The notes under the pieces are model-generated. The model was not told where the DNA came from and made no database searches. It worked only from the letters and a program-made list of their open reading frames with translations. The position numbers were made by a program, and so were the translations under genes. A stretch of 64,000 nt of DNA from Faecalibacterium prausnitzii (GTDB lineage: Bacteria; Bacillota; Clostridia; Oscillospirales; Ruminococcaceae), in NCBI RefSeq assembly GCF_003287405.1, contig NZ_PRLD01000006.1, positions 62,001 to 126,000 of the forward strand, read 5' to 3'. Positions 1 through 64,000 of this stretch are shown here, in pieces (the first letter of the stretch is position 1; every line of letters begins with the position of its first letter).

Positions 1-110
1 GTAGTTCCGAAACGCCCGCAGGCGTTTCGGAACTACAAATAAAAATATTCTTTCCGCTACTGATGCGCAAAGCGAACGCGGAGCGCATTCTGAATCGTCC
101 CGCCCTGCCC
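1..110 (-). repeat. Family A hairpin repeat, copy A1
   Basis: A 16-bp perfect inverted repeat (1-16 with 21-36) is closed by the loop CGCA, which is TGCG on the minus strand. It is followed by an AT-rich linker and a second small hairpin, ATGCGC at 63-68 with GCGCAT at 83-88. The element ends at the stop codon of the permease gene on the minus strand, so in that orientation it lies where a terminator would. The third hairpin of the family would be left of the window edge. Confidence 0.8.
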
Positions 111-884
111 TTACAGCACCGCGTCCGAGATGAGCTTGCCCAGCAGCAGCACCAGCACCACCAGCATCATGGGGCGGATGAAGCGGGCACCCTTTTTCAG
201 GGCAAAATGGGAGCCAAGCAGGTTGCCCAGAATGTTGCTGACGGCGCAGGGGATGCCGATGTGGAACACCACCAGACCGTTCATCAGGTAGGTGAACAGG
301 CTGGCGTAGTTGCTGGCCAGATTGAGCACCTTACCGTTGCCGTTGGCGGTGCGCAGGTCAAAGCCCATCAGGGTGGTAAAGGCAATGATGGCAAAGGTGC
401 CGGTGCCCGGGCCCATGACGCCGTCGTACAGGCCGATGCCAAAGCCGATGGCCAGCGCCAGTAAGATCTTTTTCAGGTCCAGCGTGCCGTCGTCCCGGTT
501 CTCATCCGGCAGGTTGCGCTGCCACAGGATGATGACCGCCGCCACCGGCAGGATGATGAACATCATGGTGCGCAGCATCTCGTCACTGAGCAGCAGCACG
601 ATGTGCGCGCCCAGCGCACTGCCCGCAAAGCTGCCGATGGCTGCAAGGACGCCCACCTTCACGTTTATGGCACCGCTTTTGAAAAAGTTTGCCGTGGCAA
701 AGGTGGTGCCGCAGGCGGCGCTGAACTTGTTGGTGGCATAGGTGTAGTGGGGCGGCAGCCCGGCGAACAGATAGGCCGGCAGACTGATCAGCCCACCGCC
801 GCCGGCTGCCGAATCCACAAAGCCTGCAAAGCCGGTCATCAGCATGAGAAACGCCATCATCCACGGCGAAATCGTGATACCCAT
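111..884 (-). CDS. TSUP-family (TauE/SafE-like) membrane permease
   Basis: 257 residues, strongly hydrophobic, with about eight predicted membrane segments arranged as two similar halves, as in the sulfite exporter TauE/SafE (TSUP) family. The glycine-rich stretch AAGGGG near residues 27-32 and the following ATNKFSAACG segment are typical of the first half. TSUP proteins move small sulfur-containing or organic anions across the cytoplasmic membrane. The substrate cannot be read from sequence. The ATG is preceded by GAGGAA eight bases upstream. It stands alone: its 3' end abuts repeat A1 and the next gene upstream is 160 bases away. Confidence 0.85.
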   Translation of the reverse strand: MGITISPWMMAFLMLMTGFAGFVDSAAGGGGLISLPAYLFAGLPPHYTYATNKFSAACGTTFATANFFKSGAINVKVGVLAAIGSFAGSALGAHIVLLLSDEMLRTMMFIILPVAAVIILWQRNLPDENRDDGTLDLKKILLALAIGFGIGLYDGVMGPGTGTFAIIAFTTLMGFDLRTANGNGKVLNLASNYASLFTYLMNGLVVFHIGIPCAVSNILGNLLGSHFALKKGARFIRPMMLVVLVLLLGKLISDAVL

Positions 885-982
885 TGTTATAATTCCTCTT
901 ATCTTTCCAAGTCGTTTGTTCTTTTTCAGGAGACGCGCGCCTTAGACCATATAAAACCTCCCCTCGCAGGGCAATACACAGC

Positions 983-1018
983 CCGGGATATCCGCGCAGC
1001 GCAGGGGTATCCCGGGCA
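983..1018. other. Intergenic hairpin after the dipeptidase gene
   Basis: GCCCGGGATA pairs perfectly with TATCCCGGGC across a GC-rich 16-base loop. It lies 26 bases beyond the dipeptidase stop codon. There is no clear U-run on the minus strand (TGTGTATT follows), so it may protect the 3' end or be a weak terminator. The other bases between 885 and 1043 show nothing else. Confidence 0.5.
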
Positions 1019-1043
1019 CATTTTGCAATTTTAAGACGTTTTA

Positions 1044-2033
1044 TTACAGATTGTTTTTAAAGAAGCGGTATGCGTTGCGCCAGTAGATGGCTTCCACCTC
1101 GTCCTCGGTAAAGCCCTCGCGGCGCAGTGCCTCGGCCAGCAGCGGCATATCTGCTGCCGTTTCCAGCTCGTGCTGGCCGCCGATGCCGTCAAAGTCGCTG
1201 CCAAGGCTGATGACCTCAATGCCGCCCACCTGCTTGAAGTGTGCCGCGTGCTTTGCCAGCCGCTCCACCGTGCTGCGGCAAAGCTTCGGATGTGCCGAGT
1301 CTGCGTCCACAAAGGAAGCGCAGTAGTTCAGCCCCGCAATGCCGCCTTTTTCTGCCAGTGCGCGGATCATCTCGTCGGTCAGGTTGCGGTTGTGGGGCGA
1401 CAGCGCACGGCAGTTGGAATGGCTTGCCGCAAAGGGGCGGGTGCTGTGATTTACGATGTCCCAGAAGCCCTTATCGGAAAGGTGGCTCACGTCTGCGGTG
1501 ATGTGCAGCTTTTCCATCTCCTCCAAAAAGGCAAAGCCTTGCTCGGTCAGGCCGGTCTCGGTATTGGCCACCAGCGGCCCGCCGGGGTTTGCGTTGGGGG
1601 CTGCCAACTCGTTGGGGTAGTTCCACGTCAGAGTCATCATGCGCACGCCCAGTTCCTGCAGCCGCCGCAGCACGCCCAGACTGCCCTTGCAGCAGCCGCC
1701 CTCTTCCACCGTCAGCATGGCGCTAAGCTTGCCCTCGGCGCGGTTGCGCTCAAGGTCGGCGGCGGTGTACACCGGGGCGATCTTTTCCGGGTAAGCCGCC
1801 ATGAGCCGCTTGAAGATGTCGATCTCCTCCAGCACGCTTACCAGCGGGTCGGCCCCGGGTGCGGGGTCGGCCAGATCCACATAGGCCGCAAAGCATTGCA
1901 GCAGATAATCCCCCTGCTGCAATTTTTCAAGGTCGATATGCAGATCGTTGTGCAAAAAGCTTTTGGGTGCGCCCGCCTTTTCGGCGCGGCGCAGTTCGTA
2001 CAGGGTATCGCAATGCAGATCCCAAACCTTCAT
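1044..2033 (-). CDS. Membrane-dipeptidase-type zinc dipeptidase (peptidase M19)
   Basis: 329 residues, the usual length for the M19 (renal dipeptidase) family, a TIM-barrel metallohydrolase that cleaves dipeptides using two zinc ions. Visible metal-site motifs are HCD (His7, Asp9), the EEGG bridging glutamate near residue 126, DVSHLS and ASHSN. No signal peptide is seen, so it is probably cytosolic. It ends 26 bases before a hairpin and begins 15 bases after the stop of the SNF2 helicase, so the two are likely cotranscribed. In-frame ATG start. Confidence 0.92.
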   Translation of the reverse strand: MKVWDLHCDTLYELRRAEKAGAPKSFLHNDLHIDLEKLQQGDYLLQCFAAYVDLADPAPGADPLVSVLEEIDIFKRLMAAYPEKIAPVYTAADLERNRAEGKLSAMLTVEEGGCCKGSLGVLRRLQELGVRMMTLTWNYPNELAAPNANPGGPLVANTETGLTEQGFAFLEEMEKLHITADVSHLSDKGFWDIVNHSTRPFAASHSNCRALSPHNRNLTDEMIRALAEKGGIAGLNYCASFVDADSAHPKLCRSTVERLAKHAAHFKQVGGIEVISLGSDFDGIGGQHELETAADMPLLAEALRREGFTEDEVEAIYWRNAYRFFKNNL

Positions 2034-2048
2034 GATGGATGCACTCCT

Positions 2049-5000
2049 TTATGCTTCTTCTCCCAGCAGCTGCAGCAGCTGTTCGGGGTTCATAGACAAA
2101 ATCGCGCCGTCTGCCCCACCGGTAACGGTGTCGGCCAGCGACTGCTTGGCCTGCTGCAGTTCCACGATCTTTTCCTCAATGGTATCCTGCGCGATCAGCC
2201 GGTACACCTGCACCGGGTTGCGCTGGCCGATGCGGTAGGCGCGGTCGGTGGCCTGATTCTGCGCGGCAAGGTTCCACCACGGGTCGTAGTGGATGACGAT
2301 ATCGGCGGCGGTCAGGTTCAGACCCGTGCCGCCCGCCCGCAGCGAGATGAGAAAGACATCCGCCTCGCCCTGATTGAACCGGCGCACCTGCTCGGCGCGC
2401 ACCGGCTTCGGGGTAGAGCCCTGCAGGGTAAAGTGGCTTACCCCGGCTTCGTCCAGCCGTTTTGCCAGCAGTTCCAGCATGGAGGTGAACTGGCTGAACA
2501 GCAGAATGCGGTGCCCGCCCGCCACTGCCTCGGTGACAAGTTCCAGACAGGCGTCCAGCTTGGCACTGCTGCCCGTCCAGTTGTCTGCCACAAGGCGCGG
2601 GTCGCAGCAGATCTCCCGCAGCCGCATCAGCACGGCAAACACGGTCATCTTGTCCTCCGGCTTTGCCGCCCGCAGCTTTTCCCGGGCGTCCACCACCGCT
2701 GCCAGGTACAGCTTGCGCTGCTCGGTTTCCAGCTCAACGCGGCGCACATTCTCGGTTTTGGGCGGCAGCTCCCGCAGCACCTCCGACTTCATGCGCCGCA
2801 GGATGAAGGGGCCGGTGAACTGGTTCAGCCGCCGCACGGCGTTGGCATCTTCGTCCTGCACGATGGGCTTTTCAAACCGGGCGCAGAAGGTCTTGTAAGG
2901 GGGCAGATACCCGGGCATCAAAAAGGAGAAGATGCTCCACAGCTCGCCCAAGCGGTTCTCCACCGGGGTACCGGTCAGGGCAAAGCGCACCCGGCTGTTC
3001 ACCCGGCACACCGCCTTGTATTTCTGGGTGGTGTGGTTCTTGATGGCCTGCGCTTCGTCCAGAATGCAGGCGTAGAAGCTTTGCCCGGCATACAGTTTTT
3101 CGTCCCGGCGCAGCAAATCGTAGCTGGTGATGACAAGATCCGCCTGTGCCCACCCATCGACTAACGCGGCACGATGGGCGGCATCGCCGTCCATGGCAAC
3201 GCTTTGCAGCTGCGGGGTGAACTTCTGGCATTCCTCCTGCCAGTTCAGCACCAGCGACGCCGGGCAGACGATGAGGCTGGGCAGCTGCTGCCCGCCCTCC
3301 TTCATCGCCAGCAGGTAGCTGAGCACCTGCACCGTCTTGCCCAGACCCATATCATCGGCCAGAATGCCGCCCATGCCGTAGCCATCCAGTGTGCGCAGCC
3401 AGCGGTAGCCGTCCCGCTGGTATTTGCGCAGGGTCTTTTGCAGCGAGAGCGGCGGGGTATATTCGCTGTCCCGCACGGCGTGGAAGCTGCGGCTGATGCG
3501 CCGGAAAGCATCGTCCCGGTCGAACCGCAGGCCGTTCTGCCCCGAAAGCGCCCAGTCCAGCGTGGGCGCGCGGTAGAGCGGCAGAGCGGCGTGGCCGTCC
3601 TTCAGCTTTGCGCCGGAAAGCTCCAGCGTGTCGTTCAGCTCGTCCAGCCCTTCCAGACTGTCGTCCAGCCGCAGCAGACTGCCGTCCCGCAGGCGGTGGT
3701 AGCGCTTTTTCTGGTGCAGGGACTGCAAAAGCTCCCGCAGCTCCTCCACCGGGAACGCGCCGGTGTCCACTTCCAAATCCAGCACGCTGCCGTGCACCGA
3801 AACCCCTACCGAGATCTTAGGCGGGGCGGCCTGTAAGTTGCGGAAGGCATCGGTCTGGTACACCTCGCCCATGGCCAGCAGGGCGGGAATGCCCTCTTCC
3901 AGCAGCTGGAAAAGCGCCTCCTCCCCGGAAATGCTGTAATGCCCGGGCTTGCCGCTCTCGGGTTCCAGATAGGTTTCCAGCAGCCGCTTTGCCCGGTTCT
4001 CGGTGCGGGCATCCCGCAAAAGATCCGGCGGCACCGGCTCGCCGGGGGCTACCCTGTCCTCGCCGTACAGAAAGACCGGGTACGCCGTAACGGTAAGCCC
4101 CCGGTCGGCATCCAGATAAAACTGCACCACCGGTTCCAGTGGGATCTGGTTCAGCAGCAGCCGGTCGGGGTCCACGATGTTGACCCGGTTGCCCAGCTCC
4201 GGCAGCACATAGCTGCAAAAGGCGGCGGCATCCGCGCTGGTAAAGAACAAACTGCGCCCGCCAAAAGTCTCCAGCACCGGCAGCACCCGGCGGCATTCCT
4301 CCCGCTGCATCCGCCAGAGGGTGGTCTCGCCCAGCAGATAAGCATAGTCCAGCCCCTGCACCCCGCTGAGCGCCGGGGTACAGCTCAGCTGCACGCCGCC
4401 CTTGCGGCGCTCCACCTTCAGGCTGATGACCGGCAGACCCTCTTTAAGGGTATAGCCGCCCACAACGCCCTCGGCGGCGTAAAGCTCCACAAGGGCATCC
4501 AGCCCCTCGCCGGTCAGCGGCAGACCGCCCGCCGGGCCTTTCTCCCAGCCGGAGCGCACCGTACCCTCGGCTTCAAACGCCTGCCGGGCGCTCACCTGAC
4601 GGCGCAGCAGCCGCAGCAATTGCTGCGCATCCGGGGCAAAGGCGTCCCACCGGTGCACAAACGCCAGCGACTTGCCGTAGCTGACGCTTTCGCCCTGCTC
4701 GACCGCATCCAGAAACTGCGGGATGCTTTTTACCAGATACTGCCGCCTGCCGATGCCGTCCGAGACCCGCAGCCGCAGCCAGATACGGCCATTGTGCGGC
4801 GTAAGTTCCGGCTCCAGCAGGGCAAAGCCGGTGCGCTGGGCAGCGGGCTGGGGCTGCTGCTGCGCATCCTCCCGCTGGTAGCGTTTCAGCAGAAGCTGGG
4901 CTTCATAGTCGGTCTCCGGCTCCTCACCCCGCCACTTGCGGCCGAACAGCATATCCAGCCCGGCGCTGTAGCTATCCTTGCGGGGTTCGGTGCTCAAGCC

Positions 5001-5345
5001 TGCAACGCCCCGCTGCACCCCGGGGATGCTCTCCGGCTTTTTTTCCGGGGCAGGCGGGTTCTTTTCTGCGTCCTGCAGCAGCAGCGCGCCGATATGCTTG
5101 CAGTAGGTGCCGTCGCCGTTTTGGTTATAAGGGCAGTCGCAGGAGGCGCTGACAAAGCTGCCGTTTTCCCGCAGCCAGACCTGCGTATAATAGCAGTCCG
5201 GCCCGCTGCCCTGCACCAGCGCTGTCAGGTGCCGCACCCCGTCCTCATTGGTGGTGCAGCTGCTTTGCAGGATGCGCTTGCGGTACTTCTGTGCCCGCTC
5301 AAAGATGCTTTTGCCCAGCAATGCGCGGATCTCCTGTGCGTCCAT
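2049..5345 (-). CDS. SNF2-family DNA helicase with N-terminal SWIM zinc finger
   Basis: 1098 residues. An N-terminal SWIM finger is seen as CxCx10CxH (Cys69, Cys71, Cys82, His84). The middle is of unknown fold and carries the usual bacterial SNF2 accessory region. The C-terminal half holds both RecA-like lobes: Walker A DDMGLGKT, motif II LDEAQA, motif III LTGTPVENR and motif VI QATDRAYRIGQ. The family consists of ATP-driven dsDNA translocases that remodel protein-DNA complexes; the bacterial role is not settled. A good ribosome site (GGGAGGGAG) precedes the ATG, and a promoter-like TTGCAT-17-TATTCT lies just upstream. Confidence 0.93.
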   Translation of the reverse strand: MDAQEIRALLGKSIFERAQKYRKRILQSSCTTNEDGVRHLTALVQGSGPDCYYTQVWLRENGSFVSASCDCPYNQNGDGTYCKHIGALLLQDAEKNPPAPEKKPESIPGVQRGVAGLSTEPRKDSYSAGLDMLFGRKWRGEEPETDYEAQLLLKRYQREDAQQQPQPAAQRTGFALLEPELTPHNGRIWLRLRVSDGIGRRQYLVKSIPQFLDAVEQGESVSYGKSLAFVHRWDAFAPDAQQLLRLLRRQVSARQAFEAEGTVRSGWEKGPAGGLPLTGEGLDALVELYAAEGVVGGYTLKEGLPVISLKVERRKGGVQLSCTPALSGVQGLDYAYLLGETTLWRMQREECRRVLPVLETFGGRSLFFTSADAAAFCSYVLPELGNRVNIVDPDRLLLNQIPLEPVVQFYLDADRGLTVTAYPVFLYGEDRVAPGEPVPPDLLRDARTENRAKRLLETYLEPESGKPGHYSISGEEALFQLLEEGIPALLAMGEVYQTDAFRNLQAAPPKISVGVSVHGSVLDLEVDTGAFPVEELRELLQSLHQKKRYHRLRDGSLLRLDDSLEGLDELNDTLELSGAKLKDGHAALPLYRAPTLDWALSGQNGLRFDRDDAFRRISRSFHAVRDSEYTPPLSLQKTLRKYQRDGYRWLRTLDGYGMGGILADDMGLGKTVQVLSYLLAMKEGGQQLPSLIVCPASLVLNWQEECQKFTPQLQSVAMDGDAAHRAALVDGWAQADLVITSYDLLRRDEKLYAGQSFYACILDEAQAIKNHTTQKYKAVCRVNSRVRFALTGTPVENRLGELWSIFSFLMPGYLPPYKTFCARFEKPIVQDEDANAVRRLNQFTGPFILRRMKSEVLRELPPKTENVRRVELETEQRKLYLAAVVDAREKLRAAKPEDKMTVFAVLMRLREICCDPRLVADNWTGSSAKLDACLELVTEAVAGGHRILLFSQFTSMLELLAKRLDEAGVSHFTLQGSTPKPVRAEQVRRFNQGEADVFLISLRAGGTGLNLTAADIVIHYDPWWNLAAQNQATDRAYRIGQRNPVQVYRLIAQDTIEEKIVELQQAKQSLADTVTGGADGAILSMNPEQLLQLLGEEA

Positions 5346-5390
5346 GTGGTCTCCCTCCCCTGTGCTGTCGCGGTTCCGGTCTATTCTATA

Positions 5391-5419
5391 AGAATACCGC
5401 GTTCCACCCCGGGATGCAA
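5391..5419 (-). promoter_or_regulatory. Putative sigma-A promoter for the SNF2-dipeptidase pair
   Basis: On the minus strand TTGCAT and TATTCT are separated by exactly 17 bases, 45 bases upstream of the SNF2 helicase ATG. This is inferred from consensus matching only. Confidence 0.55.
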
Positions 5420-5444
5420 GGGCAGAAGGGTAAAAAACGTTTAT

Positions 5445-5488
5445 TGCAATTCAACTTTTTAATGCAACAGCAACAACGTTGAATTGCA
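5445..5488. repeat. 11-bp inverted repeat in intergenic region
   Basis: TGCAATTCAAC (5445-5455) is perfectly complementary to GTTGAATTGCA (5478-5488), with an AT-rich 22-base spacer. It lies upstream of the SNF2 promoter and could be an operator or a relic of a mobile element end. The rest of 5420-5550 shows nothing recognisable. Confidence 0.5.
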
Positions 5489-5551
5489 TATCGCAAATAT
5501 GCCGTTTGAATGCTGCACTAATTTCTTGACTTGCGATAGAAAGCGCGGGGC

Positions 5552-5690
5552 GGGACGATTTTGAATGGCTTCCGCTACGCTCTAGCCATTTTCAGCGGAA
5601 AAATTATTTTTATATAGAGCAATACCGGAGCGTCTGCGGACGCTCCGGTATTGCATTTTTCACGGGAAAGGCCGTAAAGGCAAACGGCAT
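5552..5690 (+). repeat. Family A hairpin repeat, copy A2
   Basis: Hairpin 1 is AATGGC (5564-5569) with GCCATT (5585-5590). The linker is AGCGGAAAAATTATTTTTA. Hairpin 2 is a 16-bp stem, GCAATACCGGAGCGTC with its complement, closed by TGCG (5619-5654) and followed by ATTTTTCACGGG. The third hairpin is absent. In this copy both stems differ from those of A1 but remain paired. Confidence 0.85.
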
Positions 5691-5719
5691 TTATTGTGTT
5701 ATAGTAAGTTCACAACTGT

Positions 5720-6898
5720 TCAGCCCTGTTTTTCTGCGGGGGCTGTGCCGTGCTTGCGGGTCTTGAGGTGGTACATCTCCTGATCCGCCTTGTCGATCAG
5801 GTCGTGCACGGTGGCAATGTCCGGCTCAAGGCGGGCGCAGCCGATGCTGATCTCGATCTGATAGGGCTTGCCGGAAGCGGCGTTGGCGGCGTCCAGCTCT
5901 CGCTGGATGGAAGCGATCAGGGTGCGCACCTCCACGCTGTTGCAGCCGCAGGCGATGCAGAATTCATCGCCGCCGTAGCGCGCCAGCACGCCGTTATAGT
6001 TGGCGCACACCTTTTTCAAAATGCCCGCCAGCAGCACCAGTGCGGCATCGCCCTCCAAGTGGCCGTATTGGTCGTTGATGTGCTTGAAGTGATCCATGTC
6101 CATCATGAGGAAGTGCAGCGAGCGGTTGGGGTGGCGGCGGTAATAGGGCAGTTCGCTTTCCAGATAGCGCAGCGCCACGATGCGGTTGCTGACGCCGGTC
6201 AGGGTGTCCACCGTGAACTTGGTCTGCAGCACCAGCACATACACGCACACCAGCCCCAGCGTAATGCCGCAGCACAGCAGCCCGCGCCCGGGCAGCCAGC
6301 CTTGCAGCAGAAAGCCTGCCGCCGGCGCAAGCGCGAGCAGCAGCAGAGTTTTCAGTTCCTCTTTGGGTGTTTCCTGCTTCCAGTGGCTCAGCGTCCAGCT
6401 GCAGCGGAGAAAGGCAGCTGCCAGATAGGCAAGCCCCACCAGCTTCGGCCCCCAGAACAGGGTGCTGCCCCGCAGCCCCTCTGCGTCCAGATAGTAGAAG
6501 CCGTTTTCGTCCCGCGCTGTCAGCAGCACCAGCAAAAGCAGTGTCACCGGTGCGGCGCTGAGTGCCAGCCTGCGGCCGTCCTCCATCCATGTACGCCCCA
6601 GCTCTGCCTCCACATACAAAAACACCAGCAGGCAGCAACACGCCGCCAGCAGATAAAACAAAATACTGCCCCCGGCGTTCAGCCGGTAGGTCAGGGGGAT
6701 GCCCAGCTCCTCCCACGCGCCCAGCTGCGCCAGCGCACTGCCATAATCTACGATCGTCAGCGCCCCGGCAAACCACAGCAGCGCCGTAAACTGCCGCCCG
6801 GGCAGACTTTTATCCCGCATTTTCTGCTGCGCCCGCAGCAAAACCACCAGTGTGACCAGACAGAGCCCACTGACCTGAGTATGCGCAATCGCATCCAT
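5720..6898 (-). CDS. Membrane-bound GGDEF protein (probable diguanylate cyclase)
   Basis: 392 residues. The first ~215 residues are hydrophobic with about seven membrane segments. A GGDEF domain follows (about residues 220-385) with an intact YGGDEF active site near residue 319 and the DMDHFKHINDQYGH metal/substrate motif. This predicts synthesis of cyclic di-GMP from two GTP. The allosteric RxxD inhibition motif is not seen in its usual place before GGDEF, so product feedback may be absent. GGAG lies 11 bases before the ATG. It is monocistronic, between repeat A2 and the DtxR-type regulator. Confidence 0.88.
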   Translation of the reverse strand: MDAIAHTQVSGLCLVTLVVLLRAQQKMRDKSLPGRQFTALLWFAGALTIVDYGSALAQLGAWEELGIPLTYRLNAGGSILFYLLAACCCLLVFLYVEAELGRTWMEDGRRLALSAAPVTLLLLVLLTARDENGFYYLDAEGLRGSTLFWGPKLVGLAYLAAAFLRCSWTLSHWKQETPKEELKTLLLLALAPAAGFLLQGWLPGRGLLCCGITLGLVCVYVLVLQTKFTVDTLTGVSNRIVALRYLESELPYYRRHPNRSLHFLMMDMDHFKHINDQYGHLEGDAALVLLAGILKKVCANYNGVLARYGGDEFCIACGCNSVEVRTLIASIQRELDAANAASGKPYQIEISIGCARLEPDIATVHDLIDKADQEMYHLKTRKHGTAPAEKQG

Positions 6899-7033
6899 GC
6901 CGCAACGCTCTCCTTTACCCTAGGGCGGCTTTGCGCCGTCCGACCCTTTTCCGCTCTTCCAACGTTCCTTTTTCGCACAAACCCATTGTACCAAATCCAT
7001 AACAAATATGCAACACAAACCGAAAAATTCATA

Positions 7034-7074
7034 CAAAAAAAGACACCGGAACGTCTTTCGGCGTTCCGGTGTCT
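7034..7074 (-). terminator. Rho-independent terminator of the DtxR-family gene
   Basis: On the minus strand GACACCGGAACG pairs with CGTTCCGGTGTC around a short loop and is followed by a run of seven T. It starts 10 bases after the stop of the regulator gene. Confidence 0.85.
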
Positions 7075-7083
7075 CTTGAAAAA

Positions 7084-7473
7084 TTACTTTGCCTGCGGAT
7101 GGGCGGCATCGTTGCGCAGGGCGCTTTCGCGGATCTTTTCCAGCGTCTGCTCGCTGAGGATATGCTCTGCCTTGCAGGCGTCCTCGGCGGCGGTCTGCTC
7201 GTCCACGCCCAGCTGCACAAAGAAGTGGGTCAGCAGCTGGTGGCGGCTGTAAATGCGCTGGGCGATCTCCAGCCCGGGCTCCAGCAGGGTCAGGTTGCCT
7301 TCGCCGTCCACCGCGATATAGCCGTTCTCCCGCAGCTTTTTCATGGCGATGCTCACGCTGGCTTTGGTAAAGCCCAGCTCATTGACAACGTCAATGGAGC
7401 GCACTTTGCCCATACGCTGGCTCAGCATCAGGATCGTTTCAAGATAATCTTCCGCGGACTGGTGGATCTGCAT
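7084..7473 (-). CDS. DtxR/MntR-family metal-dependent transcriptional repressor
   Basis: 129 residues from the ATG at 7473, which has AGGAGG nine bases upstream; a longer in-frame reading to 7593 has no ribosome site. The N-terminal winged helix (residues ~5-65, SAEDYLETILML and GFTKASVSIAMKKL) and the dimerisation/metal-binding helices (residues 70-129, with ERIY-type SRHQLLTHFF, E and H ligands in the AEHILSEQTLEKI region) match DtxR/MntR. Such proteins repress metal uptake when Mn or Fe is bound. No SH3-like third domain is present, as in MntR. An inverted repeat lies upstream, which suggests autoregulation. No transporter is adjacent. Confidence 0.85.
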   Translation of the reverse strand: MQIHQSAEDYLETILMLSQRMGKVRSIDVVNELGFTKASVSIAMKKLRENGYIAVDGEGNLTLLEPGLEIAQRIYSRHQLLTHFFVQLGVDEQTAAEDACKAEHILSEQTLEKIRESALRNDAAHPQAK

Positions 7474-7516
7474 GGTTTGTCCGGCCTCCTGCCTTATTCC
7501 CTCTGGGGGATTTTTC

Positions 7517-7542
7517 CGACAGGGTATGTGTACCCTCTGTCG
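7517..7542. promoter_or_regulatory. Inverted repeat upstream of the DtxR-family gene, candidate operator
   Basis: On the plus strand CGACA-GGGTA-TGTG-TACCC-TC-TGTCG is an interrupted palindrome (10 paired bases per side, two-base bulge). It lies 44-69 bases upstream of the start codon. Its position would suit autorepression; this has not been tested. Confidence 0.5.
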
Positions 7543-7679
7543 TATGTTAAAGGATATCACATTTTTGCGGTTGATGCAAGCAATTCGCAGCAAGTTTGGT
7601 TAAACTAACCATATTTCTCTGCACAGAACTGCTGTTTTGTCGGTTTTGCACCGCTCCTGTTTTGTGCAAAGGGTGCAAT

Positions 7680-8234
7680 TTACCGCGCAGCCAGATAGGC
7701 GGCTGGGCCTTCCTCGTACAGATCGCCGCCATGGGCGTCCAGCACAACGGTCAGAGGCATATCCTGCACAGTCAGGCGGCGCACCGCTTCACAGCCCAAG
7801 TCCGGCCATGCGATCACTTCCAGCGTCTGCACGCTTTTTGCCATCAGCGCACCGGCACCGCCCAGCGCAGCCAGATACACCGCACCGTTGCGCACCACAG
7901 CGTCTTTGACGGCGGCGTCCCGCTTGCCCTTGCCGATCATGATCTTGTTGCCAAGGTCCAGCAGCCGGGGGCTCATGGCATCCATGCGTCCGCTGGTGGT
8001 AGGCCCTGCCGAGCCGATGACCTCGCCCGGGCGCTCCGGGGTGGGGCCTACATAATAGATAGCGCTGCCTTCCAGCGCAAAGGGCAAAGTCTCGCCCTTG
8101 TCCAGTGCTTCCATCATCCGCTTGTGTGCCTGATCCCGGGCGGTGTACACCACACCGGAAAGCAGCACGGTATCCCCCGCTTTCAGCGGGGCCAGATTCT
8201 GCGCGGTGCAGGGGGTGGTAATTTTATATTCCAC
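7680..8234 (-). CDS. Class I fumarate hydratase, beta subunit (C-terminal domain)
   Basis: 184 residues, matching the beta-type domain of two-subunit iron-sulfur fumarases and tartrate dehydratases. Visible family segments are LLSGVVYTARDQAHKRM, GPTTSGRMD and AALGGAGALMAKSV. With the alpha subunit it interconverts fumarate and malate. The start is GTG with AAGGAG seven bases upstream. The upstream neighbour is the alpha subunit, separated by 162 bases that hold repeat B1. The malic enzyme gene precedes both, giving a malate/fumarate operon. Confidence 0.9.
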   Translation of the reverse strand: MEYKITTPCTAQNLAPLKAGDTVLLSGVVYTARDQAHKRMMEALDKGETLPFALEGSAIYYVGPTPERPGEVIGSAGPTTSGRMDAMSPRLLDLGNKIMIGKGKRDAAVKDAVVRNGAVYLAALGGAGALMAKSVQTLEVIAWPDLGCEAVRRLTVQDMPLTVVLDAHGGDLYEEGPAAYLAAR

Positions 8235-8254
8235 AGCAATACTCCTTTGGCATC

Positions 8255-8390
8255 CTCGCCCTCTCCGTCATCGCTCACGCGATGCCACCTCCCCCAAAGT
8301 GGGAGGCCTTGGCAGTCCACACAAACTTTACCTCTTTGCCAAGGGCTCTCCCTTTGGGAGAGCTGGACGCGAAGCGGCCTGAGAGGGCGG
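8255..8390. repeat. Family B palindromic element, copy B1
   Basis: The element begins CTCGCCCTCTCCGTC and ends CCTGAGAGGGCGGAG. In between are hairpins CACCTCCCCCAAAGTGGGAGG and GCTCTCCCTTTGGGAGAGC, and a TTGGCAGTCCA/TTGCCAAGG pair. It lies between the genes for the two fumarase subunits. Confidence 0.8.
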
Positions 8391-8396
8391 AGTCTC

Positions 8397-9236
8397 TTAC
8401 AGCTCCGCGCTGGCGCGGCGGGTCACATGACAGGAAACATTCACAGCCACCGGCAGACCCGCCACATGGGTGGGCATCTGCTCAATGGCAAGGCCAAGGC
8501 AGGTGGTCTTGCCGCCAAAGCCCTGCGGGCCAATGCCCAGTGCATTGATGGCGGCAAGCAGCTCCTGCTCCAGCTGCGCGTAGTAGGGGTCGGGGTTGGG
8601 GATGTCCAACGGGCGCAGCAGCGCCTTTTTGGCAAGATACGCCACCTTGTCAAAGCTGCCGCCCACGCCGATGCCCAGCACGATGGGCGGGCAGGGGTTG
8701 GAGCCCGCCAGCTTTACGGTATCCACCACGAACTTTTTAAAGCCCTCCACGCCGTCGGCGGGCTTGAGCATCTGGATGCGGCTCATGTTCTCGCTGCCAA
8801 AGCCCTTGGGTGCCACCGTGATGCGGCAGCCCTCGCCGTCCACCAGATGCACCGTGATAGCCGCCGGGGTGTTATCGCCGGTGTTGCCCCGGCGCAGCGG
8901 GTCGGCCACGATGCTCTTGCGCAGGTAGCCGTCCGTATAGCCCCGTCGCACGCCCTCGTGGATGGCGGCTTCAAAGCTGCCGTCAATGTGCACATCCGTG
9001 CCCAGTTCCACGAACACGCAGGCCATGCCGGTGTCCTGACAGATGGGCAGGTCTTTTTCCTTTGCGGCGCTAAGGTTCGACCACAGCAGGTCTAACGTGT
9101 TCTTTGCCAGCGGCCACGGCTCTTCCTCCCGGGCTTTTTCCAGCGCGGCCTGCACGTCCTGCGGCAGCTGGGTGTTGGCCTTGATGCAGAGCCGCGCCAC
9201 CGTATCCGTAATGCTCTGTGCGGAGATCGTTCTCAT
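8397..9236 (-). CDS. Class I fumarate hydratase, alpha subunit
   Basis: 279 residues, matching the N-terminal/alpha type domain of [4Fe-4S] fumarases. Cysteines that could bind the cluster lie in ICQDTGMAC, NPCPPIVLGIGVGG and TTCLGLAIE. The GIGVGGSFD segment is characteristic. It works with the beta subunit encoded next, converting fumarate to malate and back. It starts 15 bases after the malic enzyme stop codon, so translation is probably coordinated. The enzyme is expected to be oxygen-sensitive, in keeping with a strict anaerobe. Confidence 0.93.
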   Translation of the reverse strand: MRTISAQSITDTVARLCIKANTQLPQDVQAALEKAREEEPWPLAKNTLDLLWSNLSAAKEKDLPICQDTGMACVFVELGTDVHIDGSFEAAIHEGVRRGYTDGYLRKSIVADPLRRGNTGDNTPAAITVHLVDGEGCRITVAPKGFGSENMSRIQMLKPADGVEGFKKFVVDTVKLAGSNPCPPIVLGIGVGGSFDKVAYLAKKALLRPLDIPNPDPYYAQLEQELLAAINALGIGPQGFGGKTTCLGLAIEQMPTHVAGLPVAVNVSCHVTRRASAEL

Positions 9237-9251
9237 GCCTGTGTCCTCCGC

Positions 9252-10424
9252 TTACAGCCGTGCCACGCCGGTCTCGCGGGCAGCTTTTGCCACGGCATTT
9301 GCCACAGCTTCGGCCACGCGGGGGTCGAACGCGCCGGGGATGATGTTCTCCTCGCTGCGGTCTGCATCGGTGATAAGGTCTGCAATGGCGTAGGCAGCGG
9401 CCAGCTTCATCTCATTGTTGATATCCCGGGCGCGGACGCTGAGCGCGCCCTTGAACAGGCCGGGGAAGCACAGCACGTTGTTGACCTGATTGGGGAAGTC
9501 GCTGCGGCCGGTGGCCATCACCCGCACGCCGCCGGCCTTGGCTTCATCCGGCATGATCTCCGGGGTGGGGTTTGCCATGGCAAAGACGATGGCGTCCTTG
9601 TTCATGGTCTTGCACAGCTCAGTGGTCAGGATGCCGGGGCGGGACACACCGATGAACACGTCTGCACCCTCCAGCGCTTCCTTCAGGCCGCCCTTGATCT
9701 GGCGGGGGTTGGTCACCTCGCCCAGCCAGTTCTTGTGGGCTTCGGCGCTGTTGCAGCCCTTGTACAGAGTGCCGAACTGATCCACCGCCACGATGTCCTT
9801 GGCACCGGCGGTCATGAGCATCTTGATGATGGCGGTACCGGCTGCGCCGGGGCCGTTCAGGACGATGTGCACGTCCTCCATCTTCTTATTCACCACGCGC
9901 AGGGCGTTGATGAGAGCAGCGGTGACCACGATAGCCGTGCCGTGCTGGTCGTCGTGGAACACGGGGATGTCCAGCTCCCGCTCCAGGGTCTCCTCGATCT
10001 CGAAGCACTCCGGGCTCTTGATATCCTCCAGATTGATGCCGCCAAAGGTGGGCGCGATGGCCTTGCAGGCAGCAATGACGCTGGCAGCGTCGTGGGCGTC
10101 GATGCAGATGGGGAAGGCGTCCACGCCGCCGAACTCCTTGAACAGCACAGCCTTGCCCTCCATGACCGGCAGACCGGCTTCCGGGCCGATATCGCCCAGA
10201 CCCAGCACGGCAGTGCCGTTGGAGACAACGGCCACCATGTTGCCCTTGAAGGTGTACTTATACACATCGTCGGGGTTTTCCTTGATCTTGCGGCAGGGCT
10301 CGGCCACACCGGGGGTGTAGGCGGTGGACAGGTCGTCGCGGGTGGCGACTTCCACCTTGCTCACGATGCCCACCTTTCCCTTGTGGGTCTCGTGCATTTC
10401 CAGAGCTGCTTTATTGTAATCCAT
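9252..10424 (-). CDS. NAD(P)-dependent malic enzyme
   Basis: 390 residues, the length of the short bacterial malic enzymes. Visible motifs are YTPGVAEPCRKI, NGTAVLGLGDIGP, the EGKAVLFKEFGGVDAFP metal/malate site, and a Rossmann glycine motif NGPGAAGTAI near residue 190. It oxidatively decarboxylates malate to pyruvate, or runs in reverse. First gene of an operon with the two fumarase subunits, so the trio links pyruvate, malate and fumarate. GGAGG lies eight bases before the ATG. Cofactor preference (NAD or NADP) cannot be decided by eye. Confidence 0.93.
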   Translation of the reverse strand: MDYNKAALEMHETHKGKVGIVSKVEVATRDDLSTAYTPGVAEPCRKIKENPDDVYKYTFKGNMVAVVSNGTAVLGLGDIGPEAGLPVMEGKAVLFKEFGGVDAFPICIDAHDAASVIAACKAIAPTFGGINLEDIKSPECFEIEETLERELDIPVFHDDQHGTAIVVTAALINALRVVNKKMEDVHIVLNGPGAAGTAIIKMLMTAGAKDIVAVDQFGTLYKGCNSAEAHKNWLGEVTNPRQIKGGLKEALEGADVFIGVSRPGILTTELCKTMNKDAIVFAMANPTPEIMPDEAKAGGVRVMATGRSDFPNQVNNVLCFPGLFKGALSVRARDINNEMKLAAAYAIADLITDADRSEENIIPGAFDPRVAEAVANAVAKAARETGVARL

Positions 10425-10450
10425 TTAATTTTCCTCCGTTACGGTTCGCA

Positions 10451-10640
10451 TCCTCGCCCTCTCCGTCTGCTCACTGCGTTCGCATCCACCTCCCCCAAAG
10501 TGGGAGGCCTTGGCAGTCCACGCAAACTTTCTGGTTTTGCCAAGGGCTCTCCCTTTGAGGAAAGACTTCCCCCGCTCCGGGGGAAGATGTCGCGCAGCGA
10601 CAAAAGGGGGGATCTGTCACCGCAGGTGACTGAGAGGGCG
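10451..10640. repeat. Family B palindromic element, copy B2 (long form)
   Basis: Between the divergent malic enzyme and foldase genes. It starts CTCGCCCTCTCCGTC and ends GGTGACTGAGAGGGCG. It has the usual hairpins plus an added GACTTCCCCC/GGGGGAAG hairpin, GTCGCGCAGCGAC and GTCACCGCAGGTGAC. The same added module recurs in copy B11. Confidence 0.8.
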
Positions 10641-10857
10641 CACTCATACAGTTTTATTGTAACAGAACCGCCCGGGTATTTCCACCGGTTTTGCGGCATT
10701 TCCCGTCCCAAAGCGGGCAAAAGTGATACCTGTGCCGGGCGGCATTTGTGGAATTTTAGCAAAAATCTTTTCTTTTCGCATTTTTCCGTTATAATAGTAA
10801 GGTATGATATTTGCATTCTCCGTGAAAACGGTCTGCTATTTTTAGGAGGTATCTCTT

Positions 10858-12021
10858 TTGAAACGCATTACCAAGATCCTGTTGTGTGTGCTGTGCGCGG
10901 TGGCTGCTGTGCTGTGCGTAGCTGCGGCCTGCTTTATGCTGCTCAAAAAGCAGGGCAGCACCACGGCATCCTCTGCCGCATCCGGCGCAAGCGTGTCCAT
11001 CTACGGCAAGGTGTCGGATTTCGATTATTCCAGCTTCGATTACTCCGAGGGACTGGACGATAACGGCCACTGGACCGGCATCCGCGCACTGGACTATGTG
11101 ACCTTGCCGGATGATGTATCCGCGCTGCCGCTTTCTAAGGCAGACATCGAGCCCACCGAGACCGAGATCCAGACTCAGATCGACACTTTGCTGAACCAGT
11201 ACGCCACCACCCAGAACATCACCGGCCGGGCAGCCCAGAGCGGCGACACTGTGAACATCGACTATTCCGGCGCGGTGGATGGCGTAGCCTTTACCGGCGG
11301 CACCGCCACCGGCTATGACCTGACGCTGGGCAGCCACACCTTCATTGACGGCTTCGAGGATCAGATCATCGGCCACAATATCGGTGACACCTTTGATGTG
11401 ACTGTTACCTTCCCGGAGGGCTACGGCGACTCCACCGACGCCGAGGGCAACACCATCACCCTCAGCGGCAAGGAAGCCGTGTTCAGCGTGACACTGAACG
11501 CCATCACCCAGAGCGTTGTGCCCACCCTGACCGACGAGTGGGTGGAGACGAACTTTGCCGCCAGCGACGATCTGCACACCGCAGACGCCCTGCGCCAGTA
11601 CTTTGACAGCGCCCTGTACGCCAACAATCTGGACAACGCCGTGATGGACTATCTGCTCACGAACTCCACCTTTAAAGAAGTCCCCACCCAGATCACCAGC
11701 TACTACATCCGTATGTTCCTGAACTATCACTCTCAGCTTGCTACCCAGTACGGCATGGAGCTGGACGCCTACGCACAGGCCAAGGGCTACGCCGATGCCA
11801 ACGCGATGCTGGCAGATTCTGACGCCTACTTTGAGCATCTGGCCAAGCAGGATCTGGTCTTTCAGGCCATTGCGGAACAGCTGGATATCACCCCCACGCA
11901 GGAACAGATCGACAGTGCCAACAGCTCCTACGCCGACACCTACGGCGCACAGCGCAGTATGCTGAACGCTTTGCAGCTGGCGGTGCTGGACAAGGTTGAG
12001 GAAAGCGCAGTGCTTTCCTGA
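10858..12021 (+). CDS. Exported FKBP-type peptidyl-prolyl isomerase, trigger-factor-like
   Basis: 387 residues from a TTG start with AGGAGGT seven bases upstream and a TATAAT at 10790-10795. Residues 5-30 form a hydrophobic export segment with a possible lipobox ending at Cys25 (VAAAC). An FKBP domain follows (about residues 138-220: SGDTVNIDYSGAVDGVAFTG, FIDGFEDQIIGHNIGDTF). A helical C-terminal part (residues 225-387) resembles the trigger factor substrate-binding arm. The N-terminal ribosome-binding domain of cytosolic trigger factor is missing and a low-complexity Ser/Ala linker replaces it. The likely role is folding of secreted proteins at the membrane surface. Its 3' end is followed by repeat A3. 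Confidence 0.85.
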   Translation: MKRITKILLCVLCAVAAVLCVAAACFMLLKKQGSTTASSAASGASVSIYGKVSDFDYSSFDYSEGLDDNGHWTGIRALDYVTLPDDVSALPLSKADIEPTETEIQTQIDTLLNQYATTQNITGRAAQSGDTVNIDYSGAVDGVAFTGGTATGYDLTLGSHTFIDGFEDQIIGHNIGDTFDVTVTFPEGYGDSTDAEGNTITLSGKEAVFSVTLNAITQSVVPTLTDEWVETNFAASDDLHTADALRQYFDSALYANNLDNAVMDYLLTNSTFKEVPTQITSYYIRMFLNYHSQLATQYGMELDAYAQAKGYADANAMLADSDAYFEHLAKQDLVFQAIAEQLDITPTQEQIDSANSSYADTYGAQRSMLNALQLAVLDKVEESAVLS

Positions 12022-12040
12022 CAATGCACCTGCCGGGGCG

Positions 12041-12212
12041 TGAACGATTTTAATGCGCTCCGCTTCGCTCTGCGCATAGATAGCGGAAAAATTATTTTTA
12101 ATAGAGCAATGCCGGAGCGTCTGCGGACGCTCCGGCATTGCATTTTCACGGGAGGGGTCGTGGAGGAAAACGGCAGCTGCCGCGCCGCTTTCTGCGAAAG
12201 CGCGGCGCAGCG
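12041..12212 (+). repeat. Family A hairpin repeat, copy A3
   Basis: Complete copy starting 20 bases after the foldase stop. Hairpin 1 is ATGCGC (12053-12058) with GCGCAT (12072-12077). Hairpin 2 is the 16-bp GCAATGCCGGAGCGTC stem with loop TGCG (12106-12141), followed by ATTTTCACGGGAGGGGTCGT. Hairpin 3 is CGCCGCTTTC-TGC-GAAAGCGCGGCG (12184-12208). It has the orientation and position of a terminator for the foldase gene. Confidence 0.85.
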
Positions 12213-12223
12213 GGGGATAAAAC

Positions 12224-12354
12224 TCCCCCAGTCGCCTACGGCGACAGCCCCCTCTGAGATGGGGCCCTTGGCAAAACCGGAGACTTTCCCGCCATGCCAA
12301 AGGCTCCCTCCCAGAGGGAGCTGGCAAAACCGTCAGGTTTTGACTGAGGGAGTT
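12224..12354. repeat. Family B palindromic element, copy B3
   Basis: Begins CTCCCCCAGTCGCC and ends GACTGAGGGAG. It has hairpins GTCGCCTACGGCGAC, CTCCCTCCCAGAGGGAG and CAAAACCGTCAGGTTTTG. It is sandwiched between A3 and A4; 12355-12419 is a short unassigned spacer. Confidence 0.75.
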
Positions 12355-12419
12355 CAGCCGTCCCCTTGGGGAAGGTGGCTTGACGCGAAGCGGCAAGACG
12401 GAAGGGGTATCTCGGCATC

Positions 12420-12556
12420 TGCCGTTCCCCTTCACGACCCCATTCGTGAAAATGGGGTTCAGAAACGTCCGCAGGCGTTTCTGAACCCCGAAATTTAAAA
12501 AAATCTTTCCACTGATTATGCCCAGAGCAACGCGGAGCGCATTCTAAATCGTCCAA
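12420..12556 (-). repeat. Family A hairpin repeat, copy A4
   Basis: In minus orientation. Hairpin 2 is the GGGGTTCAGAAACG-type 16-bp stem with loop CGCA on the plus strand (12454-12489) and has one G-T wobble. Hairpin 1 is degenerate here (ATGCCC against GCGCAT). It lies just beyond the pgsA terminator. Confidence 0.8.
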
Positions 12557-12562
12557 CACAAC

Positions 12563-12600
12563 CAAAAAGGCCGCTGCACGGTGAGGTGCAGCGGCCTTTG
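12563..12600 (-). terminator. Rho-independent terminator of rimO-pgsA
   Basis: On the minus strand AAAGGCCGCTGCAC pairs with GTGCAGCGGCCTTT around CTCACC, ending in TTTTT. It starts 13 bases after the pgsA stop. Confidence 0.9.
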
Positions 12601-12612
12601 TTTTCCACATTT

Positions 12613-13212
12613 TTATTTTGCAGTGTTGATAAAGCTGCGGTTATCCCACAGGTACTTGATGCCGGAGATGGCGGTCACAGCAGCCACCAGCCAGCACAGG
12701 GCGATGGAGATCACCACCACGATGGAAACGCTTTCCACCGTGCCGCGGTAGCTCAGGGCAGTGCCGAAGAAATAGAAGATGATGCTCAGCATCTGCAGCA
12801 CGGTCTTTACCTTGCCCCACATATTGGCGGCGATGACCTTGCCGTCCTTGGCACCGGCGGCCACCATGCGCAGACCGGACACCGCAAACTCACGTGCCAG
12901 AATGATGCACAGCACCACGGGGCTGCACACACCATCCCGCAACATATAGATGAAGGCCACGGTGGTCAACAGCTTGTCAGCCAGCGGGTCGGCAAACTTG
13001 CCGAAATCGGTGACCATGTGCCACTTGCGTGCCAGATGGCCGTCCAGAAAGTCGGTGAAGCTGGCAGCGGCAAACACGATGCCTGCCAGCAGGTAGAAGG
13101 CGGCGTTGAATGTACCGTCCACGATGCCGTCCAGACCAGTCAGAGACACAAAGATCATGAACACCGGCACCAGAATGATGCGGGTCAGGGTAAGCTTATT
13201 GGGCAGATTCAT
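12613..13212 (-). CDS. pgsA: CDP-diacylglycerol--glycerol-3-phosphate 3-phosphatidyltransferase
   Basis: 199 residues with about four or five membrane segments. The CDP-alcohol phosphotransferase signature is complete: DFLDGHLARKWHMVTDFGKF followed by ADPLADK, with the conserved aspartates. It makes phosphatidylglycerol phosphate from CDP-diacylglycerol and glycerol 3-phosphate, the first step to phosphatidylglycerol and cardiolipin in the membrane. It starts 20 bases after the rimO stop, a pairing common in Firmicutes, and is closed by a strong terminator. Confidence 0.95.
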   Translation of the reverse strand: MNLPNKLTLTRIILVPVFMIFVSLTGLDGIVDGTFNAAFYLLAGIVFAAASFTDFLDGHLARKWHMVTDFGKFADPLADKLLTTVAFIYMLRDGVCSPVVLCIILAREFAVSGLRMVAAGAKDGKVIAANMWGKVKTVLQMLSIIFYFFGTALSYRGTVESVSIVVVISIALCWLVAAVTAISGIKYLWDNRSFINTAK

Positions 13213-13232
13213 AGGTTTTATCCTCCAATTCG

Positions 13233-14558
13233 TTATTTTACGACTGTACCATACAGATCGTAAAGGTCGCTGTCCTCTACCAGCACATCATAGAACTGGC
13301 CGGGGTACAGCGGTTCCTCGCTGGAAACGCAGACGCAGCCGTCCACCTCCGGCGCATCGCCGGTGGTGCGGCAGAGGTACAGGCCGTTTTCCTCGTCGAT
13401 GCCGTCACACAGAACGTGCACGGTCTGACCTACCTTTTCAGCCTGCTTCTGCGCCATGATGCCGGTCTGGATCTGCATCACCAGCTCGGCACGCTTGTCC
13501 TTGACCTCCTGCTCGATCTGGCCGTCCATCCGTGCCGCCACGGTGTTTTCCTCGGCGGAGTAGGCAAAGCAGCCCAGACGGTCGAACTGCACCTCCTTGA
13601 CAAAGTTGCACAGATCCTCGAACTGCTCCGCGGTCTCGCCGGGGAAGCCCGCGATCAGGGTGGTGCGCAGGGTGATGCCGGGGATCTCACGGCGCAGCTT
13701 GCCGATGACCTCCAGCAGTTCCGCACGGGTGGAGCGGCGGTTCATGTTCTTCAGGATGGTATCGTTGCAGTGCTGGATGGGCAGGTCGAGGTAGGGCACC
13801 ACCTTCTCGTTGCGCTTCATGGCGGCAATAAATTCATCGGTGATGCGCTCCGGGTAGGCGTACATGATGCGGATCCATTCCAGCCCCGGCACCTTGTTCA
13901 GCTTGTCCAGAAGCTCACAGATGCTGCCGGGCTTGCCCCAGTCCTCGCCGTAGGCGGTGGGGTCCTGCGCCACAACAATAAGCTCCTTCACGCCCTCACC
14001 GGCCAGCCAGCGGGCTTCGGCTACGCAGTCGGCCATATCGCGGCTGTGCAGCGGGCCACGGATGCCCGGGATAGCGCAGTAATGGCAGCGGTTGTTGCAG
14101 CCCTCAGCGATCTTTAAGTACGCATAGTGGGCGGGCGTGCCGATGACGCGCTTGCCGCCCAGCGGGAAGTCCTTTTTGGCACCGTAGCTTTCCAGATGGT
14201 TCTCCCCATGGAACAGCCGCTCCACGATGGTGTCAATGGCCTTGTTGGAGGCACAGCCTACAACGGCGTCCACCTCGGGGATCTCTTCCTCGATCTGGCT
14301 TCGGTAGCGCTCGGCCAAGCACCCGGTAACGATGACCTTCAGGTTCGGGTTCTGCTGCTTGTAGGCGCAGGCTTCCAGAATGTTTTCAATGGCTTCGGTC
14401 TTGGCGCTCTCGATAAAGCCGCAGGTGTTCACAAGGATGACATCTGCTTCGGCCAGATCGGCCACGGTCTCGTGCCCGGCAGACAGCAGGATGTGCACCA
14501 TCACATCCAGATCCACCTGATTTTTCGGACAGCCAAGGGAAATACACGCAATTTTCAT
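13233..14558 (-). CDS. rimO: Ribosomal protein S12 methylthiotransferase RimO
   Basis: 441 residues, standard length. The N-terminal UPF0004 domain has three cluster cysteines (SLGCPKN, VNTCGFI, TGCLAERY). The radical-SAM domain carries CNNRCHYCAIPGIRG (CxxxCxxC) near residues 146-160. A C-terminal TRAM domain covers about residues 375-441. It adds a methylthio group to an aspartate of ribosomal protein S12 using two iron-sulfur clusters. MiaB is the close relative; GCPKNQVD and PGIRGP favour RimO. First gene of the rimO-pgsA unit. Confidence 0.95.
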   Translation of the reverse strand: MKIACISLGCPKNQVDLDVMVHILLSAGHETVADLAEADVILVNTCGFIESAKTEAIENILEACAYKQQNPNLKVIVTGCLAERYRSQIEEEIPEVDAVVGCASNKAIDTIVERLFHGENHLESYGAKKDFPLGGKRVIGTPAHYAYLKIAEGCNNRCHYCAIPGIRGPLHSRDMADCVAEARWLAGEGVKELIVVAQDPTAYGEDWGKPGSICELLDKLNKVPGLEWIRIMYAYPERITDEFIAAMKRNEKVVPYLDLPIQHCNDTILKNMNRRSTRAELLEVIGKLRREIPGITLRTTLIAGFPGETAEQFEDLCNFVKEVQFDRLGCFAYSAEENTVAARMDGQIEQEVKDKRAELVMQIQTGIMAQKQAEKVGQTVHVLCDGIDEENGLYLCRTTGDAPEVDGCVCVSSEEPLYPGQFYDVLVEDSDLYDLYGTVVK

Positions 14559-14604
14559 AAGGGATGATACTCTCTTTCTCTTTTGAGGGATGCTTTTGAA
14601 TTTG

Positions 14605-14785
14605 ACGATTTAAGGATTTAAAATGCGCTCCGCGTTCGCTTTGCGCATATTCAGCGGAAGAACTATTTTAAATTTTGGGGTTCAGAAACGCCTGCGGGCG
14701 TTTCTGAACCCCATTTTCACGGATGGGGTCGTAACGGAAAACGGCATTTGCAACGCCGCTTTCTACGAAAGCGCGGCGCTGCGGT
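14605..14785 (+). repeat. Family A hairpin repeat, copy A5
   Basis: Complete copy. Hairpin 1 is ATGCGC (14623-14628) with GCGCAT (14643-14648). Hairpin 2 is GGGGTTCAGAAACGCC-TGCG-complement (14677-14712), followed by ATTTTCACGGATGGGGTCGT. Hairpin 3 is CGCCGCTTTC-TAC-GAAAGCGCGGCG. It opens a compound array A5-B4-C1-E1 in the rimO-recX gap (14559-15116). Confidence 0.85.
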
Positions 14786-14787
14786 TG

Positions 14788-14912
14788 GCGTCCTCGCCCT
14801 CTCAGTCACCTTTGGTGACAACTCTCCCAAAGGGAGAGCCCTTGGCTTGACGGGAAAGTTTCCGGGCGTGCCCGCTCCCCCGGGGGGAGCTGTCGCGCAG
14901 CGACTGAGGGGC
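14788..14912. repeat. Family B palindromic element, copy B4
   Basis: CTCGCCCTCTCAGTC at the left end and GCGACTGAGGGG at the right. Hairpins are GTCACCTTTGGTGAC, CTCTCCCAAAGGGAGAG, GCTCCCCCGGGGGGAGC and GTCGCGCAGCGAC. Confidence 0.8.
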
Positions 14913-14917
14913 TATAA

Positions 14918-15050
14918 ATCGGCGGAGCCGGAAAAAACGGTTAAAAGATCTTCACGCCGAACAGGCGTGAATCTTCAGTTTTTTCCGGTGTAGCCCACTT
15001 CTTTGGGGTTAAAAGGGGCGAGCAGCCCCTTTTTCGTGGCTCCAGCGCGT
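14918..15050. repeat. Family C repeat, copy C1, with partial D-like hairpin
   Basis: An outer stem CCGGAAAAAAC / GTTTTTTCCGG encloses an inner TTCACGCC-GAACA-GGCGTGAA hairpin. GTAGCCCACTTCTTT follows and then a short AGGGGC-GAGCA-GCCCCT hairpin. The same block recurs at 23191-23281 almost base for base. Confidence 0.75.
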
Positions 15051-15068
15051 CGAAATCGCTGGCACTTT

Positions 15069-15096
15069 TCTGGTTCTCTTTTGGTGTCAAAAGAGA
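15069..15096. repeat. Family E hairpin, copy E1
   Basis: GTTCTCTTTTG-GTGT-CAAAAGAGAAC is a perfect 11-bp hairpin lying 20 bases beyond the recX stop codon. An identical copy is at 23446-23472. Confidence 0.7.
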
Positions 15097-15116
15097 ACAT
15101 CTCCCGTCTACTGCCT

Positions 15117-15626
15117 CTACCCTTCCTCCTCCACCCTGCGGATGGCTTCTTTGATGACGGGGTAGGCAAAGCCGCGGCGCTGCAGCGCCGCCACCACAAG
15201 GTCGCGACGGCCGATGGCCAGCTTTTTGCGGTAGCGGCTGTCCACCAGCGCGGCGGCGGCTTCCAGCTCCGGGTCGTCGCCGCCGTCCTCCGGGGCGTAG
15301 ACCGCTTCCAGCGCACCTGCCACCTCGGCGGGGGCAAGCCCCTTCTGGCGCAGGCTCTGGGCGGCGGCGCGGCGGCTTTTGCGGGCAGCCAGCAGACTGT
15401 GCGCCCGTGCTTCGGCGTAGCGGGCATCGTTCACATAGTCCAGCTGCACCATCTCCGCCACAGCGGCGGCAGCGGCCTGCTCGGTATAGCGGCGGCAAAG
15501 CCGCTCATACAACATATTGGCAGAGACCTCCTGCCCGGCCAGCGTTTCCAGCGCACTCGCCCGCGCCTTGGCGGGGTCTGCACACTTTTCCGCATCCGGG
15601 CGGGGTCGGCGGCGGTAGAAGGCCAT
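15117..15626 (-). CDS. recX: Recombination regulator RecX
   Basis: 169 residues, matching the RecX family of three-helix repeats (LLYERLCRRYTEQAAAAAVAEM-type first repeat). RecX binds RecA filaments and limits RecA ATPase and strand exchange. The ATG immediately follows the TAA of recA with no spacing, and its ribosome site lies inside the recA 3' end (GGTGGAGGAC), so it is translationally coupled and kept below RecA level. Confidence 0.88.
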   Translation of the reverse strand: MAFYRRRPRPDAEKCADPAKARASALETLAGQEVSANMLYERLCRRYTEQAAAAAVAEMVQLDYVNDARYAEARAHSLLAARKSRRAAAQSLRQKGLAPAEVAGALEAVYAPEDGGDDPELEAAAALVDSRYRKKLAIGRRDLVVAALQRRGFAYPVIKEAIRRVEEEG

Positions 15627-16805
15627 TTAGTCCTCCACCATGATATCCAGCTCGCTCTCGCTGCTGCGGGCGGGTGCCTTGACCACCGGCTCTTTTGCGG
15701 CGGCAGGGTCGGCGGGCTTTTCCGCTGCGGCGGCTGCGGCGCGGCCGGCCGGACGGCGGGTGGCGTACAGCTTATCGGCGTTGGCGCGGATCTGACCCTC
15801 GATGTCATTGGCGATCTCGGGGTTATCCTTCAGGAACTGCTTGGCGTTGTCGCGGCCCTGACCCAGACGGATATCGCCGTAGTTGAACCATGCGCCGCTC
15901 TTCTGCACGATGCCCAGCTTGACGCCCACGTCAATGAGCTCGCTCATTTTGGAGATGCCCTCACCGAACATGATGTCGAACTCGGCTTCACGGAACGGCG
16001 GAGCCACCTTGTTCTTGACGATCTTGGCACGGGTGTGGTTGCCGATGAACTGACCGGAGGAGTCCTTCAGACCCTCCACGCGGCGGATGTCGATACGCAC
16101 CGAGGCGTAGTACTTCAGGGCGCGGCCGCCGGTGGTCACCTCCGGGTTGCCGTACATGACGCCCACCTTCTCACGCAGCTGGTTGATGAACACGCAGACC
16201 GTGTTGGTCTTGCCGATGACGCTGGTCAGCTTGCGCATGGCCTGACTCATCAGACGTGCCTGCAGACCCACATGGCTGTCGCCCATCTCGCCCTCGATCT
16301 CGGCGCGGGGCACCATGGCGGCTACCGAGTCCACTACGATGGCGTCGATGGCGCCGGAGCGCACCAGCGCTTCGCAGATCTCCATGGCCTGCTCGCCGGT
16401 GTCCGGCTGGCTGACCAGCAGGTTGTTGATATCCACGCCCAGCGCCTCGGCATAGGTGGGGTCCAGTGCGTGCTCAACGTCGATAAAGGCCACCTCGCCG
16501 CCCTTCTTCTGGGCTTCGGCAAGGATGTGCAGTGCCAGCGTGGTCTTACCGCTGGATTCCGGGCCGTACACCTCGATGATGCGGCCGCGCGGCACACCGC
16601 CCACGCCCAGCGCCAGATCCAGCCCCAGACTGCCGGTGGAAATGGCATCCACCTGCATGGAGGCGTTGTCGCCCAGCTTCATGACGGCACCCTTGCCGAA
16701 CTGCTTTTCGATCTGCGCCAGCGCCGTAGCCAGCGCGTCCTTCTTGGCTTCCGGCTCGGTCTTTTGGGTGGCCGGTGCAACGTTGTTGTTCTGATTTTTT
16801 GCCAT
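15627..16805 (-). CDS. recA: Recombinase RecA
   Basis: 392 residues. The core is intact: Walker [10 protein letters not shown] near residue 80, the [15 protein letters not shown] segment, and the L2 loop region of the filament. The C-terminal tail is extended and rich in Ala, Pro and Lys (about residues 340-392) and ends in acidic residues ([11 protein letters not shown]), a typical autoregulatory tail. It catalyses homologous strand exchange and LexA co-cleavage. A recA-recX operon is transcribed from the TTGTAA-16-TATACT promoter. No CGAAC-N4-GTTCG-type LexA box is visible upstream. Confidence 0.98.
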
Positions 16806-16868
16806 AGCCTGCTGCTCCTTTTATCCTTTGGGCCCGCAGAGGGCGGGCTGTCCTTCGCTTTCCTTCTT

Positions 16869-16896
16869 AGTATAACACAAAATCAAAATATTACAA
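16869..16896 (-). promoter_or_regulatory. Putative recA promoter
   Basis: Minus-strand TTGTAA, 16-base spacer, TATACT, with the ATG about 65 bases downstream. It lies in the AT-rich gap between prmC and recA. No Firmicutes-type LexA operator is seen around it. Confidence 0.6.
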
Positions 16897-16921
16897 CAAG
16901 AAGTTGTTTGTTTTTTCCAAT

Positions 16922-17893
16922 TTATTTTGCGCGATGGGCGATCACACAGCGGTCGTTGCCGCCAAAGTCCTGTATGCAGCGGATGTCTGCCCAGCCGTTC
17001 TCTGCCAGCAGGGCGCTTACAGCTTCCCGCTGCTGCCAGCCGATCTCCAACACCAGCGCCCCGCCGGGGCACAGCGCATTTTGGTAGTGCTGCGCCAGCG
17101 CCCGGTAGAATACAAGGCCGTCCTCCCCGGCTTCCAGCGCCATAGCAGGCTCCTGCGCCACCTCGGGCTGCAGCTGCTCCATCTCGGCGGCGGTCAGGTA
17201 GGGCGGGTTCGAGACGATGAGTTCCAGCTGCCCCTCCGGCAGGGTTTCCCAGTAGGTGAACAGGTCTGCCTGCACCGGCTGCACCGCGTAGGCAGGCTTT
17301 TTGCCTGCCCGCAGCGCGTTCAGCGCCGGGCCCCAGTCCAAGGCCGGGGCATCTGCCTGTTCAAGCGCAGAGGGTTCCAGCACGTTCTCGGTCTGTCTGC
17401 CCTGTCCGCTCAACGCGCAGCGGGCGTTCTTTTCCAGATAGACAAAGGCCGCAGGGCTTTTTTCCACGCAGGTCACCTGCGCGGCGGGGCAGAAGCGCTT
17501 GACCCCCAACCCCAGACAGCCTGTCCCGGCGCAGAGATCCAGCACCCGGGGCGATTCGATGCCCGCAAGGGTCTCGGCGGCGGCCTGCGCCACCACCTCG
17601 GTATCTGCCCGGGGGCAGAGCACCCCGGGGCCTACCGCCAACTCAAAGTCTAAAAAGCTCCAGCTGCCGCAGAGGTATTGCAGCGGCTCCCGCGCGGCGC
17701 GGCGGGTGCAGAGGGCTTCCAGCGCCGCCGCCTGCTCTGCGGTCAGCGAACGGTCGGAAAGGCGCACGTCCCGCCCGGTCGCCAGCCGGAACAGCTCCCG
17801 CGCGTCAAAATCCGCGTCCGGGCAGCCTGCGGCGGTCAGCCGCTGTTCCACCTCCCGCACCGCTGTGCGGGGGAGCATTGCTTCGTTTACCAT
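16922..17893 (-). CDS. prmC: Peptide chain release factor glutamine methyltransferase PrmC
   Basis: 323 residues, about 40 longer than the usual family size. An N-terminal helical substrate-binding region is followed by a SAM-binding domain (VLDLCAGTGCLGLGVK) and the catalytic NPPY motif (IVSNPPYLTAAE). It N5-methylates the glutamine of the GGQ motif in RF1 and RF2. The extra length lies between the SAM motif and NPPY (about residues 155-205, Ala- and Pro-rich). Its ATG overlaps the end of DUF1385 by seven bases. prfA itself is not adjacent here. Confidence 0.93.
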   Translation of the reverse strand: MVNEAMLPRTAVREVEQRLTAAGCPDADFDARELFRLATGRDVRLSDRSLTAEQAAALEALCTRRAAREPLQYLCGSWSFLDFELAVGPGVLCPRADTEVVAQAAAETLAGIESPRVLDLCAGTGCLGLGVKRFCPAAQVTCVEKSPAAFVYLEKNARCALSGQGRQTENVLEPSALEQADAPALDWGPALNALRAGKKPAYAVQPVQADLFTYWETLPEGQLELIVSNPPYLTAAEMEQLQPEVAQEPAMALEAGEDGLVFYRALAQHYQNALCPGGALVLEIGWQQREAVSALLAENGWADIRCIQDFGGNDRCVIAHRAK

Positions 17894-18834
17894 TTGCCTT
17901 CCTCCGGGTTTTCGGGCAGCACGGGGGTGATGGCGGCAATGGCTACCTCGATCATGCTGTCGTCCGGCTCAAAGACGGTAAGATGCTGCACCCAGATGCC
18001 CGGCTGACGGATGATGCGGGTAGCAATGTTATCCGACCGGCCGCACCACTTGAGCAGCTCGTAGCTGATGCCCATGACCAGCGGCAGCAGCAGCAGCTTG
18101 CACACCACCCGCAGACCGATGCTGCCCCACGGCAGCACGCTGTACAAGAACACGCTGACGATGACCACCAGAATGAGGAAGCTGGTGCCGCAGCGGGGGT
18201 GGAAGCGGGTGTACTTGCGCACGTTCTCCACGGTCAGCGGGTCGCCCGCCTCGTAGCAGGCAATGGTCTTGTGCTCTGCGCCGTGGTATTCAAACACCCG
18301 GTGGATCTCCTTCATTTTAGAGATGCCCACCATATAGGTCAGGAAGATGGCCACCTTCAACACCGCTTCCAGCACCACCTTGCCCCAGCGCCCCAGCGGC
18401 AGCAGACGGTTCACCCCGCCCACAAGGAAGGTGGGCAGCACGGTGAACAGCAAAATCGCCAGCAGACCGCCCAGCACCGCAGCAACGGTCAGCAACGCGT
18501 TCTCGGCTTTCTCGCCCAGATGCTCTCCCACCCATTTTTCAAAGGCGGTCTCCTCCTCGGCGGGGTCGTAGTCATCCCCCATGCTTACCTGTGCCGAGTA
18601 CATCATATAGCGGTAGCCCACGATCATGCTTTCGATCATGGCAATGGCACCGCACACCAGCGGGATCTTCGTCCACACCCCATGGGTGGGGGTGGGGTCG
18701 AGCTTGGTCTCAATGGTGCCGTCCGGCTTGCGCACGGCACAGCACATCTGCTTGGGGCCGCGCATCATGATGCCCTCCATCAGTGCCTGCCCGCCTACGC
18801 TGGTCTTAAAGCGTTCCTTTTTAGGTTGATTCAT
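17887..18834 (-). CDS. DUF1385 family membrane protein
   Basis: 315 residues from the ATG at 18834, preceded by GGGAG; an upstream in-frame extension to 18981 lacks a ribosome site. The family opening VGGQALMEGIMMRGP is clear, as are three or more membrane segments and the FHPRCGTSFL and EHKTIACYEAG motifs. The pairing of DUF1385 with prmC is common in Clostridia. The function of the family is unknown; a link to cell envelope or metal chemistry (conserved His, Glu, Cys) is only inference. Confidence 0.9.
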   Translation of the reverse strand: MNQPKKERFKTSVGGQALMEGIMMRGPKQMCCAVRKPDGTIETKLDPTPTHGVWTKIPLVCGAIAMIESMIVGYRYMMYSAQVSMGDDYDPAEEETAFEKWVGEHLGEKAENALLTVAAVLGGLLAILLFTVLPTFLVGGVNRLLPLGRWGKVVLEAVLKVAIFLTYMVGISKMKEIHRVFEYHGAEHKTIACYEAGDPLTVENVRKYTRFHPRCGTSFLILVVIVSVFLYSVLPWGSIGLRVVCKLLLLPLVMGISYELLKWCGRSDNIATRIIRQPGIWVQHLTVFEPDDSMIEVAIAAITPVLPENPEEGKW

Positions 18835-19001
18835 TGGCTTCTCCCGATATCCGTCCCTGCCGCTTGCGGCATAGGACGGTCTTTTTTGTATTTTATCCGG
18901 GGCATATCCCCGCGCAAAGCTCATTCTAGCACACAAATGTGACAAAATCTGTAGTCCGTGGCACTGCTGTACGAAAATCAAATGATACCACTTGACCTGA
19001 G

Positions 19002-19034
19002 ATAAAAGCCTTCCCCCGTCCGGGGGAAGCCTTC
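19002..19034 (-). terminator. Rho-independent terminator of the histidine kinase gene
   Basis: Minus-strand GGCTTCCCCC-GGAC-GGGGGAAGGC followed by TTTTAT, 30 bases beyond the kinase stop. The gap 18835-19063 otherwise shows only upstream sequence of DUF1385. Confidence 0.85.
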
Positions 19035-19063
19035 ATCCAGAAAATTGCTTTTTATGGCGCTGC

Positions 19064-20488
19064 TCACGCCTTATGGTACAGCGGCAGACCCAGCGTGACC
19101 ACCGTGCCGCGCCCGAGGGTGCTCTTGATATCCAGCGTGCCGTCCAGCGCGGTCATGATGGAATCCACCAGCGCCAGACCGATGCCGCTGCCGCGCACCG
19201 AGTTGCTGCCCTTGTAGAACTTGGTCTTTACGTTTTCCAGATCCTCCGGCGGAATGCCGCGTCCCTGATCGATGATCTCCACAAAGGCTTTGTACTCCCC
19301 TGCCCACAGCTTGACCGTAATGCGCCCGCCGGGGGCGGAGTATTTGATGGCGTTATCCAGAATATTGATGAACACCTGCCGCAGACGGTCCGGGTCGGCG
19401 TAGACGGGGATCATCTCCTCCGGCTCGGTGTAGTGGAGCAGCAGTCCCTCCTGCCGGATGCGTGCCTCGCAGAAGAGCACCGCATCGGTCAGCTCTGCCA
19501 CCAAGTCCAGCGGGCGGCACTCCATGCGGATGCGTCCGTTCTGCAGGCGGCTGAAATCCAGCAGTTCCTCCACCATATTGTTCAGCCGCCCGGTCTCGTT
19601 GTTGATGATCTCCAGCCCCTTGCGATAGTTCTCGTCGGTGGGGTCGTCCAAGGTCATCAGGGTCTCCACCCAGCCCCGGATGGAGGTAAGCGGGGTGCGC
19701 AGCTCGTGGGACACCGAACTGATGAACTCGTTCTTCATCTTCTCGGTCTCTTCCAGACCCTCAGCCATCTGGTTGATAGTGCCGCGCAGCCGGTCCACCT
19801 CGTCGTGGGGGTCGCCGGTCAGGGGCAGACGCACATCCAGTTCGCCCCGGGCGATGCCGGCGGCGGTGCGCTCCACCTGCCCCAGCGGCACCACGATGCC
19901 CCGCACAAAGTACAGTCCGGACATGACCGTGAACAGCAGGATTGCCACCGCAAGGAACACACTGACGATGACGGCGTTTTTGACCTGCCGCTCCACCAGC
20001 GCCAGACTGGTGACCAGCCGCAGAGCCGCCACGTCCTCGGCGTCGTAGGGCACCAGCGAGCAGGCCGCCATGACCATCTCGCCGGACTGGGTGCGGTACA
20101 CCGCCACGCCCAGACCATCCGGCGCACCGAGCGCCTGTTCAAAGTCCCTGCTGCTGACGATGCCCTCCGCGTCCGTACCGCTGGAGGAGGCGATCACGCT
20201 GCCGTAGCTGTCCAGCAGCATGAACTCGTATTTATCCTTATCGGCAAACTGTTCCACCATGCGCCGCAGCGCCAGACTGCGGCTGACCGCCGCGCTCTGG
20301 GCGGTATCGCCGGTATACATTTTCAGCTGACCGGTCACCGAGGAGAACCGCCGGTACATGATCTGCTGCACACTGCCGTAGTAGCTGCGGGTATAGCTGT
20401 ACAGAAACATTGCTTCGGCCAGCAGCACCACCAGTACGGTGATGAGCAGATTGCCCCGCAGCCAGCGGCGGGTGATACCGCTTCGCAT
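19064..20488 (-). CDS. Two-component sensor histidine kinase (PhoR/ResE type)
   Basis: 474 residues from the ATG at 20488, which has AAAGGAGG eight bases upstream; the longer reading to 20536 runs into repeat B5. One membrane segment lies at residues ~11-32, then an extracellular sensor of about 125 residues, a second membrane segment (~160-182), HAMP, the HisKA box (SSVSHELRTPLTSIRGW) and an ATPase domain (NILDNAIKYSAPGG, DQGRGIPPEDL, GSGIGLALV). Its partner regulator and a lipoprotein are upstream. Repeat B5 lies between regulator and kinase. Confidence 0.93.
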   Translation of the reverse strand: MRSGITRRWLRGNLLITVLVVLLAEAMFLYSYTRSYYGSVQQIMYRRFSSVTGQLKMYTGDTAQSAAVSRSLALRRMVEQFADKDKYEFMLLDSYGSVIASSSGTDAEGIVSSRDFEQALGAPDGLGVAVYRTQSGEMVMAACSLVPYDAEDVAALRLVTSLALVERQVKNAVIVSVFLAVAILLFTVMSGLYFVRGIVVPLGQVERTAAGIARGELDVRLPLTGDPHDEVDRLRGTINQMAEGLEETEKMKNEFISSVSHELRTPLTSIRGWVETLMTLDDPTDENYRKGLEIINNETGRLNNMVEELLDFSRLQNGRIRMECRPLDLVAELTDAVLFCEARIRQEGLLLHYTEPEEMIPVYADPDRLRQVFINILDNAIKYSAPGGRITVKLWAGEYKAFVEIIDQGRGIPPEDLENVKTKFYKGSNSVRGSGIGLALVDSIMTALDGTLDIKSTLGRGTVVTLGLPLYHKA

Positions 20489-20520
20489 AACAGTGTCCTC
20501 CTTTCGGTGAGATTTAGAAC

Positions 20521-20682
20521 GAACTCCCTCAGTCAAAACCTGACGGTTTTGCCAGCTCCCTCGGAGAGGGAGCCTCTGGCGCAGCCGGAAGGTTTACGTT
20601 TTGACCGGAAAGCTTTCCGCCATGCCAAAGGCCCCATCCCAGAGGGGGCTGGCATCGCGCAGCGATGACTGGGGGAGTTTTT
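20521..20682. repeat. Family B palindromic element, copy B5
   Basis: Left end CTCCCTCAGTC, right end GATGACTGGGGGAG. Hairpins include CAAAACCTGACGGTTTTG, GCTCCCTCGGAGAGGGAGC and ATCGCGCAGCGAT. The element almost fills the gap between the response regulator and its kinase. Confidence 0.8.
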
Positions 20683-20710
20683 ATAGCAAGCGCGCCTGAG
20701 GGGGCAGGTT

Positions 20711-21415
20711 TTATTCTTCCCACCGGTAGCCATAGCCCCACACGGTCATGATGTGGGCGGGGTGGCTGGGCTCGTCCTCCACCTTCATGCGCAGGCGGCG
20801 GATGTTCACATCCACGATCTTTACGTCGCCGAAGTAGTTCTCGCCCCAGACGCCTTTCAGGATCTTTTCACGCACCAACGCGGTGCCCGGATTGCGGAAA
20901 AACAGCTCCATGATCTGGAACTCCACCTGCGTCAGCTCAATGGGCTGACCGGCTTTCAGCAGCACGCGGCGGTTCTCGTCCAACACAAACTCGCCGCTGG
21001 TCAAAGTGCCCAGCGGGGTATTCTCCCGGTTCTCCCCTTCCTTGGTGCGGATGACCCGGCGGCACAGCGCTTCCACCCGCGCCAGCAGCTCGCTGACGCT
21101 GAAAGGCTTGGTCATGTAATCGTCTGCGCCGATGGACAGCCCGCGGATCTTATCCTGCTCCTGCCCCTTGGCGCTGAGGATGATGATGCCGATCTGCTGG
21201 TCGGTGCGGCGGATGGTCTCGCACAGCGAGAATCCGTTCATGCCCGGCAGCATCACGTCCAGAATGGCGGCATCGCAGCCGGGTTTCTGCGCCAGCAGCG
21301 GCAGGGCGGCTTCGGCGCTTTCAGCCTCCACCACCTCCATCCCCGCATGGCGCAGGTTCAGGGCGATCATATCGCGGATATTGGTTTCATCTTCTACAAC
21401 AAGCACTCGTACCAT
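20711..21415 (-). CDS. OmpR/PhoB-family response regulator
   Basis: 234 residues. The receiver domain covers residues 1-120, with acidic pocket EDE near residue 8, phospho-acceptor in AAILDVMLPGMNGF (about Asp52), Thr/Ser switch at IILSAKG and Lys in YMTKPFS. A winged-helix DNA-binding domain covers about residues 135-232 and ends in MTVWGYGYRWEE. Partner of the kinase encoded next. It starts 18 bases after the lipoprotein stop, so lipoprotein, regulator and kinase form one unit interrupted by repeat B5. Confidence 0.95.
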   Translation of the reverse strand: MVRVLVVEDETNIRDMIALNLRHAGMEVVEAESAEAALPLLAQKPGCDAAILDVMLPGMNGFSLCETIRRTDQQIGIIILSAKGQEQDKIRGLSIGADDYMTKPFSVSELLARVEALCRRVIRTKEGENRENTPLGTLTSGEFVLDENRRVLLKAGQPIELTQVEFQIMELFFRNPGTALVREKILKGVWGENYFGDVKIVDVNIRRLRMKVEDEPSHPAHIMTVWGYGYRWEE

Positions 21416-21432
21416 GCAGCATCCTCCATTCC

Positions 21433-22746
21433 TTAATTCAGCAGATACAACGCCTTGGAAAGGCGATAGTTTGTGTCGGCAAGCAAAACGTCCGGGCCCA
21501 TTCTGGCCTGCAGCTGACGGGACGCCACCACGCCGAGCCTTGTCCAGCCGGTGGAGTTTGCCGAGGTCCTTGCCAGCCGTACCGTCAGCACCAGCTCATC
21601 CTCGTCTACGGTGCGCAGCTCCACTGCACCGTCATATTCCTCGCTGTCGGTCAGTTTCAGGTTGCCCTCCCACTCGGCGGGCAGCTCGATATAACAGTTG
21701 GTCTCCTCGTCCAGCAGGCCAAAGCTTTTTTCCGGGTGGCTGCTGGTGTAGTCCATCCAGACGATAAAATCCATGCGACGGCTCTGGCTCAGGTTCAGCA
21801 GACCCGCCTCGTCCGGCTGGGTGGGGATCTCCACGATGCCGTCTCCGTCCAGATCCCGGCTGACCAGCGTGGGCACGTTGCGCAGAGAAGCATTATACAG
21901 CCGCTGGCTGCTGATCCTTGTGGCGGGCACCATTTGCTGGCTGTTCTCATCGTAGCACAACAGCACCGAAGCCAGATTGTTGCCGGAAATGCCGGTCCAG
22001 CCGTCCAGCACCAGATAATGCCGCCCGTCTGCGCCTGCACCCGCCGCCACCGAAGCGCAGCCGGAAAACTTATCTGCGGAAAGGCCGTTGACCGCCACCT
22101 GCCGGAAGCTGCCCTCCCGGTCTGCGGTCAGCAGCTCGATCTGCACACTGCCGTCCTCCTGCGTGGACATCAGGATCAGATCCTGACTGCTGCCGCCGGT
22201 GATATTTTCCACCAGATACTGCTCGTACTGCTGCTCGAGAATGGTGGACAGAGTGCCGTCCTGATAAGAGTACACCGCCAGATAGTGGTCATTCTGGGCA
22301 GCGGTATAGCCCACCACCAGCTGGCAGCTGTCTGTATCCTGCAGCTGAGCAAGGCTGACGTTCTCCACCGTTTCGGCAAGGCCTTCCACGCTCTGGCGCA
22401 CCTGCCAGCTTCCGGCATCATCCCGCTGCAAAATGGCTATGCAGACGTTGGCTGTCTGGGCGGTGGTATACAGCACCGCCGCATCCTGCTGGCCGTCGCC
22501 ATCCAGATCCTGCAGCACAAAGGGAGAAAGCAGCTCGCCCTGAATGGGATATTTCAGCTGGGCGCTCTCACCCAGCCAGTCGTTCAGGGCAGTTTGCAGC
22601 GCACCGTAATCGCCGGAAAGCTTCGGGGCACGCAGCAGTTCCTCTACCTGTGCCTTTTCGTTGGCCGGCAGCACTGTCTGGCAGCTGCACAGCACAAAGC
22701 ACAGCAGCGTGCACAGCACCAGCCGCAGCCTGCGGGTTCTGTTCAT
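21433..22746 (-). CDS. Lipoprotein with two DxDxDG repeats, upstream of a two-component pair
   Basis: 437 residues from the ATG at 22746 (AAGGAGG nine bases upstream). The signal peptide has lipobox L-C-S-C with Cys22 as the likely lipidated residue. Two calcium-loop-like DLDGDG motifs (DLDGDGQQDAAV near residue 76, DLDGDGIVEIP near residue 300) recall FG-GAP/VCBS-type repeats. The rest is beta-rich and not recognised. Operon position before the regulator and kinase suggests a sensor accessory or envelope-stress partner, by inference only. Confidence 0.8.
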   Translation of the reverse strand: MNRTRRLRLVLCTLLCFVLCSCQTVLPANEKAQVEELLRAPKLSGDYGALQTALNDWLGESAQLKYPIQGELLSPFVLQDLDGDGQQDAAVLYTTAQTANVCIAILQRDDAGSWQVRQSVEGLAETVENVSLAQLQDTDSCQLVVGYTAAQNDHYLAVYSYQDGTLSTILEQQYEQYLVENITGGSSQDLILMSTQEDGSVQIELLTADREGSFRQVAVNGLSADKFSGCASVAAGAGADGRHYLVLDGWTGISGNNLASVLLCYDENSQQMVPATRISSQRLYNASLRNVPTLVSRDLDGDGIVEIPTQPDEAGLLNLSQSRRMDFIVWMDYTSSHPEKSFGLLDEETNCYIELPAEWEGNLKLTDSEEYDGAVELRTVDEDELVLTVRLARTSANSTGWTRLGVVASRQLQARMGPDVLLADTNYRLSKALYLLN

Positions 22747-22842
22747 ACCGGTCAACCTCCTTCCGAGCATAAAAAGCTATTTTCAGTATACCACACTTTG
22801 CGGACACAAAAAAGGGGGTGGGCATATCTGGCGCTTACGCGT

Positions 22843-23015
22843 GGGACGATTTTAAATGCGCGCCGCGTTGCTCTGCGCATAGTCAGCGGAAAGATTATTT
22901 TTATTTGTAGTTTCGAAACGCCTGCGGGCGTTTCGAAACTACTTTTTCACGGGAGGGGTCGTAAAGGAAAATGGCATTTGCAGCGCCGCTTTCTGCGAAA
23001 GCGCGGCGCTGCGGG
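22843..23015 (+). repeat. Family A hairpin repeat, copy A6
   Basis: Complete copy. Hairpin 1 is ATGCGC/GCGCAT. Hairpin 2 is GTAGTTTCGAAACGCC-TGCG-complement (22907-22942), followed by TTTTTCACGGGAGGGGTCGT. Hairpin 3 is AGCGCCGCTTTC-TGC-GAAAGCGCGGCGCT. It opens the compound array A6-B6-C2-D1-E2 that fills 22843-23472. Confidence 0.85.
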
Positions 23016-23041
23016 GAAATTTGCGGCAGGCTCTCAACAGG

Positions 23042-23190
23042 CTGAACTCCCTCAGTCAAAACCTGACGGTTTTGCCAGCTCCCTCGGAGAGGGAGCCTTT
23101 GGCATGGCGGTACAGTTTCCGGCTAAAACGCAAAGCTTGCGGGCGTGCCTGCTCCCCCTTGGGGGAGCTGTCGCGCAGCGACTGAGGGGC
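23042..23190. repeat. Family B palindromic element, copy B6
   Basis: Left end CTCCCTCAGTC, right end GCGACTGAGGGG. Hairpins are CAAAACCTGACGGTTTTG, GCTCCCTCGGAGAGGGAGC, GCTCCCCCTTGGGGGAGC and GTCGCGCAGCGAC. Confidence 0.8.
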
Positions 23191-23281
23191 TTTAAATCGG
23201 CGGAGCCGGAAAAAACGGTTAAAAGATCTTCACGCCGAACAGGCGTGAATCTTCAGTTTTTTCCGGTGTAGCCCACTTCTT
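23191..23281. repeat. Family C repeat, copy C2
   Basis: Near-identical to 14918-15000: outer CCGGAAAAAAC / GTTTTTTCCGG and inner TTCACGCC-GAACA-GGCGTGAA hairpin. It follows a B element directly, as at the other site. Confidence 0.8.
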
Positions 23282-23286
23282 TAGGA

Positions 23287-23430
23287 TCGTCAAGGGCGTG
23301 CAGCCCTTGACCCGTTGCGGGGTGGGTGGAGTCCAGAGGTAGGGAGGGGGGAGTCGGAACACCCCTCCCTACCTCTGGCCCAGCGGAGCGTCTTTGCACG
23401 CTGAAAACAAGCAGAAAGTCACCCCGCGGA
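23287..23430. repeat. Family D repeat, copy D1
   Basis: Two hairpins: GTCAAGGGC-GTGCA-GCCCTTGAC, and a 17-bp perfect stem CCAGAGGTAGGGAGGGG with its complement. An AGCGTCTTTGCACGCT hairpin follows. A second copy lies at 40539-40673. Confidence 0.8.
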
Positions 23431-23445
23431 GCGCAATGCACTTTT

Positions 23446-23472
23446 CCGGTTCTCTTTTGGTGTCAAAAGAGA
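23446..23472. repeat. Family E hairpin, copy E2
   Basis: GTTCTCTTTTG-GTGT-CAAAAGAGAAC, the same as at 15069-15096. It closes the compound array just before the rplQ terminator. Confidence 0.7.
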
Positions 23473-23501
23473 ACGTCCCACGCACTTTTGCAATAAGTTG
23501 C

Positions 23502-23543
23502 AAAAAAAGAAACCACTGCACAAAGCTGTGCAATGGTTTCTCT
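23502..23543 (-). terminator. Terminator at the end of the alpha operon
   Basis: Minus-strand GAAACCATTGCAC pairs with GTGCAGTGGTTTC around AGCTTT, followed by seven T. It lies 30 bases after the rplQ stop and closes the ribosomal protein cluster. Confidence 0.9.
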
Positions 23544-23572
23544 TGTTACTGTATCAAACAGTCAGAGCAGGA

Positions 23573-23914
23573 TCAGACGAGCTCCAGAACTGCCATCTCA
23601 GCTGCATCGCCGCGGCGAGCGCCGATCTTGATGATGCGGGTGTAGCCGCCGTTGCGGTCAGCGTACTTGGGGCTGATCTCGTCAAACAGCTTCTTTGCAA
23701 CATCTTCCTTGGTGATGTAGGCGTAGACCTGACGCTTGGTGTGCAGGTCGCTGGCCTTGCCAAGGCTGATCATCTTCTCGGCCATGGAACGAACGTCCTT
23801 AGCGCGAGTGACAGTGGTCTCAATCTTGCCATTCTCTAACAGGTAGGTAACCATAGCGCGCATCATAGCGTTGCGGCTGTCGCTGGTTCTACCGAGCTTT
23901 CTGGTACCGGGCAT
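23573..23914 (-). CDS. rplQ: 50S ribosomal protein L17
   Basis: 113 residues, standard length, with the family opening [19 protein letters not shown]. It lies near the polypeptide exit tunnel of the large subunit. Last gene of the alpha cluster, 27 bases after rpoA, and followed by a strong terminator. Confidence 0.97.
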
Positions 23915-23941
23915 CCCGTTTCACTCCTTAAATTATTTTAG

Positions 23942-24898
23942 TTATTCGTCATCCGTGTTCAGCTTGAAACCGAGGGAGTCCAGCTTTGCCATGACTTCCT
24001 CCAGGCTCTTGCGACCGAGGTTGCGGACCTTCATCATCTCGTCCTCGCTCTTGCTGACCAGATCTTCCACCGTGTTGATGCCTGCGCGCTTCAGGCAGTT
24101 GAAGGAACGCACGCTCAGATCCAGCTCTTCGATGGTCATCTCCAGAGCCTTCTCCTTGTCGTCGTTGGTCTTTTCTACCATGATCTCAGCGCCGGCGGCC
24201 TCGTCCGACAGGTTGACGAACAGGTTCAGGTGCTCGGTCAGCACACGGGCAGCCAGAGAAACGGCCTCCTGTGCGTTGATCGTGCCATCGGTCCAAACCT
24301 CAATGGTCAGCTTGTCGTAATCAATGGCCTGTCCAACACGGGTGCTCTCGACGTTATAATTCACCTTGAGCACAGGGGTGTAAATGCTGTCAACGGGAAG
24401 GGTGTTGATATCGTTCTTCTCGATGATAGCCTGTTTGTTGCGCTCTGCGGGCACATAGCCGCGACCCTTGTCGAAAGTCAGCTCCATAACGAGCTTGGCA
24501 CCCTCGCCCAGAGTTGCAATGTGCCACTCAGGGTTCAGAATTTCGATGTCGTCGCCCTGCTTGATGTTGTCAGCAGTGACCTCACAGGGACCAACTGCCT
24601 CAACACGCACTGTCTTCGGACCATCGGTGTACAGCTTTGCAGCAATACCCTTCAGGTTCAGGACAATTTCGGTAACGTCTTCCTTGACGCCCTCAATGGT
24701 GGAGAACTCGTGGACCACACCGTCAATCTTGACGCTGGTCACGGCGACACCGGGCAGAGAGGAAAGAAGCACACGACGCAGGCTATTGCCCAGTGTGATG
24801 CCAAAGCCACGCTCCAGAGGTTCTGCCACGAATTTACCGTAGCGGCCGTCCGGGGACAGGCTTGCCGTTTCGATCTTGGGACGTTCAATCTCCATCAT
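23942..24898 (-). CDS. rpoA: DNA-directed RNA polymerase subunit alpha
   Basis: 318 residues from the ATG at 24898 (AAGGAGGG eight bases upstream); a longer reading to 24940 has no ribosome site. The N-terminal dimerisation domain (residues 1-~235; [20 protein letters not shown]) and C-terminal domain (~255-310; [19 protein letters not shown], helix-hairpin-helix [11 protein letters not shown]) are complete. It assembles core polymerase and contacts UP elements and activators. It sits in the usual place between rpsD and rplQ. Confidence 0.97.
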
Positions 24899-25009
24899 AT
24901 CTATGCCCTCCTTGTCAAACCGGTGTTTCCACCGGCCCATTATTGAATTCTTTCAAAAAAGAATGCGAAAGCGTACCATCCAAAAGGAAGGCACCGCCTT
25001 CTTAATGGA

Positions 25010-25612
25010 TTACTTGGAGTACAGCTCGACGATGAGGTGCTCTGCGACTTCGTAGTCGATATCGCTGCGCTCGGGCAGCTTAGCGACAACGCCCTTCAGA
25101 GAACCGGTCTCGCGGTTCAGCCATGCGGGCAGAGCCACGACGGGAGCCTCGGCACCGGTCAGCTTTGCAAACTTTGCAGAGCTGCGGCTGGACTCGCGCA
25201 CTTCGATCACATCGCCGGCCTTCACCTGGTAAGAGGGGATGTTGACCTTCTTGCCGTTGACGGTGAAGTGAGCGTGAGACACCAGCTGACGAGCATCGCG
25301 GCGGGTCTGAGCAAAGCCCAGACGGAACACGACGTTGTCCAGACGGCACTCCATGATCTGCAGCAGGTTCTCACCGGTCTTGCCGGGGCGAGACTCTGCC
25401 TTCAGGTAAGCGTTGTGGAACTGCTTCTCCAGAACGCCGTAGATGAACTTGACCTTCTGCTTCTCCTTCAGCTGAGATGCGTACTCAGACTGCTTCTTGC
25501 GGACGTTGCCGTTGGAGTTGCGGGTGGTATTCTTCTTTGCATAGCCCATGACCGCAGGAGAAATGCCCAGGGCCTTGCAACGCTTTGCGATAGGCTGCGT
25601 ATTCTTTGCCAT
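25010..25612 (-). CDS. rpsD: 30S ribosomal protein S4
   Basis: 200 residues. The N-terminal domain carries a single KRCKALG cysteine rather than four zinc-binding cysteines. The S4 RNA-binding domain follows (LDNVVFRLGFAQTRRDARQLV, about residues 90-150). A primary 16S rRNA binder that starts 30S assembly; in other bacteria it also represses its own operon. Here it lies inside the alpha cluster, not alone as in Bacillus. Confidence 0.97.
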   Translation of the reverse strand: MAKNTQPIAKRCKALGISPAVMGYAKKNTTRNSNGNVRKKQSEYASQLKEKQKVKFIYGVLEKQFHNAYLKAESRPGKTGENLLQIMECRLDNVVFRLGFAQTRRDARQLVSHAHFTVNGKKVNIPSYQVKAGDVIEVRESSRSSAKFAKLTGAEAPVVALPAWLNRETGSLKGVVAKLPERSDIDYEVAEHLIVELYSK

Positions 25613-25632
25613 AATTCAATTTCCTCCTTCGA

Positions 25633-26043
25633 TCAGACACGACGGCGCTTCGGGGGACGGCAGCCGTTGTGGGGGATGGGAGTCACGTCCTTGATCAGGG
25701 TGACTTCCAGACCGGTAGCCTGCAGCGCACGGATAGCGGACTCGCGGCCAGCGCCGGGGCCCTTGACGTAAACTTCAACAGTCTTCATGCCGTGCTCGAT
25801 CGCAGTCTTGGCTGCGGTCTCGGCAGCGGACTGAGCTGCGAACGGGGTGCTCTTGCGGCTGCCGCGGAAATTCAGGGAGCCGGAGGAGCACCAAGACACT
25901 GCATTACCCTGCAGGTCGGTGATAGTAACGACAGTATTGTTGAAGGTAGACTGGATGTGAGCCTGACCAGCAGCAATGTTCTTGCGCTCTTTCCGCTTCA
26001 TGCGGACATTTGCGCCCTTCTTGGCGTTATTTGCACTTGCCAT
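25633..26043 (-). CDS. rpsK: 30S ribosomal protein S11
   Basis: 136 residues. Conserved segments are [16 protein letters not shown], the [20 protein letters not shown] core and the basic tail [12 protein letters not shown]. Part of the 30S platform that lines the E site. In order between rpsM and rpsD. Confidence 0.97.
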
Positions 26044-26057
26044 TTCTCAAATCCTCC

Positions 26058-26429
26058 TTACTTCTTCTTGTTTGCGACAGTGCGCTTGGGACCCTTGCAG
26101 GTACGAGCATTGGTCTTGGTGCGCTGGCCGCGGCAGGGCAGATTCTTGCGATGGCGGGTGCCACGGAAGGACTGGATCTCGACCAGACGCTTGATGTCCA
26201 GAGCCACGTTGCGGCGCAGGTCGCCTTCAACGAGGATGTTTGCCTGATCGATGTAGTCACGGATCTTAGCCTCTTCGTCCAGAGTCAGATCCTTGACGCG
26301 GGTATCGGGGTTGATGCCAGTTGCTTCCAGGATCTTGTTAGCAGTGGTCTGGCCGATACCATAAACGTAGGTGAGACCCACCTGAACGCGCTTCTCGCGG
26401 GGCAGGTCAACGCCGGCAATACGTGCCAT
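26058..26429 (-). CDS. rpsM: 30S ribosomal protein S13
   Basis: 123 residues from the ATG at 26429 (GGAGG upstream), giving the canonical [15 protein letters not shown] start; the reading from 26444 begins within the ribosome site. It has the helix-two-turn-helix [12 protein letters not shown] and the basic tail [15 protein letters not shown]. It contacts the P-site tRNA and the head of the 30S subunit. Confidence 0.96.
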
Positions 26430-26511
26430 AGTAGTTTCCTCCAAAAATCATCCCATGTCAGTGTCGGGGTCTGCGCCGGGACTCTACGCACTTGACCCCC
26501 AGGCGCCCGAA

Positions 26512-26625
26512 TTAGCCCTGGCGCTGCTTGTGCTTGGGGTTCTGGCAGATGACCATCACGCGGCCTTTGCGGCGGATGACCTTGCACTTTTCGCAGATGG
26601 GTTTCACGGAAGGCTTGACCTTCAT
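26512..26625 (-). CDS. rpmJ: 50S ribosomal protein L36, zinc-binding type
   Basis: 37 residues, [15 protein letters not shown] at the start and [10 protein letters not shown] at the end. The zinc ligands Cys11, Cys14, Cys27 and His32 are all present, so this is the zinc (C+) form. AGGAGG lies seven bases before the ATG. It sits between infA and rpsM as is usual. The gap 26430-26511 after it holds nothing recognised. Confidence 0.96.
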
Positions 26626-26660
26626 GATGTTGAACCTCCTTTTGGTTGATGCCCTGACGC

Positions 26661-26912
26661 TTATTTGGAGCGCCAGGTGATGCGGCCCTTAGAAAGATCA
26701 TAGGGCGACATTTCCACGGTTACCTTGTCCCCGGGCAGGATACGGATGAAATTGGTCCGCAGCTTGCCGGAGATGTGCGCTAAGAGGATGTGACCGCTGG
26801 GAGTGAGCTTCCCGGTGTTCTTATCCTCGCTCAACATTTCCACCTTAAAGATGGCGTTGGGCATGGCTTCACGCACAATGCCTTCGATCTCGATGACGTC
26901 TTCTTTAGACAA
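26661..26912 (-). CDS. infA: Translation initiation factor IF-1 with an enlarged loop
   Basis: 83 residues from a TTG start at 26912 with GAGGAGG eight bases upstream; this gives the expected [10 protein letters not shown] opening. IF-1 is normally about 72 residues. The extra ~10 residues form [13 protein letters not shown] (about residues 28-40), where other IF-1 proteins have a short turn before hxLAHISGK. The S1-type OB fold is otherwise intact ([28 protein letters not shown]). It binds the ribosomal A site during initiation. First gene of its own transcription unit here. Confidence 0.93.
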
Positions 26913-26954
26913 GCTATTTGCCTCCTCATTGGATCTGCTCAGTTTGTCATAATT

Positions 26955-26968
26955 GAGCACCGGTGCTC
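26955..26968. other. 14-base perfect palindrome in the infA leader
   Basis: GAGCACCGGTGCTC lies about 43 bases upstream of the infA start codon. It could fold as a compact hairpin near the ribosome site or bind a dimeric protein. Confidence 0.4.
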
Positions 26969-27067
26969 CCGCCCCTAAAAACAGAAAGCACTGCATTCTT
27001 CCGTGCCTGCGCCCGTTTTTGTGCAGTTTGCCGCTTCTCTTTCGGGGAGCTTTCACGCCGATCCCCA

Positions 27068-27150
27068 GACGGACAGGTGGCGATGAGCGCCACATACTTC
27101 ATCTCCTGCGGCACAAAATCCGCAAAACGGGCAGACTAAGCCTGTCCGTC
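27068..27150 (-). ncRNA. Putative structured leader RNA (three-way junction) upstream of infA
   Basis: On the minus strand a 9-bp stem P1 (27142-27150 with 27068-27076) encloses hairpin P2, TGCGG (27120-27124) with CCGCA (27107-27111), and hairpin P3, GTGGCG (27088-27093) with CGCCAC (27077-27082), P3 stacking directly on P1. A further GGAAG-CCAGATA-CTTCC hairpin lies 5' of it. The whole lies between the TTGCAA-17-TATAAT promoter and infA, in a leader of about 265 bases. It matches no leader class I recognise. Role as a ribosomal-protein-responsive regulator is an inference. Confidence 0.55.
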
Positions 27151-27183
27151 GAGGAAGTATCTGGCTTCCACAGCCATTTATAG

Positions 27184-27212
27184 ATTATACACCTTTTGTT
27201 GTCAATTTGCAA
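27184..27212 (-). promoter_or_regulatory. Promoter of the infA-rplQ transcription unit
   Basis: Minus-strand TTGCAA, exactly 17 bases, then perfect TATAAT. The predicted start is near 27177. It lies downstream of the map terminator and repeat B7, so infA to rplQ has its own promoter. Confidence 0.75.
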
Positions 27213-27387
27213 GAGGTTTTTTCCGTATTTCCGATAAAAAATTATTCTGTGTAAAAGCTCTTTTCCGTCCCGTCCTCCTTTCGCGGTTCTCCACCGTGAA
27301 GGTGAAACTTTTTCACGAAAAGTTGTCACAATTGCACAAATTGCAGGAGGGAGGAGAGAAAAACGGATCTCGCGCAAGGACAGTGGG

Positions 27388-27530
27388 CTCGCCCTCTCCG
27401 TCTTTGCTACGCAAATCCACCTCTCCCAAAGGGAGAGGCCTTGGCAAAGAGATGCAGTCTGCGTGAACTGCCAAGGGCTCCCACTTTGGGGGAGCTGGCA
27501 AAGCCGACAGGCTTTGACTGAGAGGGCGAG
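27388..27530. repeat. Family B palindromic element, copy B7
   Basis: Left end CTCGCCCTCTCCGTC, right end GACTGAGAGGGCGAG. Hairpins are CCTCTCCCAAAGGGAGAGG and CTCCCACTTTGGGGGAG, with CAAAGCCGACAGGCTTTG. It sits in the middle of the ribosomal protein cluster between map and infA. The rest of 27213-27387 shows nothing recognised. Confidence 0.8.
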
Positions 27531-27572
27531 CCCGCTAACCAAAAAGCAACTGCGACAAGAATGCTCCATACG

Positions 27573-27612
27573 CAAAAGAAGCCGCCGCACATCGTCTGTG
27601 CAGCGGCTCCTT
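27573..27612 (-). terminator. Rho-independent terminator after map
   Basis: Minus-strand GAGCCGCTGCACA pairs with TGTGCGGCGGCTTC around GACGA, followed by TTTT. It lies 12 bases after the map stop and ends the spc transcript before infA. Confidence 0.85.
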
Positions 27613-27623
27613 TTAATGGTTGC

Positions 27624-28415
27624 TTACTTCAGGCTGAAGGTGGCCGGGTCAAAATCCGGGTCATCCCAGCTGCGGGTCATGATCTCGGTGCGGTCCTTCA
27701 GGATGGCGATGGAGTGCTCAAAGTGAGCAGCCAGCCCGCCGTCCTTGGTCTTGACAGTCCAGCCGTCGCTGAGCTGCTTGATCTTGTAGTCGCCCTGGCA
27801 GATCATCGGCTCGATGGCGATGGTCATGCCGGGCACCAGACGGGGCCCGCGGCCCTGATGGCCGTAGTTGGGCACCTCGGGGTCCTCGTGCAGCTCCTTG
27901 CCGGTGCCGTGACCCACAAAGTCACGCACCACAGAGAAGCCCGCGTCCTCGCAGTAGCTCTGCACGGCGTAGCCGATATCACCGATGCGGTTGCCCGCCA
28001 CGGCCTGCTCAATACCCTTGTACAGAGAAGCTTTGGTCACTTCCAGCAGGCGCTGGGCTTCCAAGTCCACCTTGCCCACCGCGTAGGTGCAGGCGTTGTC
28101 GCCGTTGAAGCCGTCCACCTTGGCACCGGTGTCGATGCTCACGATGTCACCCGGGCGGATGACGATATCGTGAGAGGGGATGCCGTGGATGACGGTATCG
28201 TTCAGGCTGATGCAGGCTGTACCGGGAAAACCGTACAGACCCTTGAAGTTGGGGATGCCGCCGTGCTTCACGATGAAGTCGTAGATCAGCTTGTCCAGCT
28301 CCCAAGTGGTCATGCCTGCTTCGATGTGCTCTCCGCCGTACTTCAGGGCAGCTGCGCTCAGGGCGTTTGCCCGGCGCATACCGTCCAGCTCTTTTGCATT
28401 TTTGATCTGGATCAC
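27624..28415 (-). CDS. map: Methionine aminopeptidase type I
   Basis: 263 residues from a GTG start with GGAGG seven bases upstream, two bases beyond the adk stop. The pita-bread metal ligands are visible in VSIDTGA, FNGDNACTY, GHGTGKELHEDP, TIAIEPM and AAHFEHSI. It removes the N-terminal methionine from nascent proteins. The C-terminal tail is slightly longer than in E. coli. Cotranscribed with secY and adk, apart from the terminator between those two. Confidence 0.96.
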   Translation of the reverse strand: MIQIKNAKELDGMRRANALSAAALKYGGEHIEAGMTTWELDKLIYDFIVKHGGIPNFKGLYGFPGTACISLNDTVIHGIPSHDIVIRPGDIVSIDTGAKVDGFNGDNACTYAVGKVDLEAQRLLEVTKASLYKGIEQAVAGNRIGDIGYAVQSYCEDAGFSVVRDFVGHGTGKELHEDPEVPNYGHQGRGPRLVPGMTIAIEPMICQGDYKIKQLSDGWTVKTKDGGLAAHFEHSIAILKDRTEIMTRSWDDPDFDPATFSLK

Positions 28416-28417
28416 GC

Positions 28418-29050
28418 TTATGCCTCCAAAGCCTTCATGACTTCAGCCGTAGTCTCCTCGATGGAGGGGCAGAACTTGATCTCTGCCAGCTTGCCGCGGG
28501 TGCGGTAGAACTCCACCAGCGGCTCGGTCTGCTCATGGTAGGCTTTCAAACGATCCAGCACGGTTGCGGGCTGGTCGTCCTTGCGGATGACGGTCTTGCC
28601 GCCGCACAGGTCGCAGACGCCCTCCACCTTGCTCTTCTTGTTCAGGATGTGGTAGCTTGCGCCGCACTTCTCGCAGACGCGGCGGCCGCTCATGCGCTCC
28701 ACGATCACGCTGTCCTCAACCTGCAGTTCCAGCACCTTGTCGATGCGGATGCCCATGGTCTCGATGGCCTCTGCCTGCGCAATGGTGCGGGGCACGCCGT
28801 CCAGAATGAAGCCGTTGGCGCAGTCAGCCTGTGCCAGACGCTCCTTCAGGATGCCGATGATGACTTCATCGGGTACCAGAGCACCGGCGTCCATAAAGCT
28901 CTTGGCCTTCAGACCCATCTCGGTGCCCTCCTTGACAGCAGCGCGCAGGATGTTGCCGGTGCTGATGGAAGGGATGTTCAGCTTTGCGCAGATGATCTCG
29001 GCCTGCGTGCCTTTGCCTGCGCCGGGTGCGCCCAACAGGATCAGATTCAT
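28418..29050 (-). CDS. adk: Adenylate kinase, zinc-LID type
   Basis: 210 residues from the ATG at 29050 (AAAGGA nine bases upstream), giving MNLILLGAPGAGKGTQ with the P-loop; the upstream reading to 29104 is not needed. The LID holds CEKC and CDLC, a four-cysteine zinc site as in Gram-positive enzymes. DGVPRTIAQA is the AMP-side motif. It interconverts ATP + AMP and 2 ADP. In the usual secY-adk-map order. Confidence 0.97.
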   Translation of the reverse strand: MNLILLGAPGAGKGTQAEIICAKLNIPSISTGNILRAAVKEGTEMGLKAKSFMDAGALVPDEVIIGILKERLAQADCANGFILDGVPRTIAQAEAIETMGIRIDKVLELQVEDSVIVERMSGRRVCEKCGASYHILNKKSKVEGVCDLCGGKTVIRKDDQPATVLDRLKAYHEQTEPLVEFYRTRGKLAEIKFCPSIEETTAEVMKALEA

Positions 29051-29102
29051 AGGATCGCTTCCTTTCTTATATGCCACATGATAGAAACATACGTACAAAA
29101 GC

Positions 29103-29148
29103 AAAAAAGCACTGAAAAGTATGAGCGTACTCTCCTTTCCAGTGCTTT
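29103..29148 (-). terminator. Terminator-like hairpin between secY and adk
   Basis: Minus-strand AAGCACTGGAAAG pairs with CTTTTCAGTGCTT (13 pairs, one G-T) around a 13-base loop and is followed by TTTTTT. It lies 23 bases after the secY stop and 53 bases before the adk start. It would lower adk and map expression relative to the ribosomal genes, or adk has its own promoter. Confidence 0.8.
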
Positions 29149-29170
29149 CTTACATCTTTATTGCTTCAGA

Positions 29171-30466
29171 TCAGCCAAGGAAACCCTTGTGGTTGCGCAT
29201 GGTCATAAAGCTATCGAGGCTGCGGGTGGTATCCAGTGCCACACCAACCACGATCAGCAAGCTGGTACCGCCCAGCTGAATGCTCATACCGGTCAGGTTG
29301 CCCAGAATGATCGGCAGTACAGCCACCGCAGCCAGGAAGATGGCACCGATGAGGGTGATCTTGTTCAGGGTGCGGGTGATGAAATCGCTGGTCGGCTTAC
29401 CGGGACGGAAGCCGGGGATCGAGCCGTTGTTGCGGCGCAGATTGTTGGCGATCTCAACAGGGTTGTACTGGATGGCCACATAGAAGTAGTTGAATGCCAA
29501 AATCAGCAGCAGGTAGATCACAACGTACAGCCAAGAGGTGTAGTTGAAGGTATGGAAGAACGCATACCAGACCGGGTGAGCGGTCTGATCGATCTGCAAA
29601 AAGCTGCCGATAGTGCCCGGGATGGACACCAGAGCCGAAGCGAAGATGATGGGCATGACGCCGCTCATGTTCAGCTTCAGGGGCAGGTAGCTGTTCTGGC
29701 CGCCCATCTGCTTCCGGCCCACCACACGCTTGGCGTACTGGATGGTGATGCGGCGCTCTGCGTTGGTCATGACCACCACAAAGACCACAGCGACCAGTGC
29801 CAGAATTACCAGAACGGGCAGCAGGATATAGAACTGAGGCTCGCCAGCCGCTGCGCGGGTCATCAGACCCGTCACAGAGGTGTACAGCGAGGACCAGTTG
29901 GAAACGATGGAAGCGAAGATCAGAAGGGAAACACCGTTGCCGATACCCTTGTCATCGATCTGCTCGCCCGCCCAGGTGATCAGCTGAGCACCTGCAACGA
30001 AGGTAGCGATGATGACCACAGCGGCGAACACGCCGACTGCGCCGGAAACATACTTCAGTGCACCCATATTGCGGATCACGAAGTAGTAGCCAATGCTCAT
30101 GATCAGTGCGACCACGGCACCGGCGTACCGGTTGATCTGCTGCAGCTTCTGCTGGCCGTCCGCTTCCTTTGCCAGATTTTCCAGCGAAGGAATGGCTACA
30201 GTCAGCAGCTGCACAATAATAGAGGCGTTGATATAGGGTGTCACACCTAACGCGAAGAGCGTGCATCTTGCCAGTGCGCCGCCGCTCATCATATTGAGGT
30301 ACGAGAGCATATCGCCGTTTGCAAACATCTGCGTCAGAGCAGAGCCGGAAACGAACGGCACGGGGATGGCACAGCCAAGACGGTAAACCACGAGGATCGC
30401 CAGCGTGAACAGAAGACGATTTTTAAGCTCGGGGATCTTCCATGCGTTACGGAATGTCTGGAACAC
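29171..30466 (-). CDS. secY: Protein translocase subunit SecY
   Basis: 431 residues with ten predicted membrane segments, the full channel-forming subunit of the Sec translocon. Landmarks are the AIPVPFVSGSALTQ plug-region start, LNMMSGGALARCTLFALGVTPYI and the cytosolic loops with basic residues. The start is GTG with GAGGTGAT just before it, 1 base after the rplO stop. Normal spc operon position. Confidence 0.97.
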   Translation of the reverse strand: MFQTFRNAWKIPELKNRLLFTLAILVVYRLGCAIPVPFVSGSALTQMFANGDMLSYLNMMSGGALARCTLFALGVTPYINASIIVQLLTVAIPSLENLAKEADGQQKLQQINRYAGAVVALIMSIGYYFVIRNMGALKYVSGAVGVFAAVVIIATFVAGAQLITWAGEQIDDKGIGNGVSLLIFASIVSNWSSLYTSVTGLMTRAAAGEPQFYILLPVLVILALVAVVFVVVMTNAERRITIQYAKRVVGRKQMGGQNSYLPLKLNMSGVMPIIFASALVSIPGTIGSFLQIDQTAHPVWYAFFHTFNYTSWLYVVIYLLLILAFNYFYVAIQYNPVEIANNLRRNNGSIPGFRPGKPTSDFITRTLNKITLIGAIFLAAVAVLPIILGNLTGMSIQLGGTSLLIVVGVALDTTRSLDSFMTMRNHKGFLG

Positions 30467-30467
30467 C

Positions 30468-30908
30468 TTACATCACCTCAGCCTTTCCGCCTGCCTTCTC
30501 GATTTTCTCTTTGGCAGAAGCGGAATAGGCTGCGGCCTTCACGGTCAGAGCCTTGGTCAGCTCGCCGTTGCCCAGAACCTTAACGCCGTCCAGGGTCTTC
30601 TTGACCAGACCCTTAGCCTTCAGAGCCTCGGTATCGACGACATCGCCGGCATTGAAAGCAGCCTCCAGGTCAGCCACGTTGACGATGGCGTACTGGGTAG
30701 CAAAGATGTTGTTAAAGCCAACCTTGGGCAGGCGGCGTGCCAGAGGCATCTGACCGCCCTCGAAACCAGCGTGCTTCACGCCGGAACGGGCCTTCTGGCC
30801 CTTGCTGCCGAAGCCGGCAGTCTTGCCATTGCCGGAGCCAATGCCGCGGCCCTTGCGGGTTGCAGCCTTATTGGCGCCCTTGCTGGCGTGCAATTCATGA
30901 AGCTTCAT
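30468..30908 (-). CDS. rplO: 50S ribosomal protein L15
   Basis: 146 residues. The glycine- and lysine-rich N-terminus ([22 protein letters not shown] region) and the [17 protein letters not shown] core are canonical. It binds 23S rRNA late in large-subunit assembly. Its end carries the ribosome site of secY. Confidence 0.97.
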
Positions 30909-30928
30909 TGTGCGTATACCCCCTGCTA

Positions 30929-31114
30929 TTAGGCTTCGGTGACGCTGAGCAGGAAGCCGATCTTTGCGATCTTGCCCTGCGTAGCGGCGTTGTCAGGCTG
31001 AACGGTAACGTCGCCCGGCTTCTTCAGGCCCAGAGCCTCAGCGGTAGCGATCTGCTTAGCGCCGCGGCCGATCAGGCTCTTCTTCAGCTCGATCTTGAGC
31101 ATCTTATCTGCCAT
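30929..31114 (-). CDS. rpmD: 50S ribosomal protein L30
   Basis: 61 residues, a full-length small L30 ([25 protein letters not shown]). Located between rpsE and rplO as expected. Contacts 23S rRNA at the base of the large subunit. Confidence 0.96.
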
Positions 31115-31128
31115 GGTTAGTTACCTCC

Positions 31129-31629
31129 TTAACCCAGAATTTCTTTCACGGTCTTGCCGCGCTTCTCAGCGACAGACTCGGCGCTGACCAGACCGCACAG
31201 ACCTGCAAAGGTAGCAGCAACAACGTTGATGGGGTTGTTGGAACGCATAGACTTCGCACGAACGTCCTTGATGCCAGCAGCCTCAATGACGGCACGCACG
31301 GGGCCGCCGGCGATCATACCGGTACCGGGTGCAGCCGGCTTGAGCAGAACAGCGCCTGCGCCGTACTTGCCGACGATCTCGTGGGGGATGGTGGTGCCCT
31401 TCAGGGCAACCTTGTGCATATTCTTCTTGGCAGCGGCCTCACCCTTGCGGATAGCCTCGGGAACTTCACCGGACTTGCCGATGCCGTAGCCGATGGTGCC
31501 CTTGCCGTCGCCAACGACAACCAGAGCAGCAAACTTCATGATGCGGCCGCCCTTGACAGTCTTGGAAACGCGGTTGATAGACACAACCTTGGTGATCATG
31601 CCGTCGTCTTCACGGTTTCTCATAGCCAT
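31129..31629 (-). CDS. rpsE: 30S ribosomal protein S5
   Basis: 166 residues. Double-stranded RNA-binding domain ([19 protein letters not shown]) and the C-terminal S5 fold ([19 protein letters not shown]) are intact. It helps hold decoding accuracy together with S4. GAGGAGG lies nine bases before the ATG. Confidence 0.97.
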
Positions 31630-31648
31630 AATGTGTTTCCTCCTCTCA

Positions 31649-32008
31649 TTACAGCTTCAGGCCGCCCTCACGGGCGCCATCAGCCAGGGCCTTAACACGG
31701 CCATGATAAACGTAGCCACCACGGTCGAACACGACCTCGGTGATGCCCTTTTCCAGAGCCTTTGCTGCAACCTTCTTGCCGATCTCAGCAGCGGCCTCGA
31801 CGTTGCCGCCGTTGCCGTTGAAGTCCTTGTCCATAGTGGACGCCGACACCAGAGTAACGCCCTGCTCATCATCGATGATCTGAGCGTAGATGTGCTTGGC
31901 GGAGCGGAAAACATCCAGGCGAGGACGTGCTGCGGTGCCGCTGATCTTGTTGCGAACGCGGCGATGACGACGAAGACGAGCTTCGTTCTTGTCGATCTGC
32001 TTAACCAT
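31649..32008 (-). CDS. rplR: 50S ribosomal protein L18
   Basis: 119 residues. The [19 protein letters not shown] segment and [24 protein letters not shown] end are diagnostic. With L5 it binds 5S rRNA. Confidence 0.97.
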
Positions 32009-32026
32009 TGTCTTTCACTCCTTACC

Positions 32027-32578
32027 TTATTTCTTGCCCTTACCGGCCTTGCCTTCTTTGTGCTTGACGACCTCGCCAGCGTAGCGGATGCCCTTGCCCT
32101 TGTACGGCTCAGGCGGCTTCTTGGCGCGGATCTCTGCAGCATACTGGCCGACCTTCTGCTTGTCGATACCGGTAACAGAGAAGTGGTTGGGATCCTGCCA
32201 CACAATGGTGCAGTCCTCGGTATCGGGGACGTTCACCTGATGAGAGAAGCCCAGGTTCATGACCAGGTTGGAGCCCTGCTTCTGGCAGCGCATACCAACG
32301 CCAACGATCTCCAGCTTCTTCTCGTAGCCGTTCACAACACCGTTCACCATGTTGGCGATGTTGGTACGGGTCAGGCCGTGCAGGCTGCGGGCCTTGGGTT
32401 CGTCATTGGGGCGGGTAACCAAAACCTCATTGCCCTCGACCTTAACGGTCATCAGGGGATGATAGTTGGAATTCAGGCTGCCCTTGGGGCCCTTGACGGT
32501 GACAGCGTGTGCTGCCTCATCGACAGTGACAGTGACACCGGCAGGAATGACGATGGGTTTTCTTCCAATTCTCGACAT
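32027..32578 (-). CDS. rplF: 50S ribosomal protein L6
   Basis: 183 residues. Two repeated domains, the opening MSRIGRKPIVIPAGV and PPEPYKGKGIRYAGEVV near the end. Located near the GTPase-associated centre of the large subunit. Confidence 0.97.
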   Translation of the reverse strand: MSRIGRKPIVIPAGVTVTVDEAAHAVTVKGPKGSLNSNYHPLMTVKVEGNEVLVTRPNDEPKARSLHGLTRTNIANMVNGVVNGYEKKLEIVGVGMRCQKQGSNLVMNLGFSHQVNVPDTEDCTIVWQDPNHFSVTGIDKQKVGQYAAEIRAKKPPEPYKGKGIRYAGEVVKHKEGKAGKGKK

Positions 32579-32595
32579 TGTCTTTTACCCCTTTC

Positions 32596-32994
32596 TTACC
32601 ACACGTAGGCCAGGACTTCGCCGCCGACGTGCTCAGCACGTGCAGCCTTGTCAGTCATGATGCCCTTGGAGGTGGAAATGATCGCGGTGCCCAGGCCCTT
32701 CATGACCTTGGGCATATCCTCGCAGTTGGTGTAGATGCGCAGGCCGGGCTTGGACACACGGCGCAGGCCGGCAATAACGGGCTCGCCGTTTGCCTGATAC
32801 TTCAGGGTGACAACGATGGTGCCCTGAACAGTGTCGTTCTTGACCTGCATACCCTTGATGTAGCCCTCGTCAACCAGAATCTGGCAGATAGCCTTCTTCA
32901 TGTTGGAAGCGGGGATCTCCACAGAAGGGTGTTTGGCAGTGCTAGCGTTGCGGATGCGAGTCAGCAGGTCCGCGATAGGATCAGTAATCTGCAT
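32596..32994 (-). CDS. rpsH: 30S ribosomal protein S8
   Basis: 132 residues. [14 protein letters not shown] opening and the [15 protein letters not shown]-terminal RNA-binding motif are present. A primary 16S binder; in E. coli it also represses the spc operon. Here a long hairpin lies in the 112-base gap before its start. Confidence 0.97.
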
Positions 32995-33041
32995 TTGCCA
33001 CTAACCTCCTTAGATTAGCTCTCATTTGTTTTATAATGATA

Positions 33042-33074
33042 CCGCCCCGAAACAAGTTGTTTGCCCCGGGGCGG
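33042..33074 (-). other. Hairpin between rpsN and rpsH
   Basis: Minus-strand CCGCCCCG pairs with CGGGGCGG, with an inner AAACAA / TTGTTT stem and a four-base bulge. No U-run follows (TATCATTAT), so it is not a simple terminator. The gap is long for this operon. It may be a processing site or protein target. Confidence 0.5.
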
Positions 33075-33106
33075 ATATCCGACATTCTATCCAGCCCTCT
33101 GGTAAA

Positions 33107-33292
33107 TTACCAGGAAGCCTTCTTCACGCCCGGGATCTCGCCCTTGTAGGCCAGCTCACGGAAGCACACACGGCACACGCCGTACTTGCGCAGCACGGAG
33201 TGGGGACGGCCGCAGATGCGGCAGCGGGTGTATGCACGGGTAGAGAACTTAGCAGGACGAGACTGCTTCAGCTTCATAGACAGTTTAGCCAT
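33107..33292 (-). CDS. rpsN: 30S ribosomal protein S14, zinc-binding short form
   Basis: 61 residues with [20 protein letters not shown], a complete four-cysteine zinc site, so this is the Gram-positive zinc type (rpsZ-like). Bound in the 30S head. In order between rplE and rpsH. Confidence 0.97.
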
Positions 33293-33309
33293 TTTACAAA
33301 TCTCCTCCC

Positions 33310-33855
33310 TTAGTTGTTCTCTGCGAACGGAGCGCCCAGAGCCTTCAGCAGCTCCTTGCCCTCCTCGTCAGTCTTTGCGGTGGTGACGAAGCAGACATCC
33401 ATGCCGCGGACTGCATCGACCTTCTCGAAGTCGATCTCGGGGAAGATGATCTGCTCCTTGATGCCGCAGGCAAAGTTGCCGCGGCCGTCAAAGCCGTTGC
33501 CGTTGATGCCGCGGAAGTCGCGCACACGGGGCAGAGCCACGTTGAAGAAGCGATCCACGAACTCGTACATACGCTCACCACGCAGGGTGACCTTGCAGCC
33601 GATGGGGGTGCCCTGACGCAGCTTGAAGTTAGCAACGCTCTTCTTGGCACGGCAGACGACTGCCTTCTGGCCAGTAATCTGGCCCAGATCCTTCATAACT
33701 GCTTCCAGGATCTTCTCGTTTTCCTTGGCTTCGCCGCAGGCAACGTTGATGACGACCTTGTCCAGCTTGGGGATCTGCATAACGCTCTTGTAACCGAACT
33801 TGGAGTTCAGAGCAGGAGCAATTTCATTGACATACTGTTCTTTCAAACGAGCCAT
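33310..33855 (-). CDS. rplE: 50S ribosomal protein L5
   Basis: 181 residues. Segments [38 protein letters not shown] and [17 protein letters not shown] are characteristic. It joins 5S rRNA to the large subunit and contacts the P-site tRNA. Confidence 0.97.
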
Positions 33856-33872
33856 TGTTCCTTACTCCTTTC

Positions 33873-34187
33873 TTACAGCTCAGCGCCGCACTTCTTGCAG
33901 ACGCGAACCATCTTGCCGTCCTTCTCAACGTGGCCCACACGCACGGCCTTGCCGCACTTGGGGCAGACGGTCATGACCTTGGAAGCGTAGATAGCGCCCT
34001 CGGCCTTAACGATGCCGCCCTGCTCGCCCTGACGGCGGGGCTTGACGTGCTTGGTAACCATGTTCTGGCCTTCAACGATGACCTTGCCTTCAGCGGGGCT
34101 GACCTGCAGGACCTTACCAGTGTGGCCCTTGTCCTTGCCGCTGATGATCATCACGTTGTCGCCGGTTTTAACATGAAGATTATTCAT
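33873..34187 (-). CDS. rplX: 50S ribosomal protein L24
   Basis: 104 residues. A KOW motif lies near the start (DNVMIISGKDKGHTGKVL). The C-terminus carries CPKCG and CKKCG, a zinc-ribbon-like pair found in many clostridial L24 proteins. An assembly initiator of the 50S subunit. Confidence 0.97.
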   Translation of the reverse strand: MNNLHVKTGDNVMIISGKDKGHTGKVLQVSPAEGKVIVEGQNMVTKHVKPRRQGEQGGIVKAEGAIYASKVMTVCPKCGKAVRVGHVEKDGKMVRVCKKCGAEL

Positions 34188-34200
34188 TTTTAAAACCTCC

Positions 34201-34569
34201 TTACAGCGATTCCGGAGCCAGGCTCAGGATCTTGGTGTAGCCGGCATCACGCAGCTCGCGAGCAACAGGTCCAAAGATACGGGTACCCTTGGGGTTCTTG
34301 TCGGCCATAACGATAACGGCGGCGTTCTCATCAAAACGGATGTAGGAACCGTCGTCGCGGCGCACGCCATGCTTGCTGCGCACGATGACAGCCTTGACGA
34401 CGTCGCCCTTCTTAACGGAGCCGCCGGGGGCTGCCTTCTTGACAGAGCAGACCACGACGTCACCAATGTTTGCGTATCTCTTGCGGGTGCCGCCCAGCAC
34501 ACGGAAGCACATCAGCTCCTTGGCACCGGTGTTGTCGGCAACTTTGAGATAAGTTTGCATCTGAACCAT
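34201..34569 (-). CDS. rplN: 50S ribosomal protein L14
   Basis: 122 residues, the universal length. [20 protein letters not shown] opening and [15 protein letters not shown] end. It forms part of the bridge to the 30S subunit. Confidence 0.98.
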
Positions 34570-34612
34570 ATCAGATATCTCCTTTCAAACTGTTCAAAGC
34601 AGCGGGCAAAGA

Positions 34613-34870
34613 TTACTTTGCCTTCTCAACGATACGGACCAGGCGCCAGCGCACATCCTTGCTCAGGGGGCGGCACTCCATGATCTCAACACGGTCACCG
34701 ATACCGCACTCGTTCTGCTCGTCACGAGCCTTGAACTTCACGGTACGCTTCAGGATCTTCTTGTACAGGGGGTGCTGCACGCTATCCTTAACGGCAACCA
34801 CGATGGTCTTATCCATCTTGTCGGACACGACGACGCCGACGCGGGTCTTTCTCAGATTACGTTCTTCCAT
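34613..34870 (-). CDS. rpsQ: 30S ribosomal protein S17
   Basis: 85 residues. OB-fold S17 with [19 protein letters not shown] and the [20 protein letters not shown] segment. Primary 16S rRNA binder. Confidence 0.97.
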
Positions 34871-34882
34871 CGTTTAACCTCC

Positions 34883-35068
34883 TTACTGCTTCTCAGCCAG
34901 AACGGTCATCACGCGGGCGATGTCCTTCTTGACTGCTTCGATGCGGCCGGGGTTCTCCAGCTGGTTGATGGCATGCTGGAAGCGCAGGTTAAACAGCTCA
35001 GCCTTCAGATCTGCCAGCTTGCTGGTCAGCTCTGCGGTCTGCATTTCGCGGAGTTCATTAGCCTTCAT
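34883..35068 (-). CDS. rpmC: 50S ribosomal protein L29
   Basis: 61 residues from the ATG at 35068. An ATG nine bases further upstream directly abuts the AAGGAGG, too close to be used; from 35068 the spacing is nine. The start lies inside the end of rplP (11-base overlap), so the two are translationally coupled. Helical hairpin protein near the exit tunnel where nascent-chain factors dock. Confidence 0.93.
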
Positions 35069-35498
35069 TGGTGCCATCCTCCTTCACGGAGTCCTCACGG
35101 ACAACAAATTTGCACTTGATGGGCAGCTTGTGCATAGCCAGACGCAGAGCCTCGCGAGCAGTTGCCTCATCGACATCTGCCAGCTCGAACATCACGCGGC
35201 CGGGCTTCACGACTGCAACCCAGTATTCGGGAGAGCCCTTACCGGAGCCCATGCGGGTCTCAGCGGGCTTTTCAGTCACGGGCTTATCGGGGAAGATCTT
35301 GATCCAAACCTTGCCGCCACGCTTGATGTAACGAGTCATGGCAACACGGGCAGCCTCGATCTGCTTGGAGGAGATCCATGCCGGCTCCAGAGCAACAAGG
35401 CCGTACTGACCCTGGCACACCACGTTGCCGCGGGTAGCCTTGCCGGTCATGCGGCCGCGCTGAACGCGGCGGTACTTAACACGCTTAGGCAGTAACAT
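35058..35498 (-). CDS. rplP: 50S ribosomal protein L16
   Basis: 146 residues. [19 protein letters not shown] opening and [21 protein letters not shown]-like core (here [14 protein letters not shown]). Its ATG overlaps the rpsC stop as TAATG. It places the A-site tRNA. Confidence 0.97.
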
Positions 35499-36202
35499 TA
35501 CTTGTTGCCTCCTTCCTTCTTAGGAGCGGTCTTTGCGCTCTTGAGGACCTCGCCCTTGTAGATCCACACCTTAACGCCGATGCGGCCGTAGGTGGTAGCA
35601 GCCTCTGCAAAGCCGTAATCGATGTCGGCGCGCAGGGTCTGCAGGGGGATGGTGCCCTCGTGGTAGCTCTCGGTGCGGGCGATATCAGCACCGCCCAGAC
35701 GGCCGGAGCACATTGCCTTGATGCCCTTTGCGGGAACGGTTGCGCGATCGCGGGGGCTCATGGCATTGCGCATGCACTGCTTCATAGCACGACGGAAGGT
35801 GACGCGGTTCTCCAGCTGACGAGCGATGTCCTCAGCAACCAGCTGTGCGTTGGTGGAGGGGCTCTTCACCTCGATGACATTGACGATAACGGTCTTGCCA
35901 TACTCCTTGGTCAGCTTGTTCTGCAGGGCGATGCGCTCTTCGCCGCCCTTGCCGATGACCATACCGGGCTTAGCGCAGTAGATGTTAACATTAACGCGAG
36001 GAGCGGAAGTGGAAGGATCCACAGTGCGCTCGATCTCGATCTTGGGGACGCCAGCGTCCTTCAGCTGAGCCTTCAGCTCAGTGCGGATCTTGTGATCCTC
36101 GACGAGGTTATCGCTGAAATCCTTCTTGGAGGCAAACCAGCGGCTGTCCCAGTCTTTAATAACGCCGACACGAATGCCGTGCGGATTTACTTTCTGGCCC
36201 AT
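35498..36202 (-). CDS. rpsC: 30S ribosomal protein S3
   Basis: 234 residues. Opening [22 protein letters not shown] domain ([15 protein letters not shown]) and the C-terminal S3 domain. Part of the mRNA entry site and its helicase function. Ends with a lysine-rich tail and a TAATG overlap with rplP. Confidence 0.98.
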
Positions 36203-36214
36203 TGTTTTCCCTCC

Positions 36215-36550
36215 TTACTCTTTCTCTTTCAGAACAACGGTCATGTGGCTGGTGCGCTTCAGGATGCGGTAGCCGCGGCCCTGTGCACGAGGCATCATGC
36301 GCTTCAGCGTCGGGCCGGGGCAAACGTAGCACTCGGCGACGTAGAGGTTGTTCTTGTCCATATTGAAGTTGTTTTCCGCATTAGCGGCTGCAGACTTCAC
36401 CAGCTTCAGAAGGGGCTCACAAGCTGCCTTCGGGGTGTACTGCAGGATTGCCAGCGCTTCGTCCAGGGGCTTGTTACGGATCAGGTCCATAACGATAGAC
36501 ACCTTACGAGGACTAATGCGGGCATAACGAAGAATTGCCCGAGCTTCCAT
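36215..36550 (-). CDS. rplV: 50S ribosomal protein L22
   Basis: 111 residues. [20 protein letters not shown] and the [16 protein letters not shown] exit-tunnel loop are intact. The loop is the known site of macrolide-related changes in other species; nothing unusual is visible. Confidence 0.97.
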
Positions 36551-36568
36551 GTTGTGTTCCTCCCTCTA

Positions 36569-36835
36569 TTACTTAGAATTACCAGTGTGGCCCTTGAAGG
36601 TACGGGTGGGAACGAACTCACCCAGCTTGTGGCCAACCATGTCCTCAGTCACATACACAGGCACATGCTTGCGGCCGTCGTGGACGGCAAAGGTGTGACC
36701 AACGAATTCGGGGAAGATCGTGGAGGCGCGGCTCCAGGTCTTGATGACCTGCTTCTTGCCGGAAGCGTTCATCGCTTCAACGTGCTTCATAAGAGCAGCC
36801 TGGACGAAAGGTCCTTTTTTAATGCTTCTACCCAT
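36569..36835 (-). CDS. rpsS: 30S ribosomal protein S19
   Basis: 88 residues. [19 protein letters not shown] and the [18 protein letters not shown] segment are canonical. Pairs with S13 in the 30S head. Confidence 0.98.
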
Positions 36836-36852
36836 TGTCTTAAACTCCTCTC

Positions 36853-37683
36853 TTACTTACCTGCACGCTTCACGATCAGCTTATCGGAGCGCTTATGATG
36901 CTTGCGAGTCTTGAGACCCAGAGCGGGCTTGCCCCAGGGAGTCATAGGACCGGAGTGACCAACAGGTGCGCGGCCCTCGCCACCACCGTGGGGATGGTCG
37001 CAGGGGTTCATAACGGTACCACGGCTGCCGGGACGCACGCCCATGTGGCGCTTGCGGCCTGCCTTGCCCAGGTTGACGTTCTCGTGGTCGATGTTGGAAA
37101 CCTGACCGATGACTGCGGTGCAGTTCACGGGCACGTTGCGCATCTCACCGGAGGGCAGACGAACCAGAGCGTAGCCATTCTCCTTAGCCATCAGCTGAGC
37201 CATGTTGCCAGCGGAACGAACCAGCTGAGCGCCGCGGCCGGGATACAGCTCGATGTTGTGGATGATGGTACCGACAGGGATGTTCTCGAAGGGCAGGCAG
37301 TTGCCGGGCTTGATATCGGCAGACTTGCTGCTGACGACCACGTCGCCCACCTTCAGGCCATCGGGAGCAATGATGTAGCTCTTGACGCCATCGGTGTACT
37401 CGACCAGAGCGATGAATGCGCTGCGGTTCGGATCGTACTCGAGAGTCTTGACGGTAGCGGGGATATCGGTCTTCTGACGCTTGAAGTCGATGACACGATA
37501 CTTGGTGCGGTTGCCGCCGCCCTGATGGCGGACGGTGATACGACCGGTGTTGTTGCGGCCGCTGTGCTTCTTCATGGGCTCCAGCAGGCTGCGCTCAGGA
37601 GCGACCTTGCTCAGGACGCTGTAATCCGTGACGGTCATGCCGCGGCGGCCCGGAGTAGTGGGGCCATACTTTTTGATAGCCAT
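36853..37683 (-). CDS. rplB: 50S ribosomal protein L2
   Basis: 276 residues. [19 protein letters not shown] near residue 220 is the peptidyl-transferase-region signature with its conserved histidines. Needed for subunit joining and tRNA binding. A 77-base gap follows rplW, larger than its neighbours. Confidence 0.98.
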
Positions 37684-37760
37684 TGTGCTATTCTCCTTTG
37701 TTTATCTTATGAATTATTATCGGGGTCATATCCCCATAGAGGAACCCTCGGCGGGTTCTA

Positions 37761-38057
37761 TCAGACCATGCTGTTGAAGAACTCGATCTCCTTGGAGTCC
37801 TTGGTCAGGGTCACGATAGCCTTCTTGGATGCAGCGGTGTAACCAGCGTGCATACCCTGACGGCGGAAGCGGCCACGGACGGAGACGGTGTTCACCTTAG
37901 CGACCTTGACGCCGGGGAACAGAACTTCAACTGCCTGAGCGATCTCGACCTTGGTAGCATCGGTAGCGACCTTGAAGGTGTACTTCTTGTCAGCGATGCC
38001 AGCCATGGAGTTCTCGGTAATGACCGGCTTCAGGATGATATCATGTGCGGTTTTCAT
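37761..38057 (-). CDS. rplW: 50S ribosomal protein L23
   Basis: 98 residues. Opening KTAHDIILKPVITENSM and the NTVSVRGRFRRQGMHAGY loop. It forms the docking site for trigger factor and SRP at the tunnel exit. Its ATG overlaps the rplD stop as TAATG. Confidence 0.97.
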   Translation of the reverse strand: MKTAHDIILKPVITENSMAGIADKKYTFKVATDATKVEIAQAVEVLFPGVKVAKVNTVSVRGRFRRQGMHAGYTAASKKAIVTLTKDSKEIEFFNSMV

Positions 38058-38680
38058 TAGCCAAGCACCTCCTCGAGCTTCTTAGCTGCGTCGACGCTGA
38101 TGATCAGCTTGTCGGCGTTCAGCACATCGTAGGTGTTCACGCTGCCTGCGAAGGTGGTCTTGACACCGGCGATATTGCCAGCGCTCTTGACGAACTTTGC
38201 ATCGACAGTCTCGTTGACCAGCAGGTTCTTCTTGCCGGCGCCCACAGCGTTCAGCATAGCAACCACAGCCTTGGTCTTGTACTCGTCGCAAGCGAACTTG
38301 TCAACGACGACCATGTTGCCATTGGCAGCCTTGTCGGACAACACGCTCAGCAGAGCCAGACGCTTGACCTTGTTGTTGATGTGGTAGTTGTAGCTGCGGG
38401 GCTTGGGGCCCAGAGCAACGCCGCCGTGGGTCCACTGCGGAGCACGGATGGAGCCCTGACGAGCGTGGCCGGTGCCCTTCTGACGCCAAGGCTTCTTGCC
38501 GCCGCCGGAAACTTCCATGCGGATCTTGGTGTTCTGGGTGCCCTGACGCTGGTTGGCCAGGAAGTTCACCACAGCAATGTGGACAGCCTTCTCATTCGGG
38601 GTGATACCGAACACGGCGTCGGAAAGCTCGATCTCGCTAACGTGCTGACCGTTCATATCGACTACATTAAACTTTGCCAT
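38057..38680 (-). CDS. rplD: 50S ribosomal protein L4
   Basis: 207 residues. The tunnel loop KKPWRQKGTGHARQGSIRAP is intact. In E. coli free L4 represses the S10 operon through its leader; whether that applies to the very different leader seen here is unknown. Confidence 0.98.
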   Translation of the reverse strand: MAKFNVVDMNGQHVSEIELSDAVFGITPNEKAVHIAVVNFLANQRQGTQNTKIRMEVSGGGKKPWRQKGTGHARQGSIRAPQWTHGGVALGPKPRSYNYHINNKVKRLALLSVLSDKAANGNMVVVDKFACDEYKTKAVVAMLNAVGAGKKNLLVNETVDAKFVKSAGNIAGVKTTFAGSVNTYDVLNADKLIISVDAAKKLEEVLG

Positions 38681-38694
38681 TGTAGCTTTCCTCC

Positions 38695-39327
38695 TTACGC
38701 CTTGACGCTGTTGGCCAGGGTGATGATGGTGCCCTTGGAACCGGGGACCGCACCCTTGACAGCGATCAGATTGTTCTCGGTGTCAACCTTGACAACGGTC
38801 AGGTTCTGCACGGTAACGCGCACGCAGCCCATGTGGCCGGGCAGGCGCTTGCCGGGGAACACGCGAGAGGGGTTGGAAATAGCGCCCATAGAACCTGCAT
38901 GACGTGCCACCGGGCCAGTGCCGTGGCTCTCACGCAGACGGTGCTGGCCAAAGCGCTTGATAACGCCCTGGTAGCCCTTGCCCTTGGAAACGCCTGCAAC
39001 GTCAACCTTGTCGCCTGCTGCAAAGACGTCAGCCTTCAGGATGTCGCCAACGTTCATTGCGGAAACGTCGTCCAGACGGAACTCACGCAGGGTCTTCTTG
39101 GGGGCAACGTTTGCCTTCTTGAAGTGACCTGCAGCTGCCTTGTTGACCTTCTTGGCGGAAACCTCGCCGAAGCCCAGCTGAACAGCCTGATAGCCATCGC
39201 TCTCGACAGTCTTCTTCTGCACGACGGTGCAGGGGCCTGCCTCGATGACGGTGACGGGGATAACCTTGCCGCTCTCATCGAACAGCTGGGTCATACCGAC
39301 TTTCTTGCCGATAATGCCTTTAACCAT
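38695..39327 (-). CDS. rplC: 50S ribosomal protein L3
   Basis: 210 residues. [20 protein letters not shown] opening and the tip [20 protein letters not shown] near the peptidyl-transferase centre. Second gene of the S10 cluster. Confidence 0.98.
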
Positions 39328-39424
39328 TTTCTTTTCCTCCTGTAAAGGTTATTGGTTGGCAGCGCACGTCACTGCCAACATGACCCCTCGGGAAACGAGG
39401 GCATCGAATTTGATCGTGTGTGGT

Positions 39425-39736
39425 TTACAGCTTGATCTCGATGTCCACGCCAGCGGGGAGCTGGAGGCTCATCAGAGCCTCGACCGTCTTGTTGGACGGC
39501 TTCAGAATGTCGATCAGACGCTTATGAGTGCGGCTCTCGAACTGCTCGCGGCTATCCTTGTACTTGTGGGTAGCGCGCAGAACGGTAACGACCTCACGAT
39601 CGGTGGGCAGGGGGATGGGGCCGGACACGCGTGCGCCGGTGCGCTTTGCGGTCTCCACGATCTTCTCTGCTGCGGCATCGATCAGCTGAGCATCATAGCT
39701 CTGCAGACGGATTCTGATTTTCTCTTTGACTGCCAT
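39425..39736 (-). CDS. rpsJ: 30S ribosomal protein S10
   Basis: 103 residues. [20 protein letters not shown] opening and a [20 protein letters not shown] core with the bulge loop. It also serves as NusE in antitermination. First gene of the cluster, with AGGAGG before the ATG and a leader of about 350 bases. Confidence 0.98.
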
Positions 39737-40094
39737 TGCTTACGCCTCCTGAAAAATTGTTTTTGCCCTAGGCGAGCCGATAAATTGCTCTACACAGTTC
39801 CGGGTGTTCCTCGATTTGGCACTATAAAAACCGGTGAACCGCATGGCAGTTCTCCCGGAAACATATTAGCAAATCAAATCCGAACATTGGTTCCGCCCGT
39901 TTCGCAGAGGAGTAACTTCTCTGCCGAGGGAACGTATTCCATCGCTGTCAGTAATTTTTTCGCCCGGTTCTAAGATCGGACATACTCCGCGGAAATAACC
40001 CATCGCAGCTATCGCCGGATGACAACCTCCCGCATCAACGCATATCGCTGGCCTGCACGACTTGTATCGCACAAGCCTTTTGCAGCCGAGAGAT
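39737..40094 (-). promoter_or_regulatory. Long leader of the S10 operon
   Basis: About 350 transcribed bases between the rpsJ promoter and its ATG. Visible hairpins in order: CTTGT-GCGAT-ACAAG, a GTTCC/GGAAC-closed GCAGAG/CTCTGC stem, and a terminator-like hairpin at 39826-39858. No long open frame is convincing. The architecture does not resemble the E. coli L4 leader as I know it. Confidence 0.6.
39826..39858 (-). terminator. Attenuator-like terminator in the S10 leader
   Basis: Minus-strand CCGG-GA-GAACTGC-CAT-GCGGTTC-A-CCGG, 11 pairs with a small internal loop, followed directly by TTTTTA. It lies about 90 bases upstream of rpsJ and inside its own leader, so it would act as a transcription attenuator. 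Confidence 0.65.
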
Positions 40095-40123
40095 ATTTTA
40101 TCACATCTTCGTCTATTTGGCAA
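40095..40123 (-). promoter_or_regulatory. Promoter of the S10 ribosomal protein operon
   Basis: Minus-strand TTGCCA, 17 bases, TAAAAT, in an AT-rich stretch. The predicted start is near 40088. A second TTGACA lies further upstream near 40171. Upstream 40124-40300 is AT-rich without genes. Confidence 0.75.
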
Positions 40124-40300
40124 GTGTTTTTTGCAGAAAATTACGATTTTTCTTTTTTATTTTCTCTGTTTTGTCAATGGCCGCATTTTCTGTGCAAGAT
40201 GCACAATCTCAGCGCTTTTTGCCGGTGGAAAACTCCCCCGCTCCCCTTTGCAGCATCAGTATGGGCGGTAGACGCGGGGGTTATACCTATTATATAAGAG

Positions 40301-40447
40301 AACTCCCTCAGTCAAAGCCTGTCGGCTTTGCCAGCTCCCTCGGGGAGGGAGCCTTTGGCATGACGGGAAAGTTCCCAGCTGAAGTGTAAAGCTTCTGGGC
40401 GTGCCAGCTCCCCCTCGGGGGAGCTGTCGCGCAGCGACTGAGGGGTT
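40301..40447. repeat. Family B palindromic element, copy B8
   Basis: Left end CTCCCTCAGTC, right end GCGACTGAGGGG. Hairpins are CAAAGCCTGTCGGCTTTG, GCTCCCTCGGGGAGGGAGC, GCTCCCCCTCGGGGGAGC and GTCGCGCAGCGAC. Compared with B6, the first stem carries paired substitutions. Confidence 0.8.
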
Positions 40448-40451
40448 TTTA

Positions 40452-40535
40452 ATGGAGAAGCGAAAAAAGCGTTAAAGCGATAGCGCCGACTGGCGCAGCG
40501 CTAGCTTTTTTGTGCTTCGACTTCTTCTTTAGGTT
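40452..40535. repeat. Family C repeat, variant copy C3
   Basis: The outer stem is AAAAAAGC / GCTTTTTT and the inner hairpin is TAGCGCC-GACT-GGCG-CAGCGCTA. This is the same plan as C1 and C2 with different paired sequence. It follows a B element and precedes a D element, as at 23 kb. Confidence 0.65.
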
Positions 40536-40538
40536 TGT

Positions 40539-40673
40539 CAAGGGCGTGCAGCCCTTGACCCGTTGCGGGGTGGGTGGAGTCCAGAGGTAGGGAGGGGGGA
40601 GTCGGAACACCCCTCCCTGCCTCTGGCCCAGCGGAGCGTCCCTGCACGCTTGCGACAAGCAGAAGCTTTCCCC
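40539..40673. repeat. Family D repeat, copy D2
   Basis: GTCAAGGGC-GTGCA-GCCCTTGAC and a long CCAGAGG(T/C)AGGGAGGGG stem with its complement, nearly identical to 23287-23430. Confidence 0.8.
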
Positions 40674-40842
40674 GCAGCGCCGCTGCTTCCGCAGGAAGCA
40701 GCGGCGCTGCAAATGCCGTTTTCCTCCACGACCCTACCCGTGAAAAAGCCAATCGGGAAAATCCGCAGATTTTCCCGATTGGCAAATTTAAAATAATTCT
40801 TCCTTGAACCATGCGCAAAGCAAACGCGGCGCGCAGTTCAAA
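40674..40842 (-). repeat. Family A hairpin repeat, copy A7
   Basis: Complete copy in minus orientation ending at the rqcH stop codon. Hairpin 2 is GCCAATCGGGAAAATC-CGCA-complement (40748-40783), a stem version not seen elsewhere in the window. Hairpin 3 is AGCGCCGCTGCTTCC with its full complement, also rewritten relative to A3, A5 and A6. Hairpin 1 is TGCGC/GCGCA. Confidence 0.85.
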
Positions 40843-42597
40843 TCATTTCTTCTTCAGCTGCTCTTCCAGCCCCTCCCGCGGGGTGATGTAGACGGTGGTG
40901 TACACCTCGTACAGCACCATGCCGGGCTTGGCACCGTTTGCTTTCCAGATATTCTTCACCTCGGTGGTGTCCACTGCCACCTTGGCACCGGTGCCCGCCT
41001 TGTAGGCGCTGGAATGGATGACCGCCAGCTCCGCCGCTTCCTGCTTGGTGGTGTCCGGGATGTCCTCGCCCCGGCTCATGACCACAACATGGCTGCCGGG
41101 TGCTTTCTGCACATGGAACCATAAGTCCTTGCCCCGGGCGGTGTGCAGGGTGAGCTTGTCGTTCTGGGCGTTGTTGCGGCCCACCAAGATCTCAAAGCCA
41201 TCGCTGGAGGTATAGCGCAGAAAGTCCGCAGGCTTCTGCTTTTTGTCCCGCTGCTTGTAGTATTTCAGGTAGCCCTGATTTTTCAGCTCCATGCGGATCT
41301 CGTTCAGGGCAGCTTCACCGGAGGCGCTTTCCACCTCGTAGAGCACCGTTTCCAGATAGGCGATCTCCTTTTCGCCCTCTGCCAGCAGGTCCACCAGCAT
41401 CCGGGCGGCGGTCTGCTTCTTTTTGTAGTTCTTAAAGAAGTTCTGGGCATTCTGGCTGGGGCTGAACCGCAGATCCAGCGGGATGGTCACCTCTTTGCCT
41501 TCGTCGTACCAGTTGGGCACGGTCAGACTCTTCATGCCCTTTTGCGCCAGATAGAGGTTTGCGGACAGCAGCTCACCGTACAGGCGCAGCTTTTCGCTTT
41601 TGCCGCTGGCGGCAAGCTCTTCCTGCCGCGCTGCCTGCTTGCGCAGAGCGCGGTCATACATATTGTGCACCGCCTTGTGCAGCTCCTTGCTCTTGGTGCG
41701 CAGCCGCTCGGCGCGGTCCTTCTCGGCATAGTAGCCCTCCAGCATCGCGTTGAAGGACGGCCACTCCCGGATGGTGTACTGCTCGCCGTACTGCTGCGGG
41801 CGGAAGAAGGTATACTCCACCGGCTTACCGTCCGGCGCGGTGACGCTGCAGGGACAGCCGCCCTGCGCGTGCAGCTCCTTCAGCTCGTCGATTGCCGCCA
41901 TCAGGCTGCGCTTCTGGGCATCGGTCAGCTCATTGGCGGGCAGATGTTCTCCGTCAAAGGCGCGCCATGCGGCTTCGCGGCAGACCACCGGCCCTACGCC
42001 GGCCACCGTCTTGTTCAACGCGTCCGCCACCGGCAGCTCCCGCTGACAGGCCGCTGCCACAATGGACGCACTGCTCACCAGCAGAAAATCCGGGCGGGCG
42101 GGCTTGGGGGGCGTAGTGTAGGGCAAGCCCGGCAGCAGCTGCCGGACGTCGCTGTCCTCAAAATCCACCCGCTTGAGGGCATCGATGATCTTGCCGCTCT
42201 GCACCAGCACAAGGTTGGAGTAGCGCCCCATCAGCTCAGCGCACAGGGTATTGCGCACAAGGTCGCCCATCTCGTTGGTGCACTGAAAATCAAAGTAGAC
42301 GATACGGTCGCCCGGCTCCATGTGCACATCCAGCAGTCTGCCGCCGGTCAGGTGCTTGCGCATGAGCATACAGAAGGAGGGCGGCGTCTCGGGGTTTTCA
42401 AAGGTCTCCTCGGTCAGGCACACCCGTGCAGAGCCGCTGCGGGCAGACAGCAGCAGGGCGTAGGTATCGGTGCGGGTGCGCAGGGTGATGACCAGCTCAT
42501 CCCGGGTCGGTTCAAAAATTTTTGCGATCTTGGCATCGGTCAGGGTAGCTTTCAGCTCCGCTGCCGTCAGCGCCAGTGTCGCGGCATCCAGTGCCAT
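40843..42597 (-). CDS. rqcH: Ribosome quality control protein RqcH (NFACT/Rqc2 homolog)
   Basis: 584 residues. NFACT-N domain (residues 1-~180, MALDAATLALTAAELKATL), helix-hairpin-helix and long coiled coil in the middle (~270-430), and NFACT-R domain (~440-560, SSDGFEILVGRNNAQNDKLT, DLWFHVQKAPGSHVVV). In Bacillus it binds obstructed 50S subunits and directs poly-alanine tailing for degradation. Older annotations call it fibronectin-binding protein. Repeat B9 precedes it and A7 follows it. Confidence 0.93.
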   Translation of the reverse strand: MALDAATLALTAAELKATLTDAKIAKIFEPTRDELVITLRTRTDTYALLLSARSGSARVCLTEETFENPETPPSFCMLMRKHLTGGRLLDVHMEPGDRIVYFDFQCTNEMGDLVRNTLCAELMGRYSNLVLVQSGKIIDALKRVDFEDSDVRQLLPGLPYTTPPKPARPDFLLVSSASIVAAACQRELPVADALNKTVAGVGPVVCREAAWRAFDGEHLPANELTDAQKRSLMAAIDELKELHAQGGCPCSVTAPDGKPVEYTFFRPQQYGEQYTIREWPSFNAMLEGYYAEKDRAERLRTKSKELHKAVHNMYDRALRKQAARQEELAASGKSEKLRLYGELLSANLYLAQKGMKSLTVPNWYDEGKEVTIPLDLRFSPSQNAQNFFKNYKKKQTAARMLVDLLAEGEKEIAYLETVLYEVESASGEAALNEIRMELKNQGYLKYYKQRDKKQKPADFLRYTSSDGFEILVGRNNAQNDKLTLHTARGKDLWFHVQKAPGSHVVVMSRGEDIPDTTKQEAAELAVIHSSAYKAGTGAKVAVDTTEVKNIWKANGAKPGMVLYEVYTTVYITPREGLEEQLKKK

Positions 42598-42620
42598 AAA
42601 TGTTACCTCGTTTTATCTAT

Positions 42621-42722
42621 AACCCTCTCAGTCGCCTGCGGCGTTGCCAGTTTTTCGGTTTATGCTGAAAGACCTCCCCCTTTCGGGGGAGGTGGCATTG
42701 CGCAGCAATGACGGAGAGGGTT
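42621..42722. repeat. Family B palindromic element, copy B9 (short form)
   Basis: Left end ACCCTCTCAGTCGCC, right end GACGGAGAGGGT. Internal CTCCCCCTTTCGGGGGAG hairpin and ATTGCGCAGCAAT. It lies between rqcH and the Nif3-like gene. Confidence 0.75.
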
Positions 42723-42728
42723 CTCTCT

Positions 42729-43505
42729 TTATAAATAAGTATAAGGGTCGCGGTTCTCGGCGCTTATCAGCACCTCCAGCTCCGGCAGGGCGGCGCGCAG
42801 GGCAGCTGCCACAGCAGCAGTCACCGGGAACTCGGTGGCGTAATGTCCCGCCGCAATGAGGGAAAGCCCCAGCCGCTTGGCGTCCAGCGCATGGTGGTGG
42901 TTGGCTTCGCCGGTCAGCAGACAGTCCGCGCCCTCGGCGATGGCTTCGGCAAACAGACTGCCGCCCGCGCCGCTGATGACCGCCAGCCGGTGCACCGGCT
43001 TTCCGGTGTCGGCAAACTTCACCTGTACTGCCGTGCCGGTGTCCGGCGCGTTGCACAGCGCTGCCAGCTTGTGCTGCGCCAACGCGGCCAGTTCCGGCAC
43101 GGTGATGGGGTCAATCTCCCCCACCCGGCCGCAGCCGTCTGCAAAGGCGGTGCGCTGCCGGATGCCGAAAAGATCCGCCAGCACATCGTTCACCCCGCCC
43201 TCGGCGGCATCCAGATTGGTGTGCATACAGATGGCGGAAATGCCCGCCCGCACCAGCTGATAGGGCACATCGGCGGGGCACAGCCGCTTGAGCGGGTCAA
43301 AGATGACCGGATGGTGCGCCACGATGACCGTGCACTGCTTTGCCGCAGCTTCCTCCACCACCTCCGGGGTGATGTCCAGCGTCACCAGCACCCGGCGCAC
43401 CTCACCGCCGCAGTCCACCAGCAGGCCGGGGTTATCCCAGTGCTCTGCCAGCTCCGGCGGGGCAAGCCGCTGCATTACTTCGTATACCTGCTGTACCGTG
43501 GTCAT
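42729..43505 (-). CDS. Nif3-like dinuclear metal-center protein (YqfO family)
   Basis: 258 residues, the short Nif3 form without the inserted PII-like domain. Metal-site segments are HWDNPGLLVD, VAHHPVIFDPLKRL, ICMHTNLDAAEGGVND and EANHHHALDAK. The family is a toroidal hexamer possibly with hydrolase activity; the substrate is unresolved. It starts one base after the trmK stop codon, the usual clostridial trmK-nif3 pair. Confidence 0.93.
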   Translation of the reverse strand: MTTVQQVYEVMQRLAPPELAEHWDNPGLLVDCGGEVRRVLVTLDITPEVVEEAAAKQCTVIVAHHPVIFDPLKRLCPADVPYQLVRAGISAICMHTNLDAAEGGVNDVLADLFGIRQRTAFADGCGRVGEIDPITVPELAALAQHKLAALCNAPDTGTAVQVKFADTGKPVHRLAVISGAGGSLFAEAIAEGADCLLTGEANHHHALDAKRLGLSLIAAGHYATEFPVTAAVAAALRAALPELEVLISAENRDPYTYL

Positions 43506-43506
43506 T

Positions 43507-44166
43507 TCAGTTTCCCTCTTTCAGAATGGCATCCATCTCTGCGGCAAGCGCACTGCCGTCCGGCACGCCCAGCCGCATCCGGGGCAGCTTTGCCCGCTGC
43601 CATGCGGCATAGCCCGCACCCTCCGGCCAGCGGCCGGTATCCCCCAGCAGACACTGGGTAAAGGTGGGCTCGGTCACCTCGCCGGTGTACTCCGCCGCCA
43701 TCACCGCATACCAGCGGCCAGCGGCCAGCACCGGGCGGTCTGCCACAAGAGCAAAGCCGTGCTGCCACAGCCAGCGGCGCAGCTCACTGTGGCGGGTGGC
43801 GGGCACCATGACAAGGCGCGGCCCGCCCACAGCGGACACCCACGGCGCTTTTTCGATGATCTCCCAAGTGGTCTGCGCCGACACGCCCGCCAGCACGATG
43901 CTGCCCACCTCCCCGGCAGACAACACAGAAAGACCGTCGCCGAGCCGAAGCTCAGCGCGGTCCAGACAACCTGCATTTTCCAGCGTCTGTTTTGCCTTTG
44001 CCAGCGGGCCGGGGCGCAGGTCTGCCCCGATGACCTTCGGGTACTTACCCGAAGCCGCCAGCACCGCCGTCAGCTTGCCGTGGTCACAGCCGATGTCCGC
44101 CACCGGCTGTCCCGGGCGCACCAGCTGGGCCGCTGCGGTCAGACGCGCATCCAGTGTGGGCAGCAC
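43507..44166 (-). CDS. trmK: tRNA (adenine(22)-N1)-methyltransferase TrmK
   Basis: 219 residues from a GTG start that directly follows the TGA of the DUF1858 gene. SAM-binding motif VADIGCDHGKL near residue 24, then GADLRPGPLAKA. It methylates A22 of certain tRNAs. Translationally coupled to both neighbours. Confidence 0.92.
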   Translation of the reverse strand: MLPTLDARLTAAAQLVRPGQPVADIGCDHGKLTAVLAASGKYPKVIGADLRPGPLAKAKQTLENAGCLDRAELRLGDGLSVLSAGEVGSIVLAGVSAQTTWEIIEKAPWVSAVGGPRLVMVPATRHSELRRWLWQHGFALVADRPVLAAGRWYAVMAAEYTGEVTEPTFTQCLLGDTGRWPEGAGYAAWQRAKLPRMRLGVPDGSALAAEMDAILKEGN

Positions 44167-44421
44167 TCAGGCCTTCTTGGCTGCCAGATGGGTGTTCAGC
44201 TTCTCCAGCAGCTCATCGCAGTTCACGCCGTGCACTTCGCAGGCTTCCTCGATGGTCTCGCCGCGGGAAGCCGGGCAGCCCAGACAGTGCATCCCGATCT
44301 CCATAAAGTAGGGTGCGGTGGTCTGGTCCATATCCAGAATATCGCCGATGATGGTATCGCGGGTCACCTGCTTGGGTGCGGTGTGTTCCTCTTTTTTGAG
44401 CATATTGAAAATATCAAACAT
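44167..44421 (-). CDS. DUF1858 small redox-type protein
   Basis: 84 residues. Contains the DUF1858 hallmark: a conserved helix pair with YFMEIGMHCLGCPASRGETIEEACEVHG, a CxxC pair at about Cys46 and Cys49. The family is thought to take part in iron-sulfur or disulfide chemistry, often beside hybrid-cluster proteins; the exact role is unknown. First gene of a DUF1858-trmK-nif3 operon with its own promoter. Confidence 0.85.
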   Translation of the reverse strand: MFDIFNMLKKEEHTAPKQVTRDTIIGDILDMDQTTAPYFMEIGMHCLGCPASRGETIEEACEVHGVNCDELLEKLNTHLAAKKA

Positions 44422-44477
44422 GATAGCTTTTCCTTTCTGTTTTGGGTGAGATACAGTATAACCTACTGTTCCTCTAT

Positions 44478-44507
44478 ACTATACCCCAAACCGGGGCAGT
44501 TTTGCAA
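44478..44507 (-). promoter_or_regulatory. Putative promoter of the DUF1858-trmK-nif3 operon
   Basis: Minus-strand TTGCAA, 18 bases, TATAGT, about 57 bases upstream of the ATG. The spacer contains a CCCCGGTTTGGGG inverted repeat. Confidence 0.55.
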
Positions 44508-44526
44508 GAGCCTTGGGGAAATCCGC

Positions 44527-45405
44527 TTACCCCTCCGCCTGATAGTCCTTTTCCAGCGAGAAGCCGCGCCCGCTTACCTCGGTAACGTGGCTCACGATCA
44601 TAAAGCAGGTGGGGTCGATGGCGTGCGCCAGCTTTTCCAGCCTTGGCAGCTGCCGGTTGGAGACCACGCTCAGCAGCACCGATTCCGGCTCCCGCAGGTA
44701 GCCGCCCTCGCCGTGCAGAATGGTCACGCCGCGGTCCAGCTGCGCAAAAATAGCGGCGCAGATCTCATCGGACTTGGCGCTGATGATCTTTACCTCGGTG
44801 CGGGTGGTGCCCAGCATGAGCACCTTGTCCAGCACGACCGTGTAGATAATGGCCATCACCACGCCGTACAGGGACTGCCGCACCGGGCTGAACGCCGCCT
44901 GCGCCGCCAGAATGATAAAGTCGAAAACCATCATGGTGCTGGACACCGGCAGGTGGAACCACTTGTTCAGCACCAGCGGGGGGATATCCATGCCGCCGGT
45001 GGAAGCACCGGCGCGGATGGTGATGCCCAGCGAGATGCCGATGCCAAAGCCCGCGAATACGGTGTTCAGCACCAGATCATCGGTCAGCACAAGATTGCCC
45101 AGCAGCCGCTCCCACAGCGCCATAAAAAAGGGACTGAGCACCGTGCTTGCCATGGTGTTCAGGGCAAAGCGGCGTCCCAGCACCCACCAGCCCAGCAGCA
45201 GCATGGCCACGTTGACCACGAACAGCACTGCAGACACCGGCAGGCCGGTGACCTTGTTGAAAGCCAGTGCGATACCGGTGGCACCGCCGGTGATCAGGCC
45301 GGAGGGCATCAGAAATAATACCACAGTCAGCGCATACATCGCATTGCCCACCACGATGGACAGTGCGTTGAAGAGCTGCTGCTGCTTGCGTGTTAATTGC
45401 GTCAT
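44527..45405 (-). CDS. YitT family membrane protein with DUF2179 domain
   Basis: 292 residues from the ATG at 45405; an ATG six bases upstream touches the ribosome site AAAGGA. About six membrane segments (residues ~10-200) form the YitT domain, followed by a cytosolic DUF2179 domain (~215-285, KIISAKSDEICAAIF, RGVTILHGEGGYLREPE). The family is widespread in Firmicutes and its function is unknown. Monocistronic. Confidence 0.88.
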   Translation of the reverse strand: MTQLTRKQQQLFNALSIVVGNAMYALTVVLFLMPSGLITGGATGIALAFNKVTGLPVSAVLFVVNVAMLLLGWWVLGRRFALNTMASTVLSPFFMALWERLLGNLVLTDDLVLNTVFAGFGIGISLGITIRAGASTGGMDIPPLVLNKWFHLPVSSTMMVFDFIILAAQAAFSPVRQSLYGVVMAIIYTVVLDKVLMLGTTRTEVKIISAKSDEICAAIFAQLDRGVTILHGEGGYLREPESVLLSVVSNRQLPRLEKLAHAIDPTCFMIVSHVTEVSGRGFSLEKDYQAEG

Positions 45406-45456
45406 CTTCATCTTCCTTTGTTTATAGTTGAAGGTTCTTCTACTATGATAACGAAA

Positions 45457-45497
45457 ATATCCGCATTTATCAAGCCTTCGGCGATAAATGCGGATAT
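45457..45497 (-). terminator. Terminator of the DUF1538-PII operon
   Basis: Minus-strand ATATCCGCATTTATC with a perfect 15-base complement, loop GCCGAAGGCTT, followed by TTTTCGTT. It lies 20 bases after the PII-like stop. Confidence 0.8.
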
Positions 45498-45517
45498 CGG
45501 GATCAATTTTTAAGGGG

Positions 45518-46216
45518 TCACAGGGCAGCTTCCGGCTGGGCTTCGTCCTCTTCCATCAGCCGCAGACCGGCGGTATCGGTAACCGGCAGCGAGAACACGA
45601 TGGCGCCCGCCTTGGGGTTTGCCCCCTCCATAATGGCTTTCATGATGGTGTTTTTCTGGCTGGTGCGGCTGACGATGAGCACCAGCTCCTTTTCGTTCAC
45701 CAGCTCCACGCCCAGAAAGGCGGCTGCACCCTCCATGCCGGTGCCCTTTGCGTGGATCACCGTGCCGCCGCCTGCACCGGCGGTGCGGGCAGCGTCCATA
45801 ATGGAGCCGGTGTAGCCCTGATTTGCCACCACCAGCAGCAGTTCGTAGCGGGTATCCTTCAAGGTGCTCTCCTCCTTCCATGTAAGGGACTGGTGCTCGG
45901 TGAGGAACATCAGCGCCCGTTTGCCGCCAATGCTGCTCAGCGGCACAATGAACGCAATGCCGGTGCCCGGCACATCGATCTGCATTTTGCGGCGCAGATC
46001 CTTCTGGATCTTCTGCCAGCTCTCTGCCGTTACCACAGCCAGCAGCACCGCCTTTTCGGTCTTTTCCAGCCCAAGGGTGGAAAGCGTCTCCTGCACCGCC
46101 GTGCCGGAGCCTACGGTGCGCATACTTACCGTTACGCCGTGGCTTTTGTACAGCTGCAAAAAGCCATCGGTAGAGCGGCGGTCGGTGATGGTGATCATCA
46201 AAAACAAACTGCTCAC
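45518..46216 (-). CDS. Tandem PII-like signalling protein
   Basis: 232 residues from a GTG start with GGAGG six bases upstream. Two ferredoxin-like PII-type halves (about 1-115 and 120-232). The second half keeps the PII signature GAGGGTVIHAKGTG and the FLGVELVNEKELVLIV strand; the first half is more divergent (VSMRTVGSGTA). PII proteins are normally trimers of single domains that bind nucleotides and control transporters or enzymes. It is cotranscribed with the DUF1538 membrane protein 12 bases upstream, so it probably regulates that protein. Confidence 0.82.
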   Translation of the reverse strand: MSSLFLMITITDRRSTDGFLQLYKSHGVTVSMRTVGSGTAVQETLSTLGLEKTEKAVLLAVVTAESWQKIQKDLRRKMQIDVPGTGIAFIVPLSSIGGKRALMFLTEHQSLTWKEESTLKDTRYELLLVVANQGYTGSIMDAARTAGAGGGTVIHAKGTGMEGAAAFLGVELVNEKELVLIVSRTSQKNTIMKAIMEGANPKAGAIVFSLPVTDTAGLRLMEEDEAQPEAAL

Positions 46217-46228
46217 GTTCTGCCTCCT

Positions 46229-47779
46229 TTACAGCTCGATAATGGCGTCATCCGGCAGGTCTGCAAACACGGTGGCAAGCACCGCAGCGGGCTGCGCCAC
46301 ATGCGCCTTGCGGGTGCGCAGCTGCGCCACCAGACCCATCATCTGCACGGTGATGAGCGGAGTCATGGCGACCATCGCCACCACGCCGAAAGCATCGGTG
46401 ACGATGTTGCCGCCCACCGCCACGCAGGCACCCTGTGCCAGCGGCAGCAGGAAGGTTGCGGTCATAGGGCCGGAAGCCACACCGCCCGCGTCAAATGCGA
46501 TGGCGGTAAACAGCTTGGGCACCACAAAGGAGATGCTGATGGCGAACACATAGCCCGGCACAAGGAACCACAGGATGGAGATGCCGGTCAGCACCCGCAC
46601 CATGGCAAGACCCACCGAGATGGACACGCCTGCGGAAAGTGCCAGACCCATGGCCTGCGCCGAGATGGCACCGTCGGTCACCTCTTCCACCTGCTTGTTC
46701 AGCACATAGACCGCAGGCTCGGCCTTGACGATGAAGTAGCCGATGAGCATTCCGATGGGAATGATCACCCAGCGCATCCCACTGCCTGCCAGCACCTGTC
46801 CCAGATAGTTACCGGCGGGCATAAAGCCCACGTTTGCGCCGGTCAAAAAGAGCACAAGGCCGATATAGGTATACGCAAGGCCCACGCCGATGCGCCCCAG
46901 CGTGCGGCGGTCCAGCCGCAGGGCAATGAGCTGAAATGCCCCGAACATCAGCACAATGGGCAGCAGCGAGCGGGCGATCTCGGCAAGATAGGTGGGCAGG
47001 CCTTCCCGGAACAGCCGCCACAATTCCACCGAGTCTGCCACCTCCGGCAGAACAGGCGGGATGTAGGTGCTGTCCGCTGCGCGGAAGGCGATGCCCAGCG
47101 TCAGCACCGCCAGAATGGGGCCGATGGAGCACATGGCCACCAGACCAAAGCTGTCGTCCGCCGCGTGGCGGTCGCTGCGGATGGCGGAAACACCCACGCC
47201 CAGCGCCATGATAAAGGGCACAGTCATGGGGCCGGTGGTCACGCCGCCGGAGTCAAACGCCACGGCGAGAAACTCCTTGGGCACAAAGGCCGCCAGCAGA
47301 AAGATGAGCCCATAGAACAGCACCAGCAGCTTTGGCAGCGCAACGCCGATGAGCATACGCAGGAAGGCAAAGACCAGAAACAGGCCCACGCCCGCCGCCA
47401 CCGAAAGGATCAGCGTACCGCTGGGGATGGAGGGCACCTGATCTGCCAGCACCTGCAAGTCCGGCTCAGAGATAGTGATAAGGAAGCCCAGCAAAAAGCC
47501 GAGCACGAGGATGAGGGGCAGCTTGCGGCTGCGGGTGATGACTGCACCCACCCGCTCGCCCATGGGGGTCATGCTCATCTCTGCACCCAGAGTAAAGAAC
47601 ATGATGCCCACCACGATCATGGCAGCGCCCAGCAAAAAGCACAGCAGGATGCTGGGCGACACCGGTGCTACCGTAAAGCAGAGCACCAGCACAATGGCCA
47701 CAATGGGCAGCACCGCCTGCAGCGCCTCCAAAAGCTTTTCCCGCAGCTTGGGGAGCGATCGTCTGAGAATGATGTCCAC
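46229..47779 (-). CDS. DUF1538 family membrane protein, internally duplicated
   Basis: 516 residues from the GTG at 47779; a TTG at 47818 also opens the frame but lies inside an inverted repeat next to the promoter, so the shorter form is preferred. About 12-14 membrane segments in two related halves: AFDSGGVTTGPMTVPF in the first and AFDAGGVASGPMTATF in the second are clear repeats of one motif, each after a V-P-K-x-[FL] segment. The architecture suggests a transporter with inverted or tandem halves. Substrate unknown. Paired with the PII-like gene. Confidence 0.82.
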   Translation of the reverse strand: MDIILRRSLPKLREKLLEALQAVLPIVAIVLVLCFTVAPVSPSILLCFLLGAAMIVVGIMFFTLGAEMSMTPMGERVGAVITRSRKLPLILVLGFLLGFLITISEPDLQVLADQVPSIPSGTLILSVAAGVGLFLVFAFLRMLIGVALPKLLVLFYGLIFLLAAFVPKEFLAVAFDSGGVTTGPMTVPFIMALGVGVSAIRSDRHAADDSFGLVAMCSIGPILAVLTLGIAFRAADSTYIPPVLPEVADSVELWRLFREGLPTYLAEIARSLLPIVLMFGAFQLIALRLDRRTLGRIGVGLAYTYIGLVLFLTGANVGFMPAGNYLGQVLAGSGMRWVIIPIGMLIGYFIVKAEPAVYVLNKQVEEVTDGAISAQAMGLALSAGVSISVGLAMVRVLTGISILWFLVPGYVFAISISFVVPKLFTAIAFDAGGVASGPMTATFLLPLAQGACVAVGGNIVTDAFGVVAMVAMTPLITVQMMGLVAQLRTRKAHVAQPAAVLATVFADLPDDAIIEL

Positions 47780-47800
47780 CGCCTTTCGTCTGTATCCTGT

Positions 47801-47818
47801 TTGTACACTTTTGTACAA
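47801..47818. promoter_or_regulatory. Perfect inverted repeat before the DUF1538 gene, candidate operator
   Basis: TTGTAC-ACTTTT-GTACAA, 6-bp arms with 6-base spacer. It sits just downstream of AT-rich promoter-like sequence (TATACTATAAATATA on the minus strand). This suggests repression by a dimeric regulator. Confidence 0.5.
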
Positions 47819-47924
47819 GATATATTTATAGTATACGGATTCAGGGGGATACCGTCAACCGGCAGAAGGAAAAAACTTGAGCAAGTTCCATAAATTGTAA
47901 AAATATATTACTCACCTTTATGTC

Positions 47925-48042
47925 CTTCCCCGTGAAAATGGAATACCGGAGCGTCCGCAGACGCTCCGGTATTCCGAACTTATAAATAATTTTTCCGCTG
48001 AATATGGCCAAAGCGCACGCGGCGGCCATTCAAAATCGTCCT
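47925..48042 (-). repeat. Family A hairpin repeat, copy A8
   Basis: Minus orientation, ending at the flippase stop codon. Hairpin 1 is ATGGCC (48004-48009) with GGCCAT (48024-48029), a paired rewrite of ATGCGC/GCGCAT. Hairpin 2 is GGAATACCGGAGCGTC-CGCA-complement (47940-47975). The gap 47819-47924 upstream shows only promoter-like sequence. Confidence 0.85.
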
Positions 48043-48045
48043 GCT

Positions 48046-49536
48046 TTACGCCTTTTTCGGCTTCAGCCAGCCGTCCACGGCGGCTACCAGCGCCTTGCCC
48101 CGGCGGCCCAGCAGACGGGGCAGCAACACACGCGCCATGGCCCATACGCCCGCAAAGTTGTACAGGATGATAACCAGCGTGATCAGCCCCGTCCACAGCC
48201 CGTACAGCGGCGGCTCTGCCAGCAGCACAAAGGCTTCAAATACCAGCGCGGCGGCATTTACCAGCACCCGCGCCGGGTGGACGTGCATCCCGATCATGCG
48301 GCGGGCATCCACGGCGCGCAGGGTGAACACCAGTGCAAGGCCAAGGAAGGACGCATAGGTCGCGCCCACAGGTCCCCACCACTTGATAAAGAAGTAGTTC
48401 ATGATGCAGTTGCTGATAGCGCCCGCCATCATGGTGACCATGCTGCGCTGCGACTTTTTAGTCACCACATAGACGCTGTTCATGAACTGGTTAAAGCAGC
48501 TGCAGGTGGAAGCCAGCACGAGGAACGGTACAAAGTGCCATGCGTAATAGTAGTTGGACTTCATGACGTGCATCACCGGGCGGCACAGCCAGATAATGCC
48601 CGCCGCACAGCAGAACAGCACGCTGGAATAGGTGCGGAAGATCTGGGTAAAGAACCGCGCACGCCCTTCCTCCTCGGTGACAGCGGAAAGCTGCCACGCG
48701 TCGTAGAAGATCAGACCCAGCGTGGTCAGGATGGTGGGCAGGAAGTAGCCGGTGGAAAGCAGGCCGCTCCATGCGTTGCCGGTGCGCCCGTCCAGTCCCT
48801 CGCACATCTCGCGCACAAAGAACAGGTCAGACGCGTTGATGATCCAGAAACTGATCTGCGCCGGGATCATGGGCAGCGAGAAGTTGAGCATCTGCCGCCA
48901 CAGCTTTTTGTTGATGCCCTTCAGCTCCACATAGTTCCACAGCTTGCCGGTAAACAGCAAGAACAGCACGCTGGTCAGGTCGCCGCTGATGATGGCCAGC
49001 AGGTAGCCGTTGGCGCCCCACTTGAAGCCCACCAGGTACAGCACATAAAACGCCATGGTAGCCACGGTGCACAGCACGCCGTCCACCGCCACCAGCTTGT
49101 TCCACTGGCGGCTGCGCACAAACTGGGTGCACAGGGTGCGCAGGCAGCTCATGAGCACATAAATGTAGATCAGCAGGCCGTACTGCGCCATATCCGGCAA
49201 AAACTGGGTGACCGGCCAGCACAGCACCAGAATGCCAAAGCCGCCCAGAATGGTGAGCAGGCCGTTGGTGAACACCTGCTTTTCGCTGTTGCCCTTGTCC
49301 AGACCAAAGCGGATGATGGCGTTGGACATTCCCATAGACACAAAGGGGATGAGCAGGTTTGCATACTGGCTCAGGATCTTGGACAGACCCAGATCCGAGA
49401 TCTCCGCCATGGCGTAGGTCAGAAAGGGCTGTACGATCAGGGTGAGCAGCTTGGATGAAAAGCTGGAGATTGCAAAGATCAGGGTATTGCCGGCAAGTTT
49501 GGAATATTTATCGCCGGTCTTTTTTTCGTTTTCCAA
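48046..49536 (-). CDS. Polysaccharide flippase-type membrane protein (MOP superfamily)
   Basis: 496 residues from a TTG start with GGAGGG nine bases upstream. Twelve to fourteen predicted membrane segments, of the polysaccharide transport/MATE (Wzx-like) group; SKLAGNTLIFAISSFSSKLL at the start is typical. It would flip lipid-linked sugars to the outer face for envelope polysaccharide. No glycosyltransferase cluster is adjacent, but a GT32 fusion gene lies 11 kb away. Confidence 0.88.
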   Translation of the reverse strand: MENEKKTGDKYSKLAGNTLIFAISSFSSKLLTLIVQPFLTYAMAEISDLGLSKILSQYANLLIPFVSMGMSNAIIRFGLDKGNSEKQVFTNGLLTILGGFGILVLCWPVTQFLPDMAQYGLLIYIYVLMSCLRTLCTQFVRSRQWNKLVAVDGVLCTVATMAFYVLYLVGFKWGANGYLLAIISGDLTSVLFLLFTGKLWNYVELKGINKKLWRQMLNFSLPMIPAQISFWIINASDLFFVREMCEGLDGRTGNAWSGLLSTGYFLPTILTTLGLIFYDAWQLSAVTEEEGRARFFTQIFRTYSSVLFCCAAGIIWLCRPVMHVMKSNYYYAWHFVPFLVLASTCSCFNQFMNSVYVVTKKSQRSMVTMMAGAISNCIMNYFFIKWWGPVGATYASFLGLALVFTLRAVDARRMIGMHVHPARVLVNAAALVFEAFVLLAEPPLYGLWTGLITLVIILYNFAGVWAMARVLLPRLLGRRGKALVAAVDGWLKPKKA

Positions 49537-49564
49537 GGGAATTTCCCTCCGTTTTTACGATAGA

Positions 49565-50119
49565 TTATTTTTTCAGCAGTTCCCGCCGGGCCTTCCAGTC
49601 CGGCAGCAGCTTTTCCACTTCTGCCCAGAAGGCCGGGCTGTGGTTCAACTGCAAAAAGTGGCAGTACTCGTGTACTACCACATAGATCTGCGCCGCAGGG
49701 GGCTGGTTATACAGCTGCAAAGCAAGGGTGATCTGCCGCTTGCCCGGGCAGCACACGCCCCAGCGGCTGGTCATGCTGCGCACTTTCAGGACAGGCTTCT
49801 GCCCGCCCAGCACCCCGGCAAAGGCCGGGTAGACCTTATCGCTCATGGCGGTAAAGTAGGCCAGCGCCGTGGCCTTGTCCGGCAGGTCAGCGTTATCCTT
49901 GTTCCGCTTGGTGATGTTCTTCACCCGGGTGTCCCGGATCCACTGGGCGTTTTGCAGCACAAAACGGTCAGCCTGTTCCAGACTGGCCGTCAGGGGGATG
50001 CTTACCATCACGGTGCCGTTGTCCCGCACCCGCAGATGCAGCTGCTTTACCTTTTTGCGCACCAGCTCGTACTGGATGCCCTCCACGCTGCGCAGCTGGG
50101 CGCACAGCTTTGCCGCCAC
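49565..50119 (-). CDS. YgjP-like (SprT/M48-related) metallopeptidase
   Basis: 184 residues, GTG start at 50119. Zinc site HEYCH within VVVHEYCHFLQLNHSPAFW near residue 148, with a third ligand expected downstream. The family (DUF45) is widespread; substrates are not known. It starts one base after the EamA stop, within a three-gene chain of overlapping genes. Confidence 0.88.
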   Translation of the reverse strand: MAAKLCAQLRSVEGIQYELVRKKVKQLHLRVRDNGTVMVSIPLTASLEQADRFVLQNAQWIRDTRVKNITKRNKDNADLPDKATALAYFTAMSDKVYPAFAGVLGGQKPVLKVRSMTSRWGVCCPGKRQITLALQLYNQPPAAQIYVVVHEYCHFLQLNHSPAFWAEVEKLLPDWKARRELLKK

Positions 50120-50120
50120 C

Positions 50121-51038
50121 TCAGGCCTTGCTCCGCATCAGGCGGCCAAGGGGCAGCTGTGCCAGCACCACGGCGGCAAACAGCAGCACGCAGCCGAAAG
50201 ATTCCCGGAAGGAAAGGTTCTGGTGCAGCAGCAGCCAGCCGCCCAGGGCGCTGAATACGCTTTCCAGACACATGATAAGGCTTGCCACCGCGGGGTTCAG
50301 GTCCCGCTGACCCAGGATCTGCAGGGTGTAGGCCACGCCGCTGGACATGATGCCGCAGTACAGGATGGGCCCGGCGAAGGTGATAAACTCTGCCATGGCA
50401 GGCTGCTCGAACAAAAACGCCGCCACGGTGCTTTCCACCGACACCACAAAAAACTCCACAAGGCTCAGGCGCACGCCGTCCATCTGCGGGGAAAAATGAT
50501 CCACCGCCATGATCTGGAAGCTGAACAGCACCGCGCACAAAAGCAGCAGCCAGTCGCTGCTCTGGATGCTGCCAAAGCCGTCCTTCATGCACAGCAGGTA
50601 CAGCCCCACCACGGCAATGGCCATGCTCACCCACAGCTGTGCACTGCCCTTGCGGCCCAGAAACAGGCCGAACACCGGCACCAGCACCACATACATGGCG
50701 GTCAGAAAGCCCGCCTTTGCGGTGGAGGGGTCCAGCGTGATGCCCAGCTGCTGCGCTGCGCTGGCCAAAAACAGCAGCGTGCCGCACATAAGCCCGGCTT
50801 TCAGCAGCAGCTTGCGCTCGGCAGCGGTCTTGGGCTTGCCGTCCGGTTTGCCCTGCCGGTGGTGCAAGGCGTCAAACGCCTTGACCGTGGGCAGCAGCAC
50901 CAGAACCGCCATCCAGCTGCGCCCCGCCAGAAAGGAGAACGCGCCCATGCCAGAGCCGGCGCTCTGCGCCACAAAGGCTGTGCCCCAGATCAGGGCGCAC
51001 AGCATCAGCAGCATTGAATTTTTCGTCTGGTTCGTCAT
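50121..51038 (-). CDS. EamA/DMT family transporter
   Basis: 305 residues with ten membrane segments in two EamA halves, opening LLMLCALIWGTAFVAQSAG and second half LCAVLFSFQIMAVDHFSP / GPILYCGIMSSGVAYTLQILGQRDL. A drug/metabolite exporter type; substrate unknown. Its ATG overlaps the lipoprotein stop as ATGA. Confidence 0.92.
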   Translation of the reverse strand: MTNQTKNSMLLMLCALIWGTAFVAQSAGSGMGAFSFLAGRSWMAVLVLLPTVKAFDALHHRQGKPDGKPKTAAERKLLLKAGLMCGTLLFLASAAQQLGITLDPSTAKAGFLTAMYVVLVPVFGLFLGRKGSAQLWVSMAIAVVGLYLLCMKDGFGSIQSSDWLLLLCAVLFSFQIMAVDHFSPQMDGVRLSLVEFFVVSVESTVAAFLFEQPAMAEFITFAGPILYCGIMSSGVAYTLQILGQRDLNPAVASLIMCLESVFSALGGWLLLHQNLSFRESFGCVLLFAAVVLAQLPLGRLMRSKA

Positions 51039-51577
51039 CCGGCAATGCCCTCCACCTTCATCAGGCCGTACAGGTAGTACCGGCTGGAATCATAGGAGAT
51101 GGTCACGCGGTACTGCGCCGCCGGGTCCAGCCCGGAAATGGTGCAGCGGTAGTCGGTGCCATCGGTTTTGACGTAGTAGGTGCTGTCCGGCACATACGCT
51201 GCGCCGCCGTCCACCTTTTTCCACAGTGCCACCTTGAACTTCTGGGTGCCCTCGGCGGTGCCGCAGGCCATGATGTTCAAACTGCCGCCCGGCACGGTAA
51301 AGTAGCCGGTGTTGCGGCTCCAGATGCCGTTGAACACCGCGTACAGACAGCCGTCTGCGGTGGCGGTGGCATACTTTGCCGAGGCATCCGCAATGCCCTG
51401 AATGATCAGCGGGTCGGCGGTGGCTTCCGCCCAGCGGGTGGTGTCCTCCTCCTGCACTTCCTCGGAGTGGCCTGTCACCTTCTGCGCCACCTTTTTCAGG
51501 GTCTCCTTGCAGCCGGTCAGGCTAAGCACCATCACCGCCGCCAGCAGCAGTGCCAAAAGCTGTTTTTTCATCTTCAT
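51035..51577 (-). CDS. Small lipoprotein of unknown function
   Basis: 180 residues from the ATG at 51577 (GAGG six bases upstream); longer readings lack a ribosome site. Signal peptide with lipobox LTGC and lipidated Cys23. The mature part is beta-rich, ending in a fibronectin-type-III-like strand pattern (YRCTISGLDPAAQYRVTISY). No family recognised. First gene of lipoprotein-EamA-YgjP. Confidence 0.75.
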   Translation of the reverse strand: MKMKKQLLALLLAAVMVLSLTGCKETLKKVAQKVTGHSEEVQEEDTTRWAEATADPLIIQGIADASAKYATATADGCLYAVFNGIWSRNTGYFTVPGGSLNIMACGTAEGTQKFKVALWKKVDGGAAYVPDSTYYVKTDGTDYRCTISGLDPAAQYRVTISYDSSRYYLYGLMKVEGIAG

Positions 51578-51646
51578 AGCTTTCCTCATAGAAACAAAGA
51601 AACTTTTCTTTTTCGTGCGTCTCTGCCAACGGGCAGATACAGGGTA

Positions 51647-51675
51647 AGTATACCGCATTTTGCCGCTCTGCACAA
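51647..51675 (-). promoter_or_regulatory. Putative promoter of the lipoprotein-EamA-YgjP operon
   Basis: Minus-strand TTGTGC, 17 bases, TATACT, 70 bases upstream of the chosen lipoprotein start. Confidence 0.6.
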
Positions 51676-51725
51676 GATACCTGTGTTTATTTTGTGCGGT
51701 TTGCCGCCTGTTTCTGCACGAATTT

Positions 51726-53009
51726 TCACTTATTCAGCGCCCGCAGCGCCGCGCACTCGGCCCCGGCCAGCGCAGGAGCCTCCGGCCCGAACAGACTGCC
51801 ATAGCGGTACAGCGCCCAGCCGCCCGCCGCCTGCTGCCGTAAGTCCTTTACCTGCGCCGCCAGCGCGCTGCCGGTACTCCAGCCGGATACGCTGTCCGGG
51901 TTCGCACCGCCGTCCCCGGTGCCCACCCGGTACGCACCCAGCCCGAAGTACAGCGCCACATCCCCCGCCCGTGGGTAGGCAAGCCACGCCGGAACGATGT
52001 TTTCAAAGGCAAAGCGGGTGCTGCCGGAGTGCAGGGTAAAGCCGTAACCCCAGTACACCTGCGGGCAGAGGTAGTCGATGACCTTCTCCTCCCCGCCCGC
52101 CGCCAGCCATGCGGTCACATCGCTGTACTGCTGGTCAAGGTCGTTGTCCGGGTTGCCCTGCGGACTGATGCCGAACCGCAAGGTGGGGTCTGCCGCCTTT
52201 ACGGTGCGGTACACTTTCGCCACCAGCGCGGTGACGTTCTGCCGCCGCCACGCGGCAAGGTCGGCTGCGCCGCTTGCCGCAAACTGCACCGCGTCCACGG
52301 CGGCATCGGTGGTGGGGTAAAAGTAATCGTCAAAGTGGATGCCGTCCACCGGGTAGTTCTGCAAAAGCTCTGCCACCCCCTGCACCACATAGTCTGCGGC
52401 GGCAGGCACGGCGGGGTTCAGGTACAGCCCCTCCCCGGCGGTGCACAGCCAGTCCGGGTGGGTGTTTGCCAGATTATTCTCTGCCAGATTCGGCGGCATC
52501 GCCGCCGAGGAGCGCAGACGGTAGGGGTTGACCCACGCTTCCACCCCGATGCCCCGGCGGTGCGCCTCGGCCAGAAAGACATCCAGCGGGTCAAAGCCGG
52601 GGTCTTTGCCCTGCACCCCGGTGCACAGATGGCTCCACGGGAACAGGCTGCTGCGGTACAGCGCGTCCCCGAAGGGGCGCACCTGCGCCAGCACGGTGTT
52701 CAGTCCCAGCCCGGCGCAATTGTCCAGCAGCTGCGCTGCCCCGGCGCGGAAGGTGTCCTCGGTGGAAAAATCCAGCAGCGCCCAGTCCAGATAGCTCACC
52801 CACACCGCCCGCCACTCCCCGGCGGGCAGGGCGGGGTTGGGTGCCGGGGGCGTATCCTGCCCGGAGGCAGCAGTGCGGTCTGCATCGCTTTTCTGCCGCA
52901 GATACCACCCCGCCGCAGCACAGGCGGCTGCGCCCGCCCCTGCCAGAAAGGCTCTGCGGCCAAAGCGGCGTTTTGCCTTGGCTTTAGACGTCCTGCGGCG
53001 CTGGGTCAC
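51726..53009 (-). CDS. GH10-like (GHL10/DUF187) glycoside hydrolase family protein
   Basis: 427 residues from a GTG start (AGGAGG seven bases upstream) whose first bases overlap the previous stop as GTGA. The N-terminus reads as a twin-arginine-type export signal (GRRAFLAGAGAAACAAAGW). The body (about 65-420) matches the YngK/DUF187 TIM-barrel: GEWRAVWVSYLDW, NTVLAQVRPFGDALY, VEAWVNPYRL and VDGIHFDDYFYP. Related enzymes act on polysaccharides or peptidoglycan glycans outside the cell. The substrate is unknown. Confidence 0.88.
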   Translation of the reverse strand: MTQRRRTSKAKAKRRFGRRAFLAGAGAAACAAAGWYLRQKSDADRTAASGQDTPPAPNPALPAGEWRAVWVSYLDWALLDFSTEDTFRAGAAQLLDNCAGLGLNTVLAQVRPFGDALYRSSLFPWSHLCTGVQGKDPGFDPLDVFLAEAHRRGIGVEAWVNPYRLRSSAAMPPNLAENNLANTHPDWLCTAGEGLYLNPAVPAAADYVVQGVAELLQNYPVDGIHFDDYFYPTTDAAVDAVQFAASGAADLAAWRRQNVTALVAKVYRTVKAADPTLRFGISPQGNPDNDLDQQYSDVTAWLAAGGEEKVIDYLCPQVYWGYGFTLHSGSTRFAFENIVPAWLAYPRAGDVALYFGLGAYRVGTGDGGANPDSVSGWSTGSALAAQVKDLRQQAAGGWALYRYGSLFGPEAPALAGAECAALRALNK

Positions 53010-53506
53010 AGGGTCTCCTCCTGTGTCTTATACAGGGTAAGCCCCGCCCAGCCCCGGGCGCAGGTCAGCAGCATGAACATCAAATTCGTCCAGAAGGCAA
53101 GGCCGCTCATGCCCGCGTACTTGGTCAGCATCCAGAACACCAGCCGCAGCACCTCGGCGGCGCTCACCAGCTGCAGCTGCCGCTGGATGGGTCTGCCGCG
53201 CTCGTACTCCGTTGCCAGCAAAGCAGGCCACACCAGCGCCGAGCAGATATCCCCCGCCCAGCCGCTGGCACCCAGCTTGCTGAGCATCAGCACCACGAAC
53301 ACGCCGGTGTAGTTGCGTTTTTCCCTTGCCGGTGCGCCCTTTTGCGCCGCCAGAAACAGCACCGCGATGCCGGTAAGGCAGAACACGATCATTTCCAGCC
53401 CGGAAAAATCCATCCCGCTCAGCACGGCAAAGCCGCCCAGCATGGACACCGCCGCTGCAGCCAGCAAAAAGAAATACCATGTCTTGCGTGTAAATTTAAG
53501 CTTCAT
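53006..53506 (-). CDS. Small integral membrane protein
   Basis: 166 residues from the ATG at 53506 (GGGGAGGGG nine bases upstream). Four or five hydrophobic segments: WYFFLLAAAAVSMLGGFAVL, MIVFCLTGIAVLFLA, GVFVVLMLSKLGASG and others. No family recognised. Coupled to the GH10-like gene by GTGA. A CCGGGCG/CGCCCGG hairpin (53519-53536) abuts its ribosome site and a -10-like TATAAT lies at 53570-53575. Confidence 0.7.
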   Translation of the reverse strand: MKLKFTRKTWYFFLLAAAAVSMLGGFAVLSGMDFSGLEMIVFCLTGIAVLFLAAQKGAPAREKRNYTGVFVVLMLSKLGASGWAGDICSALVWPALLATEYERGRPIQRQLQLVSAAEVLRLVFWMLTKYAGMSGLAFWTNLMFMLLTCARGWAGLTLYKTQEETL

Positions 53507-53634
53507 GAAGCCCCTCCCCCCGGGCGTTTGCGCCCGGCCTGCAGAAAAATTTAAAAAAGAATTGTAAATATTATAGCACAAACCCCCGCAGGTTGTGTTA
53601 CAATAAGGAAAACTCTTTTGGGGAGGGTCTTTCC

Positions 53635-54054
53635 ATGAACGCTGTCGTTTCCGTCTGTCTTTTAGCCTGTGCGCTGGGCATCATCGTGTACCTGCTCTCC
53701 CGGCGGGAGACGAACCGCCGCAGCCAGTACGGCCCCGCCGGCCTGTCCGAGTTCCGCACCGGCCTTGCGCTGGACGAGTGCTTTGACCGTCTGGACACCC
53801 GCAGCGACACCGACCTCTTTGCCTACGAGTGCCGCCGGGAGAACGACGGCAGCTTTCTGCTGCACCTGACGCTGCACCAGCCCAGCCAGCAGCCGCTGGA
53901 CACTTTGTACACCCTGCGGCTGGACCCCGGCCGCCAGACCGTGGTGACTTTGATCTTTATCCGGGAGGCCTTTGGCTACAAAGAGCCGCTGTTCCCGCCC
54001 GCCATGCTGGACGAATTTATGCTGCAAAAGCTGGATGCCCACCGCACCAAATGA
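53635..54054 (+). CDS. Membrane-anchored hypothetical protein
   Basis: 139 residues from the ATG at 53635 (GGGAGGG upstream). One N-terminal membrane anchor (residues 2-23) followed by a charged domain of about 115 residues (CFDRLDTRSDTDLFAYECRR, TVVTLIFIREAFGYKEPLF). No family recognised. Divergent from the membrane protein gene on the left; followed by the CAU tRNA gene. Confidence 0.7.
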   Translation: MNAVVSVCLLACALGIIVYLLSRRETNRRSQYGPAGLSEFRTGLALDECFDRLDTRSDTDLFAYECRRENDGSFLLHLTLHQPSQQPLDTLYTLRLDPGRQTVVTLIFIREAFGYKEPLFPPAMLDEFMLQKLDAHRTK

Positions 54055-54130
54055 TTTTTGCGGAAAATGCTTTCCTTTTTGCGCAGTTTTTGTTATACTA
54101 GTGCGTGTTGCAGCAATGCAGCACCCCTGC

Positions 54131-54207
54131 GGGCCAGTAGCTCAGCTGGTCAGAGCTGGCGGCTCATAACCGCTTGGTCGCGGGTTCAAGTCCTGCCTGG
54201 CCCACCA
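54131..54207 (+). tRNA. tRNA with CAU anticodon (probably Ile2; Met possible)
   Basis: 77 bases: perfect 7-bp acceptor GGGCCAG/CTGGCCC, D-arm GCTC/GAGC, anticodon loop CTCATAA (anticodon CAT), T-arm GCGGG/CCTGC with TTCAAGT, and encoded CCA. The anticodon arm and variable loop resemble the lysidine-modified Ile2 tRNA of E. coli more than elongator Met, but CAU is ambiguous by eye. Confidence 0.93.
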
Positions 54208-54246
54208 AAAAAGCACGAAGGTCCCGGCCTTCGTGCTTCTTTTTTG
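54208..54246 (+). terminator. Terminator of the tRNA gene
   Basis: AAGCACGAAGG-TCCCGG-CCTTCGTGCTT followed by CTTTTTT, directly after the tRNA CCA end. Confidence 0.9.
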
Positions 54247-54247
54247 C

Positions 54248-54457
54248 TCATTCGTACAGTTCCTTGCTCATTTGGTTGCGAATCTCTTTGCGCCGCTTGT
54301 CATAGACCTGCGTGTAGATTGCAAGAGTGGTACTGGGCTGTGCGTGTCCGGCTTCTGCGGCTACTGTCGCCACGCCGATATTAGGGTTCGACAACAAAAT
54401 GCTGACAAAGGTGTGCTGGAACATATGCGGGTGGATTTTCTCGATTAGGGGTACATA
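54248..54457 (-). pseudogene. C-terminal remnant of a tyrosine recombinase (integrase)
   Basis: Open for about 69 codons with no start codon. It reads HPHMFQHTFVSILL, then VAAEAGHAQPSTTLAIYTQV and a basic helical end. These are the last catalytic blocks of a phage-type integrase: the GHxxxxTT box and catalytic Tyr are kept, while the Arg of HxxR is Gln. The N-terminal two thirds are absent. It ends one base from the tRNA terminator, the typical place of an integrase beside its tRNA attachment site. It is therefore read as the relic of an integrated element. Confidence 0.85.
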
Positions 54458-54620
54458 TCACAGAGCACATGATACGCTGGCCGTTTTTGTTTGCCCCCAT
54501 TGCGGCAGATCCTGCTTTCTGCCGCAAATTGCATCAGATCCCGCCGTTTGCTCAATGAGTATTTCCTGCCGTCCCGTTATACTGGGAGGAAAATGGAATG
54601 AAACGATGGAGGAACAGACC

Positions 54621-55490
54621 ATGAAATACGGTGTCATCGATGTGGGTGGCGGCCTGCGGGGCATTTACGGCGCTGGCGTGCTGGACCGCTGCCTGGAGGA
54701 GGACCTCCGCTTCGATCTCTGCATCGGCGTTTCGGCGGGCAGTGCCAATATGGCGTCCTATCTGGCAGGCCAGCATGGGCGGAACAAGCCCTTTTACGAT
54801 GAATACTCCTTCCGCAGGGAGTACATGAGCGTGCACAACCTCATCCGCAAGCACTCCTATCTCGATCTGGGCTATGTCTACGGCACCCTCAGCAATGCAG
54901 GCGGCGAGAATCCGCTGGATTACGCGGCGCTTGCCCGCAGCCCGGCAGAGCTCTGCGTGGTGGCCGCTAATGCACAGAACGGCGAGGCGCAGTATTTCAC
55001 CAAGGCAGACCTCCACCCGGACGACTACCGCGTCCTCATGGCGTCCTGCTGCATCCCGGTCATCGACCAGCCCTGCGTCATCGACGGCGTGCCTTATTTT
55101 GATGGCGGCCTGGCCGACCCCGTTCCGCTGGAATGGGCCTTTGCCCACGGCTGCGACCGGGTGGCTCTCATCCTGACCAAGCCCATCGGGCTGGTGAGTA
55201 GTGATGCCCGGGACAAGCATCTGGCACACCTGCTGCAGTCGCATTACCCCGCTGCAGCCGAGGGGCTGCGCCGCCGGGCATGGCGGTACAACACGGCTGT
55301 CCAGCGGGCGCGGGAGCTGGAGCGACAGGGCCTTGTCTGCATCATCGCCCCGGACAGCACCGAGGGAATGTCCACCCTGACCAAGAACCGCGCCGGCCTT
55401 GAAAGAATGTACGCCAAAGGCAAACAGGACGCCGAAGCGCTGGTGCGGTGGATGCAAAACGCCAAACAAGATGAATCGGTGGGTGCCTAG
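54621..55490 (+). CDS. Patatin-like phospholipase family protein
   Basis: 289 residues from the ATG at 54621 (GGAGG eight bases upstream; the frame is open further left but without support). Oxyanion motif GGGLRGIYGAGV, nucleophile elbow GVSAGS (Ser near residue 40) and the catalytic DGG in YFDGGLADPVP near residue 158. Of the RssA/YjjU (COG4667) type with a C-terminal helical extension. Predicted intracellular lipid acyl hydrolase. It lies beside the integrase relic, so it could be cargo of the lost element. Confidence 0.9.
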   Translation: MKYGVIDVGGGLRGIYGAGVLDRCLEEDLRFDLCIGVSAGSANMASYLAGQHGRNKPFYDEYSFRREYMSVHNLIRKHSYLDLGYVYGTLSNAGGENPLDYAALARSPAELCVVAANAQNGEAQYFTKADLHPDDYRVLMASCCIPVIDQPCVIDGVPYFDGGLADPVPLEWAFAHGCDRVALILTKPIGLVSSDARDKHLAHLLQSHYPAAAEGLRRRAWRYNTAVQRARELERQGLVCIIAPDSTEGMSTLTKNRAGLERMYAKGKQDAEALVRWMQNAKQDESVGA

Positions 55491-55523
55491 AGATGAAACC
55501 CGTTCACTTCCCTTGACAAGAGA

Positions 55524-55553
55524 CAAAAAGACACCCTTTCGGGTGTCTTTTTT
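55524..55553. terminator. Bidirectional terminator between patatin and ABC genes
   Basis: AAAAAGACACCC-TTTC-GGGTGTCTTTTTT. A T-run on either strand lets it serve both convergent genes. Confidence 0.85.
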
Positions 55554-55568
55554 GTATTTCAGGCGCTT

Positions 55569-57359
55569 TTATTCCCCATCCTCTGCGGGCAGCTGGTTCC
55601 ACAGGCGGTAGTAGATGCCCTGCTTTTCCAGCAGCTGGGCGTGGGTGCCCTGTTCCACGATGCCCTCCTCGCCCAGCACAAGGATGCGGTCGTAGTCCTT
55701 GATGGTGGTCAGGCGGTGGGCGATGGTCAGGGTGGTGCGGCCGTGCGCCAGCTTTTCAAGGCTCTGTCCCACAAGGATCTCGCTCTCGTTGTCCAGTGCG
55801 CTGGTGGCTTCGTCCAGAATCAGGATGGGCGGGTTCTTCAAAAACACCCGGGCAATGGCGATGCGCTGCTTCTGTCCGCCGGACAGCTTGACGCCGCGCT
55901 CGCCCACATAGGTGTCGTAGCCGTCCTTCAGCGCAAGGATGAACTTTTCCGCGCCCGCCAGACGGGCGGCGGCTTCGATCTCCTGCCGGGTGGCACCGGG
56001 CTTGCCGTAGGCGATGTTCTGCGCCACCGTGCCGCTGAACAGGTACACGTCCTGCTGCACGATGCCGATATCCTGCCGCAGGCTCTTTAAGGTGACCCGG
56101 CGGATATCCTGTCCGTCAATGAGGATGCGGCCGCTGGTCACCTCGTAAAAGCGGGGGATCAGGTTGCACAGGGTAGTCTTGCCGCCGCCGGAGGCACCCA
56201 CCAGCGCCAGACGCTCCCCGGCGCGGATGTCCAGACTGACGTCGTGCAGCACCTTGTTGTGGTCGTCCGGGTACTCAAAGCACACCTTCTCGAACCGGAT
56301 CTCTCCGGGACCGGGCTGCAATGGCACTGCGTCCGGGGCGTCCTTGATAGCCACCGGGGTGTCCATGATCTCGGCAAAGCGCTCGATGCCGGTCATGCCG
56401 CGCTGGAACTGCTCGGCAAACTCCACGATGCGCCGGATGGTGGCGATGAGGGTGGTGACGTAGAGCATATACGCCACCAGATCACCGGCGGTGATCTTAC
56501 CGTACACCAGCGACAGGCCGCCTGCCAGAATGACCACCAGATACATCAGGCCGTCAAACAGGCGGGTGGAGGTGTTGAAGGCGCCCATGGCGTAGTAGCC
56601 AAGGGTCTTGATCTGTTCAAAGGCGCGGTTGCCCTTGGCGAACTTTTCCCGCTCCTCGTCCTCGGCGGCAAAGGCCTTGACCACGCCCTGTCCCAGCAGA
56701 CTGTCCTCGATGGTAGAGTTCAGCTCGCCGATCTGGACACGCTGCTGGCGGAACCGCGCTCGCAGACGGCCATTCAGGTACACCGATACCACGCCCATCA
56801 GCGGCACACAGGCAAACACCGCCAAGGTCAGCGGGATGCTGGCGCGGCACAAAATGACAAAGGACGCCACGATCTTGATGCCCGCGATGAAAAACTCCTC
56901 CGGGCAGTGGTGGGCGAACTCGGTCACGTCAAACAAATCGTTGGTGATGCGCCCCATGATGGTGCCCACCTTGGTGTTGTTGTAGTAGGTGTGATCCAGC
57001 TGCAGCAGATGGTCAAAGGCATCCCGGCGCATATCCGTTTCGATATGCACACCCATGATATGACCGATGCTGGACATATAGTAGCTGGCTGCGCCGTCGA
57101 TGATGCGCAGCACAAAGTAGAGCGCCGCCAGTTTCAGCACGATGCCCGCCGTCAGGGTGATGCCCACTCCCATGGCAGAGTTGGTGATGATGCTCATGAT
57201 CTTGGGCAGCACGATATCACACAGGGTCGTCAGCGCTGCGCAGAACAGATCAAGGCACAGCACCATCTTATAGTTTGCCAGATACGGCAGAAAACGCCGG
57301 ATCAGTGCACCGCTGCTTGCGTGGTGCGCCCCGGGGTCGTTGGTTTTGGTTTTCGGCAT
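55569..57359 (-). CDS. ABC transporter, fused permease and ATP-binding protein
   Basis: 596 residues from the ATG at 57359 (GGAGG four bases upstream; an ATG at 57386 is the alternative). Six membrane segments form an exporter-type permease domain (~20-310), followed by an ATPase (~345-590) with Walker A GASGGGKTT, signature LSGGQKQRIAIARV and Walker B ILILDEATSALD. It would act as a homodimeric exporter of lipids, peptides or drugs. Substrate unknown. Repeat B10 precedes it. Confidence 0.93.
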   Translation of the reverse strand: MPKTKTNDPGAHHASSGALIRRFLPYLANYKMVLCLDLFCAALTTLCDIVLPKIMSIITNSAMGVGITLTAGIVLKLAALYFVLRIIDGAASYYMSSIGHIMGVHIETDMRRDAFDHLLQLDHTYYNNTKVGTIMGRITNDLFDVTEFAHHCPEEFFIAGIKIVASFVILCRASIPLTLAVFACVPLMGVVSVYLNGRLRARFRQQRVQIGELNSTIEDSLLGQGVVKAFAAEDEEREKFAKGNRAFEQIKTLGYYAMGAFNTSTRLFDGLMYLVVILAGGLSLVYGKITAGDLVAYMLYVTTLIATIRRIVEFAEQFQRGMTGIERFAEIMDTPVAIKDAPDAVPLQPGPGEIRFEKVCFEYPDDHNKVLHDVSLDIRAGERLALVGASGGGKTTLCNLIPRFYEVTSGRILIDGQDIRRVTLKSLRQDIGIVQQDVYLFSGTVAQNIAYGKPGATRQEIEAAARLAGAEKFILALKDGYDTYVGERGVKLSGGQKQRIAIARVFLKNPPILILDEATSALDNESEILVGQSLEKLAHGRTTLTIAHRLTTIKDYDRILVLGEEGIVEQGTHAQLLEKQGIYYRLWNQLPAEDGE

Positions 57360-57426
57360 GGTTCCTCCGTTTTTGTTGATTTCCATCAGGCTTTTCCGAT
57401 TCAGGGTGTTGCAGATATTTTTCAGC

Positions 57427-57566
57427 GGGCTCGCCCTCTCCGTCACGGCTTCGCCGTGCCACCTCTCCCAAAGGGAGAGGCCTTGGCAAAGAGATGAAGT
57501 TTGCGTGGACTGCCAAGGGCTCCCACTTTGGGGGAGCTGGCGCGAGAGCGCCTGAGAGGGCGAGGA
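57427..57566. repeat. Family B palindromic element, copy B10
   Basis: Left end CTCGCCCTCTCCGTC, right end GCCTGAGAGGGCGAG. Hairpins are CCTCTCCCAAAGGGAGAGG and CTCCCACTTTGGGGGAG. Its layout is close to copies B1 and B7. Confidence 0.8.
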
Positions 57567-57602
57567 CGCTGCCCTGAAACCGTTTTTATTTCCGCGTTTC
57601 TC

Positions 57603-58322
57603 TTATTTTTTACTGTAATCCCGCTCACCGTAGATGGCGGTACCGATGCGCACAAGGGTAGCGCCCTCGCGGATGGCGTTTTCAAAATCGCCGCTCATGC
57701 CCATGGAAAGGGTCTGCATCTCCACGTTGCGGTAGCCCCGCTCCCCTGCCCGGACGAACAGCTGATACACCTGTGCCAGATACCGGCGGTTCTGGGCGTC
57801 GTCATCGTTCACGGGCGGAATCGCCATCAGACCCTTGACCCGGATATGCTCCTGTGCGGCGGCGGTGTCCAGCAGCGGCCAGAGCAGCTCCGGCGCAGCA
57901 CCGGTTTTGCTCTCCTCCCCGCCGATGTTCACTTCCAGCAGGATATCCTGCACGATACCGGTCTTGGCGGCTTCCTTCTCAATGGCCAGCAGCAGATGCT
58001 CACTGTCCACGCTTTGGATCAGGCTTGCCCGCCCCAGCACCTTTTTGATCTTATTGGTCTGCAAGTGGCCGATAAAATGGCTGGGCTTACCGCAGTAGGC
58101 TCCGGCATCGTAATTTGCGCACAGCTCCTGCACATGGTTTTCGCCAAATAAGTCAATAGGCAGGGCGGCACTGGCTGCTATGGTCTGCGCCGTGCGGGTC
58201 TTGCAGGCGGCGCACAGCTGCACCGCTGCCGGATCGCGTCCGGCTTCCCGGGCGGCTGCGGCCATCTTTTCCCGGATCTCGGCCACGGCCTGCCGCATCT
58301 CTTCCAAATTCTTTTCTGCCAT
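57603..58322 (-). CDS. yggS: YggS-family PLP-binding protein (pyridoxal phosphate homeostasis)
   Basis: 239 residues from the ATG at 58322 (GAGGAGG ten bases upstream; the longer frame overlaps the neighbour). Fold III PLP lysine in LCAACKTRTAQ near residue 42, FGENHVQEL, HFIGHLQTNK and MGMSGDFENAI motifs. The family binds PLP without a known catalytic activity and balances vitamin B6 and amino acid pools. It starts five bases after the TIGR01440 stop. Confidence 0.94.
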   Translation of the reverse strand: MAEKNLEEMRQAVAEIREKMAAAAREAGRDPAAVQLCAACKTRTAQTIAASAALPIDLFGENHVQELCANYDAGAYCGKPSHFIGHLQTNKIKKVLGRASLIQSVDSEHLLLAIEKEAAKTGIVQDILLEVNIGGEESKTGAAPELLWPLLDTAAAQEHIRVKGLMAIPPVNDDDAQNRRYLAQVYQLFVRAGERGYRNVEMQTLSMGMSGDFENAIREGATLVRIGTAIYGERDYSKK

Positions 58323-58327
58323 CTGAC

Positions 58328-58888
58328 TCAGTCCTCCTCGGTATAGCGGGCGCGTTCGCCGCCGATCAGCTTCGGACGGGTGTAGGCACACAGAATGTTT
58401 GCTTCGCCGATCTTATGAAGGCTCAGCCGCACCGGCACTGCCACCCGCTTCAAATGCATTCCGATCAGGGTGCCGCCGATATCCATGCCCGCGTTGGCGC
58501 GGATCTCTTCCACCGCCACCGGGTCTTTGAAGTTCTTCCAGCAGGTGGTCGCCCAGCTGCCGCCCGCATGGGGACGGGGCACAACGCACACTTCCTCCCA
58601 GCCGTACTTCTCTGCGGCTTCCCGCTCAAGGATGATGGCGCGGTTCAGGTGCTCACAGCACTGGGCTGCCAGCCAGACGCCTTTTTCCGCCAGCACCGGC
58701 GCAGCGCCCGCGTACAGCGCCCGGGCAGCTTCCAAGCTGGAATCCTTGCCGATGTGACCGCCCACCATCTCACTGGAAGAGCAGCCCACCACGAGCACAT
58801 CTCCCTTTTTCAGCTTTGCCGCGGCCACCAGCTCGGTCATTGCCTGCCGCGCCTCGGTCTCGATCTGTTTTGCAAATGCTTCGGTCAT
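58328..58888 (-). CDS. TIGR01440 (DUF436, YwlG-like) family protein
   Basis: 186 residues. VVGCSSSEMVGGHIGKDSS, CCEHLNRAI and IGGTLIGMHLKRVAVPVRL are the conserved family segments. The family is widespread in Firmicutes and of unknown function. GAGGTG lies before the ATG. Cotranscribed with yggS. Confidence 0.9.
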   Translation of the reverse strand: MTEAFAKQIETEARQAMTELVAAAKLKKGDVLVVGCSSSEMVGGHIGKDSSLEAARALYAGAAPVLAEKGVWLAAQCCEHLNRAIILEREAAEKYGWEEVCVVPRPHAGGSWATTCWKNFKDPVAVEEIRANAGMDIGGTLIGMHLKRVAVPVRLSLHKIGEANILCAYTRPKLIGGERARYTEED

Positions 58889-58903
58889 ACAAAAACACCT
58901 CGC

Positions 58904-60217
58904 TTATCGGTTTGCAGCCAGCAGGCTGTCTGCCCCTGCTGCACCGAAATATACTTTACTTTCCATCGGACACACCGCCGCGCAGCTGTCCTGTGCAAGG
59001 CCGGTAAAGGTCTGTTCCCAAGCCCCGGTGGCAAGGCTCACTGCTTCGGCGCAGGGGGCGTCTGCCGTGCATCGGAACAGCCGCTCCTGCGTATTCTGCC
59101 CCGCCCGCAGGGCGATGCCCCGCAGCAGGGTGCTGTCCGCGTTCTTTTCCAGCCAGCTGCTGCGCGCCCAGCGGTAGCTGATGTACAGCGTGCCGTCCGT
59201 GTCTGCCGCCAGCGCACCGGGATAGCCCGGCAGACCGGCAAAGGCGGCAGTGCAGCCCCGTCCCCCGGCGGTCAGCTCCCGGGCGGCGGCGTCCACCGCC
59301 CAGATGCAGCGGCTGCCAAGGTCGGAGACATACAGGGTGCTGCCGTCCGGGCTGAGCGCCAGACCCGCAGCGCCTGCTACCCCGCCCAGCACCTTTTCCA
59401 CCGTGCGGGCGGCGGGGTCGTACACATACACGCAGCCGGTGGCGGTGTGCGCCAGCAGTTCAGTGCGCAGGGCGCTTTCCAGCCCGTTCTCCGCGCCTGC
59501 CGCCGCAACCACCGCAAAGTACACCTTGCCCGCCGGGCTTACCTCCACGGCAGATACCGCCCCCAGCGGCGCACCGTCCAGCTGGGTGACCACCTGCTCC
59601 ACCGCTGCGCCCCAGCTGTCGTGCTTGACGCGGCACAAGGTGCCCCCGGCGGTGGTCAGCTGGGTCAGCCACACATCCCCGGCGGCGTCAAAGGCAAAGC
59701 CGGTCAGCTCGCCCTCCACGCTCAGGATGGCGGCAGCGTGCCCGCCATCGGTGCGCACAAGGTCGGCGGTGCGCTTTTTCAGGGCGGCACCGTTCCACGC
59801 AGCGGCATACAAAAGGCCGTCCTTTGCGCGGATGCAGTCCACGCCCTGATACTCCCCCAGCTCCAGCCGGGTCTTGCGGTCGGTGGAAACTGCCGTCTGC
59901 ATTGCGCCCGTCTCCTGCCGGAGGTCGGGTGCTTTATAGGTCTGCGGCGGGGTGTCGATGGGACGGAAGCCCAGCGCATACACCAGCACCAGCAAAATGC
60001 CCACCCCGAACACCGTGCTGGCGGTGCGGAACCGCTTGAGCATGGCATCCCGTTCTGCGGCCATCTGGGCGGCATACTCGGCCCGGCGGCGCGCCGCCAT
60101 GGCGTTGGCGCGGTTGGCACGCCGCATCCACCGGTCCACGAACAACGCCACCCGCGGCCCTACCGTGAGGGACGCAATGGCCAGTATGAGCAAAAATTCG
60201 ATCAGTCCGATTCGCAT
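58904..60217 (-). CDS. TatB-like N-terminal helix fused to a membrane-anchored beta-propeller
   Basis: 437 residues. Residues 1-~55 follow the TatA/TatB plan: MRIGLIEFLLILAIASLTVG with Glu7, then a GPR hinge and a long basic amphipathic helix (RRANRANAMAARRRAEYAAQ). A second membrane segment lies at ~66-84. The rest (~95-437) is a repeated beta-propeller of SMP-30/strictosidine-synthase type (LALSPDGSTLYVSDLGSR, LPGYPGALAADTDGTLYISY). If the second segment crosses, the propeller is outside the cell. A functional Tat role is not shown. Confidence 0.7.
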   Translation of the reverse strand: MRIGLIEFLLILAIASLTVGPRVALFVDRWMRRANRANAMAARRRAEYAAQMAAERDAMLKRFRTASTVFGVGILLVLVYALGFRPIDTPPQTYKAPDLRQETGAMQTAVSTDRKTRLELGEYQGVDCIRAKDGLLYAAAWNGAALKKRTADLVRTDGGHAAAILSVEGELTGFAFDAAGDVWLTQLTTAGGTLCRVKHDSWGAAVEQVVTQLDGAPLGAVSAVEVSPAGKVYFAVVAAAGAENGLESALRTELLAHTATGCVYVYDPAARTVEKVLGGVAGAAGLALSPDGSTLYVSDLGSRCIWAVDAAARELTAGGRGCTAAFAGLPGYPGALAADTDGTLYISYRWARSSWLEKNADSTLLRGIALRAGQNTQERLFRCTADAPCAEAVSLATGAWEQTFTGLAQDSCAAVCPMESKVYFGAAGADSLLAANR

Positions 60218-60330
60218 AAGCGCTTATCCTTATCTCTGAAAAACCTGCGGACAGCGCACTGTCCTTTATCGCTAAAGTATAGCATTCCTGCGCAAAAAGG
60301 GCAAGCGGGGTGTGCCTATCAAACAATAAA

Positions 60331-60391
60331 GCATCTGCAACATTCGCTTCTGAGTTTTCAGAGAAACAGCGAATTTTTATTGCAGATGCTC
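60331..60391. other. Long three-tier hairpin
   Basis: AGCATCTGCAA/TTGCAGATGCT, then ATTCGCT/AGCGAAT, then CTGA/TCAG. On the plus strand it is followed by CATATTTTTT. It lies between the propeller gene and repeat B11; no plus-strand gene is upstream. Confidence 0.5.
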
Positions 60392-60400
60392 ATATTTTTT

Positions 60401-60603
60401 AGCGTGCTCGCCCTCTCAGTCTCGCTTTGCTCGGCAGCTCTCCCAAAGGGAGAGCCTTTGGCAGTCCATGCAAACTTCATCTTTTTGCCAAGGCCTCTCC
60501 CTTTGAGGAAAGACTTCCCCCGGCCGGGGGAAGATGTCGCGCAGCGACAAAAGGGGGAGTGTGGCAGTGAGCGAAGCGAACTGACGGAGAGGGCGAGGAC
60601 GCC
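60401..60603. repeat. Family B palindromic element, copy B11 (long form)
   Basis: Left end CTCGCCCTCTCAGTC, right end GACGGAGAGGGCGAG. It carries the added GACTTCCCCCG/CGGGGGAAG hairpin and GTCGCGCAGCGAC module also seen in copy B2. Confidence 0.8.
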
Positions 60604-60629
60604 GCCCTAGTGCAGCAGACTTTTATGCG

Positions 60630-61919
60630 CTATCTTGTCTCGATCGGGCGGATGGTCTGCTCCCCGCTGCGGGTCACGAGGGAGCCGGCGGGCACTGCGC
60701 CACGGATGATGCAGCCCGCGCCGATGACGCAGTTGTCCCCGATATCCGCACCCTTGAGCAGCACCACGTCCGAAGCGATCCAGCAGCTGCGCCCCACGGT
60801 GATGCAGCCCGCAGCGCATTCCCGGCTGACCCCTTCCTCCCGGCTGAAGCGGTGGTTGTTATCAAAGATCTTCACCCCGGGGCCAAAAAGGGTGTTCTCG
60901 CCGATGGTTATCTTTCCAAGACAGCTGATGACCGCGCCGTCGTTGAAGTAGACCCCGCTGCCGATGTTCAGCCGGCTAGAATAGCCGGTGGTGATGGACA
61001 CTCTGCCATCGCTCTCCACCCGGTCGCCCAGCGTCACCCGGGAGCCGCTGTTCAGCCGCAGCCGGAGTTCCCTGTCCAGCAGGATGCAGCGGCCAAATTG
61101 CAGCCCGCGGCAGCCGAACCATTTTTTCCATTGCAGGCGGCAGCGGTTATGCAGGCTGCGCCGTTTTTCCCGCAGCCAGCGGGGCGAACACTGCCGCAGC
61201 CACATACACCAGCGCCCGACTTTGGTGCACTTGAAGCGCTTGCGCCAGCGGTTTGCCTTATCGCCGCTTTGCCAGCTGCCCTGATAGTAGTGGATGCCGA
61301 AGGTGCGCGGTGTCCGGTGCATCCGCTCGGTCACATAATCAAAGGGCGAAAAGCAGTCGGTGGGCAGCACCAGAAAGCCGTCCAGCTCCTGTTGCTCGTT
61401 TTTCTGCTGCAAACCGGCCTTGGTAAACAGCGGGGTATCCCGCTGGGTGCAGGTGCGCAGATCCGGCTCGCCGGTTTCCTGAATAAAGGCGGCATTCCGG
61501 TAAGCCGCCAGCATTTTGCCGATCATCCCGCAGCCCGGCTCTGCGCCCACGCCGGAACCGGTGTTCACCAGCAGCGTGCGGCCGTAGGGTGTTGGCATAC
61601 TGTGCTCCATGCCGATAAAGCCCTTGTGCTCCAGCAGCTCATCCAGCGGGCGCACCAGCTCCACATCCGTGTCCAGATAGATGCCGCCGTACTCGTACAG
61701 CACTACCAGCCGCGCATAGTCCGATACAAAGGCATATTTCTTTGCCGCATACGCCTGCTGTGCGTAGCGGTTTGTGCTGATATCAAAGTTCTGCTCGTTC
61801 CACGCCATGATCTTGTAATCCGGGCAGTATTTCTTCCAGCTTTCCATACATTTGCGGCTCTCCGGGCTGATGGGCCCGCCGCCAAACCAGCAGTAGTGGA
61901 TGATCTTGGGGATGCTCAT
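60630..61919 (-). CDS. Bifunctional GT32-type glycosyltransferase / hexapeptide acyltransferase
   Basis: 429 residues from the ATG at 61919 (AAGGAG eight bases upstream). The N-terminal part (1-~235) is a GT32/Och1-like transferase: IPKIIHYCWFGGGPISPE, FVSDYARLVVLYEYGGIYLDTD with its DxD. A basic linker (RWRKRFKC, REKRRSLHNRCRLQWKKW) leads to a left-handed beta-helix acyltransferase (~275-429) with hexapeptide repeats (ITIGENTLFGPGVKI, VGRSCWIASDVVLLKGADIGD). It would add and then acetylate a sugar of a surface polysaccharide. These two activities are normally encoded by separate genes. Confidence 0.88.
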   Translation of the reverse strand: MSIPKIIHYCWFGGGPISPESRKCMESWKKYCPDYKIMAWNEQNFDISTNRYAQQAYAAKKYAFVSDYARLVVLYEYGGIYLDTDVELVRPLDELLEHKGFIGMEHSMPTPYGRTLLVNTGSGVGAEPGCGMIGKMLAAYRNAAFIQETGEPDLRTCTQRDTPLFTKAGLQQKNEQQELDGFLVLPTDCFSPFDYVTERMHRTPRTFGIHYYQGSWQSGDKANRWRKRFKCTKVGRWCMWLRQCSPRWLREKRRSLHNRCRLQWKKWFGCRGLQFGRCILLDRELRLRLNSGSRVTLGDRVESDGRVSITTGYSSRLNIGSGVYFNDGAVISCLGKITIGENTLFGPGVKIFDNNHRFSREEGVSRECAAGCITVGRSCWIASDVVLLKGADIGDNCVIGAGCIIRGAVPAGSLVTRSGEQTIRPIETR

Positions 61920-62179
61920 GATCACTTCTCCTTTTTCATCGCAAATACCCCAGTCTTTACGACTTTATTTTACAAAAACGCCCGTTTTCTTGTCAAGTTC
62001 CCCAGTGCCTTTTTCTGCGCTTTCCCGCAAAAAGATTGCCGCCCCGCCGCCCTGTGTGGTATACTGGGTGCAGACGGCTTTGTTTTTCCAAACCATTCAC
62101 TTAAAATTCACAGCTTTTTCCAATTCTTGCATTAAAATAGAGCTGTATACTGATATATGATAGGGAGGAGTCCTGTTTT

Positions 62180-62866
62180 ATGGCAAAGATCCTGATCGTT
62201 GACGATGAGCCCCGCATCCGGGAGCTGATCCACGAGCATCTGCAATATTCCGGGTATATCTGCGAGGAAGCCGGGGACGGCTCTGCGGCGCTGGCACAGC
62301 TGTCCGGCGGCGGGTTTGATCTGGTGATCTTAGACCTGATGATGCCCTTTATGGACGGCATGACCTGCCTGCGAGAGATGCGTGCCCGCCACATCAACAC
62401 CCCGGTCATCATCCTGACCGCCCGGGGCGAGGAATACGACAAGCTGGCCGGGCTGGAAAGCGGCGCAGACGACTATGTGGTAAAGCCTTTCTCCCCCCGG
62501 GAGCTGGTGGCGCGGGTGCGCGCGGTGCTGAACCGCACCATGCCCCGCACCCCCGAGACTGCCGACACCATGACCTTTGGCGAGCTGACCATCGACACTG
62601 CCAGCCATACCGTGCGGGTATCCGGCGAGGAAGTGGCCCTGACCCCCAAGGAGTTTGACCTGCTGGTATTTCTGGCGTCCAACAAGGGCATTGCCCTGAG
62701 CCGGGAAAAGATCCTGCAGAAGGTGTGGAACTACGACTACTTTGGCGAGGACCGCACCGTGGACACCCATGTAAAGATGCTGCGCGGCCATCTGGGCAAA
62801 TGCCGCAGCTACATTGCTACGGTATGGGGCATCGGCTATAAGTTCGACCCCGATGCCGCCCGTTGA
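62180..62866 (+). CDS. OmpR/PhoB-family response regulator
   Basis: 228 residues. Receiver domain with DDEP, phospho-acceptor in LVILDLMMPFMDGM (about Asp53), TA in IILTARG and KPFS; winged helix (~130-225) ending ATVWGIGYKFDP. GGAGGAG lies nine bases before the ATG. Its kinase follows 19 bases after the stop codon. Confidence 0.96.
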   Translation: MAKILIVDDEPRIRELIHEHLQYSGYICEEAGDGSAALAQLSGGGFDLVILDLMMPFMDGMTCLREMRARHINTPVIILTARGEEYDKLAGLESGADDYVVKPFSPRELVARVRAVLNRTMPRTPETADTMTFGELTIDTASHTVRVSGEEVALTPKEFDLLVFLASNKGIALSREKILQKVWNYDYFGEDRTVDTHVKMLRGHLGKCRSYIATVWGIGYKFDPDAAR

Positions 62867-62885
62867 CTGAAGGAGCGTGCGGTCC

Positions 62886-64000
62886 ATGCGGCAAACCACC
62901 AAAGCACGGCATACCCTTGGCATCCGCGGGCAGCTGATGTGGTTTTTGTGCTTCATCTGCCTGTTTCTGCTGGGGCTGTTCTGGCTGCTGTCCACCCAGC
63001 TGCTGGAGCCTTTGTACACCAAACACATCGAGACTCAGCTTACCAATCAAGCCGACAGCATCGTAGAGCGGCTGGACGATGCCATTGCCGAGGGCAAAGT
63101 GCTGTCCAGCTGGTCCTTCGGGCAGCTTGCGGTCAACAGCGATTTTTTTGATAAGCTCACGCTGGAACTGTACACCAAGGGCACTTTGAACAGCTTCTGC
63201 GTGGACATCTCGGACACCACCCTGCACACCATTTATAAGATCGAGAACCAGTCCTTCTGCAACCTGCACGGCACCTATCTTTCGGACTCTGCCAACAACG
63301 ATAAGATCATTGCCACCGCCCTTGCCATGCGGCGCAAGTGCCGCAGCATGGGCAGCTTTGTGCAGACGCTCAACCCGCCCCGGCTCTCCGGCTCGGCGCA
63401 GCTATTGGTAGGGCGCACCACGGCAGACGGCAGCTACACCGTGCTGGTGACCACCAGCCTTGTGCACGTTGCCGAGGCCGGAAAGGTGCTCAGCACCCTG
63501 CTGCCGCTGGCGGCGGCGCTCATCTTCGGCTTTGCCATGTCGGCGGCGTGGCTGTTCAGCGAGTGGTTCACAAAGCCGCTGCGCCAGCTTTCCAGCGCGG
63601 CGCGGCAGATGGCGCTGGGCAACTACGCCGTGCAGGTGGACAACCGCCGCAACGACGAGCTGGGCGACCTTGCCCGGGACTTTAACCACATGGCCGAGGA
63701 GGTGCAGCACGCGGTGCAGATGCAGCGCGATCTGCTGGCCAACGTCTCCCACGACCTGCGCACCCCGCTGACCCTTATCAAAGGCTATGCCGAGACGGTG
63801 CGCGACCTGACCGGTGACGACAAGGCGCACCGGGACGAGCAGATGAACATCATCGTGGACGAAGCCGACCGCCTGACCGCGCTGGTGTCCAGCGTGATGG
63901 AGCTGAGCAAGGTGACCAGCGGCACTTATAAGTGCGAGCGGGTGCACTTTGACATGGGACAGCTGTGTGATGAGGTAAGCGAGCGCTACGACGCCGTCTG
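62886..64000 (+). CDS. Sensor histidine kinase, 3' end beyond the window
   Basis: 371 codons visible, frame open to the window edge. The ATG follows AAGGAG. Membrane segment at ~17-38, extracellular sensor of about 155 residues, second membrane segment (~193-217), HAMP (~220-270) and HisKA with LLANVSHDLRTPLTLIKGY, phospho-acceptor His289. The ATPase domain lies outside the window. Partner of the response regulator just upstream. Confidence 0.95.
   Translation, partial: MRQTTKARHTLGIRGQLMWFLCFICLFLLGLFWLLSTQLLEPLYTKHIETQLTNQADSIVERLDDAIAEGKVLSSWSFGQLAVNSDFFDKLTLELYTKGTLNSFCVDISDTTLHTIYKIENQSFCNLHGTYLSDSANNDKIIATALAMRRKCRSMGSFVQTLNPPRLSGSAQLLVGRTTADGSYTVLVTTSLVHVAEAGKVLSTLLPLAAALIFGFAMSAAWLFSEWFTKPLRQLSSAARQMALGNYAVQVDNRRNDELGDLARDFNHMAEEVQHAVQMQRDLLANVSHDLRTPLTLIKGYAETVRDLTGDDKAHRDEQMNIIVDEADRLTALVSSVMELSKVTSGTYKCERVHFDMGQLCDEVSERYDAV

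Follow-up and report, generated by a model that had tools for sequence, protein, structure and literature searches.

Hairpins of a dispersed repeat in Faecalibacterium are replaced as whole modules and may be rewritten by copying between their arms

The palindromes of Family A, a repeat of Faecalibacterium, do not evolve by one slow compensatory process. Each of their two hairpins, H1 (6 bp) and H2 (16 bp), can be swapped as a complete module with the other one left in place, and the covariation of H2 goes beyond the relatedness of the copies. On balance, we consider it probable, though far from assured, that these palindromes evolve by exchange between copies combined with hairpin-templated template switching, in a dispersed, REP-like mobile repeat that is non-autonomous and about 140-180 nt long.

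The left end of the element is GGACGATTT. H1 carries a TCCGC loop able to pair with an AGCGGA located shortly downstream, and is followed by an AT-rich spacer, by H2 with its TGCG loop, by the motif TTTTCACGGGAGGGGTCGT and often by a third hairpin. A conserved but short TTTT stands after H2, and ACGA...TCGT is the only inverted repeat seen at the ends. A pseudoknot between the H1 loop and AGCGGA is weakly suggested by the presence of at least 5 matching bases in 160 of 262 copies (200 shuffles: mean 136, maximum 145). The sequence of the stem is largely free, whereas its pairing is not. In the window, i.e. the whole 64-kb stretch of DNA that was analysed, eight copies had been claimed by an initial annotation and all eight were recovered where it had placed them:

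Copy A1, 1..103, minus strand: H1, spacer and the 16-bp hairpin GTAGTTCCGAAACGCC at 1-36; the right part lies past the window edge and the complete copy is contig C61:61963-62103.
Copy A2, 5550..5692, plus strand: H1 (ATGGCT/AGCCAT), AT-rich spacer, hairpin GCAATACCGGAGCGTC at 5619-5654 and right motif, without third hairpin.
Copy A3, 12038..12213, plus strand: hairpin GCAATGCCGGAGCGTC at 12106-12141, right motif and third hairpin GCGCCGCTTTC-TGCG-GAAAGCGCGGCGC.
Copy A4, 12417..12557, minus strand: mate of A3 in a convergent doublet; its hairpin GGGGTTCAGAAACGCC (12454-12489) carries one C.A mismatch, read on its own strand.
Copy A5, 14608..14785, plus strand: hairpin GGGGTTCAGAAACGCC at 14677-14712; third hairpin present.
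Copy A6, 22841..23014, plus strand: hairpin GTAGTTTCGAAACGCC at 22907-22942; third hairpin present.
Copy A7, 40674..40851, minus strand: hairpin GCCAATCGGGAAAATC at 40748-40783; third hairpin present.
Copy A8, 47903..48044, minus strand: hairpin GGAATACCGGAGCGTC at 47940-47975.

All 8/8 copies are intergenic relative to likely genes, and A6 folded as single-stranded DNA gave a z of -5.2 against shuffles. The stem sequences quoted earlier are correct and the TGCG loop, described as invariant, was found in 8/8 copies. The flanks are indeed shared, each flank motif having 6 window matches with at most 3 mismatches (dinucleotide shuffles: means of 0.01 and 0.03, 0/100 reaching 6). The third hairpin exists in 5/8 copies, the edge copy being judged from locus L021, and is absent from those with H2 at 5619, 12454 and 47940. 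The single G-T wobble reported in the copy at 12454 turns out to be a C.A mismatch when read along the strand of the element itself.

The description of a small family of eight has to be abandoned. A covariance model of the repeat gave 147 matches at E<=0.1 in the own genome, a few of which are fragments or one hairpin counted on both strands; as scoring took in 150 of 787 candidates, copies may have been missed. Removal of 16 weak and 2 overlapping or fragmentary matches left a set of 129 copies. The right-flank motif had 43 genome-wide matches (at most 2 mismatches) versus 0 for a reversed control, and 41 of these 43, picked without any pairing criterion, lie inside covariance-model matches. 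The repeat is abundant in 8 of the 31 genomes of the genus examined, Faecalibacterium sp. I4-1-79 being one of the 8. With one copy as query, plasmids gave no match; phages gave partial matches in 9 unannotated human-faecal contigs. A scan of the window with Rfam 15 detected only tRNA and S10-Clostridia, neither at a copy; at E<=1, 10 weak matches from five loci were obtained, all far under the gathering score. A known Rfam RNA was rejected in the absence of a match at gathering score. The repeat is not described among the literature matches listed, most matches lying outside those listed, and the available text of PMC8040213 and PMC2267715 does not mention Faecalibacterium.

In an alignment of 112 own-genome copies, 14 of the 9,591 column pairs tested covaried significantly, and all of them are H2 pairs, which represents 14/16 of the main stem. 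The null consisted of 20 alignments in which the substitutions of each column were redistributed over the tree; none matched the observed scores. H1 pairs stayed below significance in this tree-based test, probably due to gaps and short arms. Neither of the two weaknesses foreseen earlier, namely covariation vanishing after correction for phylogeny or independent sequences sharing only a short flank, was encountered: the H2 pairs covary against the tree-based null and the copies have the whole architecture in common. Both results support the view that selection or a copying mechanism preserves the structure. Furthermore, the pairing is no artefact of copy selection. The first hairpin finder demanded at least 11/16 Watson-Crick pairs, with stricter innermost pairs, and as a check the copies were picked again by their flanks alone. 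Such flank-only picks stay paired and shuffled insides do not: among 63 places in the fetched stretches, at least 14/16 Watson-Crick pairs were present in 50 and at least 12 in 62, versus at most 10 in shuffled insides. The looser hairpin set includes some non-family hairpins, and the main counts were repeated with flank filters (261 copies, eight genomes). The 92 strictly filtered own-genome A-type copies have 79 distinct left arms; 68 of the copies show no mispair from pair 2 to pair 16. Across the eight genomes, 193/230 copies are perfectly paired, with 98 distinct perfect stems; the copies of other genomes lean to intact ones because they were drawn from the 150 best-scoring matches and from syntenic stretches.

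The paired rewriting of stems reported earlier is real, and wholesale hairpin replacement accounts for a large part of it, as seen at orthologous loci. Among 44 orthologous sites in four close relatives, 24 have a single stem kind, 19 have two and 1 has three, so that two or more kinds occur at 20/44. H2 is there either nearly unaltered or swapped whole. It is swapped between kept sides at 4 sites and together with the right side at 9; 8 sites have a different H1 next to an unreplaced H2. These classes can overlap. Thus, A7 has a hairpin that varies among relatives between two kept sides; in A5, the left half is kept while the stem and all rightward sequence are different in two close relatives; in A8, the main hairpin is kept and the first hairpin is different in one relative. 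Own-genome stems with a near-identical copy elsewhere in the genome amount to 16/18 at differing sites versus 12/19 at kept sites. For some replacements, the site may instead have received separate insertions. Unreplaced stems change about ten times less than adjacent element sequence: in the close clade, kept stems had 1 compensated pair in 495 and 4 uncompensated bases in 990 versus 35/861 and 53/1,097 substitutions in adjacent sequence, a count limited to pairs with at least 13 equal stem pairs, one pair per site, intact neighbours being preferred. In the flank-filtered set, kept loci gave 4 compensated versus 2 uncompensated changes.

Signs of DNA-level copying between arms come from a two-base arm difference that is resolved both ways. 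The GCGTTTG subfamily counts 34 candidates, including one of unrelated appearance. Of these, 23 have a TC/TC mismatch; it is resolved to TC/GA in 7 others and to GA/TC in 1, each time at two neighbouring bases. The persistence of TC/TC in 23/34 indicates that correction is not automatic, and recombination between the TC/GA and GA/TC forms could also produce the arm pattern. At one locus of a draft genome the loop is exactly inverted (TGCG to CGCA), with identical stems in three genomes. According to PMC8604942, template switching is marked by arm homogenisation and spacer inversion. Compensated differences confined to a single pair were observed within individual loci, e.g. AT to CG in G005_29 and AT to GC in G005_30, and 45 nearest-neighbour links among distinct stems differ at exactly one pair; an exchange of near-identical stem types may account for some single-pair differences. 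The single-pair changes of neighbouring stems comprise 23 transitions and 22 transversions versus 51:9 in the right flank (p=2e-4), a contrast that depends on the flank, the AT-rich left spacer giving 23:27 and another right-flank slice 16:8. The transversion share is a weak sign of arm copying, and in PMC8604942 earlier bacterial data are said to favour transversions, the yeast data of that work being richer in transitions.

These observations are consistent with the following scheme. Whole-hairpin swaps would be short ectopic gene conversions among the many copies, perhaps provoked by palindromes that stall or break at the fork. The pool of stems would diversify mainly via hairpin-templated template switching during replication, one arm being copied from the other so that a change reaches the two arms simultaneously. 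Most of the remaining changes would be removed by constraint on the resident structure. Unbiased arm-copying should give compensated changes about as often as flank mutations; kept stems are far below this expectation and therefore constraint or back-correction also acts.

A possible but doubtful alternative is that H2 is an RNA hairpin, either an intrinsic terminator or a 3'-UTR element; the stems would then covary because selection on each resident copy keeps the RNA paired through ordinary compensation in two steps. The TTTT right after the stem and the roughly tenfold slower change of kept-locus stems are compatible with it, as are several copies just past stop codons on the same strand: an open frame of at least 120 codons ends near the left end in 83/118 copies versus 535/2000 places taken at random, the distances peaking at 0-20 nt. 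A7 stands directly past the stop of an NFACT-family gene (40843-42597), and G011 and G020, which lack the element after this gene, have terminator-like hairpins there. The TGCG loop, which obeys the UNCG tetraloop rule, also speaks for RNA. However, A2, A5 and A6 are antisense, upstream of an opposite-strand gene, unlike an intrinsic terminator placed at gene 3' ends on the sense strand, and A4 comes after a separate terminator-like hairpin (12566-12599). Genome-wide, 51 of 125 copies are sense, 72 antisense and 2 neither, according to a crude gene caller. Over all cells a mild G-U excess was observed (28 GU, 16 AC and 9 other of 3,450), but distinct stems with one bad pair show none (13 AC, 10 GU), and the 12 inner pairs of distinct stems gave GU 10 : AC 10. 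Terminator-like hairpins gave GU:AC of 40:12 in a raw control that counts some hairpins repeatedly, and 21:7 in the weaker de-duplicated control, relative to which p=0.13 for the 12-pair count and p=0.04 for the one-bad-pair count. The finder admits G-U and not A-C at pair 15, and is therefore biased against the arm-copying reading, of which the absence of a clear G-U preference is a weak sign. Finally, transversions are about half of single-pair changes, and both the inverted loop and the copying of two bases between arms occur at the level of DNA.

We regard as unlikely that the hairpins are folded single-stranded DNA sites of a structure-reading recombinase or HUH transposase, whose specificity would keep the pairing. 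Such an enzyme would agree with a structure that is kept while the sequence is free and with the mobility of the element. Comparison of insertion-site occupancy, as suggested in the initial annotation, revealed the same sites filled and empty among relatives at several loci, which equally supports mobility in the reading preferred above; where they were aligned by eye, the boundaries were not clean. Among the 129 copies, 21 neighbours stand within 400 nt, where random placement gives 3.4 in all; 18 of the 21 are convergent and 0 divergent. Convergent doublets are also described for REPINs (PMC3116915). Convergent mates shared a stem (at least 13/16) in 0/38 cases versus 7.5% at random, a difference not significant by itself, several mates being orthologues and a few non-family hairpins. 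Against such an enzyme, the mismatch-bearing subfamily reached 23 copies, and pairing persists in copies that stay in place, on which transposition would exert no selection. No transposase tested follows the copy number across genomes, which also counts against the mobile-repeat reading preferred above. Y1/HUH transposase (PF01797) was rejected as driver, being absent from high-copy G005 and G030 and present in some repeat-free genomes, e.g. G011; reverse transcriptase, being absent from high-copy G005, G026 and G028; TnpB, having sub-cut-off matches only and none in the eight high-copy genomes; and integron integrase, with 0/31 genomes above the TIGR02249 cut-off and a broken 87.5-bit match in G030 as the best. 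SbcD is encoded in all eight high-copy genomes and can be permissive only, because it is also present in others.

Exchange alone, in which old hairpin types of a pool diversified slowly long ago would be shuffled among loci by gene conversion with no template switching, fits the sites with several stem kinds and the near-identical copies elsewhere, but is improbable, since neither the G005_29 and G005_30 differences nor the TC/GA arm difference and loop inversion are obviously exchanges, and 45 links differ by exactly one pair.

Several known systems resemble Family A. Integron attC sites are folded and variable in sequence, with conserved pairing; Family A differs by its perfect stems, no cassette array was seen, and an attC site was rejected given the lack of an integron integrase above cut-off in the 31 genomes. 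MITEs are likewise short, non-coding, dispersed and presence-polymorphic, but no terminal inverted repeat beyond ACGA...TCGT was found here. REP, BIME and REPIN elements have in common with Family A a high copy number, an extragenic place, palindromes and inverted doublets. In contrast to REP/BIME, the unit is 140-180 nt long with two or three hairpins and has no constant GTAG/CGTC tag, the foot of H2 being GCAA, GTAG, GGGG, GCCA, GGAA or others. A RAYT-REP system was rejected on the missing constant foot tag and on the lack of Y1 transposase in two of the eight high-copy genomes, G005 and G030. REP families contain stem variants (PMC3733652), and the REPIN hairpin is said to undergo compensatory changes commonly (PMC3116915); the stem diversity within one genome seems greater here than in REP families. 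Quasipalindrome template switching, as presented in PMC8794818 and PMC8604942, shares with Family A identical arms, multi-base changes and spacer inversion. That work dealt with single genes, microRNAs or rRNA and called the role of the process in maintenance less clear, whereas here it would act on a whole dispersed family with a palindrome built in.

A bolder view, to which we attach little credence, would make Family A a DNA-level library of perfect hairpins that is actively shuffled and templates itself: a structure-reading enzyme would carry modules among well over 100 places in the chromosome and rewrite the two arms jointly, the stems diversifying as the fold is passed on. Another repeat family of this genome, unrelated to Family A, may behave likewise.

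Covariation is a standard proof of a functional RNA. In this large natural family, strong covariation may stem largely from DNA processes, hairpin replacement and arm-to-arm copying; if true, this would call for caution in taking covariation of repeat families as RNA function. More than 100 replicate palindromes in one genome and its close relatives offer material to measure template switching, loop inversion and ectopic conversion in nature. How perfect stems persist in evolution, a question raised in PMC8794818, becomes directly countable, and the family is apparently a natural record of DNA palindromes renewing themselves.

All eight copies of family A, a dispersed repeat of about 140-180 nt, were recovered by motif and hairpin searches in the window (contig C61:62001-126000 of a draft Faecalibacterium genome of 3.03 Mb), each at the place reported in the initial annotation. 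The copies discussed individually and the other features of the window are the following.

14608..14785, + strand: family A copy A5
22841..23014, + strand: family A copy A6
40674..40851, - strand: family A copy A7, just past the stop of an NFACT-family gene (40843-42597)
47903..48044, - strand: family A copy A8
8283-8330, 10484-10531, 12242-12348, 20521-20674, 23044-23197, 27381-27522, 40300-40453, 57423-57541 and 60432-60530: second repeat family
15073-15098 and 23449-23474: hairpin GTTCTCTTTTGGTGTCAAAAGAGAAC, identical twice and also found at islands in relatives
39960-40046, - strand: S10-Clostridia ribosomal protein leader, score above the gathering threshold

The left end of a typical family A copy reads, 5' to 3', GGACGATTT and is followed by a 6-bp first hairpin, H1 (arm pairs ATGCGC/GCGCAT, ATGCCC/GGGCAT, ATGGCC/GGCCAT, ATGGCT/AGCCAT and others). 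In typical copies TCAGCGGAAAAATTATTTTTA then leads to the central hairpin, H2, of 16 bp with a TGCG loop, 3' of which stand ATTTTCACGGGAGGGGTCGT and then AAAGGAAAACGGCATTT; a third hairpin, H3, is often, not always, present at the right side. Folded as single-stranded DNA, A6 reached -44.8 kcal/mol (z -5.2), and 0 of 200 shuffles were as low. The second family has ends like CCCTCWCAGTC...GACTGAGAGGG and cores TGCCACCTCCC...GGGAGGCCTTGGCA. Of 52 motif places of this family, 32 had a small, well-scoring hairpin before GACTGAG, and 11 distinct arm pairs occurred among them; these hairpins were chosen by pairing, so that their 163/166 Watson-Crick pairs are no test. The hairpin GTTCTCTTTTGGTGTCAAAAGAGAAC probably belongs to another repeat. 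In intergenic islands, including 40300-40851, several repeat families are joined as mosaics, and the family that occupies a given site can vary from relative to relative.

The covariation of H2 was analyzed on 112 own-genome copies, chosen partly by pairing, with custom code that follows the principle of R-scape rather than with R-scape itself. The null consisted of 20 alignments, in each of which the Fitch substitutions of every column were redistributed over the branches of a FastTree tree. Fourteen of 9,591 column pairs outscored every null pair and all 14 were H2 pairs; pair 1 and pair 16 of H2, which are frayed or all but fixed, stayed within the null. Among 63 places in fetched stretches chosen by flank motifs alone, 50 had at least 14/16 Watson-Crick pairs and 62 at least 12, against at most 10/16 when their insides were shuffled. 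The stems are thus rewritten yet paired, as first noticed, and their changes covary beyond relatedness, which bears out the proposal of structure-preserving change.

A covariance model built from seven window copies gave 147 matches in the own genome (E<=0.1; 150 of 787 candidates scored, so copies may have been missed), or 129 copies without weak matches and hairpins counted on both strands; 41 of 43 motif-only genome matches fell within model matches. Of 61 genomes searched, 13 had matches: at least 53 each in eight (handles G000, G005, G009, G022, G026, G028, G029 and G030), 1-5 each in four further genomes of the genus and, outside the family of the organism, a single weak one (E 0.006). 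Under its stricter filters, this search gave none in the remaining 19 same-genus genomes. The right-end pattern also matches NZ_CP094467.1 (Faecalibacterium sp. I4-1-79). As the high-copy genomes are the own genome and its seven nearest relatives, judged by the identity of one window protein (97-98% in three, 79-80% in four), family A is an expansion specific to one clade. In a phage collection, nine unannotated human-faecal 'Bacteriophage sp.' records, MT836242.1 and MT838672.1 among them, contain partial copies.

Comparison of insertion sites among relatives, as initially proposed, revealed filled and empty versions. G009 and G030 have no copy at the A5 site. At the 42.6-kb site G011 is empty, G028 and G029 hold family A, and the clade of the window holds another repeat; at the 27.4-kb site G022 has a convergent pair, G029 one copy, and G005 and G026 none. 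Among the 129 copies, 21 neighbours lie within 400 nt, where 3.4 would be expected at random; 18 are convergent, 3 are tandem and none is divergent, a convergent pairing similar to the REPIN doublets of PMC3116915. Convergent mates in the eight genomes did not share a similar stem (0 of 38 at >=13/16, some of them orthologues), perhaps because long perfect palindromes are avoided. A mobiliser enzyme would move the repeat; Y1 transposase, reverse transcriptase, TnpB and integron integrase do not track it across genomes.

Reciprocal left-flank matching yielded 204 orthologous pairs at 58 sites, and their stem differences were bimodal: 72 pairs were identical, others 1-3 base pairs apart, and many had entirely different stems at a shared locus. 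The four closest genomes have a flank identity of 92-99%. Strict flank filters left 44 sites in them, of which 24 have a single stem kind, 19 have two and one has three. Among 100 strict orthologous pairs, replacement of H2 with both sides retained was seen at 4 sites and of H2 together with everything rightward at 9, and at 8 sites H1 differed with H2 kept, one site being able to count in two classes. Between relatives, A8 changed in H1 only, A7 around H2, and A5 in H2 and the right side. Since such changes affect H1 only, H2, or H2 and the right side, the hairpins act as modules. Gene conversion between family A copies would account for this replacement; in some cases the copies may have been inserted independently at one site.

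New stems would mainly arise by template switching, whose marks between inverted repeats, according to PMC8604942 and PMC8794818, are spacer inversion and arm homogenisation. At one locus of G026 the TGCG loop is found in reverse complement (CGCA), on a stem identical to that in G022 and G005 and between near-identical flanks. This locus (L228:943, G026 contig C4 near 79044; L190, L209) adjoins an sbcD gene, probably by coincidence. In a subfamily with GCGTTTG/CAAACGC-like outer arms (34 candidates, one apparently unrelated), a two-base mismatch TC/TC occurs in 23, TC/GA in 7, GA/TC in 1 and GC/TC in 1. The TC/GA and GA/TC variants are two adjacent transversions matching the opposite arm, seen in both directions at different loci, and any of the forms may be ancestral; recombination of TC/GA and GA/TC forms could also have made TC/TC.

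Kept stems are strongly protected in place. At 33 close-clade sites with at least 13 equal stem pairs, uncompensated changes affected 4/990 bases and compensated ones 1/495 pairs, whereas the adjacent spacer differed at 35/861 bases and the right motif at 53/1,097. Two smaller kept-locus comparisons gave paired changes of 4/90 (uncompensated 2) and 3/45 (uncompensated 1), and all close-clade groups under the strict flank filter 4 compensated versus 2 uncompensated events; stem changes, when they occur, therefore tend to be paired. The reason for this constraint we infer rather than observe. Selection on an RNA seems an improbable source of the pairing. Some copies lie directly past stop codons, and two relatives without family A after the NFACT gene have terminator-like hairpins there, and some copies may therefore act as terminators; however, 3 of the 8 window copies are antisense, upstream of an opposite-strand gene, and another lies after a distinct terminator-like hairpin. 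The 98 distinct perfect stems are connected by single-pair links with 23 transitions to 22 transversions; the right flank has 51 : 9 (p=2e-4), but the AT-rich left spacer 23 : 27 and another right-flank slice 16 : 8. Distinct stems with one bad pair had AC 13, GU 10 and other 3, and terminator-like hairpins from this genome and related ones GU 40 : AC 12 raw and 21 : 7 without duplicates; in the de-duplicated contrast p was 0.04 with the one-bad-pair count and 0.13 with the 12-pair count (10 : 10), and over all stem cells a mild GU excess was found (28 : 16). The transversion share and the lack of a clear G-U preference both weakly favour DNA over RNA. Family A is best read as a mobile, REP-like repeat in which hairpins are replaced module by module and copied from arm to arm at the DNA level.
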